In this document: positions 1-41,693 of the stretch, piece by piece | Layout of the letters: the number at the start of each line of letters is the position of its first letter | Numbering within the stretch: the first letter of the stretch is position 1 | Source: a virus | Length of the DNA stretch: 41,693 nucleotides | IMG/VR virus record: IMGVR_UViG_3300042505_001242 | Coordinates: 1 to 41,693 of that record | Reading direction: 5' to 3' (one strand) | The notes under the pieces: model-generated | The model's database searches: none | Told to the model about the DNA's origin: nothing | What the model saw: only the letters and a program-made list of their open reading frames with translations | Made by a program: the position numbers and the translations under genes

Positions 1-107
1 CACGATGGCCCCCTCGAAGCGCAGCGGCATCGTCAACGTTTGCAAATGGGCCACCGCGGCATGCATCGCGACATGTGTGCTTTGGTTTGCCGGACGACGA
101 GCAGGGG
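1..107. repeat. Alternative-junction end, copy of 40293-40399
   Basis: These bases are identical to 40293-40399 (identity runs through 109/40401) and are then joined to sequence that matches 41567 onward. The join falls in GCAGGGGCC against GCAGGGCCC. The simplest reading is that the contig begins on the junction of a form lacking 1,167 bp, inside the GP88-like gene. An assembly artefact at a short GC-rich microhomology is the alternative. Confidence 0.8.
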
Positions 108-234
108 CCGAGCACATCCGGCGGGCCCGATGTGCTCGAGCACCGCGGCCGCGGTCGTGCGTCGTGCGTCGTGCGTCGTGCGTCGTGCGTCGTGCGCGAC
201 GACGGAAAAATTCTGTGGTCGAGACTTGCCGACC
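108..234. repeat. Terminal redundancy, copy of 41567-41693
   Basis: The 127 bases are identical to the last 127 bases of the window, so the sequence closes to a circle of about 41,459 bp. An exact 127-base overlap also matches a common de Bruijn k-mer size, so it supports circular or concatemeric DNA but says nothing about physical virion ends. It contains the hairpin GAGCACATC...GATGTGCTC, the palindrome CCGCGGCCGCGG and the 7-bp tandem array. Confidence 0.9.
154..195. repeat. Tandem repeat, six copies of GTCGTGC
   Basis: Six perfect head-to-tail 7-bp units are followed by GCGACGAC, which can pair back to the repeat. The same array is at 41613-41654 because it lies in the terminal overlap. 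There is no spacer structure, so it is not a CRISPR array. Its function is unknown. Confidence 0.9.
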
Positions 235-490
235 GTCCGCCGATCGTGCGCGCACGATCGGCCGCCACCAAATTCCTGCCCTGCGCAGTGTGCGAGCATT
301 CTCCGCGGCCGCGCCTATCGTCGGGGCGGGAGGGGGCTGCCCGGGGTCGGTGCCCGGGTTCTTTGCACCCCCCTTTTGGGCGGGTGTATTATTTTGCAAC
401 ACCCCCCTGTCGGGGGCCCTGTACCCCCCCCTGGATGGGGGGGTACCCCCCCTAGGGGGGGTGAGCGCCCCTTTTTCGGGGCATATAGGG
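235..490. other. Non-coding region with alternating C-tract and G-tract palindromes
   Basis: No convincing gene lies here. Reading frames are open only because the DNA is GC-rich. From about 365 to 470 there is a chain of homopolymeric C and G tracts: C8 at 424-431, G7 at 437-443, TA, C7 at 446-452, TA, G7 at 455-461. Each can pair with its neighbours, as in GGGGGGGTACCCCCCC. A similar array follows the integrase gene (39780-39900). It ends at the iterons, so it may belong to an origin or form a structured transcript. Confidence 0.6.
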
Positions 491-491
491 C

Positions 492-549
492 TGTGGACAA
501 CCAATGGACAACCAATGGACAACCAACAGACAACCAACAGACAACCAAA
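492..549. repeat. Iteron array: five 11-bp direct repeats with a DnaA-like box
   Basis: Units at 495-505, 506-516, 517-527, 528-538 and 539-549 follow RGACAACCAAN with an exact 11-bp period, one helical turn, so the same face of the DNA is presented each time. The first unit is preceded by TGT, making TGTGGACAA (492-500), one mismatch from the complement of the DnaA box TTATCCACA. Placed 37 bp before a strong promoter in a gene-free region, it is a plausible initiator binding site or origin. It could also be a regulator's operator array. Confidence 0.65.
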
Positions 550-585
550 AAAGCATGGCAGAAAACCAGCCACACAACCACCCCA

Positions 586-614
586 TTGACAGGTTATGAT
601 TACCTGCACATAAT
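586..614 (+). promoter_or_regulatory. Sigma-70 type promoter with operator in the spacer
   Basis: TTGACA (586-591), a 17-bp spacer and CATAAT (609-614) form a near-consensus promoter. The spacer and flanks hold an imperfect palindrome, CAGGTTATGATTACCTG (590-606), with CAGGT/ACCTG arms, a likely repressor site. Transcription should start about 620-622, which coincides with the ATG at 622. It drives the left + strand operon. Confidence 0.75.
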
Positions 615-621
615 GCCCAAC

Positions 622-897
622 ATGAAACGCAAAAAGACCACACCGCCACCGCTGGAGATCGATCAGTTGATCCCCCTGCCACGCGCCGCCGAGTTGGCGG
701 ATGTCTCGCAGGGATGGCTCCGTCAACTCGTCGTCGATGGCAAGGTCCGCGGCGTGAGGATCGGACGAAACTACCTCGTCGACTTGGAGTCGGCGAAGGC
801 GTTCACGAGGCACCCCTTCCTGGGCAGGCCCAGGAAGTCGGACGAGTCTCGTGGAGGAGGTTCCGGAGGAGGTACACCAGGAGGTAAGAAGCCATGA
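622..897 (+). CDS. Small helix-turn-helix DNA-binding protein (MerR/excisionase fold)
   Basis: This 91-aa protein has a basic N-terminus, then an HTH of the excisionase/MerR type (LPRAAELADVSQGWLRQL, then VRGVRIGRNYLVD, the usual wing ending in a tyrosine), and a Gly-rich tail. Such proteins bind DNA as repressors, excisionases or small terminase-like proteins. ATG at 622 falls at the predicted transcription start, so the message may be leaderless. ATG at 613 lies inside the -10 box and is less likely. Its stop overlaps the next start (ATGA). As first gene of its operon, with a palindrome in its promoter, it may repress itself. Confidence 0.75.
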   Translation: MKRKKTTPPPLEIDQLIPLPRAAELADVSQGWLRQLVVDGKVRGVRIGRNYLVDLESAKAFTRHPFLGRPRKSDESRGGGSGGGTPGGKKP

Positions 898-1103
898 AGC
901 GATCCCAGAAAAGCATCGACGCCGACGTGATCAAGTTCCGCGAGCGGATGGAGTTCCTCGAGACGGCGTGGGGAGCGAAGACGGAATACGAAGTCGACCT
1001 GTCGACCGGCAAAGCGTGGTTCAAGCTGACCATGCCCGGCTCGAGCACGGCTCTGATCGTGCATGATGTCCGGGCCTGGAATGTTCTTCTTCCATGCCCA
1101 TGA
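894..1103 (+). CDS. Hypothetical small protein
   Basis: A 69-aa protein not recognised as any family. It starts with the ATGA overlap of the HTH gene, and GGAGG plus AGGAGG-like sequences lie just upstream, so it is translationally coupled. It has a charged helical first half (around residues 1-25) and a likely beta-rich second half. It ends just before a second promoter, so the first transcript may be a two-gene unit. Confidence 0.65.
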   Translation: MKRSQKSIDADVIKFRERMEFLETAWGAKTEYEVDLSTGKAWFKLTMPGSSTALIVHDVRAWNVLLPCP

Positions 1104-1114
1104 AATTTTCTTTG

Positions 1115-1143
1115 TTGACTTCTTATGTCGATGTCGATATATT
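1115..1143 (+). promoter_or_regulatory. Sigma-70 type promoter
   Basis: TTGACT (1115-1120), a 17-bp spacer and TATATT (1138-1143) give a strong consensus match in a locally AT-rich stretch. Transcription would begin near 1150 and feed the genes from 1196 on. Confidence 0.75.
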
Positions 1144-1151
1144 GATTGCAA

Positions 1152-1171
1152 CGCGGGGGAGTGACCCCGCG
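1152..1171 (+). other. Leader hairpin
   Basis: CGCGGGG and CCCCGCG form a perfect 7-bp stem with a 6-base loop (GAGTGA) right after the predicted transcription start. It has no U tract, so it is more likely a 5' stabilising or regulatory element than a terminator. Confidence 0.55.
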
Positions 1172-1195
1172 ATCACCAACCAGGAGACCAAGAAC

Positions 1196-1447
1196 ATGAG
1201 CATCACATACACCATCGTCCGCCGTGCCGGCCGGTTCGCTATCGTCCGCGTCATGCCCAGCGGTGACGCCGCCGGCTATGACGTGGTCGCAGACCGCAAC
1301 CGGGAGCAGCGGCACTACCAGATCCACCGTGATCGTGTTCACGTCTCGGCGATCGACGCCGCGTTCAGCGACTCCCGCAAGTATTCCAACCTCGACAATG
1401 CGATCGCCGCGGCCGACGGCTTCGGCCTCGACTTTGAAATCGGCTGA
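1196..1447 (+). CDS. Hypothetical protein, 83 aa
   Basis: First gene after the promoter at 1115, with the ribosome site AGGAG (1182-1186) nine bases before ATG. The protein is not recognised. It looks like a small alpha/beta protein: strands in MSITYTIVRRAGRFAIVRV, a basic middle (DRNREQRHYQIHRDRVHV), then a helix rich in D, A and N. There are no membrane segments or cysteines. It was chosen as real on its ribosome site, promoter and position in the co-directional cluster. Confidence 0.65.
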   Translation: MSITYTIVRRAGRFAIVRVMPSGDAAGYDVVADRNREQRHYQIHRDRVHVSAIDAAFSDSRKYSNLDNAIAAADGFGLDFEIG

Positions 1448-1477
1448 CCCCAAACAACCCCAACCAAGGAGAACCCC

Positions 1478-1681
1478 ATGAACGCTGAATGGTACTGGCT
1501 CGATGGCACACCCTACTGTGCCGAGTGTGTTGAGTGCGGCGGCCCCGCGATCGTGGCCGAGGATGCAACACGCGGCCCCGCCCCGTCGGGCGGTCGGTGT
1601 GCGTGCTGCGGAGAGACCGCCCCTGCCGCCACAGTTCCATACGCTCGCCTTGACGCCACTCCGCGGATTCGCATGGCCTGA
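1478..1681 (+). CDS. Small zinc-ribbon-like protein
   Basis: A 67-aa protein with two cysteine clusters, YCAECVECGG (around residues 13-22) and CACCGET (around 40-46), the pattern of a zinc ribbon. Such small phage proteins often bind nucleic acid or a host enzyme, but nothing here fixes a role. AAGGAG precedes the ATG, and the gene follows the previous one after 30 bp. A terminator-like hairpin lies just downstream. Confidence 0.65.
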   Translation: MNAEWYWLDGTPYCAECVECGGPAIVAEDATRGPAPSGGRCACCGETAPAATVPYARLDATPRIRMA

Positions 1682-1690
1682 CACAGCACA

Positions 1691-1741
1691 GGGTGGGGCC
1701 ACCCGGCCCGCCGACAGCCGCGAAACGGGTGGCGCTTTTTT
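1691..1741 (+). terminator. Intrinsic terminator with a competing hairpin
   Basis: GCCACCCG (1698-1705) pairs with CGGGTGGC (1726-1733), followed by GC and six Ts (1736-1741), a good Rho-independent terminator. The left arm can alternatively pair with GGGTGG just upstream (1691-1696 with 1699-1704). The two folds are mutually exclusive, the layout of an attenuator between two co-directional genes. Confidence 0.7.
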
Positions 1742-1766
1742 CACTTCACAACCAGGAACCCAACCC

Positions 1767-2057
1767 ATGACCACCACCACAACCAAGTATCCCGACTACG
1801 ATCGTGCCGTGTCGCTCGCCGAGCGAATCTCCCACGAGCTACCGACGGGCTGGGGCACCGTGACTGCCGTCGGCACAACCGGCCAGCGCGTGATCATCGG
1901 GCGGGAGTTTTCGCTTGACGACTCGCGGATGCCGGACGAACCCACCGCCGATGAGCTGCGGTCGGTGTGGTCGATCGTCCGCCCCTTCGCCGTCGGAGGC
2001 ATCGAGTTGCGGACGCACGACGCCGGTGCCGACCTGGTGATCGGAGGTGCCGCATGA
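1767..2057 (+). CDS. Hypothetical protein, 96 aa
   Basis: An unrecognised protein with a threonine-rich start, a helix around residues 10-27 and a charged centre (DDSRMPDEPTADELRSVW). The ATG has AGGAA upstream, and the stop overlaps the primase-polymerase start (ATGA), so the two are probably made together. It lies after the terminator-like hairpin, so its expression may depend on read-through. Confidence 0.65.
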   Translation: MTTTTTKYPDYDRAVSLAERISHELPTGWGTVTAVGTTGQRVIIGREFSLDDSRMPDEPTADELRSVWSIVRPFAVGGIELRTHDAGADLVIGGAA

Positions 2058-2548
2058 CCACCGACATCCTCGCCCTCCTCGACTCCGGCTGCCTCATCAT
2101 CCGCGTGGCCCGCCGAGAGAAACGCCCGCTCGGCACCGCATGGCAAACCAAAGCCACCAACAACCCCGACGAGGTGGCCCGCTGGCTCGCCGCCGGCTCC
2201 AACATCGGCATCCTGCTCGGCCCCATGTCGGGCGTCGTCGACGTGGAATACGACACGCCGGAGGGCCGCGACCAGCTCGCCGCCTTCGGCCTGCTCGATA
2301 TCCCAACCCCGACGTGGCGGTCGGCCCGAGGAGAGCACCGGCTTTTTCACTGGGAACCGTGGATGCCGGAGACCGCCGTCATCAAGGCCGACGACCTGGA
2401 GATCCGGCTTGGCGGCCGCGCCGCCCAGTCGGTCCTCCCGCCGTCGATCCATCCGTCCGGATCGAAATACGAATGGACAACCAGCCCGGCAGACGTGGCT
2501 ATCGCCGGCTTCCCGGCCCAGCTCATGGCTCAGGAGTTGTTTCAATGA
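2054..2548 (+). CDS. Minimal bifunctional DNA primase/polymerase N-terminal domain protein
   Basis: A 164-aa protein matching the prim-pol N-terminal domain of archaeo-eukaryotic primases, which make primers and extend DNA. Visible signs are the NPDEVARWLA.GSNIGILLG start, an acidic motif VVDVEYD (residues 61-67; a DxE where DxD is usual), RGEHRLFHW (92-100) and a C-terminal GGRAAQSVLPPSIHPSG (120-136). Relatives are usually fused to a helicase; here the domain stands alone. GGAGGTG precedes ATG 2054. It may prime replication from the neighbouring iterons. The altered metal motif leaves catalysis unproven. Confidence 0.85.
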   Translation: MTTDILALLDSGCLIIRVARREKRPLGTAWQTKATNNPDEVARWLAAGSNIGILLGPMSGVVDVEYDTPEGRDQLAAFGLLDIPTPTWRSARGEHRLFHWEPWMPETAVIKADDLEIRLGGRAAQSVLPPSIHPSGSKYEWTTSPADVAIAGFPAQLMAQELFQ

Positions 2549-2682
2549 CCCGCCCCACCTGGAACGACGCCATCCGCAGCCTACTCCTCGTGAGGATCGG
2601 GCAGGAGTTAGGGACCGACTCCCGGCTGGCCCGGGCCGTCCACGACGCGATCGACGCCGTGCTCGCGATCCTCGGCCAGTGA
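2545..2682 (+). CDS. Hypothetical 45-aa protein
   Basis: Starts with an ATGA overlap on the primase-polymerase stop and encodes a compact, probably all-helical protein (around residues 6-42, VRIGQELGTDSRLARAVHDA). The last 75 bp overlap the 3' end of the convergent - strand gene at 2608-3033, so the two operons meet tail to tail with no terminator visible. The function is unknown. Support comes from coupling only. Confidence 0.5.
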   Translation: MTRPTWNDAIRSLLLVRIGQELGTDSRLARAVHDAIDAVLAILGQ

Positions 2683-3033
2683 TCGTGCCATCGCCCGCAG
2701 CGTCGTCCGCCACTCCGGCGACGGCCACCAGAGATCCAGCAACACCACCCCGATCGCCGACGTGGTGCCGCAGAGGATCGCATCCCACAGCGGGACGGAG
2801 CCTTGCCGGGCTTCCCACTGCTCGCGGACCTGGGCTTGCATCAGCAGCATCGCAAGCCGGACGGATGCGTGATTCCGCCCGCCGTGGGCCGCGGCATCCT
2901 CAAGGTGCGAATGCGGCCAGTGGCGGATAACCAGCCTCGTGAGACCGTCTGCCCGCCAAGCCTTGGCGTAGGTCACCCGCGGCCCCAACCGGTAGCGGAC
3001 ATGCGCCTGCAGTTGGGTGATCGCGTCGTTCAC
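2608..3033 (-). CDS. Hypothetical protein, 141 aa, last gene of the long - strand operon
   Basis: It begins with GTG six bases after the stop of the previous gene. The protein is basic at the N-terminus (RYRLGPRVTYAKAWR), His-rich in the middle, and has one hydrophobic helix (around residues 84-100, LWDAILCGTTSAIGVVLLDL) that could span a membrane. The family is not recognised. Its place after the papain-like protease and small membrane proteins suggests the lysis or late accessory block. The C-terminal 25 codons overlap the convergent gene and could be less constrained. Confidence 0.55.
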   Translation of the reverse strand: MNDAITQLQAHVRYRLGPRVTYAKAWRADGLTRLVIRHWPHSHLEDAAAHGGRNHASVRLAMLLMQAQVREQWEARQGSVPLWDAILCGTTSAIGVVLLDLWWPSPEWRTTLRAMARSLAEDREHGVDRVVDGPGQPGVGP

Positions 3034-3036
3034 TCG

Positions 3037-3246
3037 TCACCGCCGGGGTGGGCAGGATCCGGAGACGCAGGTCGTGCCAGACTTCACCGGCACCGGGGCC
3101 GGCGGCTTCGCCGCCATCTCCTCGAGGATCGACGCCCTGGCGGCCGACACCGCAGCCGCAGCCCGGGCCGGCTCGGTCGCGATCCGGTCGTGGTCCGCCG
3201 ACAGCCAAACCAGCAGTGACACAAGCCAACGCCAGATCATGCTCAT
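3037..3246 (-). CDS. Small membrane-anchored protein with cysteine-containing tail
   Basis: A 69-aa protein with an N-terminal hydrophobic segment (MSMIWRWLVSLLVWLS), an alanine-rich helix (around 18-46), then a proline-rich stretch (KPPAPVPVKS) and two cysteines. The start overlaps the previous stop (ATGA). An anchored helix in a lysis-like block is compatible with an inner-membrane spanin or a small accessory protein, but no signature proves it. Confidence 0.55.
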   Translation of the reverse strand: MSMIWRWLVSLLVWLSADHDRIATEPARAAAAVSAARASILEEMAAKPPAPVPVKSGTTCVSGSCPPRR

Positions 3247-3497
3247 GATGGCTTTACCTCATCGAGTTTTCGCCAGATCGCCATGCACGCGACCGCACCA
3301 ACAACCGACAGCACGAAGCCAGCCGGCCGGTAGTGGTCACCGCTCACCAGCGAACCGGCCAAACCTCCGGCCACCGAACCGACGACACCCACGGCAATGG
3401 TCTGCCAGCGGCTCGACGGCTTCGCCGGCGGCCACAACCATTCGGCCACCGAACCAGCGATCCAGCCAAACACGACCCACAGAATGATCGAGAACAT
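3243..3497 (-). CDS. GlsB/YeaQ/YmgE-like small membrane protein
   Basis: An 84-aa protein with three hydrophobic stretches: FSIILWVVFGWIAGSVAEWL, a glycine-rich VVGSVAGGLAGSLV and FVLSVVGAVACMAIW. This resembles the transglycosylase-associated GlsB/YeaQ family of small stress-linked membrane proteins. ATG 3497 is preferred over an upstream ATG because GGAGGG lies seven bases before it. It overlaps its upstream neighbour by one base (TGATG). In this block it is the best candidate for a holin-like role, which is inference. Confidence 0.65.
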   Translation of the reverse strand: MFSIILWVVFGWIAGSVAEWLWPPAKPSSRWQTIAVGVVGSVAGGLAGSLVSGDHYRPAGFVLSVVGAVACMAIWRKLDEVKPS

Positions 3498-3757
3498 CAC
3501 CAGCCCTCCGCATGACATACGAGTGATCGGTCCCCACAGTGGGCGGCCGCATATTGCTCCTCAACAGGTCGAGGTGCCGGCTCGGCAAAAACAGTCATCC
3601 ACAACCCCAGCTTCGCCAGCCGCGACACGAACTGGAGGAACGGCCGCTGCGGACGCGGACTGAAAGGATTCACTGGGTTGAAGCCGGGCACGCTAGCGGC
3701 CAGATAGCCGGCCACCAAACAGCCGAGACAGGAGAGAATGACGTTGCGCTTTGTCAT
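3497..3757 (-). CDS. Small exported or membrane protein
   Basis: An 86-aa protein with a short basic start and a hydrophobic segment (VILSCLGCLVAGYLAASV, residues 6-23), including two cysteines. A proline-rich linker (FNPVNPFSPRPQRPF) and a second partly hydrophobic stretch around 45-58 follow. It could be a signal-anchored protein. It sits directly downstream of the papain-like protease in the same operon. The family is not recognised. Confidence 0.6.
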   Translation of the reverse strand: MTKRNVILSCLGCLVAGYLAASVPGFNPVNPFSPRPQRPFLQFVSRLAKLGLWMTVFAEPAPRPVEEQYAAAHCGDRSLVCHAEGW

Positions 3758-3765
3758 GACAACAC

Positions 3766-4914
3766 TCAGAGGGCGAGGTGGTGATTTACTGCCGGCATCT
3801 TCGCCGCGTCGGTCGGGGCCGGGGCCGGGGCCGGCTGCAACCAGCCGGCGTGATCGAGGTCGCGATACCGGAAGCCGTCGACCGAACCGATTACGAACGA
3901 ATCGCCCTGGGCGAGGATCGATTCCGCGTCCTGGCGGGAGATCCAGAAGCTCCCATCCGGCTGGTCGGCTGGGTGCTTGCCGCCCCCGACGTAGTTCGAC
4001 CACGAGTTGAGCACCAGCACTCCGTCCCGCGGATTCTTCATCGGCGATGCAGAACCAGCCGCGTTGTTCTTGGCGTACTTCACCGAAACGATGACCATGC
4101 AGTGATTCCAGGTTCCAGCCCGCCGGCAGAACCCATCCGAATCCCGATCGCCGCTGGCGAATCCGACGTTGCTGCAGATTGGCACACACATGCCCGACTC
4201 GATCGCCGATGTCAGCGACTCCCAATCCTCACAGAGAGCCACGGCCCGGGCGGTGTGGTCACGGCCCAGCTTTGCGAGGGACGACGGCACGCCGGCGTTG
4301 CCCCACTGACGCGATCGGTCGATTGAGTAGGTCGTGAGGTCGATGTCGCCGTAGACCTGGCGGTAGAGGATCCCGCCGACCGCCGGATCCTTACACCGCC
4401 CCGAGACCCAGCGGGCGGCAGCACCGCCGTAGGAACCGTCGGAGAACCCGGCGTTGGTCACCGGCGGCATCCTGCCGGCGGTCCTCGAGCCCCCATAGAT
4501 TGGCTCGGTCGCCACGATCAGCGGGCATTCCGCCAGACCGCCAGCGACGTGATCGACACACTGCCCGATGTAGCTGCCCATTGCCCAGCCGAACGACACA
4601 CATGTCCCGGCACTGCCCTGGTTAAGCGGCCCGAACGGCTTGCCGTAGCGCTGCCGGTGGCAGCGGTCGGCGAACCGGTAGAGGTAGGCATCGTGCCCCT
4701 TCGCCCCGGCGATGACCTCGGCCCCCGCCTGGCGGAATAGCGGCTGGTCTAGTTCGCGGAGAAACTCCCGCGTGCCCTCGGCGTCGGGGACATATCCGAA
4801 GTTGGTTTCGACTCGGTCGGCCAGCTTGGAGACGTACCGCGAGACGACGGTCCCGAGTACCGCAGCGAAGATCACGAAAGCGACCGCAGACCACGACCAA
4901 TCACTTCGCCGCAT
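3766..4914 (-). CDS. Membrane-anchored papain-like (C1) cysteine protease
   Basis: A 382-aa protein with an N-terminal membrane segment (WSAVAFVIFAAVLGTVVSRY, residues 8-27). Its domain carries the papain triad in order: NQGSAGTCVSFGWAMG with the active Cys (around residue 106), TWNHCMVIVSV with the His, and VLNSWSNYVGG with the Asn. The oxyanion Gln precedes the Cys. Papain-like enzymes hydrolyse peptide bonds. No classical endolysin was found elsewhere, so this enzyme may serve lysis or cleave a host envelope protein. It overlaps the upstream gene by 14 bp. Confidence 0.85.
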   Translation of the reverse strand: MRRSDWSWSAVAFVIFAAVLGTVVSRYVSKLADRVETNFGYVPDAEGTREFLRELDQPLFRQAGAEVIAGAKGHDAYLYRFADRCHRQRYGKPFGPLNQGSAGTCVSFGWAMGSYIGQCVDHVAGGLAECPLIVATEPIYGGSRTAGRMPPVTNAGFSDGSYGGAAARWVSGRCKDPAVGGILYRQVYGDIDLTTYSIDRSRQWGNAGVPSSLAKLGRDHTARAVALCEDWESLTSAIESGMCVPICSNVGFASGDRDSDGFCRRAGTWNHCMVIVSVKYAKNNAAGSASPMKNPRDGVLVLNSWSNYVGGGKHPADQPDGSFWISRQDAESILAQGDSFVIGSVDGFRYRDLDHAGWLQPAPAPAPTDAAKMPAVNHHLAL

Positions 4915-5455
4915 CGGTTGCCGCCCTCCCTAGATCGCGATATGCGACGACCCAAGCCGTGCGCTGCTCGGCGGTCAGCGGCCCGCCGTCGGTGCCCACG
5001 GCCTCGTCGAGATACTTAGCGATCGCATCGCGGGCGGACGGCTGCCGGTCACCGATCGAAATACCACGGCAGCGCAGGATCCTCGTCCTCTTCCGCAGCT
5101 CGTCGACCGCGACGCCGGTGGAGAGGTAGCCGTCCGGCTTGCCAGATGAAAACTCGATCTCGTCGGCCAGCTCCGAACAGAGGGCACCTATGAGCGATGC
5201 GTCCTCACTGGCTGTCTCCCCCGAAAACAACCCCGCCAGCGACAGCGGACCGGCGTCGGGGGACGGCGTCGGCCCAGGGCCGGGGGACGCCGGCGGCATG
5301 ATCCCGTATGCGATAGCCGCGGCGACCAGCGCGATGCCGGCGTAGTGACGGGGCGTGAGTTTGGCGGCGGCGGCCTTCGCCTTCGCGGCGAATGGCTGAA
5401 GGTGCGGCCAGCCCCAGGCTGCCACCGCTGCGAGGATCAAGAGAGTAGGAATCAT
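4901..5455 (-). CDS. Membrane protein with two N-terminal helices and an outer domain
   Basis: A 184-aa protein with hydrophobic segments at residues 2-15 (IPTLLILAAVAAWG) and around 38-54 (HYAGIALVAAAIAYGIM). A Pro/Gly/Ser linker (PPASPGPGPTPSPDAG) and a soluble, mostly helical C-terminal domain (around 85-180) follow. It overlaps both neighbours (ATGA at its own start). The linker and location next to the papain-like protease suggest an envelope role. The family is not recognised. Confidence 0.65.
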   Translation of the reverse strand: MIPTLLILAAVAAWGWPHLQPFAAKAKAAAAKLTPRHYAGIALVAAAIAYGIMPPASPGPGPTPSPDAGPLSLAGLFSGETASEDASLIGALCSELADEIEFSSGKPDGYLSTGVAVDELRKRTRILRCRGISIGDRQPSARDAIAKYLDEAVGTDGGPLTAEQRTAWVVAYRDLGRAATDAAK

Positions 5456-5826
5456 GCGAGCCTCACGAGTGGCAGGATTTGTTCGACCGCCCCGGACGCG
5501 AGGGCGAGCACCAGGAGCCGGACCGGGCCGCGGGCGAGGCCCCAGATAGGCCAGAGAACCAGCGGCACGCAGCGGTCGGCGAGGGCGTCGAATAGCCGGC
5601 CAACTCCGTCGAGCGCCGATGCCTTTTTCTCCTCGCCCGTCATGCTGGTGACAGCGTCTAGGGCCGCGACCGCTAGGTGGAGGAGAGCGACCAGCAGCTC
5701 ACCGAACTCGGCCCAGGTGAGACCATCGCCAGCCGCCGATCGTGCGGCGCTGATGAAGGCGTCGACCTTCGTGAGCACGCCCCCCGGGGCGGCCTCGGCG
5801 ACAGCGATCGGTGCGTCCGAGATCAC
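5452..5826 (-). CDS. Small, probably membrane-associated protein
   Basis: A 124-aa protein with a GTG start (GTGA overlap with the upstream stop). An amphipathic first half and two moderately hydrophobic stretches near residues 43-60 (ELLVALLHLAVAALDAV) and 86-117 (PLVLWPIWGLARGPVRLL) could be membrane helices. It is linked by overlaps on both sides to tail and envelope genes. It may be part of a holin-like set. Nothing specific is recognised. Confidence 0.55.
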   Translation of the reverse strand: MISDAPIAVAEAAPGGVLTKVDAFISAARSAAGDGLTWAEFGELLVALLHLAVAALDAVTSMTGEEKKASALDGVGRLFDALADRCVPLVLWPIWGLARGPVRLLVLALASGAVEQILPLVRLA

Positions 5827-6293
5827 GAATACGTCCCCACGCCCACCGCGGTCACATCCACGCCGTAGGTGCCGGTCACAGACGTGGCGAAAGCCAGCGT
5901 GCCACCGGTGATGCCGCTGCCGTAGTCGGCGATGTGAAGCTGCCCGCCGACGCCAACCCTCACGCCCGAGATCCCGGGGTGGGTGACGGTGAGAAACCCG
6001 CCGGTCGGGCCGGTCGGCACCTGCACAAGCAGCTCGCGGACGGTCGACACGTTTGCGGTCTGCAGCGTCCCGAGCACCGAGCCGGTGATGCCGGTGGTCG
6101 ACATCGAGAACCCGGCTTGTGTGCCGGTGAGGCTCTTCGATGCGGCGACGTTGGCTTGGTTCACGCCCGTGCCGTTTGAGATCGCACGCGAGGTGCGATC
6201 CTCACCCGAGGCAGAGTAGTCGGCGACCGACTGCGAATCGGAGAGGGACCAGGCGAGGCGGGTAGTGCCGGCAACCGTCAGCGAGGTGGACAT
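5823..6293 (-). CDS. Hypothetical structural (tail?) protein rich in Ser/Thr/Gly/Val
   Basis: A 156-aa protein with composition typical of beta-structured virion proteins: many S, T, G and V, and repeated TG turns (TTGITGSVLGT, ITGGTLAFATSVTGTYG). Near residue 60 is a Thr/Gly-rich region. It lacks cysteines and membrane segments. It follows a small gene with a one-base overlap and precedes the membrane protein block. It may be a minor tail or decoration protein. The TG-rich style is shared with the product of 10346-10684. Confidence 0.55.
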   Translation of the reverse strand: MSTSLTVAGTTRLAWSLSDSQSVADYSASGEDRTSRAISNGTGVNQANVAASKSLTGTQAGFSMSTTGITGSVLGTLQTANVSTVRELLVQVPTGPTGGFLTVTHPGISGVRVGVGGQLHIADYGSGITGGTLAFATSVTGTYGVDVTAVGVGTYS

Positions 6294-6532
6294 CAGTGGA
6301 TTTTCCCTTCTTCGTGGAGCTTGGTGGCTTCGGCAAGCGTCATGCCGGAGCGGATCGCGAGGTACTCAAGGAATGTCAGCGGTCGTCGGCCCGGGGGCGT
6401 ACTTGTGATCGAGCCAATGCCGGCCCGGCGCGTCGGTTGGTAGTGCACATGGGTGCCGCCCTCCTCCGGTGCCGCGAGCGGTTCACGCCCTCGGCCGGTA
6501 GTGCGAAACAGCCATTCATGCGTCTGTGCCAC
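6293..6532 (-). CDS. Hypothetical protein, 79 aa
   Basis: GTG start with GAGG six bases upstream, just downstream of an operator-like palindrome with a TACAAT box, so it probably heads its own transcript. The N-terminus is basic with Gly/Pro-rich turns. The last 30 residues form a likely helix (FLEYLAIRSGMTLAEATKLH) resembling a small HTH-like or adaptor helix pair. No family is recognised. It overlaps the next gene by TGATG. Confidence 0.55.
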   Translation of the reverse strand: MAQTHEWLFRTTGRGREPLAAPEEGGTHVHYQPTRRAGIGSITSTPPGRRPLTFLEYLAIRSGMTLAEATKLHEEGKIH

Positions 6533-6551
6533 GTCGGTCCTCTACTGCCAT

Positions 6552-6565
6552 TGTACGCTTGTTCA
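6552..6565. promoter_or_regulatory. Phage operator, site 1 (TGTAC-N4-GTTCA)
   Basis: A perfect match to the recurring palindrome TGNAC-N4-GTNCA in the 33-bp gap before the gene at 6293-6532. Read on the - strand it contains TACAAT, a good -10 box, so a bound protein would occlude the promoter. Confidence 0.6.
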
Positions 6566-7168
6566 CTAGTCGGTCCGGTCCATGACTTCGTACAGACACG
6601 CGGCATAACCGGCGATGTCCACGGGGCCGTCGACAGTGGCCCCCGGCCCCCGGAATCTGGCGATCTTGTCGAGGATCATGATCGTGGCCCAATCGGCCTC
6701 GGTCAGCGGTCGCTTCAGCACGTCGGCGAAGGCCGCGTTGACCATGCCGATCGTCCTGGCGAAGTGGCTTTTCGGTCCGCCGTACTTGGGACGGCGGTCG
6801 CGGATGACCTCGGCGGTTTTCTCGCAGAGCTGCTCTGCCGGGGTGGCCTCGGCGGTCGCCGGCGGATCGCCGTCGGCCCCGTAGACCGCCCTCTCGACCG
6901 GTCCGTCCTGCTTGTACTTCGCCCATGCTGCGGCGACTTCCGCCGCCGTCCCAGCCGCATCCGCCACGCCACTCGACCGTGTTGCTTCCAGCATCCTTTT
7001 CCTCTCGTTTACGAGCCGCATTACATGAGCCGCAAGATTTCCAGACGTGCCACACCACTGGCCCTGGAAGCGACGGGCGTCACGCACGGCCGTCGCGATG
7101 TATTCGTCGGAGAGCGGTTCGCGATACGAAACCTCTGCCGCAGTTTCTTGGGGCATAGGTTTCGTCAT
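6566..7168 (-). CDS. DUF6378-like phage protein
   Basis: A 200-aa protein. The C-terminal half (around residues 112-195), with KYGGPKSHFARTIGMVNAAF, an alpha-helical core and ILDKIARFRG, resembles the small phage domain recorded as DUF6378, whose function is unknown but which is helical with conserved polar residues. The N-terminal half is charged. The start overlaps the upstream phosphoesterase stop (ATGA). It closes that transcript before an operator-containing gap. Confidence 0.65.
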   Translation of the reverse strand: MTKPMPQETAAEVSYREPLSDEYIATAVRDARRFQGQWCGTSGNLAAHVMRLVNERKRMLEATRSSGVADAAGTAAEVAAAWAKYKQDGPVERAVYGADGDPPATAEATPAEQLCEKTAEVIRDRRPKYGGPKSHFARTIGMVNAAFADVLKRPLTEADWATIMILDKIARFRGPGATVDGPVDIAGYAACLYEVMDRTD

Positions 7169-8358
7169 GCCGGCACCTCCATCCGGGGGCCGGCAACGTG
7201 CATGGCAGCCAACCCGCCGGCCTCGTCGTAGATGAACAGCTCCATCGCTCGACGCTGACCCAGCCAGCCGTTCACGGCGTGGTAATCGTCCGCCGGCCCG
7301 AGCGACGGCGCGACCCGCACCAGAACCCCATCAAGGGTTTCGATCGGCCTCGACCACTCGGCGGATTGGTGGTGGAGGTGGCCGGTGTGGATCTCTCGGT
7401 AGGGGCAGCGGGCCCACGCCTGCGCCGCCTCAATCGCCATGAGCTGCGGGAGTTTGCGCTTTGCCTTATGACCGTGAACGAACCCCAGAAGACTTAGGCC
7501 GTGGTCGAGATACTTTCGCGGCGTAAACTTTTGGTCAATGCGGACGCGGCCGCGGCCTTGATAGCGTTCAACGAGAAGCCGATGAAAAGCCCACGTCAGC
7601 GTCTCGTCGTGGTTGCCATTGACCACGACAACGTCCGCCGGCCCTACGCCAGCCGCGTCGTCGATCACGCCGATGAGCGAGTCGGTGCCGACCTCGATCA
7701 TCTTCTGCAGCCGGCCGTCCCGCTCGAGCGGCGTGCCGCTGGTGGTGGTCCCGGCCGGCGAATCGTAGTGGAAGAGATCTCCAAGCATCGCGACCGTCAT
7801 GCGGCCGGGCGCGTAGCCGTTTGCGATAGCCAGCAGTTCGCCAGCGGATTCGTCCACCAGCCGCGCGGCGATGTCCAGGTCGTAGTCGGCCTCGCCGGTT
7901 GTCTTCTCCCAGCAGTATTTTCCGAAATGAGTGTCGGCCACGACGAGCACGGCCCAAGTTCCTTTGCGGGAAGGCTTGTTCGCAGTTCGCGAACCGTGGA
8001 CACGCACGCCCTTCGATGCCGACGCGATCATCGCCTCAACGCACTCGCGGACCCCGGGGCCGGGCTTCGGCTTCAACCGCACGAACACGCGGAACAGCTC
8101 GGTGACCTCCGGCCGCCCGGTCTCGCGATTGACGCTCATCCCCTCCCATTTGGTCGCTTCACTCTGTGCCACCTGGTACAGCTCGAGGTCAGCCTCGATA
8201 TGCCGCAGCAAATCGTCGACCGTGCGGATCGTCCGCGAGACGCTCCGGGCCTCGACGTTGTCGCCCTCAGTACGTTTGGTCACATGCTCGGCCTCGGCCG
8301 CCGAGGACGGCTGCGGAAGGCTGGCAACCACGTCGGCGATTAACGGCCGTCGAGCCAT
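7165..8358 (-). CDS. Calcineurin-like metallophosphoesterase
   Basis: A 397-aa protein with the ordered metal-binding motifs of the family: VVADTHFGKY (around 135-145), MLGDLFHYD (around 190), VVNGNHDE (around 245), GFVHGHK (around 295) and HTGHLHH (around 325). Such enzymes hydrolyse phosphomonoesters or diesters using two metals and include phage DNA repair or processing nucleases. The N-terminal 120 residues are helical and unassigned. It overlaps the upstream HTH gene by 19 bp. The substrate cannot be told from sequence. Confidence 0.85.
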   Translation of the reverse strand: MARRPLIADVVASLPQPSSAAEAEHVTKRTEGDNVEARSVSRTIRTVDDLLRHIEADLELYQVAQSEATKWEGMSVNRETGRPEVTELFRVFVRLKPKPGPGVRECVEAMIASASKGVRVHGSRTANKPSRKGTWAVLVVADTHFGKYCWEKTTGEADYDLDIAARLVDESAGELLAIANGYAPGRMTVAMLGDLFHYDSPAGTTTSGTPLERDGRLQKMIEVGTDSLIGVIDDAAGVGPADVVVVNGNHDETLTWAFHRLLVERYQGRGRVRIDQKFTPRKYLDHGLSLLGFVHGHKAKRKLPQLMAIEAAQAWARCPYREIHTGHLHHQSAEWSRPIETLDGVLVRVAPSLGPADDYHAVNGWLGQRRAMELFIYDEAGGLAAMHVAGPRMEVPA

Positions 8359-8582
8359 CTGGTCACCGTAGAGGAGTGTGCGCTGATGCCGCGGTCAGAG
8401 AGAGTTTTTGCGATGGCTTTTGCCAAACCAGTTTTCGATGCGGTGATCCGGCCGGCGCGAAACTCGGACCGAATCTCATCGAGTTCCGCGAGAATCTCCG
8501 GCGGCAGCACGTCGGCAAAACTCTGCCGCGTCCGCCGTGGCAGATTCGCCAGCACTTCATCGAGCAATACCGGCTTCGCCAT
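8340..8582 (-). CDS. Small helix-turn-helix protein
   Basis: An 80-aa basic, helical protein. The ATG at 8582 has GGAGG about six bases upstream. The C-terminal part (TGLAKAIAKTLSDRGI.AHSSTVTRWLDG) looks like an HTH with a recognition helix. It may regulate late genes or act as a DNA-packaging accessory. It is first in its transcript, directly below an operator-like site that overlaps a TTGACA box. A similar protein in other phages was not recalled with certainty. Confidence 0.6.
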   Translation of the reverse strand: MAKPVLLDEVLANLPRRTRQSFADVLPPEILAELDEIRSEFRAGRITASKTGLAKAIAKTLSDRGISAHSSTVTRWLDGR

Positions 8583-8616
8583 GCGGCCTCCGTATACCAG
8601 CCAGTTTGCGGATAGG

Positions 8617-8630
8617 TGTACGGGTGTCAA
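8617..8630. promoter_or_regulatory. Phage operator, site 2 (TGTAC-N4-GTCAA) overlapping a -35 box
   Basis: On the - strand this is TTGACACCCGTACA, so the left half doubles as a consensus -35 hexamer for the downstream HTH and phosphoesterase genes. It shares GGTGTACGGG.GTCAACC with site 6 at 29509. Confidence 0.6.
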
Positions 8631-8947
8631 CCGCTGTTTTCTGGTCCCCACTTGCCGACCGGACAGGATTCGCCAGCCCAGGAGAGCTTGGAGATATAGG
8701 CTCTCTCTCTGCTCACAGGGCAGCCACACTTGGTACACGCCTTCCCATCGAAATACTCGCACCCCGAACAGATCGCGTGGCGGGCGGCCACCTGTTCGTC
8801 GGTGCAGCGGGGGGCACCGGCGGCGACGTGCGACACCGCGGCCTTAGCGAAGTTGCCCATCCGCTCGAGCAGCGGGGGGGGCTCGCTGCTAGCACGCGCG
8901 GCCCGGCGGGCATTGACCTCAGACGCTGCAAGGAGCCTGGATTTCAA
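8627..8947 (-). CDS. Cys-rich small zinc-binding-like phage protein
   Basis: About 106 aa from a TTG start at 8947. It opens with LKSRLLAASEVNARRAARA, a run recalled from similar small phage proteins, then AICSGCEYFDGKACTKCGCP and SCPVGKWGP near the end: five or more cysteines spaced as metal ligands. Longer forms starting upstream would overlap the previous gene by 172 bp. The function is unknown. It is commonly seen near tail genes in environmental phages, from memory. The start is uncertain; ATG 8860 is also possible. Confidence 0.6.
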   Translation of the reverse strand: MKSRLLAASEVNARRAARASSEPPPLLERMGNFAKAAVSHVAAGAPRCTDEQVAARHAICSGCEYFDGKACTKCGCPVSRERAYISKLSWAGESCPVGKWGPENSG

Positions 8948-10343
8948 ATCGGATCCGCGGTGCTGTAGCTCCGCAGCCGCCAGTGGAGTCTTGTGGGTAG
9001 CCAATTGATCGCTCCATGGTTGGTTCGCCGATCGGGACGGGGTCGCCTGCTGAGATGTTCCCGCAGTTCTCCGGGGCCGCATACGTGTCAATCGTGCCGG
9101 CCCATTGGTCCACCGTAAATGGGCCGGCGCAATATTTAATCGTCTGATGCACGACGTACCACGCGGTCACCGGCGGGCTGACGTTGTTGTCCGATTCGCA
9201 GTACAGGTCCAAATACTGCTGCTCCAGCGTTTGCGTATTGGGGTTGTCGGTGCGTTCGAAAAAAAACTTGTACGGGTAGACGATCGTCCCGCTCCCGCCC
9301 AAATGCTCGTAGTACAGCAGATCGTTGGTTACCGGGTCGGTGACCGACATCAACTCAGGCGTGCCTAAAACAAACTCTGGAGTTTCGCCTCCCCAGAACA
9401 CCCTGGTGTTGCCCTCGCCGATCGGAACGTCGCAATCCGCCGGGACGGTGCGACACGTTGGGCGGGAGGTGATGCGGAAGGTGGCGGAGAAGGCATCAAC
9501 AACCTCGTCCACGAGTGGCGCTCTACTTAGTCCTGGCTGACCGGGCTCAACTGGAACCACGGTAAGAGGGTATTCAACATCGCCTATGGTCACTTTGTCC
9601 TTTTGGACGACTACATCCAAAGGTGTTCTGACGTGATGAAATCCATCTCGCGGATGCCAATAAGGCGGCCGGAAGCACGACCTAGATTCGTTGTAAATGC
9701 AGTCAACCGGAAGCGGGAAATAGCCGTTGTAGGCCAGGTAGTAGGTCGTGAACTTCCGCCCGAGCCCGCGGCCGCCCTTTTCGTCCGAGGTTTCGGTTTC
9801 ACGGAAAGCAATCTCAAGAAACACGTTGATTGTCGGAATGCGTGGGTTGCCAACGTCTGCGCCTGATTTCTCATCGAAGACGCAAGCAACTGATACATAG
9901 GCAAAAACGGAGAATCTGGCGTATATGTATTCAATGAATGGCTGACTCGGATTGAACGGGTTTGGTCTGGTGTATTCCCTTCTCCAGTGCCCCTGGTGCC
10001 GGACATCTGCACCGAATCCGCGATTGATGACGTCGGTTGCCCCGGCTAACGAGTAGTTGTCTCGCCCAGGCCCTTCGTAAATCTCGTAGCCTTCGCCCAG
10101 GTCGTCGGAGAAACGCCAGCCGTCCACAAGTTTTGTGTTGGGCAGCGTTGTGTCAAAGCCGCCGCACGAGTTAGTGGGGCTCTTGACGGCAAGGTCCGAA
10201 GGCGACACTACTGACATGAAGTAGGAACAAAAGTCCGGGCAGTAGCAGTTGGGCGGCGGCGGATTCTCGCAGCAACACGTCTGGCTGCCGGCCACCAAGC
10301 CACCAACCAGCAACGGCTTCCCGTCCTTGAACCGGATTTCCAC
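8919..10343 (-). CDS. Large cysteine-containing tail or minor virion protein
   Basis: A 474-aa protein beginning with a GTG two bases after the previous stop. An early cysteine cluster (SQTCCCENPPPPNCYCPDFC, around 20-39) is followed by an aromatic and Gly/Pro-rich, probably beta-sheet body with further scattered cysteines, and a C-terminus ending IQAPCSV. Disulfides or a metal would stabilise it outside the cell. Position at the end of the tail block suggests a tail-tip or adhesion protein. The family is not recognised. Confidence 0.55.
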   Translation of the reverse strand: MEIRFKDGKPLLVGGLVAGSQTCCCENPPPPNCYCPDFCSYFMSVVSPSDLAVKSPTNSCGGFDTTLPNTKLVDGWRFSDDLGEGYEIYEGPGRDNYSLAGATDVINRGFGADVRHQGHWRREYTRPNPFNPSQPFIEYIYARFSVFAYVSVACVFDEKSGADVGNPRIPTINVFLEIAFRETETSDEKGGRGLGRKFTTYYLAYNGYFPLPVDCIYNESRSCFRPPYWHPRDGFHHVRTPLDVVVQKDKVTIGDVEYPLTVVPVEPGQPGLSRAPLVDEVVDAFSATFRITSRPTCRTVPADCDVPIGEGNTRVFWGGETPEFVLGTPELMSVTDPVTNDLLYYEHLGGSGTIVYPYKFFFERTDNPNTQTLEQQYLDLYCESDNNVSPPVTAWYVVHQTIKYCAGPFTVDQWAGTIDTYAAPENCGNISAGDPVPIGEPTMERSIGYPQDSTGGCGATAPRIRFEIQAPCSV

Positions 10344-10345
10344 GC

Positions 10346-10684
10346 TCAGGTGATCTCCAACGACGACACCACCACCTCAAGCCGGTCGGCCGCCGACGCA
10401 AGAGCGGACACAGAATCCCCTTGCCGCACCGCCAGCGGGGCCGTCAGCACCTCAAGCCGCGTGCCGGTCGCCACGTTGACGTTGGCCGCGAGGGCGTAGC
10501 CTGTGGCCCCTTGGTGCAACCGCACCGTTACCGCTGCGGCGTTGGTGAGATCCACATTGGCGACCGAGATCGACCGGATCAGCGTCACCCCGGTCACGCC
10601 GGTGGTTCCGGTCACGCCCGTGGCGACGTAGGTGGTGCCGGTGGTGGAAAGCCGGTAGCCCCGGCTGGCGAATGCTTCTGGCAT
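10346..10684 (-). CDS. Hypothetical tail protein with TG-repeat segment
   Basis: A 112-aa protein whose residues about 14-35 run TGTTYVATGVTGTTGVTGVT, a TG-rich repeat. A beta-rich body (SISVANVDLTNAAAVTVRL) and an alternating V/L end follow. It looks like a small beta-sandwich virion component. It starts at ATG 10684, 14 bases after the previous stop. It shares TG-rich repeats with the products of 5823-6293 and 10698-11414. The function is unknown. Confidence 0.55.
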   Translation of the reverse strand: MPEAFASRGYRLSTTGTTYVATGVTGTTGVTGVTLIRSISVANVDLTNAAAVTVRLHQGATGYALAANVNVATGTRLEVLTAPLAVRQGDSVSALASAADRLEVVVSSLEIT

Positions 10685-10697
10685 GAGAACGAGAACC

Positions 10698-11414
10698 TCA
10701 GAGGAAGTAGCTGGAGGCGTAGGACGGGTTGCCGGAGCACTCGGTGACCGTGTACCACTGGAGTCCAGTGTCGCACCCGCTGGACCCCGTGGCGGCCTTG
10801 CCGTGGCCGAGGAGCTGGACCGCCCCGGTGGTGTGGCTGGTGATGGATTCCAGGGGCTTCTCGTAATCAAACGAGAGCAGTGCCCACGGCTTGGTCGGCC
10901 CCGTGACCCCTGTCGGGTTGTCGGGGCCGGTCGCTCCTTTCCAGAGCACCCGGAACGGGCCGGCGTCCGCAGTCTCTAGGTAGGCGATCTCGGAGGATTT
11001 CGGTTTTGCGTACTGGTGGCCCGTGCAGCGGACAAGAAGCCTTGCCTGCACCACGCCGTCGATCGCCCCCTGTCCGATACTGCCGGCCGGGATCGGCTCG
11101 ACGGCAACGACGTAGGAAGCGCCGCCTTCAGAAACCTCGGCCGGCGTGGTCCCGATCACCCCCGGCCATTGCTCAAACTGGCTGCCGACGCCGGTGGGGG
11201 CCTCGAGGATGTTACTGACCTGCAGCACTCCCCAGCGGGGGATTCCGGTGCTTGTATTGTTCCGCACCCGGACGCGAAAGTTTGTTTGGGGAGGTGCCGA
11301 CGTATTGCCGTCGAATCGCGGCTTGGTCACGACCTGGTCGATGATCTTGTTCCACGCCTGGGACGCTACGCGGACCGGCTCGCCAGGTCGGACCTTGCGG
11401 AAGCCATCGCTCAT
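10698..11414 (-). CDS. Tail-associated structural protein
   Basis: A 238-aa protein beginning MSDGFRKVRPGEPVRVASQA, with a Thr/Asn-rich middle, a TG-rich stretch (GATGPDNPTGVTGPTKPW, around 165-182) and a C-terminal Gly-rich end including HTTGAVQLLGHGKAATG. The start overlaps the upstream stop (ATGA). Context between the tape measure and the Cys-rich tail protein makes it a baseplate or tail-tip component. No named family is recognised. Confidence 0.55.
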   Translation of the reverse strand: MSDGFRKVRPGEPVRVASQAWNKIIDQVVTKPRFDGNTSAPPQTNFRVRVRNNTSTGIPRWGVLQVSNILEAPTGVGSQFEQWPGVIGTTPAEVSEGGASYVVAVEPIPAGSIGQGAIDGVVQARLLVRCTGHQYAKPKSSEIAYLETADAGPFRVLWKGATGPDNPTGVTGPTKPWALLSFDYEKPLESITSHTTGAVQLLGHGKAATGSSGCDTGLQWYTVTECSGNPSYASSYFL

Positions 11415-12415
11415 GCGATGTTCCTCTTTGCCGGGTCAAGCGGGTGGGCAAACGTGTCGCCGGTGTAGAGGAAGTGCTGCCCCCACTTATCACCGATGCC
11501 GAGGTCATTGAAGTTGGCGTTCTCGTAGATTTGATCGACGTAGACATACTTCGGCTTCTTGGTTGCGAAGAAAGCCTCCGCGTCACTTTCGTCCTCATAG
11601 TAAATCCACATGAAATCCCAGCCGCCCTTGTAGTAGACGGCGATATCGCCAACCTTGAATGGGTCAACACCTTCGGGAAGCGTTTTCTGCACTGAGAACG
11701 AAAACGTAACTGGGACCATCGACGCCCCGCGGGACACTTCGTAGCGTGCCCCCAGGAAAAGCACCTCGCCCTTCTTGAAAATCCGCCACTTGTCTTTGTT
11801 AGTCGTGCCCGTCATGTCGCGAAGTTTTTGCGCATACGGAATCGTCGGCCCCGGGTCTTGCTCTTCGTCGCCTTCAACGTCCTTCTTCTCGGCACCGACG
11901 AGGAGATACCACGCCGGAATCAGCCACGTCTCGGAAAAGTTAAACGCCGGGACGGTCTTCGTGACTCCGTTGACCTGGTTGCCGGATACGTTGATCGCTC
12001 CGTTTGTGTCCGGCGCGTCGGGCCCGCCCTCTTGAAATCCCGACGTGAAGATTGATTGCGTGACAAGCTCGGACCCGCCGGTCGTGTCCACAGACAGCCC
12101 GGCAGGCACTACCCTCACGCCGTCCGGGTTCGTGTAGCCCCACACCTCGTAGGCGTCGACTCCGCTATTGGTGTAGGTGACGGTGATCTGATACCAGCCG
12201 CCCCCAACCGGCGTGCAGCGGATGTCACCGCGGCGATGGCCGTCGTAGAAGAGCGGGGCCAGATCCTGCCCCTTCGCCTCCGCTGCCGTATAGCCCTCCA
12301 TCGCCATCACGAGGAACCGCAGCTCGACCTCGCGAGAGATGAGACCGTCGGAGCCGACGGAGAGCGAACCCGACCCAGATTCGACACCCTCGATACTTGT
12401 TGGTGGGAGTAGCAT
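11411..12415 (-). CDS. Tail protein downstream of the tape measure (distal tail candidate)
   Basis: A 334-aa protein, rich in aromatic residues and beta-prone segments (GGGWYQITVTYTNSGVDAYE, KGEVLFLGARYEVSRG), with the acidic linker EKKDVEGDEEQDPGP near 187-201. In siphoviruses the gene after the tape measure usually encodes the distal tail protein or tail-hub subunit. That is inferred from position only. The start is ATG 12415, nine bases below the tape measure stop. Confidence 0.6.
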   Translation of the reverse strand: MLLPPTSIEGVESGSGSLSVGSDGLISREVELRFLVMAMEGYTAAEAKGQDLAPLFYDGHRRGDIRCTPVGGGWYQITVTYTNSGVDAYEVWGYTNPDGVRVVPAGLSVDTTGGSELVTQSIFTSGFQEGGPDAPDTNGAINVSGNQVNGVTKTVPAFNFSETWLIPAWYLLVGAEKKDVEGDEEQDPGPTIPYAQKLRDMTGTTNKDKWRIFKKGEVLFLGARYEVSRGASMVPVTFSFSVQKTLPEGVDPFKVGDIAVYYKGGWDFMWIYYEDESDAEAFFATKKPKYVYVDQIYENANFNDLGIGDKWGQHFLYTGDTFAHPLDPAKRNIA

Positions 12416-12423
12416 GGTTCCTA

Positions 12424-14307
12424 CTACACGAATGCGAGGCCGGGCCCGCGAGACATTTCGACGAGTTGCCGGAGGTAGACGTTCTGCTGCTCGGCCGCGA
12501 GTGCGGACCGTTCACTGACGCTGAGTAGGTCGCGGTCGCCAACGGCGGCGACCTTCCCGCCAATGCCCGGAGCGTCCATTCCGGCCCGGAGGGCCGCGGC
12601 CTTCGGCATGCGGCCGCCTCGGCCGACAAGCTCGTCCATACCGTCAGCGATCCGGCCGGTGTTCTCGGCCGTCGCCTCCTGGGCGGTCAGAGCTGGCCCG
12701 ATGCCGAGCTGGCTTGCCACGATGCCGGCGAAGGTTCCGATCGACTCGCCGCGGGATCTCGCCTGGGCGTTGCCTGCAGCGACGCCAACGTCGCCGCCAA
12801 GGGCGTCTTTCTTTGGGTCACGCTTGATTCCAGACTTCTTCGATTTTGGATCTTTCCCGCTCATGGACATCATGTACGCGGCAATGCCACCGACCGCGGC
12901 GAGACCGGCGAGGGCCCAGCCCCATCCTGGGATGGCGAACATGGCAACGCGCAGCCCCAGCAGCGCCCGAGACAGCCCGCCGATCACGACGGTCATGAGC
13001 CGGCACACCCGCGTCCAGGTCATCCCGGAAAGGATGAGATTCTTGAGCCCGAAGTTCACGAACCCAAGAAGGGCACCGGTGCCGAGGGCCGCGAGCCCGA
13101 CGCCGACAAGCGACACCGCCATCACCGATAGAACCTGAGATACGACCGGAATCTTCGTGAACAGGAACGACACAAGATTTATCAATGGGACAGCCACGGC
13201 TGTGAATGCTTGCATGGCCGGGGAAGCCCCGACCATGAACGCGATCGCCAGGCGTCCAACCGCGGCCGCGAGTCTCTCAAAGGAACCGGAGATTCCGCTC
13301 ATCGCGATGGCAAACTTTTCGGAAACTGTCTTGCTGTTCTCCATCGACTTTGCGAGATCGTCGAATCCTTTCTTCCCGATGTCGGTAAACGCACTGATTA
13401 CTCGGATGCCGCGCACGTCAAAGATATTGACCAGGGCCTCGCTGGCGAGCATCGCATCGCGAGCCTCTTTTCCCATCCCGCCGAGCTTGTCTCGGAAAAC
13501 TTGGGCGATCTGGGCCAGCGGAAGCAGTTTCCCTCCCTTGTCCACCAGGTCGCCCATCGATATGCCAAGCGTTGCGAGCGCGTCCTTCGCCTGCTTGGTC
13601 GGCGCGAGCAGCTTGACAAGCAACGTCTTGATGCCGGTCCCGGCTTCCTCTCCTCTGATGCCGTAGCGGGCGAGCACTGCGATGCTTTGCGACAAACCAA
13701 ATAGACTCTGACCGGTGTCCTTGGCGACGCTCGCGACCAGCGCGAACGACTCCACCATCGCCGCGATAGACGTTTCGCTCGAGTCGGCCGCAGCCGACAG
13801 CGTGTCCGCCGCCTCGGTCGCACTCACACCGAACACATTCATCGCGACTTTCATGAACTCGGCGGCCGCGGGAGCCTCCACGCCGGAGACTCTCGAAAAC
13901 TCGATCGCCGACCTCGCGCCGCCGGCCAGGGCCTCCTCGACGGTCATGCCAGCCTTGACGAGCAGGGCAAACGCCTGGGCTACCTTCTCCGGAGCCACGC
14001 CCATCGCTGACGAGAGCCGGAGGGCCTCAGTCCTCACCCGCTTGAGATCCTTGCCCGACAGCTCGTTGGCAGACCCCTTCAGTTCGAGCAGCGCGTCGTC
14101 GAAAACAGCGGCCGACCTCGCCGCCATAATCATCGGCAGCCCCATCATGCCGCCGGCTAGGGCCATGCCGCTGCCGATCTGCCGCATCATGCCCCCGAGG
14201 CGGACCACGCTGTGCTGCACCTTTTTCATGCCGCGCTGGAAGTGGGTGTCGTTCGCCGTGATCTCGACGAACGCGCGGCCGGCTCTGACTGCACCTGCGC
14301 TGCTCAT
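12424..14307 (-). CDS. Tail tape measure protein (TP901-like)
   Basis: A 627-aa protein. The N-terminal 330 residues form the amphipathic helical region of phage tape measures, with an alanine-rich repeat character (VSATEAADTLSAAADSSE, LFGLSQSIAVLARYG). Hydrophobic stretches at about 370-395, 395-425 and 465-480 (GWGWALAGLAAVGGIAAYM) may enter the host membrane during DNA ejection. A basic hinge (SKKSGIKRDPKKD) follows. At about 1.5 angstrom per residue the length implies a tail near 95 nm. It starts with an ATGA overlap on the chaperone frame. Confidence 0.9.
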   Translation of the reverse strand: MSSAGAVRAGRAFVEITANDTHFQRGMKKVQHSVVRLGGMMRQIGSGMALAGGMMGLPMIMAARSAAVFDDALLELKGSANELSGKDLKRVRTEALRLSSAMGVAPEKVAQAFALLVKAGMTVEEALAGGARSAIEFSRVSGVEAPAAAEFMKVAMNVFGVSATEAADTLSAAADSSETSIAAMVESFALVASVAKDTGQSLFGLSQSIAVLARYGIRGEEAGTGIKTLLVKLLAPTKQAKDALATLGISMGDLVDKGGKLLPLAQIAQVFRDKLGGMGKEARDAMLASEALVNIFDVRGIRVISAFTDIGKKGFDDLAKSMENSKTVSEKFAIAMSGISGSFERLAAAVGRLAIAFMVGASPAMQAFTAVAVPLINLVSFLFTKIPVVSQVLSVMAVSLVGVGLAALGTGALLGFVNFGLKNLILSGMTWTRVCRLMTVVIGGLSRALLGLRVAMFAIPGWGWALAGLAAVGGIAAYMMSMSGKDPKSKKSGIKRDPKKDALGGDVGVAAGNAQARSRGESIGTFAGIVASQLGIGPALTAQEATAENTGRIADGMDELVGRGGRMPKAAALRAGMDAPGIGGKVAAVGDRDLLSVSERSALAAEQQNVYLRQLVEMSRGPGLAFV

Positions 14308-14992
14308 AGGATCTCCCTCACGACCTCATCGCTGGCAATCGGCGTTGGAGGAGGCTCGTACATCGGGTGGAACTCTGCGGCGTCGAATGGATGCGGCCGT
14401 TTTTTCGGGTCGCGATTGAACTCTGCCTGCTGGGCTATGAGGGCACAGGTGTGGTTCCACTGCTCTCGACGGCGGCCTCGGACGGCGTCAAATAACCCTC
14501 GGAGAGACCACTGGCCGGGATGGACTCCCAGGATCCCGGCGTACTCCCATCCAAGAACCCACGGGTCCACCGGTCGATCGCTTTGTCGATCTCTTGCCCG
14601 AACTCCTCGATCTTTTCCCCGACCGTCTCTTCCGCCCTCTCCTCGACTGCCCGGAGCTTCTTCAGTGCCATCTCCAGGAGCTTCCGCTGGCGGGGGTGGC
14701 AAAAAAAAACCATCTCGTCGATGAGCGCGTCATAGGCTGCCGTCACGGCGTCGCCGGAAAACCCCTCGCCGAACTCTTCCGGGGTGATCCCAGCCTCTTC
14801 GGCCTGCGGCTCGACCATCGCCCAAAGTACCTTGCCGAGCGTGAGCGGGTCGGTGAGCTGCACGAGGCTCTCCCGGTTTTCGGTAGCGATGTCGTAGAGC
14901 TTCACGCCGGTGTAGTCGCGGACGCGACCGTATGAGGTGAAGTTGCCGTCCAGCTTCCATTCGCGGCCGAGCGAGTCCTTAAACAGTTTCAT
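14304..14992 (-). CDS. Tail assembly chaperone, long form made by -1 frameshift
   Basis: Codons from 14992 to 14702 (97 codons) are read in the first frame. A -1 slip on the T9 run then continues in the frame ending at 14304, giving about 229 aa: the N-terminal 97 residues plus a 132-residue tail (PPPPAEAPGDGTEEAPG...). This is the G/GT arrangement of siphovirus chaperones, which coat the tape measure protein before tube assembly. The long form stops overlapping the tape measure start (ATGA). Frame arithmetic and position support it strongly. Confidence 0.85.
14435..14992 (-). CDS. Tail assembly chaperone, short form
   Basis: A 185-aa protein read without slippage: MKLFKDSLGREWKLDGNF, a beta-rich start, then an acidic helical stretch after the slip site (KKLRAVEERAEETVGEKIEE). 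It is the G-like product, normally far more abundant than the frameshifted GT form. ATG 14992 overlaps the previous stop (TAATG), with a G-rich ribosome site upstream. It sits between the tail tube genes and the tape measure, the standard location. Confidence 0.85.
   Translation of the reverse strand: MKLFKDSLGREWKLDGNFTSYGRVRDYTGVKLYDIATENRESLVQLTDPLTLGKVLWAMVEPQAEEAGITPEEFGEGFSGDAVTAAYDALIDEMVFFCHPRQRKLLEMALKKLRAVEERAEETVGEKIEEFGQEIDKAIDRWTRGFLDGSTPGSWESIPASGLSEGYLTPSEAAVESSGTTPVPS
14702..14708 (-). promoter_or_regulatory. Programmed -1 ribosomal slippery site (T TTT TTT)
   Basis: On the - strand the zero frame reads ATG GTT TTT TTT TGC. The heptamer T-TTT-TTT (14708-14702) lies in a run of nine Ts and lets both tRNAs re-pair after a -1 step. 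Reading resumes at TTG (14702-14700), exactly the second frame. G/C-rich sequence follows, but no obvious pseudoknot was drawn. Confidence 0.85.
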
Positions 14993-15396
14993 TAGTGCCC
15001 CCACTCCTTGAGCGTGAATCGCGGGATGACGGCGTCGTTCATCGGCTCGTCGGCTTCAACATCGTGAAGCGTGAACTTCCCGGAGATCGCACCAAGAAGC
15101 CCGCCCTCCAGAAAAACCTCCAGCACGTTTGGGATCTTGAACCCGTTAAATAGCCGCCACCGAATGCCGTAAAGGGAGGTGGCTAGCTTCATATCCGGGC
15201 ACCCAAAACTAATCTCGTTGGTCCGCTGCGTGACGATCGTCGAGACGACCTGGTGGTTGAAGCCGGTGGCATCAACCTCGGTCACCAGCTCACGCAACGC
15301 CAGGTCGGAAATGCCGTGCATCGGCACGCCCTCGATCACGAGGAGGCATTCGCGCCCAAGGGCGTAGACGCGATTGAGTCCACCGTTGATTGGCAT
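14992..15396 (-). CDS. Tail tube protein candidate, 134 aa
   Basis: A 134-aa protein with alternating hydrophobic/polar beta pattern (NHQVVSTIVTQRTNEISFGC, NVLEVFLEGGLLGAISGKFT) and an acidic loop (HDVEADEPMND). Immediate position before the chaperone pair is that of the major tail protein in siphoviruses, and the length fits a small tube subunit. No family signature was recognised, so the assignment is from position. The stop overlaps the chaperone start. Confidence 0.6.
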   Translation of the reverse strand: MPINGGLNRVYALGRECLLVIEGVPMHGISDLALRELVTEVDATGFNHQVVSTIVTQRTNEISFGCPDMKLATSLYGIRWRLFNGFKIPNVLEVFLEGGLLGAISGKFTLHDVEADEPMNDAVIPRFTLKEWGH

Positions 15397-15405
15397 TCGT
15401 CAGCC

Positions 15406-15765
15406 TTACACGCCCACGAATCGCTTGAGCGTGATCGTGTATTCAACGACACCGTCGATCTCCTGCGGCTCGCTGATATTGTTGACGTAGTAAAGCCCGG
15501 TCGACCCGCCTCCGACGCCCGTCACGGTCGCGACGCCCGTGCTGTGAAGGGTTGCGGTGTGGTCGAGCACAACCACTTCGATCGTGGTGTTCTGCCGAAC
15601 CGGAACGAACTCTTGAACATTGTCGCTGCCGCGGGTCGTCACTTCGGCCTCGGCCGAAGTCTCTCGAGTCACGGTGACTGTCTTCACGTCTTTGTTGGCA
15701 ATGACGCTGCCGAACGTGAACGACTGATCCTTGCCGAGACGATAGCTGTGGGCGACGGGGGGCAT
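15406..15765 (-). CDS. Small beta-rich tail protein, 119 aa
   Basis: A 119-aa protein dominated by beta-prone stretches (FTFGSVIANKDVKTVTVTR, EVVVLDHTATLHSTGVATVT) with a GGGSTG turn. Together with the next gene it forms the tail tube or tail decoration pair. Either could be the major tail protein. GGAG lies upstream of ATG 15765, and a 65-bp gap separates it from the upstream gene, so it may have its own promoter. Confidence 0.55.
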   Translation of the reverse strand: MPPVAHSYRLGKDQSFTFGSVIANKDVKTVTVTRETSAEAEVTTRGSDNVQEFVPVRQNTTIEVVVLDHTATLHSTGVATVTGVGGGSTGLYYVNNISEPQEIDGVVEYTITLKRFVGV

Positions 15766-15830
15766 TTAAGAAACTCCTTGTGTGCGGTTTCGGCCCGATA
15801 GGCCACCTGAACGTCAGTATACCACTTAGA

Positions 15831-16592
15831 CTACCCGCGACGGGCAGTGAACCCTGACCCCTGCGCGCCGGCCGTGGCCCGGAACGACCCCTTGAATGCA
15901 CGGGCGATTGAGCCATTGGCGACACAGAAATACAGAGCCGACTTCATGAACGGACGCGCCGGGTAGACCGTGACCGTCTGCTGCGACATCGGCCGCCAGT
16001 GAGTTTGGTTGTGCGGCCGCTGGCCGGTGGGCAGCTTCATCGTGATTGGATTCCGCATCCCACCGCTCTTCGTTTTCACTTGCGGGATGTACACCCACGT
16101 CCGCAGCCGCATGATGCCGCCGAACTCGTGAAGATAGGGCAACATCCGCCCTTTCTTGGACGGGCCAGCCACGCCGGAATGCGTTTGCCGGTCGTAGTAG
16201 TTCCACAAGTTGCGACGGAATCCGAGGAAGCTGGCCTGGTGGCCGCTGTACGGGGTGTGCGTAAACGGCGGCGTGCCGGGAGGCGATCCCTTCGGGAACT
16301 GCACCTCGCGGACGATTAAGTCTCGCGCCTTCATCGAGAGGATGCCCATCTTCTGCAGTGCGGTGGGACCAGCCCCCGGATAGTCGCGCTGTGCCTTGAG
16401 CGGAATCCTCGCCATTCCGCGTTTCTTTATGATCCGCCGAGCGCGGTCCTTGACCACAAGCGACGCCTTCGACAACGCCTTCAAGTCCATATCCGACATC
16501 GCGGCCTTAACGGCGTCGCGGTCGAAAAATGCCGACGTGCTGACACGCAGCCCGACGGCCGGGATATTCGGCATGATGCTTGGGATTTTCAT
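15831..16592 (-). CDS. HK97 gp10-like neck/tail-completion protein
   Basis: A 253-aa basic protein. It has an N-terminal helix with KASLVVKDRARRIIKKRG, a PPGTPPFTHTPY-type proline-rich loop, HEFGGIMRLRTWVYIP and a C-terminal VYPARPFMKSALYFC, the ARPF motif seen near the end of HK97 gp10/minor capsid family proteins. This protein joins the head connector to the tail. It overlaps the upstream tail-terminator-like gene by four bases. Confidence 0.75.
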   Translation of the reverse strand: MKIPSIMPNIPAVGLRVSTSAFFDRDAVKAAMSDMDLKALSKASLVVKDRARRIIKKRGMARIPLKAQRDYPGAGPTALQKMGILSMKARDLIVREVQFPKGSPPGTPPFTHTPYSGHQASFLGFRRNLWNYYDRQTHSGVAGPSKKGRMLPYLHEFGGIMRLRTWVYIPQVKTKSGGMRNPITMKLPTGQRPHNQTHWRPMSQQTVTVYPARPFMKSALYFCVANGSIARAFKGSFRATAGAQGSGFTARRG

Positions 16593-17050
16593 AGCACCTT
16601 CTCTTGAGCACGTCGGTAGACGACTGCGATGTCGGCCAGGAACGTCCTCATGTTCGCCACCTGGTCGCGTCCAAACGTCACGACGTTCTGGATGTTCATC
16701 CAGTGGGTGCCTGGTGGCATCGCCGGGCTTGAGGCCGGAAGGGCCTTGGAGCGGATCGCGTCCAGGATGTTGCTGCGAAGGTCGTAGAGTGCGTCAAGCT
16801 CCTCATCACTCTCGAATCGCTTGCCGACGACGACGTGAACGGTCGCCTCAAACAGGTCGGCCCCGTGGGTGTGGTTGCTCACGTCTACCTCGCCGGGAAC
16901 GACGGAGACCTGCAGCTCGTCAAGGTTTTCGGTCACCTCATCCGGCACGATCCGGCGGACCGCGGTGATCGTGCTGATCGTGCCGGGGAACGTGAACTTC
17001 GACAGCGAGTCGGCGAGAGAATCGGCAATGAGTATTTCGATGGCTTCCAT
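16589..17050 (-). CDS. Tail terminator-like protein
   Basis: A 153-aa protein with an acidic start, beta strands (TISTITAVRRIVPDEVTE, ATVHVVVGKRFESDEEL) and a helix near 87-100. Size and place directly before the gp10-like gene are those of tail terminator or neck proteins, which cap the tail tube and dock it to the head. The assignment rests on context. No family motif is certain. Confidence 0.55.
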   Translation of the reverse strand: MEAIEILIADSLADSLSKFTFPGTISTITAVRRIVPDEVTENLDELQVSVVPGEVDVSNHTHGADLFEATVHVVVGKRFESDEELDALYDLRSNILDAIRSKALPASSPAMPPGTHWMNIQNVVTFGRDQVANMRTFLADIAVVYRRAQEKVL

Positions 17051-17057
17051 GTTCGTC

Positions 17058-18110
17058 CTACGGTTTGGGGCCGTCCTCTGTTGTCATTCTCGCAATCGCG
17101 GCCACGTTCTCCGCGTGCCGCGGCTCGCCCGGGTTCCTCCGGGCAGCCTCCCGTGCGTACTCCAGGGCCTCCGCGTACAGCCCCAGCTCAAACGCCGCCG
17201 AGTAGGCGAGGTCGGCAGACAAGTCGCCGTAGGCCGCCACGTCGCTGGTGTGGGTCATGCTTTCGCGATCGCAGTGATACGCCTGGCGAGCCCAGTAGAG
17301 AGTCGCCACGGCGTCACGCTTGTGCCACCCCATCTGGGCGACGTACAGGTGGGCCTCCGGCTCCGTCGGGGCCTCGAGCATGGCGGCGAGGATATGGCTG
17401 TTCGCACCGCCTTGATCGAGTCTCGCCAGCGACCGGCGGGCGTGTGCCCGCTCATTGGGAGCACCGCCCGGCATCTTGAGGTAGGACGCGAACGCCGGCC
17501 CGGCCCGCTTGTCTCCGGCGTAGTCCAGCTCCCGCGCGTAATACCAGTGCATCCGGGCGTCGGTCGGATTCTCCTCGACCGCCCGCGTCAGCAGTTCCAG
17601 ATCGCTTTTGTGAACCTTCCCCGGCTCGCGGTGATGGCGGATCACGACGTTGTCGGCGAAGGTCTGCACGTCGGTCCCCCACCACCGCACCAGGCCCTCG
17701 TGCGTGGCCCCGGTCCACCGGTAGCCATGCCGCGAGTGGATGCGGTCGCACCGGAAGCAGAATTCTTTACTCCACCAGTAGGGGTATCGGAGTTTCGTCG
17801 TCTCCGGCGTCCATGCGGCCTCTAGGGCCTCCCGCCAGCCGGGGTCCAGGGCCTCGTCGAGATCGAGTCGGATCGCCACGTCCGCGTCAGCCGGGACGTG
17901 CATGAGAGATAGGTTGTGCGCGTCGTCCCACCGCCACGGGATTGGGGCACCGCGGGCCACCGTCACGCCCGCGGCCTCGAGCAGCTCCACGGTGTTGTCG
18001 GTCGATCCGGTGTCGGTGACCACCCGCACGTCGGCATCCCGGCAGGATGCTTCCCACCGCTCGACGTTGGCGGATTCGTTCCTGGCGAGGGCGTAGATGG
18101 CGATCTTCAT
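17058..18110 (-). CDS. Family 2-like glycosyltransferase with TPR-like tail
   Basis: A 350-aa protein. The N-terminal 170 residues have GT-A glycosyltransferase traits: IYALARNESANVERWEAS, VVTDTGSTDNTVELLEAAGV (nucleotide-sugar binding) and the metal-binding DxD-like RLDLDEALDPGW. The C-terminal half is helical and repeat-like (EALEYAREAARRNPGEPRH). It transfers a sugar from a nucleotide donor to an unknown acceptor. It overlaps the methyltransferase by four bases in a three-gene glycan set that interrupts the usual head-to-tail gene order. Confidence 0.85.
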   Translation of the reverse strand: MKIAIYALARNESANVERWEASCRDADVRVVTDTGSTDNTVELLEAAGVTVARGAPIPWRWDDAHNLSLMHVPADADVAIRLDLDEALDPGWREALEAAWTPETTKLRYPYWWSKEFCFRCDRIHSRHGYRWTGATHEGLVRWWGTDVQTFADNVVIRHHREPGKVHKSDLELLTRAVEENPTDARMHWYYARELDYAGDKRAGPAFASYLKMPGGAPNERAHARRSLARLDQGGANSHILAAMLEAPTEPEAHLYVAQMGWHKRDAVATLYWARQAYHCDRESMTHTSDVAAYGDLSADLAYSAAFELGLYAEALEYAREAARRNPGEPRHAENVAAIARMTTEDGPKP

Positions 18111-18667
18111 GTGAGGATCGCCCCCTTCCTCAAACCGTCATCGAAATACTCAACGGTCCGGGCTTGCTCTTTGGCGAACGTGTCCACCGCGGCCCGCACC
18201 TCCCGGTTGTCCACGTCGTCGGCGAGGATCACCCGGCTGCCGGCCACCAGCCGGAGATCGGCGAGAGCCCCGGCGTAAGAGTGGTCGCCATCTATGTGGG
18301 CGAAGTCGGCCGGAGGAAGCGACTTGATCGCGTGGGAGTCGACCACGACCAGGTCGGCGTCGATGCTGTGCCGCTCGACGAGCCGCCGCCAGTGGGCAAG
18401 GCAGTCGTAGGAATCGGCATCCATCGCACCGTCGATGCAGAGGTAGTGGGCACCCGGGGCCGCGGCCTCGAATGTCAGCAGCGAGTAGCCGCAGCGGGTG
18501 CCGATCTCGATCACGCTGGCCGGCTTGTGGCGGCGGAAAATCTCGCCCTTCATGGCGTAATGAAAAATCACCCGGCTGTCGCAGCCGAACCAGTCATCCT
18601 CCCGCCAGTTGCTCTCCAGCAACTTGCGAACGGCGTCGGTCCATGCCAGCGATGCGGTCACTCCCAT
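18107..18667 (-). CDS. Class I SAM-dependent methyltransferase-like protein
   Basis: A 186-aa protein with a SAM-binding motif (ASVIEIGTRCGYSLLTFEAA, residues about 50-69), an acidic residue after the second strand (HYLCIDGAMDADSY) and the conserved AHIDGDHSY (near 126-134). These are features of the Methyltransf_24 group, often linked to glycan or small-molecule methylation. It overlaps both neighbours in the glycan cluster. The substrate is unknown; sugar methylation is an inference from the neighbours. Confidence 0.8.
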   Translation of the reverse strand: MGVTASLAWTDAVRKLLESNWREDDWFGCDSRVIFHYAMKGEIFRRHKPASVIEIGTRCGYSLLTFEAAAPGAHYLCIDGAMDADSYDCLAHWRRLVERHSIDADLVVVDSHAIKSLPPADFAHIDGDHSYAGALADLRLVAGSRVILADDVDNREVRAAVDTFAKEQARTVEYFDDGLRKGAILT

Positions 18668-19716
18668 GCGTCACCCATGATGTTGAGAACGTCGCCGATC
18701 GGTAGGTAGGCCAGCCAAGCCTCGGCGTCCCGCACGCCGAACGATGCCACGAGCGTGCTCTGGCCGCTGACCGCGAGGCCCGCACAGAACTCGATGCTCC
18801 GCGTTTCACGAAACGCGAAAGCCGGGGATACCCTGGTGATCCGCCAGTCCTGGCCCTCGTCGAACATAACGAACCGGTGTTCGTAGGCTCGCCGGCCACC
18901 GGAGACCGCCACCTCGTGGACTATTCCCCACCACAAGCCCGGAGCCCAAGGGTGCTCGACGAGCTGCGAGCCGCCGCGGAACCCGCGGGCCACCAGCGGG
19001 GCCTCGGCGTGGGCGGTGACCGTCCAATCGTCGCCGTCCTCGCGGACGAGGCACGTCCGGCCTTGGTGGCTGCAGTGGTACAGCAACTCCCGCCGGCCGG
19101 TAATCGGCATCCAGTTTTTCTCGTGCCGGCCGCTCACGGTGTCGTGGCAGCGGAGGTCGTGGATCTTGTCGAACGTCTCCAGCTTCCCGACGCCGATCCG
19201 GCACGTCCCGTCGCGGCCCGCCCAGTTGCGGATCGTGGCCGATGCGATCAGCTCACCCTCAACAGAGTTGAGCCGCACGTCCTCGAGCCCCTCGACTGGG
19301 AACCCGCTGGCCTCGTAGTCGGCGGCCCAGTAGTCCCGGGCGTGCCCGTTGTCGACCAGGCAGTTGTAAGTCCGGATCGCTTCGCGGTCCTCTGGCGGGA
19401 TGACGTAGCGGCCGTTGTCGTCGATCGAATAGTTGCTCGACCGCACGTTGACCAGCAACCGGTCGCCGTGGCTCACGACCGAAGGGTTGAACAGCGACCA
19501 GCCGACACGGGCCGGGGGCACGTCGATCTTTGTGAACTCCGCGGCAACGCCCTGGTCGGTTAGCGTCTGCGTGTACCAGGTGCGATTCGACCGCACCCGC
19601 TCTTCCTTCTCCGCAGAGAGCGGCAGCCGCAGAAGCCGCTCGCAGCAGCGGCGGCCGACCTCGTGCTCGCCACAGTGGTAGGCGTGGGCCGCGACGCGAT
19701 GGAGGTGTTCAATCAT
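18658..19716 (-). CDS. Five-bladed beta-propeller, GH130/GH43-like glycan protein
   Basis: About 352 aa. Recurring Arg/Asp/His-rich strand motifs (WSLFNPSVVSHGDRLLVNV, GLEDVRLNSVEGEL, HEKNWMPITGRRELLYHC, RGFRGGSQLVEH, YEHRFVMFDEGQDWRI, IEFCAGLAV) are typical of beta-propeller glycosidases and mannoside phosphorylases, GH130 in particular. It may cut or bind a surface glycan or process the glycosyltransferase product. Catalytic residues were not confirmed. The start is ATG 19716 or GTG 19728. A weak operator half-match lies on it. Confidence 0.7.
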   Translation of the reverse strand: MIEHLHRVAAHAYHCGEHEVGRRCCERLLRLPLSAEKEERVRSNRTWYTQTLTDQGVAAEFTKIDVPPARVGWSLFNPSVVSHGDRLLVNVRSSNYSIDDNGRYVIPPEDREAIRTYNCLVDNGHARDYWAADYEASGFPVEGLEDVRLNSVEGELIASATIRNWAGRDGTCRIGVGKLETFDKIHDLRCHDTVSGRHEKNWMPITGRRELLYHCSHQGRTCLVREDGDDWTVTAHAEAPLVARGFRGGSQLVEHPWAPGLWWGIVHEVAVSGGRRAYEHRFVMFDEGQDWRITRVSPAFAFRETRSIEFCAGLAVSGQSTLVASFGVRDAEAWLAYLPIGDVLNIMGDAWE

Positions 19717-19794
19717 GCCGGTGTTCACCTGTTCACCGGTAGCCTACTCAAATGGGCGGGGCCGTAAACCCCGGATTTTCGCAGTGGCAGTCCA

Positions 19795-20115
19795 CTAGCT
19801 CACAGGGCTAGGGGACTCTGGTGGCAGGAGAGCGACGGCATCGGCCAGGGGGATGATCTCCACGTTCGCCATGAACTCCGGCGTCAGGTGCGGCAGAGCC
19901 CACGCCAGGATGCCGCCCTCATGCAACTCCGAGAGCAGATGCCCGCCCATCATCCAGCGACCATCGGTGAGTTGCTGCCCGCCAGCCACATGGCGAGGGT
20001 CGCCGTGTTCCTGCTGGATGGTGTACCACTCGGCAGCGGTCGCGTAGTCGTAGACCATTGCGAGGTCTTTGCACTCGTCGTATGGCAGCGGGAGCGTGAG
20101 GTCGGAAAGCGTCAT
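19795..20115 (-). CDS. Hypothetical protein, 106 aa
   Basis: Starts with GGGAGGAACGT-ATG and overlaps the LamG gene stop (ATGA), so it is co-translated with the adhesin. The sequence has an acidic, Leu-rich start (TLSDLTLPLPYDECKDLAM), GGQQLTDGRWMMGGHLL and a Pro-rich end. It could be an adhesin chaperone or attachment protein, as small genes directly after fibre genes often are. The family is not recognised. Confidence 0.55.
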   Translation of the reverse strand: MTLSDLTLPLPYDECKDLAMVYDYATAAEWYTIQQEHGDPRHVAGGQQLTDGRWMMGGHLLSELHEGGILAWALPHLTPEFMANVEIIPLADAVALLPPESPSPVS

Positions 20116-22412
20116 ACGTTCCTCCCAAGTGCAGTTTGAAACGCCTGCACGGCTGAGTAATACGAACCCACTTGAGCGGCTGTCATTCCGAGCCCGATGC
20201 TGTACTGGCGGCACAACATCCCTGAGATGTCAGAGGCGGTGCCGTTGAAGTTGTTCGCAAAAACAAACATTGCAATGTTGACAAGCGTTCCCGATGTCCG
20301 GTCGCTTGTTTGCGAGCCGGTAGATGTGCCATTGGAATAAACTTTCAAGTCTGTCGATGTCCGCGATACACCCATAAGATGCCCGGACGATGCGACAGGC
20401 GACCCTTCCGCGCTTAGCGACGGGCCTGAATGACTGAAGTAAGTATTTGAAGCAACGCTTCGCTTGCCGTCAAACTGGATTATGTCTCCAGCCGAAGCAT
20501 TGCGGGCACCAATCAAAGAGCCGAAAGACCCTGGTGCTGTTGTAAGAGACGTTCCGTAGATAGAAATGTGCGTATTTGAGCGGTTTAGCGTGGACGCGAG
20601 AAATCCGGTGTTGAGGTACTTCCCACTGGCCCCCTGGAGCCCCGTTGCCTCCGAGTAGTCTCCACTGACAAACAGCCCGCCCACGTTTGTATCGGTGGTG
20701 TTTCCAAGTTGCGTGTCGCCCAGAGACGCGGCCCGATACAGCGGCACCAGTGCGGCGTTGAGCCCCGTTCCCGCGAAGAGATTCAAACGCAGGAACCGAT
20801 CCCGAATCGAACCGCCCGGCGCGTTTTCGATGTCGGTACAAAACTGGTTCACGGCCGCCGCCGTCGCGGAACTCACCGTGCCGCCGTTGGCGTAAACGCG
20901 ATTGACCCAATCTTGCGCGTCGGCGTTGGAGACTTGCGGGGCGAGGGTGATGCCCCAGCGGTTCGACAAGTACGTTTCGATACGGCTGACTTCGGAGTCA
21001 CTCAAGGCACGCGAGTAGTACAACAACTCCGCTATGGACCCCGTAAAAAGAGCCGTCCCATCTTGGTGGCCTGCCGTGCCGACGCCGTACTTTGCGGTGG
21101 CGGTTGTTTGCGTGGCGGAAACCGACTGCCCTCTGCCGCGATTGATTGAGTTACGAACTGCACCACCACCCAGAACACCCGTGAATATGCCGTAGGTAGC
21201 AAACCCGGTGACCGGGCTGACGTTGGTGCTAGCGTACGCGCTGAGTCCGCCGACAACTTGAGCGTTGTTCAGAATGGGGATTACGCGGCCGGAGGCAAAG
21301 TCGTTGCCGGTCGATGCGGCAGTAGCGAAAACTCGCTGGTTGTTGTTGGCTCCGGTATTAGTCTGCACCACTGCCGCGACGGTGTATTCAGTAGAGGCAA
21401 GTTCTGGCGAGAAGGAGCCTAAGAGATGCTTTTGGACAAACGACAGATTCTTCCGCCCGTTCTGTGCCGTCGCACTGATCGTCGGCCGATTCCCCGCCGT
21501 CGCCTGCACCGCGTGCCTGCCGTTTCCCGATTTGTCGGCCCAGTACCCCACCGGATCGCTGCTCGCGGTGGCGGGTGCGTGGACGCCGGAGATGGCCCAC
21601 TTGGCGGCGAGGTAGGCTTCGACGGATGCTCGTTGAGCGGTGGTGAGGGCGGTGTCAAAGATGATGATCTCGGCAATGTAGCCGTTAAAGAAGTTGGTCG
21701 TTTCCTTGCCGATGTTGAACGACGCGCCGGATGAATCGACGGGGTCGTTGGTTGTCCCCTGAGCCCCGTTCCCGAAAGTCGTCAAGGACGAGTTGCTAGT
21801 AAACAACGCGCACGCTACAGACGGCGAAGTTGCGGAGGCCGTCGCGCCAAATAAAATCGCGCCTGATGTTTGCTGCCGCCAGAAAGCCCATGTGCCGGAA
21901 TCGGAGAACACGCCGCGATTGGTTGTCCCATAACTCCACAACCGCCCGCTGCTGGATGCAACGTCAGAGACGGCGACAAACAACACGGTCTGTGTCGCGG
22001 TGTCAGCCAGCGACGTTGCCATTGCGTTGGCAGTGCCGTCGAAGTCAATGACGTTTTTGCCGTTGAGCGAACGGGTGCCGGTCGTTGGCCTCGCGGTGCT
22101 ACTAGCCGTCGCGTGATTGCCCGCCGTGCTCTTGTCGTTCCATTGGCTCACCAGCCCGCCAGACTCTGTGATGCTCCCCGCATCGCTCGCATCCCACCAG
22201 CCCACGCACCCCGCGATATCCGTAGGCTGAGTCACCGCCACCACCGGACCCGCGTCGGTGGTGTACAAATCGGAGGAAGAGGCGTCTAGCCAGAGGGCTA
22301 GGCCCTCAATGTCCGCCGGCGAGAACTCAGACGACCGGCGATAGATCGTCAACGGCAGACGGGTGCGTACGCCGCCTCGAGGAAATGCACGCCTAGTCAT
22401 ATTTTTTGCCAT
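20112..22412 (-). CDS. LamG-domain adhesin, probable receptor-binding fibre
   Basis: A 766-aa protein with three concanavalin-like LamG-type modules, each marked by W-x-D-x-S-x-x-x-N-H/R-A near its start (QWNDKSTAGNHATASS about 90-105, YWADKSGNGRHAVQA about 289-303). The third (around 560-766) is more diverged. LamG folds bind sugars and proteins. Ser/Thr/Gly/Asn-rich composition and size suit a fibre or spike. It lies just after the head-tail joining gene, unlike a classical distal fibre, so it may decorate the neck. The start is ATG 22412 with GGGGAAC upstream. Confidence 0.75.
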   Translation of the reverse strand: MAKNMTRRAFPRGGVRTRLPLTIYRRSSEFSPADIEGLALWLDASSSDLYTTDAGPVVAVTQPTDIAGCVGWWDASDAGSITESGGLVSQWNDKSTAGNHATASSTARPTTGTRSLNGKNVIDFDGTANAMATSLADTATQTVLFVAVSDVASSSGRLWSYGTTNRGVFSDSGTWAFWRQQTSGAILFGATASATSPSVACALFTSNSSLTTFGNGAQGTTNDPVDSSGASFNIGKETTNFFNGYIAEIIIFDTALTTAQRASVEAYLAAKWAISGVHAPATASSDPVGYWADKSGNGRHAVQATAGNRPTISATAQNGRKNLSFVQKHLLGSFSPELASTEYTVAAVVQTNTGANNNQRVFATAASTGNDFASGRVIPILNNAQVVGGLSAYASTNVSPVTGFATYGIFTGVLGGGAVRNSINRGRGQSVSATQTTATAKYGVGTAGHQDGTALFTGSIAELLYYSRALSDSEVSRIETYLSNRWGITLAPQVSNADAQDWVNRVYANGGTVSSATAAAVNQFCTDIENAPGGSIRDRFLRLNLFAGTGLNAALVPLYRAASLGDTQLGNTTDTNVGGLFVSGDYSEATGLQGASGKYLNTGFLASTLNRSNTHISIYGTSLTTAPGSFGSLIGARNASAGDIIQFDGKRSVASNTYFSHSGPSLSAEGSPVASSGHLMGVSRTSTDLKVYSNGTSTGSQTSDRTSGTLVNIAMFVFANNFNGTASDISGMLCRQYSIGLGMTAAQVGSYYSAVQAFQTALGRNV

Positions 22413-22426
22413 CTGATGTTCCCCGG

Positions 22427-23317
22427 CTACGCCTGAGCCACCGTCACCGGCGCGGACCTCGGCCCTTCGCCAACGGAGTTGACTGCCGAAACCTCGACGT
22501 TGTAGCCGACGAAGTTGCCTTCAAATTGGTAGTACGTGCTGCTGACGATATTGTCTGGCGTGACGTAATCGCCATCAAAGTACACGCGGTATTCAGTGAT
22601 GGCAGCCCCGCCGTTGCTGGTCGGTGCTTGCCACAAGACGTTTGTCCCGACTTCGCTCGGATCGAAATATGCCCCAGCGATTGTCGGAGCACCTGGCACC
22701 GCCGTGATCGTCACCGGCGAACTCTTTGCCCCCTCGCCGATCGCGTTCACCGCCGACACCCGGACTACCGTGCCACCCGAAAACGTCCCGACGCTCGTGG
22801 TTGATGGGGCCGTCACGGTCTCCTGCAGCACGTCGCCGGCGTAGACCTTGTAGGAGGTCACGACGTACTCGCCGGTGACGACGGGAGCCGTCCACGTCAC
22901 GCGAGGGCCACTGACGACTGCGAGAGCGGTCGGCGGACCTGGGACGGCCGGAGTGCGGGTAGATGGTCCCTCGGTCACCATCGTGTGAATCCGCCGAAGA
23001 GTCTTATTCCTGTCCGACCACCGCCAGTGATGCTCGGCCCCCGGCGGGATCATCACCTCGTAGGTAAAGCCACCGGCTACGATCCTGTCGCCCTTCTTCG
23101 GATCTTGGGCAAGGTCCGTCGTGTCAACGAAAAAATCCTGCGTCTCCGTCCGGAGCATCTGGCCGGCGGCATCTATCGACTCCCAACGGCCAATCACGAC
23201 TGTCGCACGCACTGTCCGCGTGGTGCCGATAGCCGGTTGGTACGACACCTCCGTCGCGAGGTGCTCACGCCGCTGCGATCGAAACCACGTCTCGCCAGCG
23301 GCGATCAGGTCCTGCAT
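22427..23317 (-). CDS. Head-tail joining protein fused to two fibronectin type III domains
   Basis: A 296-aa protein. Residues about 1-115 (ETWFRSQRREHLATEVSYQP, FVDTTDLAQDPKKGDRIVAG) match the size and order of head-tail connector proteins that fill the neck. Residues about 125-205 and 210-296 are two fibronectin III-like beta-sandwiches, each with the Pro-rich start and S-x-V-N-x-x-G-E-G turn (VSAVNAIGEGAKSSPV, VSAVNSVGEGPRSAPV). FN3 and Ig domains on virions often bind mucus or glycans. This puts display domains on the neck. Confidence 0.75.
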   Translation of the reverse strand: MQDLIAAGETWFRSQRREHLATEVSYQPAIGTTRTVRATVVIGRWESIDAAGQMLRTETQDFFVDTTDLAQDPKKGDRIVAGGFTYEVMIPPGAEHHWRWSDRNKTLRRIHTMVTEGPSTRTPAVPGPPTALAVVSGPRVTWTAPVVTGEYVVTSYKVYAGDVLQETVTAPSTTSVGTFSGGTVVRVSAVNAIGEGAKSSPVTITAVPGAPTIAGAYFDPSEVGTNVLWQAPTSNGGAAITEYRVYFDGDYVTPDNIVSSTYYQFEGNFVGYNVEVSAVNSVGEGPRSAPVTVAQA

Positions 23318-23335
23318 GGGTCACCAGGTGCGAGA

Positions 23336-23373
23336 GGGGCGGGCGCGGCCGATAGCGTGGCCGCACCCGCCCC
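23336..23373 (-). other. Strong intercistronic hairpin
   Basis: GGGGCGGGCGCGGCC pairs with GGCCGCACCCGCCCC (one mismatch) around an 8-base loop. It lies between the decoration gene and the head-tail joining gene. It lacks a U tract, so it is either a weak terminator or a processing and stability barrier separating capsid from connector expression. Confidence 0.65.
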
Positions 23374-23388
23374 CTTGCGTGGGGTCGG

Positions 23389-23712
23389 TCACGAGGGCCA
23401 GAGGAGCACCGCCACCTGGCGATCGGCCACCAGTCGGGGACGGGCCAGGTAGCCCGCGGTGACACCGGTCGTGGCGTCGAACACGCCCGACGCGGCGTAC
23501 CACCGAATGGCCGAGCCTTGGGCACCGGTGATACCGGTTGCAGCCACCGAGCCGGTCACGACACAGTTGGTGTGAACGGCACCAAGCTCGTTGGCGACGA
23601 TCGGACGATCGGCGACCGTCACAAGGCCGCCGAGGACGACGATTTCGCCCGCTGCCACGCCCGTCGTCGGGGTGTAGTCGAGCTTGTTTCCGTCTGCGTA
23701 ATAACTGGGCAT
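23389..23712 (-). CDS. DUF2190-like capsid cement/decoration protein
   Basis: A 107-aa protein that starts MPSYYADGNKLDYTPTTG and is almost entirely beta-rich, with GEIVVLGGLVTVADRPI and a GAQGSAIRWYAASGVFD motif: the compact decoration fold of DUF2190-family proteins encoded right after the major capsid protein. It stabilises the expanded head. Two strong hairpins (23751-23784 and 23336-23373) bracket the gene, suggesting its message level is set separately. Confidence 0.7.
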   Translation of the reverse strand: MPSYYADGNKLDYTPTTGVAAGEIVVLGGLVTVADRPIVANELGAVHTNCVVTGSVAATGITGAQGSAIRWYAASGVFDATTGVTAGYLARPRLVADRQVAVLLWPS

Positions 23713-23750
23713 CTGAGAACCTTTCGTATCGGGAGTATGGAGTTTGAGAG

Positions 23751-23784
23751 CCCCAGCCGGCGGGTTGGACCCCCGCCGGCCGGG
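23751..23784 (-). other. Strong hairpin after the capsid gene
   Basis: GCCGGCGGG (23756-23764) and CCCGCCGGC (23772-23780) form a perfect 9-bp stem, extended by CCC/GGG outside one mismatch, just below the capsid stop. No T run follows. It may terminate partially or protect the capsid mRNA 3' end. Confidence 0.6.
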
Positions 23785-23801
23785 CACGAATCACATTACG
23801 A

Positions 23802-25667
23802 TCAAGCGGTCGCCATCCGGTAGCATCCGCGAGACTCAGCCTTGGCAACGCCATAGCTGAAATGACCGCGGACCTGGATGCCGAGCTGATTGAAATCGGC
23901 GTCGGCCTGCTGGACCGTGGGGAGCCTCTGGCCGTTCAAGAAAGCGACCTCCATGCAAGGCAGCTCGGCCGGGTTGGCGACGAGCCACCAGGTCGATGAA
24001 CTCGTCAGGTAGGACGAGGGCACAACCTGGAACCGACCAGCGAACACGTTCACGTTTCCGCGGGTCACGCTCTCGCCCGTGATGAGCACCGTCGATCCCA
24101 TCATTTCGTCGGCGGTGATCTCCAGGTCCGGTGGGACGAGGATCATCGACGGCGAGATGCCCAACGGGTTACCGTCGGGATCGGTCAGTTTCTTGTACGA
24201 AGTCACCGCCGTCTTCAGCGACGAGATCGCCAAGGCGTTGCCTGCCGCGGCCGTCTCTTTCTGAAAGAACGTCGAGTTGTTCAACTGAAACTCGGTCCAG
24301 AAATCCTTGTTCAGCTTGACCGCGGCACCGCGGCCCAGCCTGGATGGCACCTGGGTCAGAGCACCCAGGTCGTCGTTCACGATGTCGACCATCGTGATGC
24401 TGGACATGCGGCCTGTCAGCTTGGCCTTGATCGTCCGCGTCTCGTCGGAGGCGTCGGCCGACTTCAGTTCGCCGCTGGGACCGAGATCCTCAAACTCGAA
24501 TCCACCGTTGAGCCGCACGCCCGTGACCGTCTTGTAGTCACTGACGCTGCGGATCGACGCGATCATGTCCCACGTCGACTCGACGGCGTTGTAGCCCTGG
24601 AGAAGGAACTTGCCGTAGGTCGCCGCGAGCACGTTGCTGATGCTGTGCGTGGCGAACCCGGTCGCCTGCACCTGGGGGAACGCACCGGCGAGCACCTCGC
24701 GGATGTTGCCGTCGTGGATGCGGGCCGGACCGGTGTATCCGTTCCGGCGGGCAGCCTCGATCAGCACCTCTTGCAGCGACGTGTGGTTTCGCCGCCGGTC
24801 AGCCGCCTCGAGGGTCTTCTCGTCGAAGACCTTCTCGACGTTGGCGAGACCGCCAGCGAGACACAACGCCGCCTCCACCACCTTCGGCGCGTTGGCCGCG
24901 GCGGCATCCACGACGTGGATCGCGGGAGCCGACGGGCGAGAAGCCCGGACCTCCGCGACCCGCTCCTCTCGCATCCGCTGCATCACGATCTCGGCGACCT
25001 CGCCGGCGATCAGGCTGGCACTGTCACCGCCAGCGGTGGCGACGATGGGCTTCGGGTCCGCGACGACGATCGCCGGGGCTTCCGTCTTCGGCACGGCGGC
25101 CTCGACGGGCTTCTCGTTGAGCTGATCGCTCATAGGGAATACCTCACTCGCCTCGGCGGCGATAGCCGCGGACGTTGCACCGTCCGCACCGAACAGGACC
25201 ACGCTCGTTTCGCGGAGAACCGCCGCACGAGCAACACTGATAGGGCCGGAGAACTCGCGACCGTTGACTGTCACGCTGGCTCCCGCGGCGATGTTTTCGA
25301 TTGAGCCCACGTCGGCCCCGATGCTCGCTTGCAGCGGCACGCCGGCCTTCGCGAGGGCGATCAGCTTGTCGCCGGCCGGCGTCCCGCGAATCAGTTCGCC
25401 GCGGAGCACAAGCTGGCTGCCGTCGTTGGTAGATTCCAGACTTCGTCCGATCACGCTGTCGAGCATCGACATCTCTTTGCCGTGGGCGTAGAGAATCGGG
25501 ATCGGCCGCGATGCGTCGATCTGTGCGAGGTCGACGACCAGCGGATTCCTCGACCACCCCTGGCGGATCGACGCCCCGGTGTAGGCCAGAAGTTCAAACG
25601 TCGGCGTCGCGGCCTCGTCGGCCGCTTGGACGTTGAGGGTTGCGGATAGTTCGATGCGGTTGTTCAT
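23802..25667 (-). CDS. Fused prohead protease and major capsid protein
   Basis: A 621-aa protein. Residues about 1-165 resemble the caudoviral prohead protease, with a candidate catalytic pair: His62 in YAHGKEMS and Ser115 in LQASIGADVG. Residues about 180-290 look like a scaffold/delta linker (PKTEAPAIVVADPKP, helix MQRMREERVAEVRASRP), and residues about 300-621 carry a Mu-like/HK97-fold major head protein (FWTEFQLNNSTFFQKETAAA, SYLTSSSTWWLVANPAE). One chain thus encodes protease, scaffold and shell. ATG 25667 overlaps the portal stop. An internal start at 25133 could make the shell part alone. Confidence 0.85.
   Translation of the reverse strand: MNNRIELSATLNVQAADEAATPTFELLAYTGASIRQGWSRNPLVVDLAQIDASRPIPILYAHGKEMSMLDSVIGRSLESTNDGSQLVLRGELIRGTPAGDKLIALAKAGVPLQASIGADVGSIENIAAGASVTVNGREFSGPISVARAAVLRETSVVLFGADGATSAAIAAEASEVFPMSDQLNEKPVEAAVPKTEAPAIVVADPKPIVATAGGDSASLIAGEVAEIVMQRMREERVAEVRASRPSAPAIHVVDAAAANAPKVVEAALCLAGGLANVEKVFDEKTLEAADRRRNHTSLQEVLIEAARRNGYTGPARIHDGNIREVLAGAFPQVQATGFATHSISNVLAATYGKFLLQGYNAVESTWDMIASIRSVSDYKTVTGVRLNGGFEFEDLGPSGELKSADASDETRTIKAKLTGRMSSITMVDIVNDDLGALTQVPSRLGRGAAVKLNKDFWTEFQLNNSTFFQKETAAAGNALAISSLKTAVTSYKKLTDPDGNPLGISPSMILVPPDLEITADEMMGSTVLITGESVTRGNVNVFAGRFQVVPSSYLTSSSTWWLVANPAELPCMEVAFLNGQRLPTVQQADADFNQLGIQVRGHFSYGVAKAESRGCYRMATA
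25131..25148 (-). promoter_or_regulatory. Internal ribosome site and start codon for the capsid part
   Basis: GAGGT (25145-25141 on the - strand) sits seven bases before an in-frame ATG (25133-25131), codon 179 of the fusion, between protease and scaffold regions. Translation from it would yield a 443-aa scaffold-capsid protein, allowing many shells per protease. This resembles nested head genes such as lambda C and Nu3. Confidence 0.6.
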
Positions 25668-27436
25668 GCGTTGGCGTCCTCGTTCTCTCGCTTGTAGACA
25701 CCCTGGGCCCACGAGCGGCCGGCGTCACCACCCCACAACAGCCACGAAATTTCGGCATTAGAGGGCGGATTCTCGCCGTGGTTTTCCTTGTAGGCCGAAT
25801 GCCTAGCGAAGAACGAGACCATCCGCCCGATCGTGTCGAGCGAGAGAGATCGGCCATTGGCAATGTCCCGGGCACGAGCCACGCCGATCGCCGTACCGCC
25901 ACGCCCGTACTCGCGTCGTAACTCCAGGCCGCGGCGGGCCGCGTCACGAGCAGCTTGCGGGGGCCGGTAGCCGTCTTCGGCCTCGATCCCGTCCATGTCG
26001 TCGTCCGCGGCCATTGCCGCCGGCTGGGCGGAAACGCCCAGGTCTCGCTCCATCTGTCGCTCGATCGACCGCTGCCGGAGAACGACCCGCCAGTCGCGGC
26101 CACGCTTGGCACAGACTTCGGCGAGGCTCGCCATGTTGCCGCCCACCATTGCGGCGTCGGCGTCTGCTTCCTTGAGTGGGTCGACGTGCTCGAAACCGTC
26201 CCACACCCACGTCCAGTTCCATGCCGCGAAGGGCGGGAGACCGCGGGGGATGAGACCGGGGACGGCGACCGCTTCGTCGAGCCACGAGTAGAGGAGCGGG
26301 TCGAGGAACGTGCGTTCCATGTCCGATCGCTCAACCGCGATTCTCTTGCGATACACGAGGTAGTCGCCACGCATCGACGAGTAGTTCGCGGAGCTGGAAT
26401 CGAGGGAGGCCACGATATAGGGCATACCCAACGCGGCTGCGATCTCGTTGATAAGCCGACGCACGAATGCGTCGTGGCTCGAGGTCGGATGCTCGGCCCG
26501 CATCTGGACCGGCTCCCAGCCGTCCGGGGCGGCGATCGCCATGCCGCGGACAATCGGCATCGTTTCCAGCGTCTCAAGGCTGGCGGCCCCGGACCCGTCG
26601 GCCGGCATGGTCGTCTTGAGGATCGCGGCGAACGAGGCAGCCGTCTCGGCCGCGGTCACGACCGCCAGCGTGTACCGGCGAAGCAGAGCGAACAGCTCCA
26701 GGGCCGGAGCGATCTCCGGCACGCCGCGGTGCTGGCCCGGGCGCGTCGCGTGATACCAGTGGCAGACGTAGTTCGCGTCGATCCAGTCGCCATCCAGCAG
26801 GAACGCTTGCGAGAGCGATCCCGGGTGCCGACGTGAAATCCAGTAGTCGGTGACGTTGCCATCGGCGTCGAATCGCACGCCGTCAACGTCATGCTCGGTG
26901 CTGTAAAACCCGGCTGGCGACATGACCTGGTCGGCCTCGACCAGCTTGAGATCAAGCTGCACGCCGCGGAGTCTGCGGTTGCTGGTCTTCAAGCCGAAAA
27001 CCTCGCCGTCGCTGATCTTGGCGGTCTTCGAGATCCGCAACTTCTTCGCGAGGTCGATCGTGTCGGCCCAATCGGAGACAGCGTTCTCGATCGACCGGAC
27101 CGCTTCGGGCGACACGTCGGGGCCGAGGTCGAGTTGTAGCCGGGGGCCGGTGCCGACCAGGTCGTTGCTCCAAGTGCTTGCGATGCCCGCGGCGTAGGAG
27201 TTATTCCGCAGCTCGTACCTTGCCCGATTGCGGAGGATCTGCCGGATCGCCGGCTGGAGACTCGCGTCCGCAGAGAGGTGGTCAGAGCTGGCCCAGTGAT
27301 TGCGGTTCAAGTCCGACGTTTGAGCAGCGTCGTACTTCGCCCGCACCATCGTGGCGAGCGCAGCTTTCTGCGCGTCGACCGTCGCTTGGAGCGACGATCG
27401 CCTAGAGCCGCCGAAAATGCTACCGAGAATGCCCAC
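25664..27436 (-). CDS. Lambda-type portal protein
   Basis: About 590 aa from GTG 27436, which directly follows the gpW-like stop (TGA-GC-GTG). A longer form from 27463 would run into that gene. Family traits are LRNRARYELRNNSYAAGIAS (near 75), the loop WSNDLVGTGPRLQL, and late YSSMRGDYLVYRKRIAVERS (near 340). It forms the dodecameric ring at one vertex through which DNA enters. The C-terminal 130 residues are charged and probably flexible. The order gpW, portal, protease/capsid is lambda-like. Confidence 0.9.
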   Translation of the reverse strand: MGILGSIFGGSRRSSLQATVDAQKAALATMVRAKYDAAQTSDLNRNHWASSDHLSADASLQPAIRQILRNRARYELRNNSYAAGIASTWSNDLVGTGPRLQLDLGPDVSPEAVRSIENAVSDWADTIDLAKKLRISKTAKISDGEVFGLKTSNRRLRGVQLDLKLVEADQVMSPAGFYSTEHDVDGVRFDADGNVTDYWISRRHPGSLSQAFLLDGDWIDANYVCHWYHATRPGQHRGVPEIAPALELFALLRRYTLAVVTAAETAASFAAILKTTMPADGSGAASLETLETMPIVRGMAIAAPDGWEPVQMRAEHPTSSHDAFVRRLINEIAAALGMPYIVASLDSSSANYSSMRGDYLVYRKRIAVERSDMERTFLDPLLYSWLDEAVAVPGLIPRGLPPFAAWNWTWVWDGFEHVDPLKEADADAAMVGGNMASLAEVCAKRGRDWRVVLRQRSIERQMERDLGVSAQPAAMAADDDMDGIEAEDGYRPPQAARDAARRGLELRREYGRGGTAIGVARARDIANGRSLSLDTIGRMVSFFARHSAYKENHGENPPSNAEISWLLWGGDAGRSWAQGVYKRENEDANA

Positions 27437-27438
27437 GC

Positions 27439-27648
27439 TCAGTGTGCCCCCGGGTACACGCACTGCGCCAGACGCAGGGATCCGAACGGGCTGCCGGACG
27501 ACTGCGTCCGGGCCTTCATGACGAACTCTGCGGCCGCCACCTGGCGGTCAAGCTCGTGTTGCTCCACCTCGCCCGCGTCGGTGCGGGCGCGTCTCGGCTG
27601 GGCGAGATTTGCTGCGACAGCGTCGATCACGTCGGAGTTGTCGGACAT
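27439..27648 (-). CDS. gpW-like head connector protein
   Basis: A 69-aa, mainly helical protein (NSDVIDAVAANLAQP, EVEQHELDRQVAAAEFVMKA), the size of lambda gpW and in its usual place directly before the portal gene. gpW adds to the head after packaging and allows tail joining. GGGAG lies seven bases before ATG 27648. A promoter-like region with operator site 3 and a stable hairpin precede it. Confidence 0.65.
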   Translation of the reverse strand: MSDNSDVIDAVAANLAQPRRARTDAGEVEQHELDRQVAAAEFVMKARTQSSGSPFGSLRLAQCVYPGAH

Positions 27649-27665
27649 GGTGAACTCCCGGTGGC

Positions 27666-27682
27666 GGGACGCTTCGCGTCCC
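27666..27682 (-). other. Leader hairpin with GAA loop
   Basis: GGGACGC-GAA-GCGTCCC on the - strand is a perfect 7-bp stem containing GCGAAGC, a core known to form unusually stable minihairpins. It lies between operator site 3 and the gpW-like start and would be at the 5' end of that mRNA. Confidence 0.6.
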
Positions 27683-27691
27683 TACCAACAG

Positions 27692-27705
27692 TGTACCAAT
27701 GTTCA
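27692..27705. promoter_or_regulatory. Phage operator, site 3 (TGTAC-N4-GTTCA)
   Basis: A perfect match to the recurring palindrome upstream of the gpW-portal-capsid genes. On the - strand it includes TACACT, a possible -10, so occupancy would control the head transcript. Confidence 0.6.
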
Positions 27706-27716
27706 CGCAACTAGCG

Positions 27717-27800
27717 TCACAGGAACTCGATGAACGGGTGATCGATGTCCGACTCCGCGTCCACCTCATCCCAAAACTCATCGTCTAGGTAGGCTGGCAT
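27717..27800 (-). CDS. Tiny acidic peptide, 27 aa
   Basis: ATG 27800 is preceded by AAGGAGACCC, a strong ribosome site, and encodes MPAYLDDEFWDEVDAESDI and a short hydrophobic end, with about nine acidic residues. It lies alone between two operator sites, each with promoter-like sequence nearby. It may be a leader peptide or small regulator. The family is unknown. Confidence 0.45.
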   Translation of the reverse strand: MPAYLDDEFWDEVDAESDIDHPFIEFL

Positions 27801-27832
27801 GGCGGGTCTCCTTGCCGCCATTTTACCCTACC

Positions 27833-27846
27833 GGTACATGCGTCCA
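27833..27846. promoter_or_regulatory. Phage operator, site 4 (GGTAC-N4-GTCCA)
   Basis: Matches the palindrome in the right half and four of five bases of the left half. On the - strand it is followed by TAAAAT, a good -10 box, then the tiny acidic peptide. It shares GCGTCCAGTAA with site 8 near the integrase. Confidence 0.55.
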
Positions 27847-27872
27847 GTAACGACGAGACTGCACGCCAACTG

Positions 27873-28181
27873 TCACTTTTCGGCAGTTTCTGTGCGGTTG
27901 TTTTCTCGCAACAAAACTTGACGTAGCCGCTCCACCTCGGCCGCGAGCCGGTGGATCATGCACCTCTCATGCCTCGGCCACAGGTGGCACTCCGGCGAGT
28001 GCGTCCCGACACGATCCTCCTGCATCGATCGCCACTGCCGATAGTCGGCCAGGATGTCGTGAGGTCGTTTGCGACCGATATCATAGTCGATGATTATTGC
28101 GTCGGCTTTATCGTTCAGCACGGGGGTATACCTCGCGCATAGCGGGCGCAACCATTTCAAATCCGCTCGGGTTCGCGGCAA
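27873..28181 (-). CDS. Hypothetical protein with Cys/His pairs, 102 aa
   Basis: Begins with TTG at 28181 (no ATG fits the 5' part), after a short gap from the previous gene. The sequence is basic and helical with a stretch GTHSPECHLWPRHERCMIHR, containing His-Cys-His-Cys ligands that could bind zinc, and a helical Leu/Glu-rich end (AAEVERLRQVLLRENN). It may be a small regulatory or DNA-binding protein. The family is not recognised and the start is uncertain. Confidence 0.5.
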   Translation of the reverse strand: MPRTRADLKWLRPLCARYTPVLNDKADAIIIDYDIGRKRPHDILADYRQWRSMQEDRVGTHSPECHLWPRHERCMIHRLAAEVERLRQVLLRENNRTETAEK

Positions 28182-28197
28182 GTGTCAGAGTCGATCC

Positions 28198-28413
28198 TCA
28201 TGAAAGCCTCTTCAGCAACGCGACGAGCGTTGCGTCAACGCCATATGGCCCACCAGTGCCAAGGTAGTACGCTATCGCCTCACGCTCCTCATCGGTCAGG
28301 ATGTCCGCGTTTGCCGCATTGTCCGGGCTCGGACAATCGGCTTTTGCGGACAACGGCACCGTTTCGCGGCCCTCTAGCGCACCGTTTCGCAGCCGGTCGC
28401 TCACGTCAGTCAC
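28198..28413 (-). CDS. Hypothetical protein, 71 aa
   Basis: A small charged protein with a GTG start that overlaps the upstream gene. The C-terminal half (LTDEEREAIAYYLGTGGP) looks helical. It belongs to a string of four tightly packed small genes after the exported proteins. It is not recognised. Context suggests accessory functions rather than virion assembly. Confidence 0.5.
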   Translation of the reverse strand: MTDVSDRLRNGALEGRETVPLSAKADCPSPDNAANADILTDEEREAIAYYLGTGGPYGVDATLVALLKRLS

Positions 28414-28624
28414 CCGTCCACCGCTGGTTTATCACGCCCTCGTCCGCGATCTCCGCGTCGGGCGTCGTGTGAACTCGACCGAGTGTGTACAGCAGCGTTT
28501 CCGAGACCTGGAACCCCAGGATCTCGTCCACCTCCTGCCGCCGCTCCGCTACGAGGCCCATCAACCATTCCAGCGACGAGGCCGGCATCGGCTTTGTGTT
28601 CGCGTACTGTTCGATCGCTTCCAC
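28406..28624 (-). CDS. Hypothetical protein, 72 aa
   Basis: A GTG-started helical protein (MEAIEQYANTKPMPASSLEW) with AGGAG six to nine bases upstream, directly following a membrane protein gene. Two predicted helices are linked by a short turn. There are no cysteines and no membrane segment. It is packed between small genes with overlaps of a few bases. The function is unknown. Confidence 0.5.
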   Translation of the reverse strand: MEAIEQYANTKPMPASSLEWLMGLVAERRQEVDEILGFQVSETLLYTLGRVHTTPDAEIADEGVINQRWTGD

Positions 28625-28628
28625 GATG

Positions 28629-28883
28629 TCACTCCTGTTGCCACCGGACGGTCAGGTACGTTCCCACAAAAGCCCCTGCCGCCAGCGGCACGACATACGC
28701 CGGGTTCTTTGCGTAGGTCACGACACCGAACGCCAGGAGCGAATAGATCACCGACGACAAGGCAGCGGCCCGAACCGCCCGCCGGCCACCGACCGCGATG
28801 ATGTAGGCGGCATACAGCACGTCGATGACGACGTATGTCGAGAACACCAACGCAGCGGTGACCAGCGAGAAGTCGGAGGACAT
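28629..28883 (-). CDS. Small multi-span membrane protein
   Basis: An 84-aa protein with three hydrophobic segments (LVTAALVFSTYVVIDVLYAA, AALSSVIYSLLAFGVVTYA, VVPLAAGAFVGTYLTV) and a basic loop (GGRRAVRA). Such small phage membrane proteins recur in many genomes without known role. It could be a host-modifying protein. ATG 28883 overlaps the upstream stop (TAATG). It lies in the accessory block between terminase and portal, not in the lysis block. Confidence 0.6.
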   Translation of the reverse strand: MSSDFSLVTAALVFSTYVVIDVLYAAYIIAVGGRRAVRAAALSSVIYSLLAFGVVTYAKNPAYVVPLAAGAFVGTYLTVRWQQE

Positions 28884-29116
28884 TACTGCGGCTCACCGTG
28901 GCACGAAGCCTTGGCGGCACGCTTGGCCGCTCGAGCATCCTGCCGGGCGGTCTGCCGGGCCGCGACACGCTGGGCCACCGTCAGCCGGCCGTGGCACGAA
29001 CCGTGGCAGCCGGCAACGGCTGCAGCGGGCTCCGGGGACGCACCCGCGAGGGCGACACCGACGAGGCCGAGAAATGCGACCATCGAGAAGCAAAGAATCA
29101 GACGAAACACGATCAC
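28883..29116 (-). CDS. Exported Cys/His-rich small protein
   Basis: A 77-aa protein with a clear signal peptide (MIVFRLILCFSMVAFLGLVG, cleavage near ALAG-AS), then GCHGSCHGRL, a basic Ala/Arg helix (RVAARQTARQDARAAKRAAK) and a final CHG. The three Cys-His-Gly triplets may bind a metal or haem. It could be a lysogeny-time exported protein or an envelope modifier. GTG start at 29116. It is coupled to the membrane protein that follows. Confidence 0.6.
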   Translation of the reverse strand: MIVFRLILCFSMVAFLGLVGVALAGASPEPAAAVAGCHGSCHGRLTVAQRVAARQTARQDARAAKRAAKASCHGEPQ

Positions 29117-29137
29117 CGTCCTTTCTGGGAAGAGAAA

Positions 29138-29452
29138 TCACCGACCATACCGGCGGCACGCCCACCAGCGGCCGTGGCCGAACGCCACGCCCTGGTCCAC
29201 GACGGGCCACCCGTTTCGCGAGTAGCAGCAGTTGCTAAGAGCTGCGGCCGGAGTCGGCCCGGAGCCGCACCCCTCAAACCCTCGGTTGCCGCCGTGGTGG
29301 CCCACGCGGCCTTGCCGGGCTTGGATCTCCGCGACGCCCTGGGCCGTCGAGGTTGTGCTGACCATCCGACACTGACCGTTCGCACACGTCCGCACGTCCT
29401 GGCCTACGGCGACGCTGCAGACGAAGACTGCGAGAAGCACAAGAAATCGCAT
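29138..29452 (-). CDS. Exported small protein of a planctomycete-associated type
   Basis: A 104-aa protein with signal peptide MRFLVLLAVFVCSVAVG. The mature part has TCANGQCRMVSTTSTAQGVA, then EIQARQGRVGHHGGNRGF, a pattern I recall from small secreted proteins of planctomycetes, with paired cysteines and a C-terminal NCCYSRNG. The function is unknown. It is first in the accessory transcript, downstream of operator site 6, and supports a planctomycete host. Confidence 0.6.
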   Translation of the reverse strand: MRFLVLLAVFVCSVAVGQDVRTCANGQCRMVSTTSTAQGVAEIQARQGRVGHHGGNRGFEGCGSGPTPAAALSNCCYSRNGWPVVDQGVAFGHGRWWACRRYGR

Positions 29453-29508
29453 CGTGTTTTCCTTTCGGAATCGAGGTGCAATCGAACCGTCCGCATTCTG
29501 CCCACTGG

Positions 29509-29522
29509 TGTACGGGCGTCAA
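29509..29522. promoter_or_regulatory. Phage operator, site 6 (TGTAC-N4-GTCAA)
   Basis: On the - strand the sequence is TTGACGCCCGTACA. TTGACG can act as -35, with CAGAAT 16 bases downstream as -10. It controls the exported-protein unit. Near-identical flanks are shared with site 2. Confidence 0.6.
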
Positions 29523-29529
29523 CCTCAGC

Positions 29530-31653
29530 CTACCTACCCATCTTGTCAATCAGCGCCGCACGTCGGGCCGCCATCTCCTCGCGGGTGATGTGCTTTCGCA
29601 CCACCTTGTGGGTCTCGGCTCCGACGGCCGACACGCCGACGACGCTGGCCGCCACCGCGGATCCGACTAGACCGTCGAGCCAATGGTTGTCGCGGCCCGG
29701 GATGAGTTGCCATTCGTCCACCGTGCGGCCGGTCGATTTGTTTTCGGTGCGAGTCGGATACTCACTCGCGATGTGGTCGAACAGCATCTCGTGCCGACCC
29801 TGGTGGAACGTGAACGCGATCGGGTCGTTAGCGCCCAGCTTCATGCGGCCTGCGATCAGCGATTTCCACCAGTTCGTGTCGTACAAAATGTGCCGCTGTT
29901 TCTTGATCGTCGAGGTCCGCCAGTTGGCACCGACACGCTCGCCGGGCTCGGCCTTGCCGTCGCTCATCGTCCGGCGGCTGGCACCGACGTATCGGCCGTG
30001 CGATGGCATGAGTCGCGTCCCGTGCCGCGACCGGCGGGCGAAGTCTCTCGTCACGTCTGCGGTCTGGGCCCAGTTGGCATCGACCAGGAGAAGGGCGACC
30101 CGGTGGACGGCGTCGGAGTCCTCGGACTCAAACTCGCGGTCGAGTATTTCGCGGGCGACCACCTCGAGCCCCAGGTGCATAGCGTCAGCCAACGGGGCGT
30201 TGCTTGCGGCCATCCGCAGGGTCTTCTCCACTTCGCGGAGAGCGAAATACCCGCGGTGCTGGTCAGGGTAGGTGCCGTAGGCAACGACGTGGCCCCGGAG
30301 CTGCGGCCCCCACGCCGTGACGACCCAGTAGAGACATGCCTCCTGCACGTCAACAAACGCCGTCAGCGTGTTGCAGCCGGCCGGGACCACGCCCGCCGGG
30401 ACGTTGATCGCGTGGCTGGAAAGGTCCGCCGGCCGGACGGCGTCGGTGCGGGACTCGTCGGCGAGTGGCTCCTGCTGGTACTCGCTTGCGAACACTTCCG
30501 GGCCGTCGTCGATGAGGGCGTTGTAGAAGTGCTGGACCGCGGACAGCTCTTGATCGCGGTCGTAGCAGTGTGCCCAATAGACCTCGCACCCCTCATCCAT
30601 CGCCTCGCGGTTCGTGCGGTAGAACTCGGTCGCCTCCCGCCACGCCCGGAGTTGGTCGCCGTCGATCTCTTTGTCGTAGGTCTGGCGGATGCGTTTGTAA
30701 TCGCCCATCCACAGATCGTCGTGCCGCTTCGCCCACGCCCGCACGGCCTTCACGCGAACGCCCTGCCATGCCGGGTCGGCGAGCAGTTGGTCGATCACGT
30801 CGTCGCGGGCGATCACCGTCGCATTGCACACGACCGCGAGAGTCTTGCCGTGGCCGCCTAGCTTCAAGATGTTTTTCTTGATGATCGCCAGCCGCTTGGC
30901 GATCTGCACCGCGGATGCCGCCGACTCGTCGGTCTGAATGTCATCAAGAATCACGAGGTCCGGCCGGGCCTGGACGCCGTCGGCACGCTTGTAGCGAAGG
31001 CCGCGGGACGACGCCATGAGCCCGTGGCACGAGACGATCGCACCGCTCGCCTTACTGCCGGGAATCTTCGGCAGCACGATCGTGTCGGCCGTCCACTCGA
31101 TGTGTGTCGACTCACCGCGGAACGTCTGCCCGGAGCAACGCTGCGGCTTGCCCTCCAGAGCCCGCACTGGATGGCAGACCTCCGGAAAATCCTCGTACAA
31201 CAAATCGTTCTCGGTCAGTTCCATTTTGATCGAGTCGATCGACATTTGGGCCTTAGTCGACTCGCTGCCGAACACGGCGACGAACGACCGGCGACCGGTG
31301 AGGCCGCACCAGATAGCGAACACCTCGGACCTCGTCGTCTTGCCCGATCCTCGCGGGAGGGCCTCGATCGACCGGCCGCCGTTGTCGGCCGCGTCCTGGC
31401 AGCGGGTGTTGCCACGCTGGTGGTCGGGCGACATGGGCCACTGCCCGGTGGAGTGCGGGAAATACTCGACAGCGAAATACTCAAACGACGCTTCGGCTTG
31501 CCGCCGGCGGTCCGGGTTCTGCACCGGCGGGATCTCACCGATGTCCGCACCGCGGCGGGTCCGCTCGCGCGTCCGCTCGATGTCCTGCGTGCGTTTCCGC
31601 TCGGCTGCAGCGACCTGGTGCTCCGGTGCGGATTTGGGTCTACCCACTGCCAT
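29530..31653 (-). CDS. Terminase large subunit (GpA-like)
   Basis: A 707-aa protein. The N-terminal ATPase has Walker A EALPRGSGKTTRSE (residues about 98-107) and Walker B DLVILDDIQTDES (about 232-244). The C-terminal nuclease region begins near 440 with LTAFVDVQEACLYWVV and has LLLVDANWAQ near 540. It powers DNA translocation into the head and cuts the concatemer. The general plan and lambda-like neighbours favour the GpA family, which would suggest cos packaging, but cos was not identified. ATG 31653 overlaps the upstream resolvase; GTG 31647 is an alternative start. Confidence 0.85.
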   Translation of the reverse strand: MAVGRPKSAPEHQVAAAERKRTQDIERTRERTRRGADIGEIPPVQNPDRRRQAEASFEYFAVEYFPHSTGQWPMSPDHQRGNTRCQDAADNGGRSIEALPRGSGKTTRSEVFAIWCGLTGRRSFVAVFGSESTKAQMSIDSIKMELTENDLLYEDFPEVCHPVRALEGKPQRCSGQTFRGESTHIEWTADTIVLPKIPGSKASGAIVSCHGLMASSRGLRYKRADGVQARPDLVILDDIQTDESAASAVQIAKRLAIIKKNILKLGGHGKTLAVVCNATVIARDDVIDQLLADPAWQGVRVKAVRAWAKRHDDLWMGDYKRIRQTYDKEIDGDQLRAWREATEFYRTNREAMDEGCEVYWAHCYDRDQELSAVQHFYNALIDDGPEVFASEYQQEPLADESRTDAVRPADLSSHAINVPAGVVPAGCNTLTAFVDVQEACLYWVVTAWGPQLRGHVVAYGTYPDQHRGYFALREVEKTLRMAASNAPLADAMHLGLEVVAREILDREFESEDSDAVHRVALLLVDANWAQTADVTRDFARRSRHGTRLMPSHGRYVGASRRTMSDGKAEPGERVGANWRTSTIKKQRHILYDTNWWKSLIAGRMKLGANDPIAFTFHQGRHEMLFDHIASEYPTRTENKSTGRTVDEWQLIPGRDNHWLDGLVGSAVAASVVGVSAVGAETHKVVRKHITREEMAARRAALIDKMGR

Positions 31654-32110
31654 GCCTCGCGTACCAGTGTGCAAGGAGTGCCGCGTCGGCCCGACCGTCG
31701 TCCTTGACCCTGGCGAACAGCTCCGCGTGCCGAGGCCAGAGCCGGCTCGCCACCAGCCGGTGCTCGCCCTTGTCCCGGCTGACGCCAACGGCTTTCGTCC
31801 ACGACTGCGGGCGGACGAGGGTCAGCGGATAGCCGAGGGCCGAGACCACGCCCTCGACCAGGCCGAAACCGCGGCCGAAGTTGAACGCCGAGGTGGCCCC
31901 GGAGCCTTGAACGCCCTGGACGTGCTCGAGGACGACGTGGTTGGGCTGGAAGGGGAAGCCTCGCTGCACGAGGTGGGCCAGCCGGGCCGCGTCGATCACA
32001 CGCTTGCCGCGGACCTCCGCGACCGGCATATCGAGGACGTGGAGGCCCTCTTCAGAGACGAGGGCGAGAGCGCCGCTGAGACCGGGGTCGATGCCGAGGA
32101 TGATGGTCAT
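31640..32110 (-). CDS. RuvC-like Holliday junction resolvase
   Basis: A 156-aa protein with the RuvC/RNase H fold signature: IILGIDPGLSGALALV (first Asp, residue 7), a Glu in VVLEHVQGVQGSG (near 61) and DDGRADAALLAHWY with the final acidic residues. It cuts branched DNA before packaging. The start overlaps the LexA-like gene (ATGA), and its 3' end overlaps the terminase, so replication intermediates, resolution and packaging are coupled. Confidence 0.85.
   Translation of the reverse strand: MTIILGIDPGLSGALALVSEEGLHVLDMPVAEVRGKRVIDAARLAHLVQRGFPFQPNHVVLEHVQGVQGSGATSAFNFGRGFGLVEGVVSALGYPLTLVRPQSWTKAVGVSRDKGEHRLVASRLWPRHAELFARVKDDGRADAALLAHWYARHGSG
31660..31673. promoter_or_regulatory. Phage operator, site 5 (CGTAC-N4-GTGCA)
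   Basis: Matches the palindrome in nine of ten fixed positions, 7 bases upstream of the terminase start, inside the end of the resolvase gene. It may control a terminase promoter, though no clear hexamers were seen. Confidence 0.45.
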
Positions 32111-32337
32111 TGCGTCACCTCCACCACCCGCACCGTCCTGGCCCGCCCTTCGTCCCACGTCACCCTCCCGTCGCGCCGCAGCCGCCAGAGCTTTTGCTGC
32201 ACGTCCGAATGGATCGACCCGATGACCGCAGCGATCTCCCGCATGGTCGGCGGATAGCCGCGCTCCGCGGTCAGGTCGACGATCGCGTCGATGACCGCGA
32301 GCTGCTTGGGGGTGGTGGTGGTGGTGGCGGTTGTCAT
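32107..32337 (-). CDS. LexA DNA-binding-domain-like winged helix protein
   Basis: A 76-aa protein with a threonine run at the start and the LexA N-terminal HTH pattern TAERGYPPTMREIAAVIGS followed by a short wing. It lacks the LexA protease domain, so it cannot self-cleave. Such stand-alone domains act as repressors or help the replication protein. It lies between the initiator and the resolvase (ATGA overlaps both sides). It is a candidate binder of the recurring palindrome. Confidence 0.7.
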   Translation of the reverse strand: MTTATTTTTPKQLAVIDAIVDLTAERGYPPTMREIAAVIGSIHSDVQQKLWRLRRDGRVTWDEGRARTVRVVEVTQ

Positions 32338-33314
32338 GCGGGGCCTCCGGCTTTCTGCGACTTGATGGCGAGGAACTCAGCACGTCGCCTGGAGACCTCC
32401 GGATCCTCGACGGAACGCTTCCACTCGGCTGCGGCGTCAGCCGCAGAGCGGCGATCGTCTGGCCGCTTCGCGGCCTCGCGGTGAGTGCCGCCGCGGTCCT
32501 GGCAGTTGTTGAGCCAACTCGTCGTCAGCCACTTCCGCCAGTTCGACTTCTTCGCCTTCTTGGGATTCGCCTTGAGCCATTGGGTGGCCCGGGCCAGCTC
32601 GACCGGGATGTCCGCAGCCGGGTAGGCCGCGGCCCATTCGGCGAGGTCGGGATCGCCGATGCCCTCCCACCCTGCGCTAGCAGACCACCGGATGGAGTCG
32701 GTCGGCTCAGAGCCGGCCCGCGGAGCGGGACTGCTCGGAGCACAAGAGGAAAAGGGAAGAGGGAAAGAGGAAAGAGGAAGAGGGAAAGAGGCGCAAATCG
32801 CCGGGAAACTTCCCGGCTCCGTCGTTGGACTTCCCGGCTCCATCGTTGGACTTCCCGGTTTTGCGTTTTCCTCGGGAAAAACCGCACTTTTGTCTGGAGC
32901 AGCTACATTGCCGGGAAAAGCCGGGAAACTTCCCGGCTCTGTTGTTGGATTTCCCGGCTCCAGCGCCGGACTTCCCGGTTTTCCTCCGTTTGGGGGTGGC
33001 AGGAACCCCTCCGAACGCTCTTCTGGGTGGCATCTTTGGTGCTCCCGGAACTTGGGTATTTCGAGCACCCGCTTGTCGCCCGCTTCGTAGGCGCGGACGA
33101 AGCCCCTGTCGGCGAGCTGCTTCAGCAGGTTCGCCATGTCGCAGTTTTCGTAGGGGAACAACTCGGCCTTGATCCGCATGGGGCGGTTCTCGAGGCGGCC
33201 ATCGCGGTCGGCGAGGGTCCATAGGCCGATGAACAGGAGGCGTGCCATCGGCTCGCACTCGGCCAGGTGCTCGTTCTTGTAGAACGACGGCTTGATGCTA
33301 CGGGCGCGTGCCAT
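32334..33314 (-). CDS. Replication initiator-like protein with embedded origin repeats
   Basis: A 326-aa protein. The start MARARSIKPSFYKNEHLAEC then a winged-helix-like region (to about residue 85, LLKQLADRGFVRAYEAGDK) matches phage replisome organiser proteins. Residues about 100-165 are a low-complexity linker encoded by the iterons (PGSPTTEPGSFPAI repeated), then a basic C-terminal part (KANPKKAKKSNWRKWL). AGGAGG precedes ATG 33314. It likely binds the repeats in its own gene and loads host helicase. Confidence 0.8.
   Translation of the reverse strand: MARARSIKPSFYKNEHLAECEPMARLLFIGLWTLADRDGRLENRPMRIKAELFPYENCDMANLLKQLADRGFVRAYEAGDKRVLEIPKFREHQRCHPEERSEGFLPPPNGGKPGSPALEPGNPTTEPGSFPAFPGNVAAPDKSAVFPEENAKPGSPTMEPGSPTTEPGSFPAICASFPLPLSSFPLPFSSCAPSSPAPRAGSEPTDSIRWSASAGWEGIGDPDLAEWAAAYPAADIPVELARATQWLKANPKKAKKSNWRKWLTTSWLNNCQDRGGTHREAAKRPDDRRSAADAAAEWKRSVEDPEVSRRRAEFLAIKSQKAGGPA
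32744..32990 (-). repeat. Origin-like array inside the initiator gene
   Basis: Six 21-bp iterons in two clusters of three (32808-32870 and 32928-32990, units start ACTTCCCGG, 120 bp apart), each cluster next to the palindrome CCGGGAAACTTCCCGG (32801-32816 and 32921-32936). Adjoining is an uninterrupted 48-base purine tract at 32744-32791 on the + strand, lower in GC than its surroundings. Iterons plus an easily melted tract inside the initiator gene is the lambda O/ori layout. Confidence 0.75.
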
Positions 33315-33831
33315 ATTCGGCCTCCTGCTCGTCTTCGTGACCAACGCAAATGTTCATGGGACGCTGCCTCACGCCTATGGCGTCCGCATCTTGGTAGATG
33401 GCATCAAAAACCATATGGCTATTACACGAGAACCATTCGCCGGCCACCCGATACTTGCGCAGGCTTTTGTGAACTGCCGACTCAAGTTCGTATGCCTCGC
33501 GATCGTCTCGCACGCGGCAAAAGCAAACCACGCGAAGCTGACTTGCGTTTCCTGTCTGAAGCTGTTTCATCCTCTTCTGCAGCGAAACCGCCTTGCCGAC
33601 CTTGTGCATTGATCCGTCCGTGATCGCATACACAACAGTTGTTTCCGGGTTTAGTTTTCGCTGGCGAAGGATGCTCGCTACGTTGAGAAGCCACGCCGCG
33701 AATCGTTCACAAGTTTCCGCAAAAAGAGGCTCGCCGGTCTGGATGTTTATGTTTACCGCCGGCCCAAAATCATCAAGCTCGTTGAAAATGGCGTAGCCGC
33801 TTGCGAACTCGTCAAATAAGTGACTATCCAT
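33298..33831 (-). CDS. T5orf172/MUG113-type GIY-YIG-like protein (first of a pair)
   Basis: A 177-aa protein. The C-terminal domain (VVYAITDGSMHKVGKAVSLQ with an RMKQLQTG turn, then ELESAVHKSLRKYRVAGEWF) has the order and key residues of the T5orf172/MUG113 group of the GIY-YIG nuclease fold, associated with DNA cleavage in phages. The N-terminal 80 residues are unassigned. GGAGG lies upstream of ATG 33831. Base composition is visibly poorer in GC than neighbours, suggesting later arrival. Confidence 0.7.
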   Translation of the reverse strand: MDSHLFDEFASGYAIFNELDDFGPAVNINIQTGEPLFAETCERFAAWLLNVASILRQRKLNPETTVVYAITDGSMHKVGKAVSLQKRMKQLQTGNASQLRVVCFCRVRDDREAYELESAVHKSLRKYRVAGEWFSCNSHMVFDAIYQDADAIGVRQRPMNICVGHEDEQEAEYGTRP

Positions 33832-34399
33832 TGACCACCTCCATGCTGGTCGGGTCGGCCACCAAAGCGTCGCCGTCGCAATAAGATTCGCGATCATGCA
33901 AAAACATCCATCTTGGCCCGTTTTTGTCGGTTGCAAGCCTTGACCGAGATTTATTACATCCAGCAATCCACTCTCCACGAATCCAGAAGCCAGCAGACGC
34001 CGAGGAAGCAAGAAAGGAAGTCTCAACGCTCAACGCAGCCCTTCGTGATGTGCATTGAATAGACGTACAACTGTCAACGCGAAGTAACGGGCACGCACCA
34101 TGCTCAAGAGTCCGTGACTTTACGTTCCAAGTTACTCCAACCTTGAAGATCGTCATTGAGGGAACAACTGTTTTGAGTTTTGCAAGGTAAACGGCACACG
34201 GACCTTTTCCGTCGCAGTTGCCTCTTGGGTGTATTGCAGTCTCAAGGTCGTACATCCGTCGCATTTCATTCCACGTCCTAACAGGACTTCCTTTCCACGG
34301 AATCTCTATCCATAGGTCGCGAGGCTTTTGTCCACTCAAGGCACGAAACACCGCTCTGTTTGACTCTGCGCTCACGTCGCACCTCCAGTTGCTTTCCAT
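33824..34399 (-). CDS. T5orf172/MUG113-type GIY-YIG-like protein (second of the pair)
   Basis: A 191-aa protein. It contains VYLAKLKTVVPSMTIFKVGV and TWNVKSRTLEHGACPLLRV, then AALSVETSFLASSASAGFWI: the strand-turn-helix core of a GIY-YIG-like nuclease, diverged from the neighbour at 33298. It carries CDGKGPC and other cysteines. The gene is less GC-rich than its surroundings. Two adjacent members may mark a homing or selfish insertion between the winged-helix gene and the initiator. Confidence 0.6.
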   Translation of the reverse strand: MESNWRCDVSAESNRAVFRALSGQKPRDLWIEIPWKGSPVRTWNEMRRMYDLETAIHPRGNCDGKGPCAVYLAKLKTVVPSMTIFKVGVTWNVKSRTLEHGACPLLRVDSCTSIQCTSRRAALSVETSFLASSASAGFWIRGEWIAGCNKSRSRLATDKNGPRWMFLHDRESYCDGDALVADPTSMEVVNG

Positions 34400-34722
34400 A
34401 ACCTTGCCCCGGCCGTGCCATGACCCTTCCGCCTGGCCGCGAATCCGACCGACACGATCTTGTTTTGCTTTGATAGCCCGGAGAACACGCTGCCGAACGC
34501 TCTCGCGTCGTGCGGCACCAGGCCCAGCCGCTGGCAGTGATCGACGAGTTCCTCGCCCGTCATGGCACGGCCAGACTTCGTCAGGGCCTCGAGGATCGCC
34601 GCACGGGCCGCGCCGGTGTCGAAGCCGGCCACCCGCACGGCCTTCGCTGTGCAGGCCGCCGCGGGCTGCGAGAACAGCGGCAGTGCCGAGATCGCGTCGT
34701 CGGTAGACCATGACGCCGTCAT
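34372..34722 (-). CDS. Winged-helix-like regulatory protein, 116 aa
   Basis: Starts at ATG 34722 (ATGA overlap with the tiny gene upstream). Residues about 35-85 (ARAAILEALTKSGRAMTGEE then LVDHCQRLGLVP and FGSVFSGLSKQNKIVSVGFA) look like a winged helix; the rest is charged. It could be a replication-linked regulator or small host-interaction protein. It belongs to the early block before the GIY-YIG pair. The specific role is unknown. Confidence 0.6.
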   Translation of the reverse strand: MTASWSTDDAISALPLFSQPAAACTAKAVRVAGFDTGAARAAILEALTKSGRAMTGEELVDHCQRLGLVPHDARAFGSVFSGLSKQNKIVSVGFAARRKGHGTAGARLWKATGGAT

Positions 34723-34853
34723 GCCACCACCCCGCCGCGGCCCTCGACCGCATCGGCGATCAGGTCGACCGTCACGTCGGCCGGCGAGTCGCCGGCCTCC
34801 CATGCCGCGATGAGCTGCTTCACCACCGCAATCACTACCACGTCACTCGCCAT
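34719..34853 (-). CDS. Small protein, 44 aa
   Basis: A 44-aa helical protein (ASDVVVIAVVKQLIAAWEAG) with GGAGG before ATG 34853 and ATGA coupling to the next gene. Hydrophobic residues in the first helix are interrupted by charges, so it is amphipathic rather than clearly membrane-spanning. It is not recognised. Acceptance rests on its strong ribosome site and coupling. Confidence 0.5.
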   Translation of the reverse strand: MASDVVVIAVVKQLIAAWEAGDSPADVTVDLIADAVEGRGGVVA

Positions 34854-34989
34854 TTGCAGACCTCCATGCCTCAAAAGAATCACTCGTGTACCGGACCCAT
34901 CCTTGAGTTTGCCGCGTGACGTGCGGCGACCGGTCGGAGTCACTGGCTATCTGGCGGGAAGGTTCGCCACCCAGCCTCCGGCTGCGGAG

Positions 34990-35289
34990 TTACTTCGCGA
35001 CCACCGCGTGCGCTCTCCCTGCGGCCGATGAAGAGGCAGCCGCTTGGTTACCGGCCGGGAGCGGCCGGAGTTTCGCGAGAACGTCTTGGAGGTTTGTTAT
35101 CTGCTTCTGGATCTTGATTGCCGCCATCTCGTCAGCGGCTGCCACAGTTGGGAGGAAGCGATCCGACGACTCCAGGTCGTCGAGGTGCTTTCGCCTGACG
35201 TATGTCAAATCGCCGACGACGACCGTCTCGCCGCTGATTCGGTAGATTTCGCCGTTGGGGAAGACGTGGGTTTGGTACAGGGTTGCCAT
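34990..35289 (-). CDS. Hypothetical early protein, 99 aa
   Basis: Starts with a good AAAAGGAAAA ribosome site. The first 33 residues look beta-rich (NGEIYRISGETVVVGDLTYV), and the middle is a likely coiled helix (MAAIKIQKQITNLQDVLAKL). It lies between the SSB-like gene and a tiny gene in the early block, so a role in DNA metabolism or host takeover is possible. No family is recognised. The gap 34854-34989 holds no clear gene. Confidence 0.55.
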   Translation of the reverse strand: MATLYQTHVFPNGEIYRISGETVVVGDLTYVRRKHLDDLESSDRFLPTVAAADEMAAIKIQKQITNLQDVLAKLRPLPAGNQAAASSSAAGRAHAVVAK

Positions 35290-35321
35290 GTGGTTTTCCT
35301 TTTTCTGAAAAGTGGAATGAG

Positions 35322-35810
35322 TCAGAAGGGGATGTCGTCGCCGCTCGCACCGGTGGCCGCGTCCGCCTTTTGAGTGGCGGTGCGATTGGCTCGAGGAGCC
35401 GCGGCTGGCTTCGGGTCAGCGGCCCCCGTGCCGGTCGCAGGCATGAAGCCGTTGACGTAGACCCGCTGGTTACCGTCTTGGTCCAGCACCGGCTCGCCAT
35501 CCTTGACCGCCCGCTTAGAGGAGATCGCGACGACCTGGCCGGCGATCGAGTCGTCGATCTCCGAATCCCACGCCCGGCCCAGGGCCGCGTTGAGATCCAT
35601 CGCCGTCCGCTGGTCGCGTTTGTTGTCCGGTGACAGCCACTTCTCGACCTGGTCGTATGCGTCGGCCACGTCTCGAAACACAAGGACAGCAAACTCCTGG
35701 CCCGTCTTCTTGCTGGTCACGCTCTTGACCTTGACGATCTCCACGTCGTGATCGCCGTCCGGCAAAGTGCTGGCTGCAAAATCCTGGTCTGTGAACTTGT
35801 CGAACCTCAC
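35322..35810 (-). CDS. SSB-like single-stranded DNA-binding protein with DDIPF tail
   Basis: A 162-aa protein starting with GTG 35810. The first 110 residues are OB-fold-like (LPDGDHDVEIVKVKSVTSKK, FAVLVFRDVAD). The linker is Ala/Pro/Thr-rich, and the C-terminus ends GDDIPF, the conserved tip by which bacterial SSB proteins bind partner enzymes. Phage SSB and DUF669-type proteins share these features. The stop-start arrangement and its ATPase neighbour point to a recombination and replication module. Confidence 0.75.
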   Translation of the reverse strand: MRFDKFTDQDFAASTLPDGDHDVEIVKVKSVTSKKTGQEFAVLVFRDVADAYDQVEKWLSPDNKRDQRTAMDLNAALGRAWDSEIDDSIAGQVVAISSKRAVKDGEPVLDQDGNQRVYVNGFMPATGTGAADPKPAAAPRANRTATQKADAATGASGDDIPF

Positions 35811-36004
35811 GTTGTCACCTCTGGTGTGTAGGGCTTGGTACTGATCTTCACGATCCGGTCGGCGTCGCCCACGAGGGCGTCGTCGATGATGGCCTTGGCA
35901 CGGTTGAAGGAGACCGCACCACGCTTGAACGCGACCGCGGTGTCCTCGACGAGCTGCATGGCCGCCGCGTGGCGGGCCTCCTCGTCACGTTCGACCTGGT
36001 TCAT
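35807..36004 (-). CDS. Hypothetical early protein, 65 aa
   Basis: A 65-aa helical, charged protein (MNQVERDEEARHAAAMQLVE, then ALVGDADRIVKISTKPYTP) overlapping both neighbours by four bases. It lies between the AAA ATPase and the SSB-like gene. Its sequence does not match a family known to me. It may be a small partner of the ATPase. Confidence 0.55.
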   Translation of the reverse strand: MNQVERDEEARHAAAMQLVEDTAVAFKRGAVSFNRAKAIIDDALVGDADRIVKISTKPYTPEVTT

Positions 36005-36915
36005 GCTGGAACCTCCTGCGGTGAGAGTTCGTCGTGCTTGGCACCGATCAGCGATCGGAGGGTGTCGGCCTGCTCCGGCGTCAGCTTGCCGGCCGACTCC
36101 GCGGAGTCGACGGCGTCACCGACGGCTCCGAGCTGCTCGACCGAGTCGCAGTCGGCGATCCGGTCCCGCCAGCCCTTTGGCTTCGGTGTCGAGGCCGGGG
36201 CCGGCACGTCGGCGAACAGCGGGGCGAGGCCCTCGATGGTCATGGGCAGTTCCGGGGCGAGCCCGTAGCGGTTTTTGGCGTCAAAGGCCGCTGCCCGCTC
36301 GGTGTGCAGCACCCGCTCTTTGCCGCCCTTGGCCCGGGTGCGGCCATCCTCGCCCGCGACGAGTCGGGTCTTGTAGTTGGCGAACAGAATGCAATCCGCC
36401 CACTCCTTCACAAGCGGCCCGCTCTGTTTGGTCAGTTTCAGTTCAAACCGGTCGTAGCCCTCGTCCATGTCGGGGGGGCTGCACCGCTTGACGGTGGTGT
36501 GGCACACGATGACCACGTTGATGCCACGCTCCACGAGTGAGTCGCAGACCGTGAGGAAGCGACCGATCGCCTCCGCGACCATCGTGTAGCCTTTCCCAAA
36601 TCCGAAGTCTTCGATGCTCCGCTTCTGGGCCTTGGAAAGAAGGTTCTCAATGAGGAGCCGCTCCAGCCAATCGCCGGAGTCGATCACGACCGTCTGGTAT
36701 CCCTGCGAGTCGCGAGCCAACTCGTGCAGGGTTCCCTCGGCCTCGAGGTAGTTCGTGATCGTCACCCGATCCACGTCGAGGTGGTTCGTGCCGTCCTCGG
36801 TGTCGAGCACCAGGGGTTTCGGGAACTGGCTGGCAAGTGTGCTTTTGCCGATTCCCTCGACGCCGTGAATGACGACCCGCTTTGCCGTCTGCCGCTTTCC
36901 CTTCGTGATCTTCAT
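36001..36915 (-). CDS. AAA/RecA-like ATPase (Sak4-type recombination factor candidate)
   Basis: A 304-aa protein. Walker A is GVEGIGKST (residues about 18-26), Walker B YQTVVIDSGD (near 80), with NVVIVCHTTVKR (near 145) as the sensor region. The C-terminal domain (around 250-304) is helical. AAA_24/Sak4-type phage ATPases act like RecA with an SSB neighbour, and the gene next door encodes the SSB-like protein. It starts at ATG 36915, an ATGA overlap with the previous gene. Confidence 0.8.
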   Translation of the reverse strand: MKITKGKRQTAKRVVIHGVEGIGKSTLASQFPKPLVLDTEDGTNHLDVDRVTITNYLEAEGTLHELARDSQGYQTVVIDSGDWLERLLIENLLSKAQKRSIEDFGFGKGYTMVAEAIGRFLTVCDSLVERGINVVIVCHTTVKRCSPPDMDEGYDRFELKLTKQSGPLVKEWADCILFANYKTRLVAGEDGRTRAKGGKERVLHTERAAAFDAKNRYGLAPELPMTIEGLAPLFADVPAPASTPKPKGWRDRIADCDSVEQLGAVGDAVDSAESAGKLTPEQADTLRSLIGAKHDELSPQEVPA

Positions 36916-37139
36916 ACTTTTATTCCCTCTTTTCGTGCCCACTCTTCCAACTGCCTCACGGCCGTGCGGACCATCCGCACGTCACCGTCAAAACTCCTGC
37001 TATAGCCCTCGACCGCACTGACACTCGTGAGCATCAATCGTGCGGCCCGGAGCAACTTCAACGCCCGGCAAATGCCCAGCGAGTGGCGGCCGTCCGCCGC
37101 TTTCACGCTGGCTCTCTTCGGATCGATTCCACTTGTCAT
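36912..37139 (-). CDS. Hypothetical early protein inside the csrA-like 3' end
   Basis: A 75-aa basic helical protein (LGICRALKLLRAARLMLTSV). Its start ATG 37139 has a strong GGAGG within the csrA-like gene, which it overlaps by 140 bp. It could be a small DNA or RNA binding protein. The overlap suggests coupled translation or that one of the two frames is partly spurious. Neighbours on both sides use four-base overlaps, which supports this gene. Confidence 0.55.
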   Translation of the reverse strand: MTSGIDPKRASVKAADGRHSLGICRALKLLRAARLMLTSVSAVEGYSRSFDGDVRMVRTAVRQLEEWARKEGIKV

Positions 37140-37305
37140 TGATGACCTCCAGTTCGCTTCGTCTGATTGAGATGTGGGCTGGTGCCTCGATGCCCAGCTT
37201 GACCATTGGCCGACCGCCGCCCGCTCCGCGGATCTCCCGCACCACCACGACTACGTCCGGACCGATCTGGATTCGGTCTCCGAGGTAGCGATTAAGATTC
37301 AGCAC
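37000..37305 (-). CDS. csrA: CsrA/RsmA-like RNA-binding regulator
   Basis: A 101-aa protein whose first 55 residues align with CsrA: LNLNRYLGDRIQIGPDVVVV (Arg6 kept, second Arg replaced by Tyr), a GAGGGRP loop, VKLGIEAPAHISIRRSELEV (the RNA-contacting Arg of the R-S/E-E-L turn kept). CsrA dimers bind GGA motifs in leader RNAs to repress or stabilise messages. Residues 56-101 are an unusual extension sharing DNA with the next gene. GTG 37305 has CGGAG upstream. It may retune host or phage messages. Confidence 0.8.
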   Translation of the reverse strand: MLNLNRYLGDRIQIGPDVVVVVREIRGAGGGRPMVKLGIEAPAHISIRRSELEVINDKWNRSEESQRESGGRPPLAGHLPGVEVAPGRTIDAHECQCGRGL

Positions 37306-37690
37306 GACGGCTCCGTTTCGTTACCGCTTTGCCAGCCTTGGCTCGGCGGGGTCGTTCCTGTTCACGCCGCGGTCCCCGCGGCTCCGTTCCGGCGTGATCC
37401 GTCACGCCGGCATCCTGGTTGCTGGTGGCCGCGGTGATTGCACCGCCGTGCCACGGTTTTCCCGTGCGGTTCTGCCGCAGTCGCACCTCGGAGAGCCGCC
37501 GCAGAGCCTCCGGCTCGCCGCAGAGAAGGTCGGCCATACGGTCGGCGATCGTCTCCAGGTCGGCGATCGCCTCGCGCGTCGAGTCGTAGATGACCTCAAG
37601 ATCCCCGGCCATCAGCCGCTGCTCGATGTCCATGTCGATCGTCTCGTTCAGCGGCAGTCGCCGCGTGCAGACGATCGCAGCGGTCGCCAT
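37292..37690 (-). CDS. Hypothetical early protein, 132 aa
   Basis: The start is uncertain; ATG 37690 with AGGG upstream is preferred over longer forms that run into the neighbouring gene. A long helix (around residues 25-60, TREAIADLETIADRMADLLC) with acidic and hydrophobic alternation is followed by a basic C-terminal tail (RREQERPRRAKAGKAVTKRS), probably nucleic-acid binding. It is coupled to the csrA-like gene by a 14-bp overlap. It is not recognised. Confidence 0.5.
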   Translation of the reverse strand: MATAAIVCTRRLPLNETIDMDIEQRLMAGDLEVIYDSTREAIADLETIADRMADLLCGEPEALRRLSEVRLRQNRTGKPWHGGAITAATSNQDAGVTDHAGTEPRGPRREQERPRRAKAGKAVTKRSRRAES

Positions 37691-37719
37691 CCGAACCCTA
37701 AGGGTGCGGACGACCTCAC

Positions 37720-37926
37720 CTACCTCCCCCGCGGCACTCCGTAGAGATTCCGCACGTTCACCGGAGCTGCATCCGGCGGGAGGTAGTCGCACCGTTGAAC
37801 CCGACGCCGGTACTCCTCGTCCGCCGACCAGCTCATCTGAATCGCAGTCGTGAGCAACTGGATGGTCGGCTCGGTCGGGTCGGCTTGGTCTCTTTCTCGG
37901 TCCTGGTATCGCTGAGTCGTGTCCAT
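37720..37926 (-). CDS. Hypothetical early protein, 68 aa
   Basis: First gene of the main early transcript. ATG 37926 follows a leader with a perfect palindrome and the operator-controlled promoter. The protein is charged with a helix (EPTIQLLTTAIQMSWSADEE) and a basic end. It may be a small regulator. There is no family match. The ribosome site is weak, so translation may depend on leader structure or on CsrA-type control. Confidence 0.5.
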   Translation of the reverse strand: MDTTQRYQDRERDQADPTEPTIQLLTTAIQMSWSADEEYRRRVQRCDYLPPDAAPVNVRNLYGVPRGR

Positions 37927-38002
37927 TGCGGCTTGCTCTCGTTCTGAGGGACGCCGATGCTGCGGTTTTGCGTGTCATGGCGCGTCCCTCGCCTGTCGTT
38001 CC

Positions 38003-38021
38003 TGCCGATCACCGTGATCGG
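38003..38021. other. Perfect 19-bp palindrome in the early leader
   Basis: GCCGATCAC-C-GTGATCGGC is symmetrical about one base. It lies downstream of the early promoter and upstream of gene 37720-37926. As RNA it forms a 9-bp hairpin; as DNA it could be a dimer-binding site. GGA motifs follow it on the mRNA, as CsrA targets do. Confidence 0.55.
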
Positions 38022-38045
38022 CCGCTGGTTCTCTTGGGTGTGGGT

Positions 38046-38073
38046 ACTGTACCGATGTGCAGATACCCGTCAA
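38046..38073 (-). promoter_or_regulatory. Early promoter overlapped by operator site 7 (TGTAC-N4-GTGCA)
   Basis: On the - strand TTGACG (38073-38068), a 16-base spacer and TACAGT (38051-38046) form a promoter. The palindrome TGTACCGATGTGCA (38048-38061) covers the -10 and spacer, so a bound protein would block early transcription. A further inverted repeat ACGAT-N4-ATCGT (38074-38087) lies just upstream. Confidence 0.65.
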
Positions 38074-38175
38074 ACGATTTTGATCGTCGTGGCTTTCGTG
38101 GATTCCTTGCAGTGGGGGAGTTGAAATCTGAAACCACTCGGTCGTTGGTACGAAGGCGTATCAACGATGTGCGGA

Positions 38176-38203
38176 AAGATACGCAATCGTGTAAACGTGT
38201 CAA
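38176..38203 (-). promoter_or_regulatory. Second early promoter
   Basis: TTGACA (38203-38198), 16-bp spacer, TATCTT (38181-38176). The -35 is preceded by ATACGCTTG, a 9-mer also found in the promoter of the regulator gene. It reads in the early direction and is tandem with the promoter at 38046. Confidence 0.5.
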
Positions 38204-38249
38204 GCGTATTTTCTTGCAAAGAGAAAAATCGCCTGAAAAGCCGCGTAAA

Positions 38250-38474
38250 TCAGCCGGGGCGGAATCCGCCTCGCTTGCGGCCCGTCACTCTCGGCACCTT
38301 CGCCAGCTTCTTGATCTCGGCCTCGTCAAAGACTCGAGCGTTGGCGGCCATGTGCTCACTCCAAAGCATCCCATCCAGCGCCATGCGGCGGAGTCGCCCC
38401 ATGCTGATGCCGAGAATCTTCGCGGCCTCGCGGGTGCTGATGAGTTTGCGGTTGGTTTGGATTGCCATCACCAT
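38250..38474 (-). CDS. HTH regulator or excisionase-like protein
   Basis: A 74-aa protein (start at ATG 38474, or ATG 38468 with an AGGG site). The HTH is LISTREAAKILGISMGRLRRMA, with a wing ending NARVFDEAEIKKLAKV and a basic Gly-rich tail. Such proteins control lysogeny or direct excision. ATG 38474 falls on the predicted transcription start, so the mRNA may be leaderless, as with lambda cI. It is divergent from the integrase, with the likely attP and a long hairpin between them. Confidence 0.75.
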   Translation of the reverse strand: MVMAIQTNRKLISTREAAKILGISMGRLRRMALDGMLWSEHMAANARVFDEAEIKKLAKVPRVTGRKRGGFRPG

Positions 38475-38480
38475 GCCCTG

Positions 38481-38508
38481 ATAGTATCGCAAGCGTATGA
38501 AGAGTCAA
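38481..38508 (-). promoter_or_regulatory. Promoter of the HTH regulator gene
   Basis: TTGACT (38508-38503), 16-bp spacer and TACTAT (38486-38481). ATACGCTTG occurs in the spacer and recurs at 38201-38209, a possible operator. Transcription is predicted to start at about 38474. Confidence 0.55.
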
Positions 38509-38544
38509 ACTGTCCAATCCGCCCGACCAGCTCGACCAGCAAAT

Positions 38545-38575
38545 CCGGCCCAGCCGTTTGCTTCGGCTGGGCCGG
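38545..38575. other. Perfect 12-bp-stem hairpin next to attP
   Basis: CCGGCCCAGCCG and CGGCTGGGCCGG pair perfectly around a 7-base loop (TTTGCTT). It lies between the regulator promoter and the attP-like sequence. It may terminate transcription approaching from either side or be a relic of a host RNA-gene terminator. Confidence 0.65.
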
Positions 38576-38578
38576 TCT

Positions 38579-38640
38579 GCGAGAGTTGAAGTGGCCGGGC
38601 GAGAGTTGCAGTGGAGGCGAGGGGAGTCGAATACCCCAAA
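38579..38640. other. Probable attP: tmRNA/tRNA 3'-end-like core with arm repeats
   Basis: The - strand reads TATTCGACTCCCCTCGCCTC followed by CAC: a T-loop (TTCGACT) with stem, then the acceptor arm as at the 3' end of tmRNA (ssrA) or a tRNA. On the + strand GTGGAGGCGAGG is at 38611-38622. Beside it are two near-copies of GCGAGAGTTGMAGTGG (38579-38594 and 38599-38614), likely integrase arm sites. It lies about 60 bp before the integrase gene. Confidence 0.6.
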
Positions 38641-38647
38641 GGGGTGA

Positions 38648-38661
38648 TGTACTAGCGTCCA
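38648..38661. promoter_or_regulatory. Phage operator, site 8 (TGTAC-N4-GTCCA)
   Basis: A perfect match to the recurring palindrome, between attP and the integrase start (38703). It is a candidate site for controlling integrase transcription. It shares GCGTCCAGTAA with site 4. Confidence 0.6.
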
Positions 38662-38702
38662 GTAATCAGTCAGACTGCCCGGCATCACAACAGGGAGATG
38701 CC

Positions 38703-39641
38703 ATGACGCGAGGGATGCCAGTCAGGGAGTTAACGACGAGATACGCGAGAGTCCGGGAGCTGAAGCCGAAGACTTTGGCTCTGTACGAGATGATGTGGGC
38801 CAGGTTTGAGCGGTTCCTCGAGCGGCCAGCGACGGTTGGTGATCTGAACGTCGACACGGTCTCCGAGTACATCGAGTGGAGGAAGGTCACGCCGGGGTGG
38901 CGGGGCCGATTGCCGAAGCCGGCCACGGTGCGGCGGGATCGGAACATGATCCGTGCGACCTGGGAGTACGCCGCGCGGCGGAAGTTTGCCGACGAGTTCC
39001 CCGAGGTGCCTCGCGTGCGGGTGCCGGAGTCGATCCCCACCGGTCGTGCCTACACCGCCGACGAGGCGTCGGCGTTGATCCGCCAGGCGAGGCACCGCAT
39101 CGGCAAGGTTGGCGGGTTGCCGGCGAAGTGGTGGTGGCCGACGCTGCTTTACGCTGCGGTCTGTAGTGGTGAGCGATTTGAAGCGTTGACGAGCATCAAG
39201 TGGGCGCAGGTCGACCTCGAGCGGCACACGATGTTGTTCTTGGCCGACACGCGGAAGGGGAGCACGAGAGACATCGTGCGGTCGATCACGCCGCGCCTCG
39301 CGACGATGCTGGCCGAGCACCGTCGAGGAGACGACGATCTCGTGTGGCCGTGGGACCGGAAGGGTCGGTCACAGTGGGCATCGCTTCAGGTGCTATGCCG
39401 GACCGCCGGCGTGGAGTATCGCGGGCGAGGATTCCATGGATTTCGCCGGATGGCGGCGAGTTATCTGGCGGCCAAGTTTGGCAGGGGGGCGGCGACCGAG
39501 CTGCTCGATCACTACGACCCCAGACTTCAGAGGGTATATGTCGATCCGCTGATCTGCCCGTCGACGTTCAACTCGCTGGCCGGGTTGCCGGAGCTGGACA
39601 TCGACGATCCGGAGCCTCCGAGGATCGTTCCTGCGGGGTGA
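38703..39641 (+). CDS. int: Tyrosine site-specific integrase
   Basis: A 312-aa protein. N-terminal SAM-like core-binding region (around 1-95), then the catalytic domain: Arg in VCSGERFEALTSIKWAQ (near 155), Lys in TRKGSTRDI (near 185), FHGFRRMAASYL with His-x-x-Arg (near 250), LLDHYDPRLQRVYVDP with the nucleophilic Tyr (near 285). It integrates and excises the phage. The ATG at 38703 has GGGAG seven bases upstream; the longer open frame to the left is not coding. A 10-bp-stem terminator follows. Control is probably by operator site 8. Confidence 0.92.
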   Translation: MTRGMPVRELTTRYARVRELKPKTLALYEMMWARFERFLERPATVGDLNVDTVSEYIEWRKVTPGWRGRLPKPATVRRDRNMIRATWEYAARRKFADEFPEVPRVRVPESIPTGRAYTADEASALIRQARHRIGKVGGLPAKWWWPTLLYAAVCSGERFEALTSIKWAQVDLERHTMLFLADTRKGSTRDIVRSITPRLATMLAEHRRGDDDLVWPWDRKGRSQWASLQVLCRTAGVEYRGRGFHGFRRMAASYLAAKFGRGAATELLDHYDPRLQRVYVDPLICPSTFNSLAGLPELDIDDPEPPRIVPAG

Positions 39642-39661
39642 TCGCGGTCCGGGGGTGGCGT

Positions 39662-39690
39662 CGGCCGCCGCGATCAGCGGCGGCCGTTTT
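39662..39690 (+). terminator. Intrinsic terminator of the integrase gene
   Basis: CGGCCGCCGC and GCGGCGGCCG form a 10-bp perfect stem with loop GATCA and end in TTTT, 20 bases after the stop codon. Confidence 0.85.
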
Positions 39691-39779
39691 GGGGGGCATT
39701 CCGGGGTCCTGGGGCCGTTTCGGGAGTCGGAGTGGCATTGGGTGTCGTTCGCAGCCGGGGCAAGGGGCGTGCCAGAGGC

Positions 39780-39900
39780 CGGAAGGACCCCCAAGGGGGG
39801 GGTACCCCCCCATAGGTGGCGATGCACCCCCTGACGTGGGGGAAACCCCACGAGCGGGGGGGTAGCCATGTACCCCCTGAGTCGAGGGGGTAGTGCGCAT
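39780..39900. repeat. Second array of C/G-tract hairpins
   Basis: GGGGGGGTACCCCCCC (39796-39811), CGTGGGG-GAAA-CCCCACG with a GNRA tetraloop, and TACCCCCT-N6-AGGGGGTA follow each other. Together they resemble the tracts at 360-470, which lie about 2 kb away on the closed circle. Between 39642 and 40064 no gene was found besides the terminator and this array. Confidence 0.65.
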
Positions 39901-40064
39901 GTTCTGCGCAGCGGCTTTTGATCGCATTTTGAACGCTGAAAAGCAGCGGTGCCCGGGATTCTAGCAGACTCTCGAGGGGCGGACGACACCAATAGTTTCG
40001 CGTTTACTAGGTGTCCGGCGGGCCCGCGGTTTCAAGTCTGGCTCGGGATTCTTTCACGCTCCCC

Positions 40065-40092
40065 TTGTCTTATGTCGATAGGCTCATATACT
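40065..40092 (+). promoter_or_regulatory. Promoter of the GP88-like gene
   Basis: TTGTCT (40065-40070), 16-base spacer and TATACT (40087-40092), five of six at -10. Transcription would start about 40099, 51 bases before ATG 40150, which has ACGGAG upstream. Confidence 0.6.
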
Positions 40093-40149
40093 CGTGACAT
40101 GCGAGCGGACGATTGAACCGCCGCGTTACCTTGAAACGGAGCCGATACC

Positions 40150-41154
40150 ATGGCGACACGCCCCACGCCCGCTGAGCTGACAAGCGCCACCCCCCGCGGC
40201 ATTGATGCCGATAGCAAAGTAGCGCACATCTTGGGAACTAACACGAAGCTAGAAAAACTTCCGAACGGCCGCGAAGTTATCAACTCCGGCGTCACGATGG
40301 CCCCCTCGAAGCGCAGCGGCATCGTCAACGTTTGCAAATGGGCCACCGCGGCATGCATCGCGACATGTGTGCTTTGGTTTGCCGGACGACGAGCAGGGGC
40401 CCGCATGCGGGAATGTGCTCGCAATGTGACGAAGCTTTGGTATTTTTGGCCCGAGCGGTTCTATGCCAGATACGATCGGGAGTTGTCGAATCAAGAGAAG
40501 CGCGCCGCGGCGGAAGGGCTGGAGTCGTACCATCGGCCAAATGTAGCCTCCGATCTGGATCATGATCGTATCGTGTCGGCACATCCGTCGACGACGTTCT
40601 ACGATTACACTGCAGGGTTCGAGCGGATGTGCTCGTATCTCGATGGCAAACTTCCGGCGAACTATCACCTTACATTTAGCGTCAAAGAATCGACCCCTTA
40701 CGAGCACATCGAGCACATTCTTTCCCGCGGGGGTAATGTCGCCGTCGTCGTCGACACCTACTATTGGGGCCCGACCCATCGGTATGGTTTGCTGCCTGAG
40801 TCTGCCGTGTTCTTCAATGCGAGCGTGCCGGGCATGTTCATCAATTGCCCAGTGATCGATGGCGATCGGCACGACATCCGCACGCCGGAATTTGACGGCC
40901 GCGGGAAAATGATCGGGCTCCGTCTTAAGGCGCAGTCAAATAAGGTGAAAGCTTTGGCCCGGGCCAAAGGATTCGCGAAGTCTTTCACGCTGGGCGGGAA
41001 AGAGCATTCCACCCGGGGGGAGATGCTGCAGCGTGGGTCGATCACGATTCAGCTGCAGTCTGAATCGCCCGCGCCCAGCTGCTCCAGCGGATGTGCCGGA
41101 TGCCCGTCGGCTCGTCGGGCCCCCGCCGCTGGTTTGCTTCCCATATTGAACTGA
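40150..41154 (+). CDS. GP88-like phage protein of unknown function
   Basis: A 334-aa protein. ILGTNTKLEKLPNGREVINS, then GIVNVCKWATAACIATCVLW with spaced cysteines (C62, C69, C73) and a basic helix (ARNVTKLWYFWPERFYARYD) resemble the GP88 family of phage and plasmid proteins, whose role is not established. There are more Cys near the end (CSSGCAGC). A shorter form of the genome, deduced from bases 1-107, would remove all but about 83 residues. It stands alone downstream of its own promoter, next to palindromic DNA. Confidence 0.5.
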   Translation: MATRPTPAELTSATPRGIDADSKVAHILGTNTKLEKLPNGREVINSGVTMAPSKRSGIVNVCKWATAACIATCVLWFAGRRAGARMRECARNVTKLWYFWPERFYARYDRELSNQEKRAAAEGLESYHRPNVASDLDHDRIVSAHPSTTFYDYTAGFERMCSYLDGKLPANYHLTFSVKESTPYEHIEHILSRGGNVAVVVDTYYWGPTHRYGLLPESAVFFNASVPGMFINCPVIDGDRHDIRTPEFDGRGKMIGLRLKAQSNKVKALARAKGFAKSFTLGGKEHSTRGEMLQRGSITIQLQSESPAPSCSSGCAGCPSARRAPAAGLLPILN

Positions 41155-41693
41155 GCGCCGCCGATCGATCGAACGCCGGCCCCGGCCCCCCGGGGCCGGT
41201 TGCAATTGGTGGCCGATCACATCCGCCCCCGGGGCCCGCCCGGGGGCGGATGCAATTGACCGCCTCACGAGTTTGCCAGCACACGAGCACCGTCGCCGAT
41301 CACCTGCAGGGCCCGCGGTGCTCGAGCACCGCACGACACGAGCACCGCACCGGCACCGCACGACATGAGCACCGCACGACATGAGCACCGCACCGCCGGC
41401 ACCGGGCCCGGTTCCGGGGGGTGTCGTGGGTCGACCCCGGCCCCGGTCGGGCTTCCTGCGCGATCCTACGGTGCCGATTCCGGGCCCGCGGGGCCCGCGG
41501 GCAGGGGTCGGGGCCCGGTCCGGGCCCCTGCTCGCGCCGGCTCGCGTCGCCGATCGCCTGCAGGGCCCGAGCACATCCGGCGGGCCCGATGTGCTCGAGC
41601 ACCGCGGCCGCGGTCGTGCGTCGTGCGTCGTGCGTCGTGCGTCGTGCGTCGTGCGCGACGACGGAAAAATTCTGTGGTCGAGACTTGCCGACC
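41155..41693. other. Palindrome-dense non-coding region
   Basis: No gene is supported here. A perfect 13-bp hairpin (41221-41251, ATCCGCCCCCGGG arm), the 18-bp palindrome GCGGTGCTCGAGCACCGC (41315-41332), CCGGCCCC-CC-GGGGCCGG, CCGCGGCCGCGG and tandem GAGCACCGCACGACAYGAGC-like units (about 41320-41400) fill the space. GTCGCCGATCRCCTGCAGGG is repeated at about 41291 and 41546. It ends with the 127-base overlap. The density suggests an origin, recombination hot spot or structured transcript. Confidence 0.6.

Follow-up and report, generated by a model that had tools for sequence, protein, structure and literature searches.

Is a short palindrome that recurs along this phage genome the operator of a single regulator, and which protein would bind it? 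In the window, the whole 41,693-nucleotide stretch analysed here, the initial annotation had listed eight strings resembling TGTAC-N4-GTNCA and had proposed that a single protein, encoded within the window, silences early, late and integrase genes through them. All eight strings are present. Our comparisons with related phages uphold six of them strongly (6552, 8617, 27692, 29509, 38048 and 38648) and 27833 weakly; they reject 31660, whose left half is missing from the relatives' loci. We propose, with a probability of roughly 0.7 and from sequence comparison, that these sites serve one dimeric regulator of the LexA family as operators at early, several late and integrase promoters, with the consensus TGNAC-N4-GTNCA.

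The loose consensus TGTAC-N4-GTNCA is not enriched over the shuffled window (55 matches with at most two mismatches, 62 expected). A position matrix was built from relatives only, 146 TGNAC-N4-GTACA readings being reduced to 36 by removing near-duplicates and window-like contexts; perfect palindromes were counted on both strands and TTGAC sites were excluded. This matrix places the six strong sites within the top seven positions of the window, the remaining one being 15808, which had not been listed before. Nine matches reach at least 12 bits, against a Markov mean of 0.67 and a maximum of 3 in 100 simulations; because 6552 scores on both strands, they represent eight distinct positions, the rejected 31660 among them. 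Six of the eight lie in gaps, which occupy 10.1% of the window according to our own gene calls (binomial P 2.5e-5), and the comparison of genes with gaps suggested earlier as a check thus comes out in favour of gaps. The two others are 31660 and 38048, the latter covered by a 55-aa + strand ORF that we take to be spurious.

The half-sites belong together at one spacing, N4. When the terminase strand was scanned in the window and 80 relatives, a spacer of 4 gave 103 matches, homologous copies included, and twelve other spacings gave 0-5 apiece; the opposite strand gave 14 against 0-8. Homologous copies inflate such raw pattern counts, which call for caution: 80 planctomycete prophage loci contained 20 matches at spacer 3 and 18 at spacer 5, nearly all of them copies of a few conserved strings. 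With a 14-bp dyad and a spacer of 4, the site set has the geometry of the LexA-box class GNAC-N4-GTNC, and perfect TGTAC-N4-GTACA palindromes occur in some relatives, in other clades. The likeness to LexA boxes pointed out in the initial annotation is therefore sound, except that the left half TTGAC of 8617 and 29509 deviates from GNAC. Cyanobacterial (RGTACNNNDGTWCB) and Bacillus (CGAACN4GTTCG) LexA boxes, as given in the available part of PMC3091678, share this dyad and its 4-bp spacer, whereas here the outer bases are T and A, the sites are phage-borne and the ligand is putative.

The predicted operator of the early promoter, TGCAC-ATCG-GTACA (38048..38061, - strand, 18.2 bits), sits between a -35 TTGACG and a -10 TACAGT spaced by 16 bp. 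By eye, this arrangement is repeated in several relatives, where the elements of a TTGAC(G/C)-N16-TACA promoter flank the site on both sides. Across nine dereplicated homologues, the half-sites are 89% identical, the spacer 75% and the flanks 79%. The predicted integrase operator, TGTAC-TAGC-GTCCA (38648..38661, no strand given, 16.2 bits), is placed between the attP core and the integrase ATG at 38703; the corresponding values for ten dereplicated homologues are 96%, 62% and 80%. At both positions, then, the spacer drifts and the half-sites stay. Of 28 integrase relatives, 21 carry a site in front of the integrase gene, the seven that have none there (L219-L225) being 40-43% identical, and in a distant clade (terminase identity 42-43%) a perfect palindrome lies ahead of this gene.

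Further operators are predicted, all on the - strand, at late and other gene blocks. TGAAC-ATTG-GTACA at the late portal block (27692..27705, 25.7 bits) overlaps an extended -10, TGGTACACT; among 41 distinct upstream regions of the homologous gene in relatives, 27 have the site, nine a degenerate form of it and five none. A weaker site, TGGAC-GCAT-GTACC (27833..27846, 5.05 bits), precedes a small ORF starting near 27801 and is kept in 12 near-relative loci (TGGAC in six, TGAAC in six). TGAAC-AAGC-GTACA (6552..6565, 17.4 bits) overlaps a -10-like TACAAT and lies 19 bp before the GTG at 6532 of the 6293-6532 gene; six near-relative loci have it unchanged and one reads TGGAC. TTGAC-ACCC-GTACA (8617..8630, 13.9 bits), before the 8340-8582 gene (ATG 8582), is identical in 13 relative loci; at 6552 and 8617 the homologues are too close for a drift test. 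In 33 loci homologous to TTGAC-GCCC-GTACA (29509..29522, 13.6 bits), which precedes the 29138-29452 gene, TTGAC is invariant (33/33) and the right half is GTACA in 26 and GTTCA in seven. The additional site TATAC-TGAC-GTTCA (15808..15821, 13.4 bits), located in the gap upstream of the 15406-15765 gene, overlaps, on the - strand, the extended -10 TGGTATACT and is identical in two relatives of 70-72% identity. Conservation in related phages, the other check proposed earlier, thus favours the sites, and the overlap with -10 or -35 elements noticed at the outset is seen at several of them, for example with TACAAT (6552) and TACAGT (38048). No clear -35 was found at the late promoters, and no convincing -10 at 16-18 bp from 8617 and 29509.

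The eighth string of the initial annotation (31660..31673, - strand) is RuvC coding sequence (Ala-His-Trp-Tyr). Its left half TGCAC is kept in none of 36 non-identical relative loci, which have CGCAC (15), GGCCC and others; the ruvC codons are conserved, and the match is due to chance. Two other candidates were left out: 19722 (TGAAC-AGGT-GAACA, 10.6 bits, five near-relative loci), which overlaps a gene start, and 34056, which is weak (8.7 bits) and for which a homologous site was not found in relatives.

We read the sites as operators because several of them overlap -10 or -35 elements. At these, one half-site merges with the -10 (TACANT) or resembles the -35 (TTGAC), so that a dimer bound there should block RNA polymerase. 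As the site is kept in related phages, much of the virus is probably governed by one LexA-like switch protein of the DNA-damage type. In the lysogen, a single protein would hold the early, late and integrase promoters off together, and loss of this repressor, e.g. upon DNA damage, would free them together.

The clearest LexA-type protein of the window, and a candidate ligand, is the 76-aa product of 32107..32337 (- strand). It has a LexA winged-helix DNA-binding domain (PF01726, E 2.9e-13, its sole Pfam match) and matches the PHROG 'transcriptional repressor' (1.9e-9). Its 76 residues correspond to the DNA-binding domain only, with no Pfam match to an S24 protease/dimerisation domain capable of self-cleavage; as the initial annotation had stated, it is a LexA-domain protein without protease, not a LexA. 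The gene lies downstream of the 38048 promoter on the same strand, among recombination and replication genes, an order that suggests membership of an early operon.

It is possible, but in our view doubtful, that this protein is the sole lysogenic repressor. Homologues above the Pfam cut-off occur in 31 of 50 relatives, and a distant clade whose LexA-like protein is 37-44% identical has the perfect palindrome at its integrase. In loci of at least 8 kb, 53 non-late sites were counted in the 41 with the gene and none in the 17 without it (sites per locus, Mann-Whitney 4e-6), and in four loci with early-region homologues and no LexA-like gene (L067, L069, L070 and L079) no site lies outside the late promoter. 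This correlation is nevertheless confounded, because the gene adjoins the early and integrase sites and most gene-less loci stop short of there, and we therefore take it as weak support only. For L063, the record carries the gene and the analysed locus does not; L081 has the gene and only a degenerate late site. Against a repressor role, the gene lies deep in the early block, the recognition-helix residues differ among phages (QQK, YQK, AAK, HQK, RVQ, VCH) and the sites are unchanged, and no copy was seen in seven site-bearing relatives, all of them partial contigs (L016, L067, L069, L071, L072, L073 and L074). In single-protein searches, none of the unrelated phages with LexA-like proteins had the GTACA form of the motif. 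Of the one-protein switch proposed initially, the conserved dyad operators at early, late and integrase promoters are well supported, whereas the assignment of the repressor to 32107-32337 does not follow.

By analogy with Bacillus phage GIL01, we tentatively suggest instead, as the likeliest arrangement, that host LexA would be the lysogenic repressor and the phage protein a second, lytic-phase ligand acting as competitor or activator. The LexA/gp7/gp6 switch of GIL01 is the closest precedent: the available part of PMC6182141 describes early as well as late promoters with LexA boxes, repression by host LexA and no dedicated phage repressor, with late genes activated at their promoter by a small LexA-like phage protein consisting mainly of a LexA DNA-binding domain. 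Here, too, a LexA-domain protein is encoded among the early genes (32107-32337). However, GIL01 is a tectivirus (PMC6182141), described as non-integrating in the accessible text of PMC9700832, whereas this phage has an integrase with its own site; host LexA binding is proven in GIL01 and hypothetical here; and GIL01 gp6 binds another palindrome, GaCACAC GTGTGaC, centred at -43.5 (PMC6182141, same part). If true, our suggestion would broaden the GIL01 scheme, in which LexA-type boxes are accompanied by a LexA-domain protein of the phage, to include tailed phages that integrate. A more speculative version is that the host repressor and the phage DNA-binding-only homologue compete for shared boxes at the early, late and integrase promoters of the whole group of probable planctomycete phages; the genome would therefore be switched at about eight promoters by ligand exchange. 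The coliphages mEp460 and SfII also encode a 'LexA DNA binding domain protein', by annotation only (34-40% identity among the 20 of 33 records listed).

There is also some chance, no greater than for the phage protein as sole repressor, that the ligand is another protein. It could be a small unannotated phage protein or the product of 38250-38474, 34372-34722 or 8340-8582, which have weak helix matches. The window proteins scanned, many of which are unannotated, included none recognisable as a CI-like repressor, the scan covering part of the ORFs.

The string might itself be a promoter element for a host or phage sigma factor or RNA polymerase, which we consider improbable. The strong strand bias, with 85 occurrences on the terminase strand and two on the other, and the resemblance of GTACANT to a -10, late sites being readable as the extended -10 TGGTACACT, would fit. 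The perfect palindromes and the reversed orientation of 15808 would not, nor would the findings that seven of the 33 loci homologous to 29509 have GTTCA as their right half and that 1.1 Mb of prophage loci from planctomycetes contain a single match. We give still less credit to stoperators of the L5 type, where a bound protein halts elongating polymerase in one direction. As reported in the accessible part of PMC9283540, L5 sites act in this way, and the temperate mycobacteriophages L5 and TipsytheTRex have many sites for one regulator across the genome, oriented with transcription; the sites here are likewise scattered, lie for the most part in gaps and mostly share one orientation. Nevertheless, those phages have more than twenty asymmetric 13-mers bound by a monomer (PMC9283540), whereas here about eight promoter dyads, some of them perfect palindromes, are fused with -10 or -35 elements. 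Chance matches in GC-rich sequence, selected post hoc, would suit the unenriched loose consensus and the one truly fortuitous string in eight (31660) and are contradicted by the relatives-only matrix, the conservation and the spacing test.

For the operators of a LexA-family regulator that we favour, host LexA is a possible ligand. Counting against it, one of 82 planctomycete loci for LexA-domain proteins has a box of this kind, a set in which the phage's own host may not be represented. Among 15 planctomycete genomes, TGWAC-N4-GTWCA is more frequent than its reversed control in four (G068, G132, G150 and G104), with no excess in the other 11, and the control of the looser TGNAC-N4-GTNCA matches too in G020, G021 and G023. 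Planctomycete LexA is reported, in the available part of PMC3108266, to be unable to recognise the E. coli box. A planctomycete phage switch seems hardly described in the open-access literature; the conserved operator set offers a handle on lysogeny in these phages and may expose the LexA box of their hosts.

The host is probably a planctomycete bacterium. The tyrosine integrase (38703..39641, + strand) matches PF00589 (E 0.0013, under that family's cut-off), and the longer ORF 37926-39641 matches the PHROG integrase (8.5e-25). In a 77-kb record (G015), 18 kb read by eye in search of host flanks contained phage-like genes only. The probable attP core (38612..38631, - strand) matches a tRNA-Ala 3' end; the exact 20-mer is shared by 19 of 28 integrase relatives and was found in none of 392 planctomycete genomes. 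A 22-mer with one mismatch occurs in 17 of 199 planctomycete genomes and was tRNA-Ala in all five loci scanned (of ten), which rules out tmRNA as the identity of the match. The tRNA-Ala ending to which the attP core points is GGTTCGACTCCCCTCGCCTCCA.

Eight strings of the form TGTAC-N4-GTNCA, which the initial annotation had taken to suggest a genome-wide repressor switch, are all present in the window. As a loose consensus the pattern matches 55 times against 62 expected, a lack of surplus which means that it proves nothing by itself, and a matrix was therefore made from relatives alone. From 122 IMG/VR terminase relatives, 80 were kept (51-98% identity). The matrix started from 146 TGNAC-N4-GTACA readings in relatives, with perfect palindromes counted on both strands, which were reduced to 36 by removing near-duplicates and contexts whose resemblance to some part of the window exceeded 70% in a seeded check. 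Six of the eight proposed sites fall within the seven best matrix positions, which are completed by 15808, absent from the original list; 27833 scores more weakly and 31660 had to be given up. Nine matches, representing eight positions with the rejected 31660 among them, reach at least 12 bits; simulated Markov sequences average 0.67, with no more than 3 in any of 100 simulations. Gaps between genes make up 10.1% of the window by gene calls and hold 6/8 of these positions (P 2.5e-5).

The phage itself (41,693 bases, 63.6% GC, an IMG/VR virus record) carries a tailed-phage gene set with GpA-type terminase, portal, tape measure, Sak4-like annealing protein, RuvC, replication initiator and integrase. 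Head protease and major head protein families both match a single, probably fused ORF (23802-25667). A protein matching a PHROG annotated as beta-1,4-glycosyltransferase (17058-18110) lies between tape measure and head genes, and a T5orf172/MUG113 domain protein, which we take to be GIY-YIG-like, is flanked by replication genes (33298-33831). Among named genomes, the nearest terminases share 41-45% identity. This comparison confirmed 350 loci and retained 80 records, and since 71 of these have planctomycete titles, we infer a planctomycete host.

The two halves of the site keep a fixed distance. The terminase strands of the 80 relatives and the window contain 429 copies of GTACA. Upstream of these, a T[GT]NAC pentamer was found 103 times at spacer 4 versus 0-5 times at each of the twelve other spacings (0-12), many of these being homologous copies and hence not independent events; on the opposite strand (344 GTACA) it was found 14 times at spacer 4 and 0-8 times elsewhere. 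Other conserved strings can mimic such a peak: planctomycete prophage loci gave 20 and 18 matches at spacers 3 and 5, and almost every one of them is a copy of one of a few strings. The pattern occurred in 22 of the 24 full records tried, the reversed pattern in none of them. Perfect TGTAC-N4-GTACA palindromes occur in two clades (L021/L022/L024/L028/L034 and L072/L073), and a distant clade (L348-L351, L354; terminase identity 42-43% where a terminase is present) carries TGTACAGGTGTACA, which immediately precedes the integrase in L351.

Conservation in relatives, on which the original proposal depended, is borne out at 38048 (half-sites 89%, spacer 75%, flanks 79% identical) and 38648 (96%, 62% and 80%), where the spacer drifts and the halves stay. 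The corresponding values are 96%, 80% and 81% at 29509, and 93%, 88% and 77% at 27692; the comparison is uninformative at 6552, 8617, 27833, 15808 and 19722, where there are not enough homologues or they diverge too little. GTTCA forms the right half of 29509 in 7/33 relative loci, a count in which, as in that for 31660, a contig is sometimes represented by several overlapping pieces. Site 31660 is rejected: 36/36 non-identical loci have lost its left half, and the retained bases are RuvC codons.

The site at 38648 has the integrase on one side and, directly on the other, a probable attP core identical to the 3' end of a tRNA-Ala (38612-38631). This exact 20-mer recurs in 19/28 integrase relatives; a site precedes the integrase in 21/28, and none does so in L219-L225. 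Downstream of the integrase in two relatives (L201 2860-2960, L214 3513-3600), a tandem pair of putative operators is followed by repeats like GAGTATTTCGATAGCC, an arrangement suggestive of iterons or of a site for packaging or replication.

We take the sites to be operators for a single dimeric regulator of the LexA type, which would keep the promoters of the early, late and integrase genes closed. Phages under LexA control, LexA-domain proteins encoded by phages and operators dispersed over a phage genome have each been described on their own; a probable planctomycete phage group that unites them on some eight promoters, that of the integrase included, was not found among the matches listed from open-access titles and abstract starts. 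By analogy with GIL01, we lean towards a pair of ligands, in which host LexA would act as lysogenic repressor, presumably relieved by DNA damage, and the phage LexA-domain protein would occupy the sites in the lytic phase. In GIL01, P1 and P3 are described as repressed by host LexA with gp7, and the truncated LexA homologue gp6 as an activator of P3 (PMC6182141).

The window does encode, as annotated, a protease-less LexA DNA-binding domain (32107-32337, 76 aa), and this protein is a candidate for binding the sites by itself. Its family in relatives (n = 50) gives 33 matches at E 0.01, 31 of them above cut-off. In its favour, among loci of at least 8 kb, the 41 that carry the gene have 53 non-late sites and the 17 that lack it have 0, a comparison confounded by the closeness of gene and sites and by the many loci that end early. 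Four loci (L067, L069, L070, L079) with early-region homologues lack both the gene and any non-late site; by eye, an XRE-type protein takes its place in L067 and L069. Near this XRE-type protein, a small protein resembling CsrA (by eye) is encoded at L067 2824-3042 and L069 2771-3004. However, recognition helices differ across 31 distinct LexA-like sequences and the sites do not change; seven partial contigs (L016, L067, L069, L071, L072, L073, L074) have a site but no visible copy, L081, which carries the gene, shows no more than a degenerate late site, and the gene lies deep within the early block. For host LexA, TGNAC-N4-GTNCA precedes lexA in 1/82 planctomycete LexA-domain loci, namely L241 (genome G111), where TGAACACTTGTTCA stands beside TATAAT about 37 bases ahead of the domain match, and the motif exceeds control in 4/15 genomes, counts that are not decisive for host LexA. 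Further candidate ligands are weak helix matches, all below cut-off, at 38250-38474 (HTH_17, E 0.0017), 34372-34722 (0.018) and 8340-8582 (0.044).

Less probably, the sites could be promoter elements read by a sigma factor or RNA polymerase, for which their strand bias (85 vs 2) is the main evidence; this bias fits one half-site fused with a -10. 

Promoter-like elements overlap several of the sites. TTGACG and TACAGT, 16 bp apart, enclose 38048, and by eye several relatives share this layout. The right half of 27692 is an extended -10, TGGTACACT, and the left half of 15808 is overlapped by another, TGGTATACT; by eye, 38648 occupies a -35 position and a weak -10 follows after 17 bp. Both 8617 and 29509 start with a -35-like TTGAC, downstream of which no convincing -10 was found. 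Among 41 distinct relative upstreams of 27692, the site is complete in 27, degenerate in 9 (as TAGAC, TGAAG or a TATACT form) and absent from 5. Between this late promoter and the start codon lies a perfect hairpin, GGGACGC-TTC-GCGTCCC (27666-27682), with hairpin-like sequence at the equivalent place in several relatives (by eye), possibly a 5' mRNA stabiliser.

Follow-up and report, generated by a model that had tools for sequence, protein, structure and literature searches.

The window was the whole 41,693-bp stretch of IMG/VR virus record IMGVR_UViG_3300042505_001242. Its minus strand carried a replication initiator gene, with a series of DNA elements nested in the part of the gene that encoded the protein linker:

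32334–33314, minus strand: replication initiator gene (326 aa), composed of a winged-helix N-domain, a disordered linker, and a C-domain.
33015–33314, minus strand (codons 1–100): DNA-binding domain of predicted winged-helix fold, presumed to bind the iterons (pLDDT mostly 83–94).
Residues about 112–203 of the initiator, minus strand: disordered linker in the AlphaFold2 model (pLDDT <50 at 114–121, 128–143, and 148–203).
32910–32982, minus strand: tract-distal iteron cluster (CCGGGAA at 32911, inverted repeat at 32920–32937, and cores at 32930, 32951, and 32972).
32800–32862, minus strand: tract-proximal iteron cluster (inverted repeat at 32800–32817 and cores at 32810, 32831, and 32852).
32790–32796, minus (coding) strand: TTGCGCC box at the tract edge, conserved among homologues.
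32744–32791, minus strand: 48-nt strand-asymmetric tract, a heptamer array and presumed unwinding element (pyrimidines on the coding strand).
32705–32741, minus strand: 37-nt hairpin GCTCCGAGCAGTCCCGCTCCGCGGGCCGGCTCTGAGC (coding strand), with the layout GCTCcGAGC...CCCGC tcc GCGGG...GCTCtGAGC.
32481–32702, minus strand (codons 205–278): C-domain, the presumed contact for a helicase or helicase loader (pLDDT mostly 85–92 in the full-length AlphaFold2 model).

In a profile search, residues 1 to ~110 of the initiator matched the PHROG "replication initiation protein" families 16167 (E 3.9e-42), 12556 (E 2.8e-35), 1408 (E 1.3e-21), and 2149 (E 1.3e-18); the protein matched no Pfam family at E ≤0.1 and no NCBIfam family. 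The best Foldseek matches of the AlphaFold2 model were winged-helix proteins, all of them weak (E 0.02–0.2), and those of the N-domain included 4pql and 4pt7 ("Structure of initiator"; E 0.066–0.089, TM 0.44–0.45 on target), which we take to be RepA_N family structures. The C-domain fold search against the PDB gave no usable match, the full-length initiator query found no relative in bacterial genome contigs, and megablast of the first 20 kb of the window found no match in phages.

The initiator gene was followed directly by a gene for a 76-aa protein (32107–32337, minus strand) that consisted of a LexA DNA-binding domain only (E 2.9e-13) and is possibly a repressor without the autocleavage domain. 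A helicase or helicase-loader gene was not found directly downstream in the window, where the next products were this LexA-type DNA-binding protein and a RuvC-like resolvase, and none of the genes tested near rep could be recognised as one. Also on the minus strand, a Sak4-like single-strand annealing ATPase (PHROG 124, E 1.5e-49) was encoded at 36001–36942 and a T5orf172/MUG113 (GIY-YIG-type) protein at 33298–34026, immediately upstream of rep. The linker of the Mx8 p19 initiator held a segment resembling the T5orf172/MUG113 domain, and some Pseudomonas phages had an HNH-like domain there, suggesting that nuclease domains invade this spot of the initiator linker (linkers L052 and L051).

Positions 1–109 of the window equaled 40293–40401 (100%), and 101–234 equaled 41560–41693 (99.3%); as these end matches indicate, the contig is circularly redundant with a unit of about 101–41559, and its first 100 bases are probably chimeric. 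The related genome G001 (L142–L144; 41,759 bp), from the same phage group, was a circular permutation and largely syntenic over 2042–39610 of the window, and the segment past the integrase (39611–41693 plus 1–2041) had no counterpart of >200 bp in it. Tandem arrays were located near the contig ends at 154–196, 494–548, 41323–41393, and 41613–41655, with the units GTCGTGC (six copies), TGGACAACCAA (five copies), and 16- and 27-bp units. It is extremely unlikely that the true origin lies elsewhere, for example at 494–548, with the linker element being secondary: TGGACAACCAA did form a clear tandem array there, but the array had no match in the records of five relatives (some of them fragments) and belonged to the segment without a counterpart in G001. 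The sequence-only reading had named this site, as 495–549, as an alternative start. That reading had also proposed GC skew as a check. The cumulative minimum lay near 38 kb rather than at 32.7 kb, at the same place as a change in gene orientation; because it follows gene orientation, it is uninformative on the origin, and GC skew was set aside as non-decisive.

TTCCCGG cores were found on the plus strand at 32810, 32831, and 32852 and at 32930, 32951, and 32972, with 21-bp spacing within each set, and a ninth core, CCGGGAA, absent from the sequence-only reading, was found at 32911. The window contained 13 TTCCCGG/CCGGGAA sites, 9 of which were packed within 178 bp. The earlier count of six 21-bp iterons in two clusters of three held for the six cores and their 3 + 3 arrangement but not for the complete 21-bp unit CCGGGAARTCCAACGNNGGAG, which occurred in only four copies (two exact and two with 2 mismatches, compared to 0.02 expected; four copies were reached by 0/100 shuffles). 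The palindrome reported beside each cluster was recovered in both cases: the inverted repeat CCGGGAAACTTCCCGG was present at about 32800–32817 and 32920–32937 and nowhere else in the record, and the right arm of each copy was the first core of its cluster.

The two clusters were 90%-identical copies with 120-bp spacing. The tract-distal cluster was missing from several relatives, and L005/L018 lacked 120 bp comprising one iteron cluster, a length equal to the spacing of the two copies. Relatives as distant as about 70% identity retained the CCGGGAA run adjoining the tract, though in a smaller number of units, and the coding-strand CCGGGAA counts were 7 (L022), 6 (window), 2–3 (L024, L027, and L028), and 0 (L042 and L045). 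CCGGGAA sites were sparse or absent in relatives at 50–60% identity, so they appear to be either lineage-specific or not essential. Since relatives had 0–7 such sites and L005/L018 were without one cluster, the duplicated three-iteron cluster is best read as a lineage-specific amplification and was ruled out as the key feature.

The purine run at 32744–32791 was exactly 48 nt, as first described, and the next-longest purine run and the longest pyrimidine run of the window were 11 and 13 nt, respectively. The run was itself a 7/21-bp repeat, and its lag-7 periodicity was matched by 0/200 codon shuffles, in which the protein and its codon usage were held fixed. Its stability was among the lowest 1.1% for 48-bp windows, yet it was not the least stable DNA of the record. 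The strand bias of the tract was present throughout the clade. As for the box at its edge, TTGCGCY was found in 37/38 of the gene linkers that carry the C-A-[FSL] motif, compared to 1/96 N-domain halves. All these elements lay, as had been stated, inside the minus-strand initiator ORF, where they encoded PGSPTTEPGSF and SFPLPLSSFPLPFSS.

Thirteen close relatives were fetched, and synonymous differences were averaged over invariant-residue codons of the window and seven relatives. The mean synonymous difference was 0.009 in codons 160–204, compared to 0.244 in the N-domain and 0.241 in the C-domain (codons 205–284) (permutation p < 5e-5), and 26 of the 27 invariant-residue codons within 160–204 were without any synonymous variation. 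Between L026 and L027, synonymous differences numbered 0/38 in codons 160–204, 30/88 in the N-domain, and 29/86 in codons 205–326. The amino acids of codons 160–204 did vary (3–7 of 38–45). Because synonymous sites were nearly frozen here while amino acids changed, the linker DNA is conserved more tightly than the protein requires, so that the DNA, and not the peptide alone, is under selection. In addition, 146 nt of the window linker lay in exact repeats of at least 11 nt, compared to 15.6 nt in codon shuffles, none of which reached 146.

The comparison was also applied to a homologue sample of 91 complete unique sequences in 65 clusters, which were gathered with conserved-peptide patterns and did not constitute a census. 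Exact repeats in the linker exceeded codon shuffles (p < 0.05) in 49/65 clusters. The 7-nt periodicity of the tract had a median z of 2.42, with z > 2 in 37/65 clusters and with lags 14, 11, and 15 also raised, compared to a median z of 0.10 and 3/65 clusters above 2 for the N-domain control. Typically, across the 65 clusters, the linker tract consisted of DNA repeats of roughly 7 nt that did not keep to the codon register. The commonest motif was GATTCC, with 125 copies in linkers, 6 elsewhere in the genes, and 16 reversed, and it was in more than one reading frame in 27 of the 30 genes that had at least two copies. Codon choice in LIPD/IPDS contexts likewise differed from that elsewhere: GAT for Asp (100% vs. 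39%), ATT for Ile (92% vs. 30%), and CTG for Leu (98% vs. 35%). Repeats upstream of the tract were significant (p < 0.05) in only 28/61 clusters, leaving about half without them, so the iteron part is less uniform than the tract in this family.

These data bear on a reading at the coding level, namely, a proline-rich flexible linker that had grown by slippage or unequal recombination and had no role as a DNA site. The linker was indeed disordered in the model (pLDDT <50 over the three stretches listed above), and its repeat number changed by whole 7-codon units, as slippage would give; however, synonymous sites were frozen, codon shuffles abolished most repeats and the 7-nt period, and, because seven is no multiple of three and one DNA heptamer was read in several frames, the period goes beyond what peptide repeats alone would produce. 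Purely peptide-level repeats were thus strongly disfavoured, and this reading is very unlikely.

The sequence-only reading had placed the element at 32744–32990, an interval that contained the parts it listed but stopped short of the hairpin at 32705–32741. The 37-nt hairpin was gap-free across 20 distinct sequences, with 86.9% pairing compared to 30–39% with slid partners. Compensatory changes were seen at pair 8/30 (15 GC and 5 CG sequences) and pair 5/33 (14 CG and 2 TA sequences). Covariation scored 0.101, with 0/500 shuffles as high, a significance that relatedness inflates and that came from few independent events, and five sequences (L030 type) had a shifted inner stem. The search for the strongest hairpin gave p = 0.067 for the window alone and was significant across the family; the hairpin of the window was therefore accepted because of its conservation and covariation. 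Across clusters, the post-tract hairpin was stronger than its codon-shuffled counterparts (p = 5e-8, Wilcoxon), unlike the N-domain control (p = 0.08); the paired comparison gave p = 2e-4.

An RNA element would show an identical hairpin and synonymous constraint, and the elements were located on the coding strand in a fixed orientation; the tract and hairpin might accordingly act in the rep mRNA, through translation, stability, or operon attenuation. The adjoining iteron-like double-strand sites and the element order matching that of lambda point instead to DNA, the Rfam search matched no family, and the tract kept its composition while its sequence differed by lineage, leaving an RNA-level element unlikely. 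Another kind of DNA site within the initiator gene, serving packaging, partition, or initiator autoregulation, is quite unlikely: a terminase gene (29530–31788) was nearby and iteron arrays are also used for partition and copy control, but in the isolate phages examined the homologue was surrounded by genes for replication and regulation, and no terminase was annotated less than about 2 kb away. In most of these isolates, the homologue was followed, directly or nearby, by a gene resembling DnaC, DnaB, or a primase/helicase.

Taken together, the stretch of the initiator gene that encodes the linker is very likely the theta-type in-gene origin of this phage, combining iterons with a melting tract and a hairpin; its anatomy, the selection on its DNA, and its recurrence in the family were observed, and we infer binding, melting, and origin activity. 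Its conserved core, as delimited by the homologue comparison, is composed of the TTGCGCC box, the strand-biased tract, and the 37-nt hairpin, to the exclusion of the duplicated three-iteron cluster. For this in-gene origin, the following course is proposed: (i) the N-terminal winged-helix domain would bind CCGGGAA sites, with the inverted repeats taking a dimer; (ii) the 21-bp units, equal to two helical turns, would stack more initiator copies on the same DNA face; (iii) the nucleoprotein complex would strain the adjoining heptamer tract, leading to its opening with one strand held specifically, a precedent being the binding of a single strand of a repeated unwinding element by plasmid Rep proteins (PMC4081077); (iv) the hairpin beyond the tract may serve as the bubble boundary or as a loading mark for helicase or primase; and (v) the C-domain might recruit the host helicase, as proposed given that the genes beside rep in the window included no recognised loader.

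The three-part design recurs in a wide phage family. It is conceivable, at somewhat less than even confidence, that the linker DNA of a large initiator family conceals an origin of three parts, in which a strand-specific array of ~7 nt (GATTCC, CCCTTAA, and TTTCCTC types) is bound single-stranded and a hairpin sets helicase/primase loading, with the peptide linker being largely a by-product. If this is true, low-complexity linkers such as DSLIPDSLIPDS, FNPSTFNPSTS, and SFPLPLSSFPL would be translated origin DNA; many phages and prophages with none mapped could have their origins predicted from sequence; and a single-stranded repeat code in phage initiators would become directly testable. DnaA and RK2 TrfA read a single-stranded repeat code. 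A description of an in-gene origin for this broad phage initiator family was not found in the literature searched.

The in-gene origin is a textbook feature of lambda. The in-gene layout of the lambda O gene and ori-lambda (PMC6022878 and PMC7466680) was compared with the present one: in the lambda record, iterons at 535–621 of L141 preceded a tract rich in A and in purines, after which came a palindrome at 663–690 (12-bp arms). Both systems thus shared a mid-gene origin in which iterons, a strand-asymmetric tract, and a palindrome are ordered toward the C-terminus, and the lambda-style plan of iterons plus a tract inside the initiator gene, as first proposed, gained support from the family match, the helicase-type genes at or near most isolate homologues, the DNA-level selection, and this element order. 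Stx phages have six iterons compared to four in lambda (PMC7466680), so iteron number varies between relatives there, as in the present family. The present origin differed in its iteron sequence, its 21-bp half-site layout, and its GC-rich context, and its tract was pyrimidine on the coding strand, whereas that of lambda was purine/AT-rich. Of the differences from lambda claimed initially, that in sequence stood, while the duplicated cluster proved not to be a conserved part.

Among other phages, gene 18 of P22 and phage L encodes lambdoid initiators with distinct iterons within their own genes (PMC8022706), and these iterons (about 20 bp in P22 and 11 bp in L) differed from the present ones. 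In Pseudomonas phage MD8, repeats within an O-like gene were read as favouring a mechanism like that of lambda (PMC8508860); they were mentioned in passing, without analysis of a tract, hairpin, or selection. Among plasmids, the N-domain of pSK41 Rep, a RepA_N initiator, binds Rep boxes situated midway along rep, the ori-encoded linker is dispensable as protein, and the C-domain recruits replication proteins (PMC5703833), a likeness to the present initiator in the central position of the presumed N-domain boxes in rep and in the encoding of the linker by the proposed ori. Profile searches for a RepA_N domain gave no Pfam or NCBIfam match; as for lambda O, no Pfam family was matched (E ≤0.1) and lambda was not among the 40 tblastn phage matches listed. 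Judged by sequence, the initiator is a member of neither the lambda O nor the RepA_N family. Phage in-gene origins are already known as a kind, and the present case is a variant of it.
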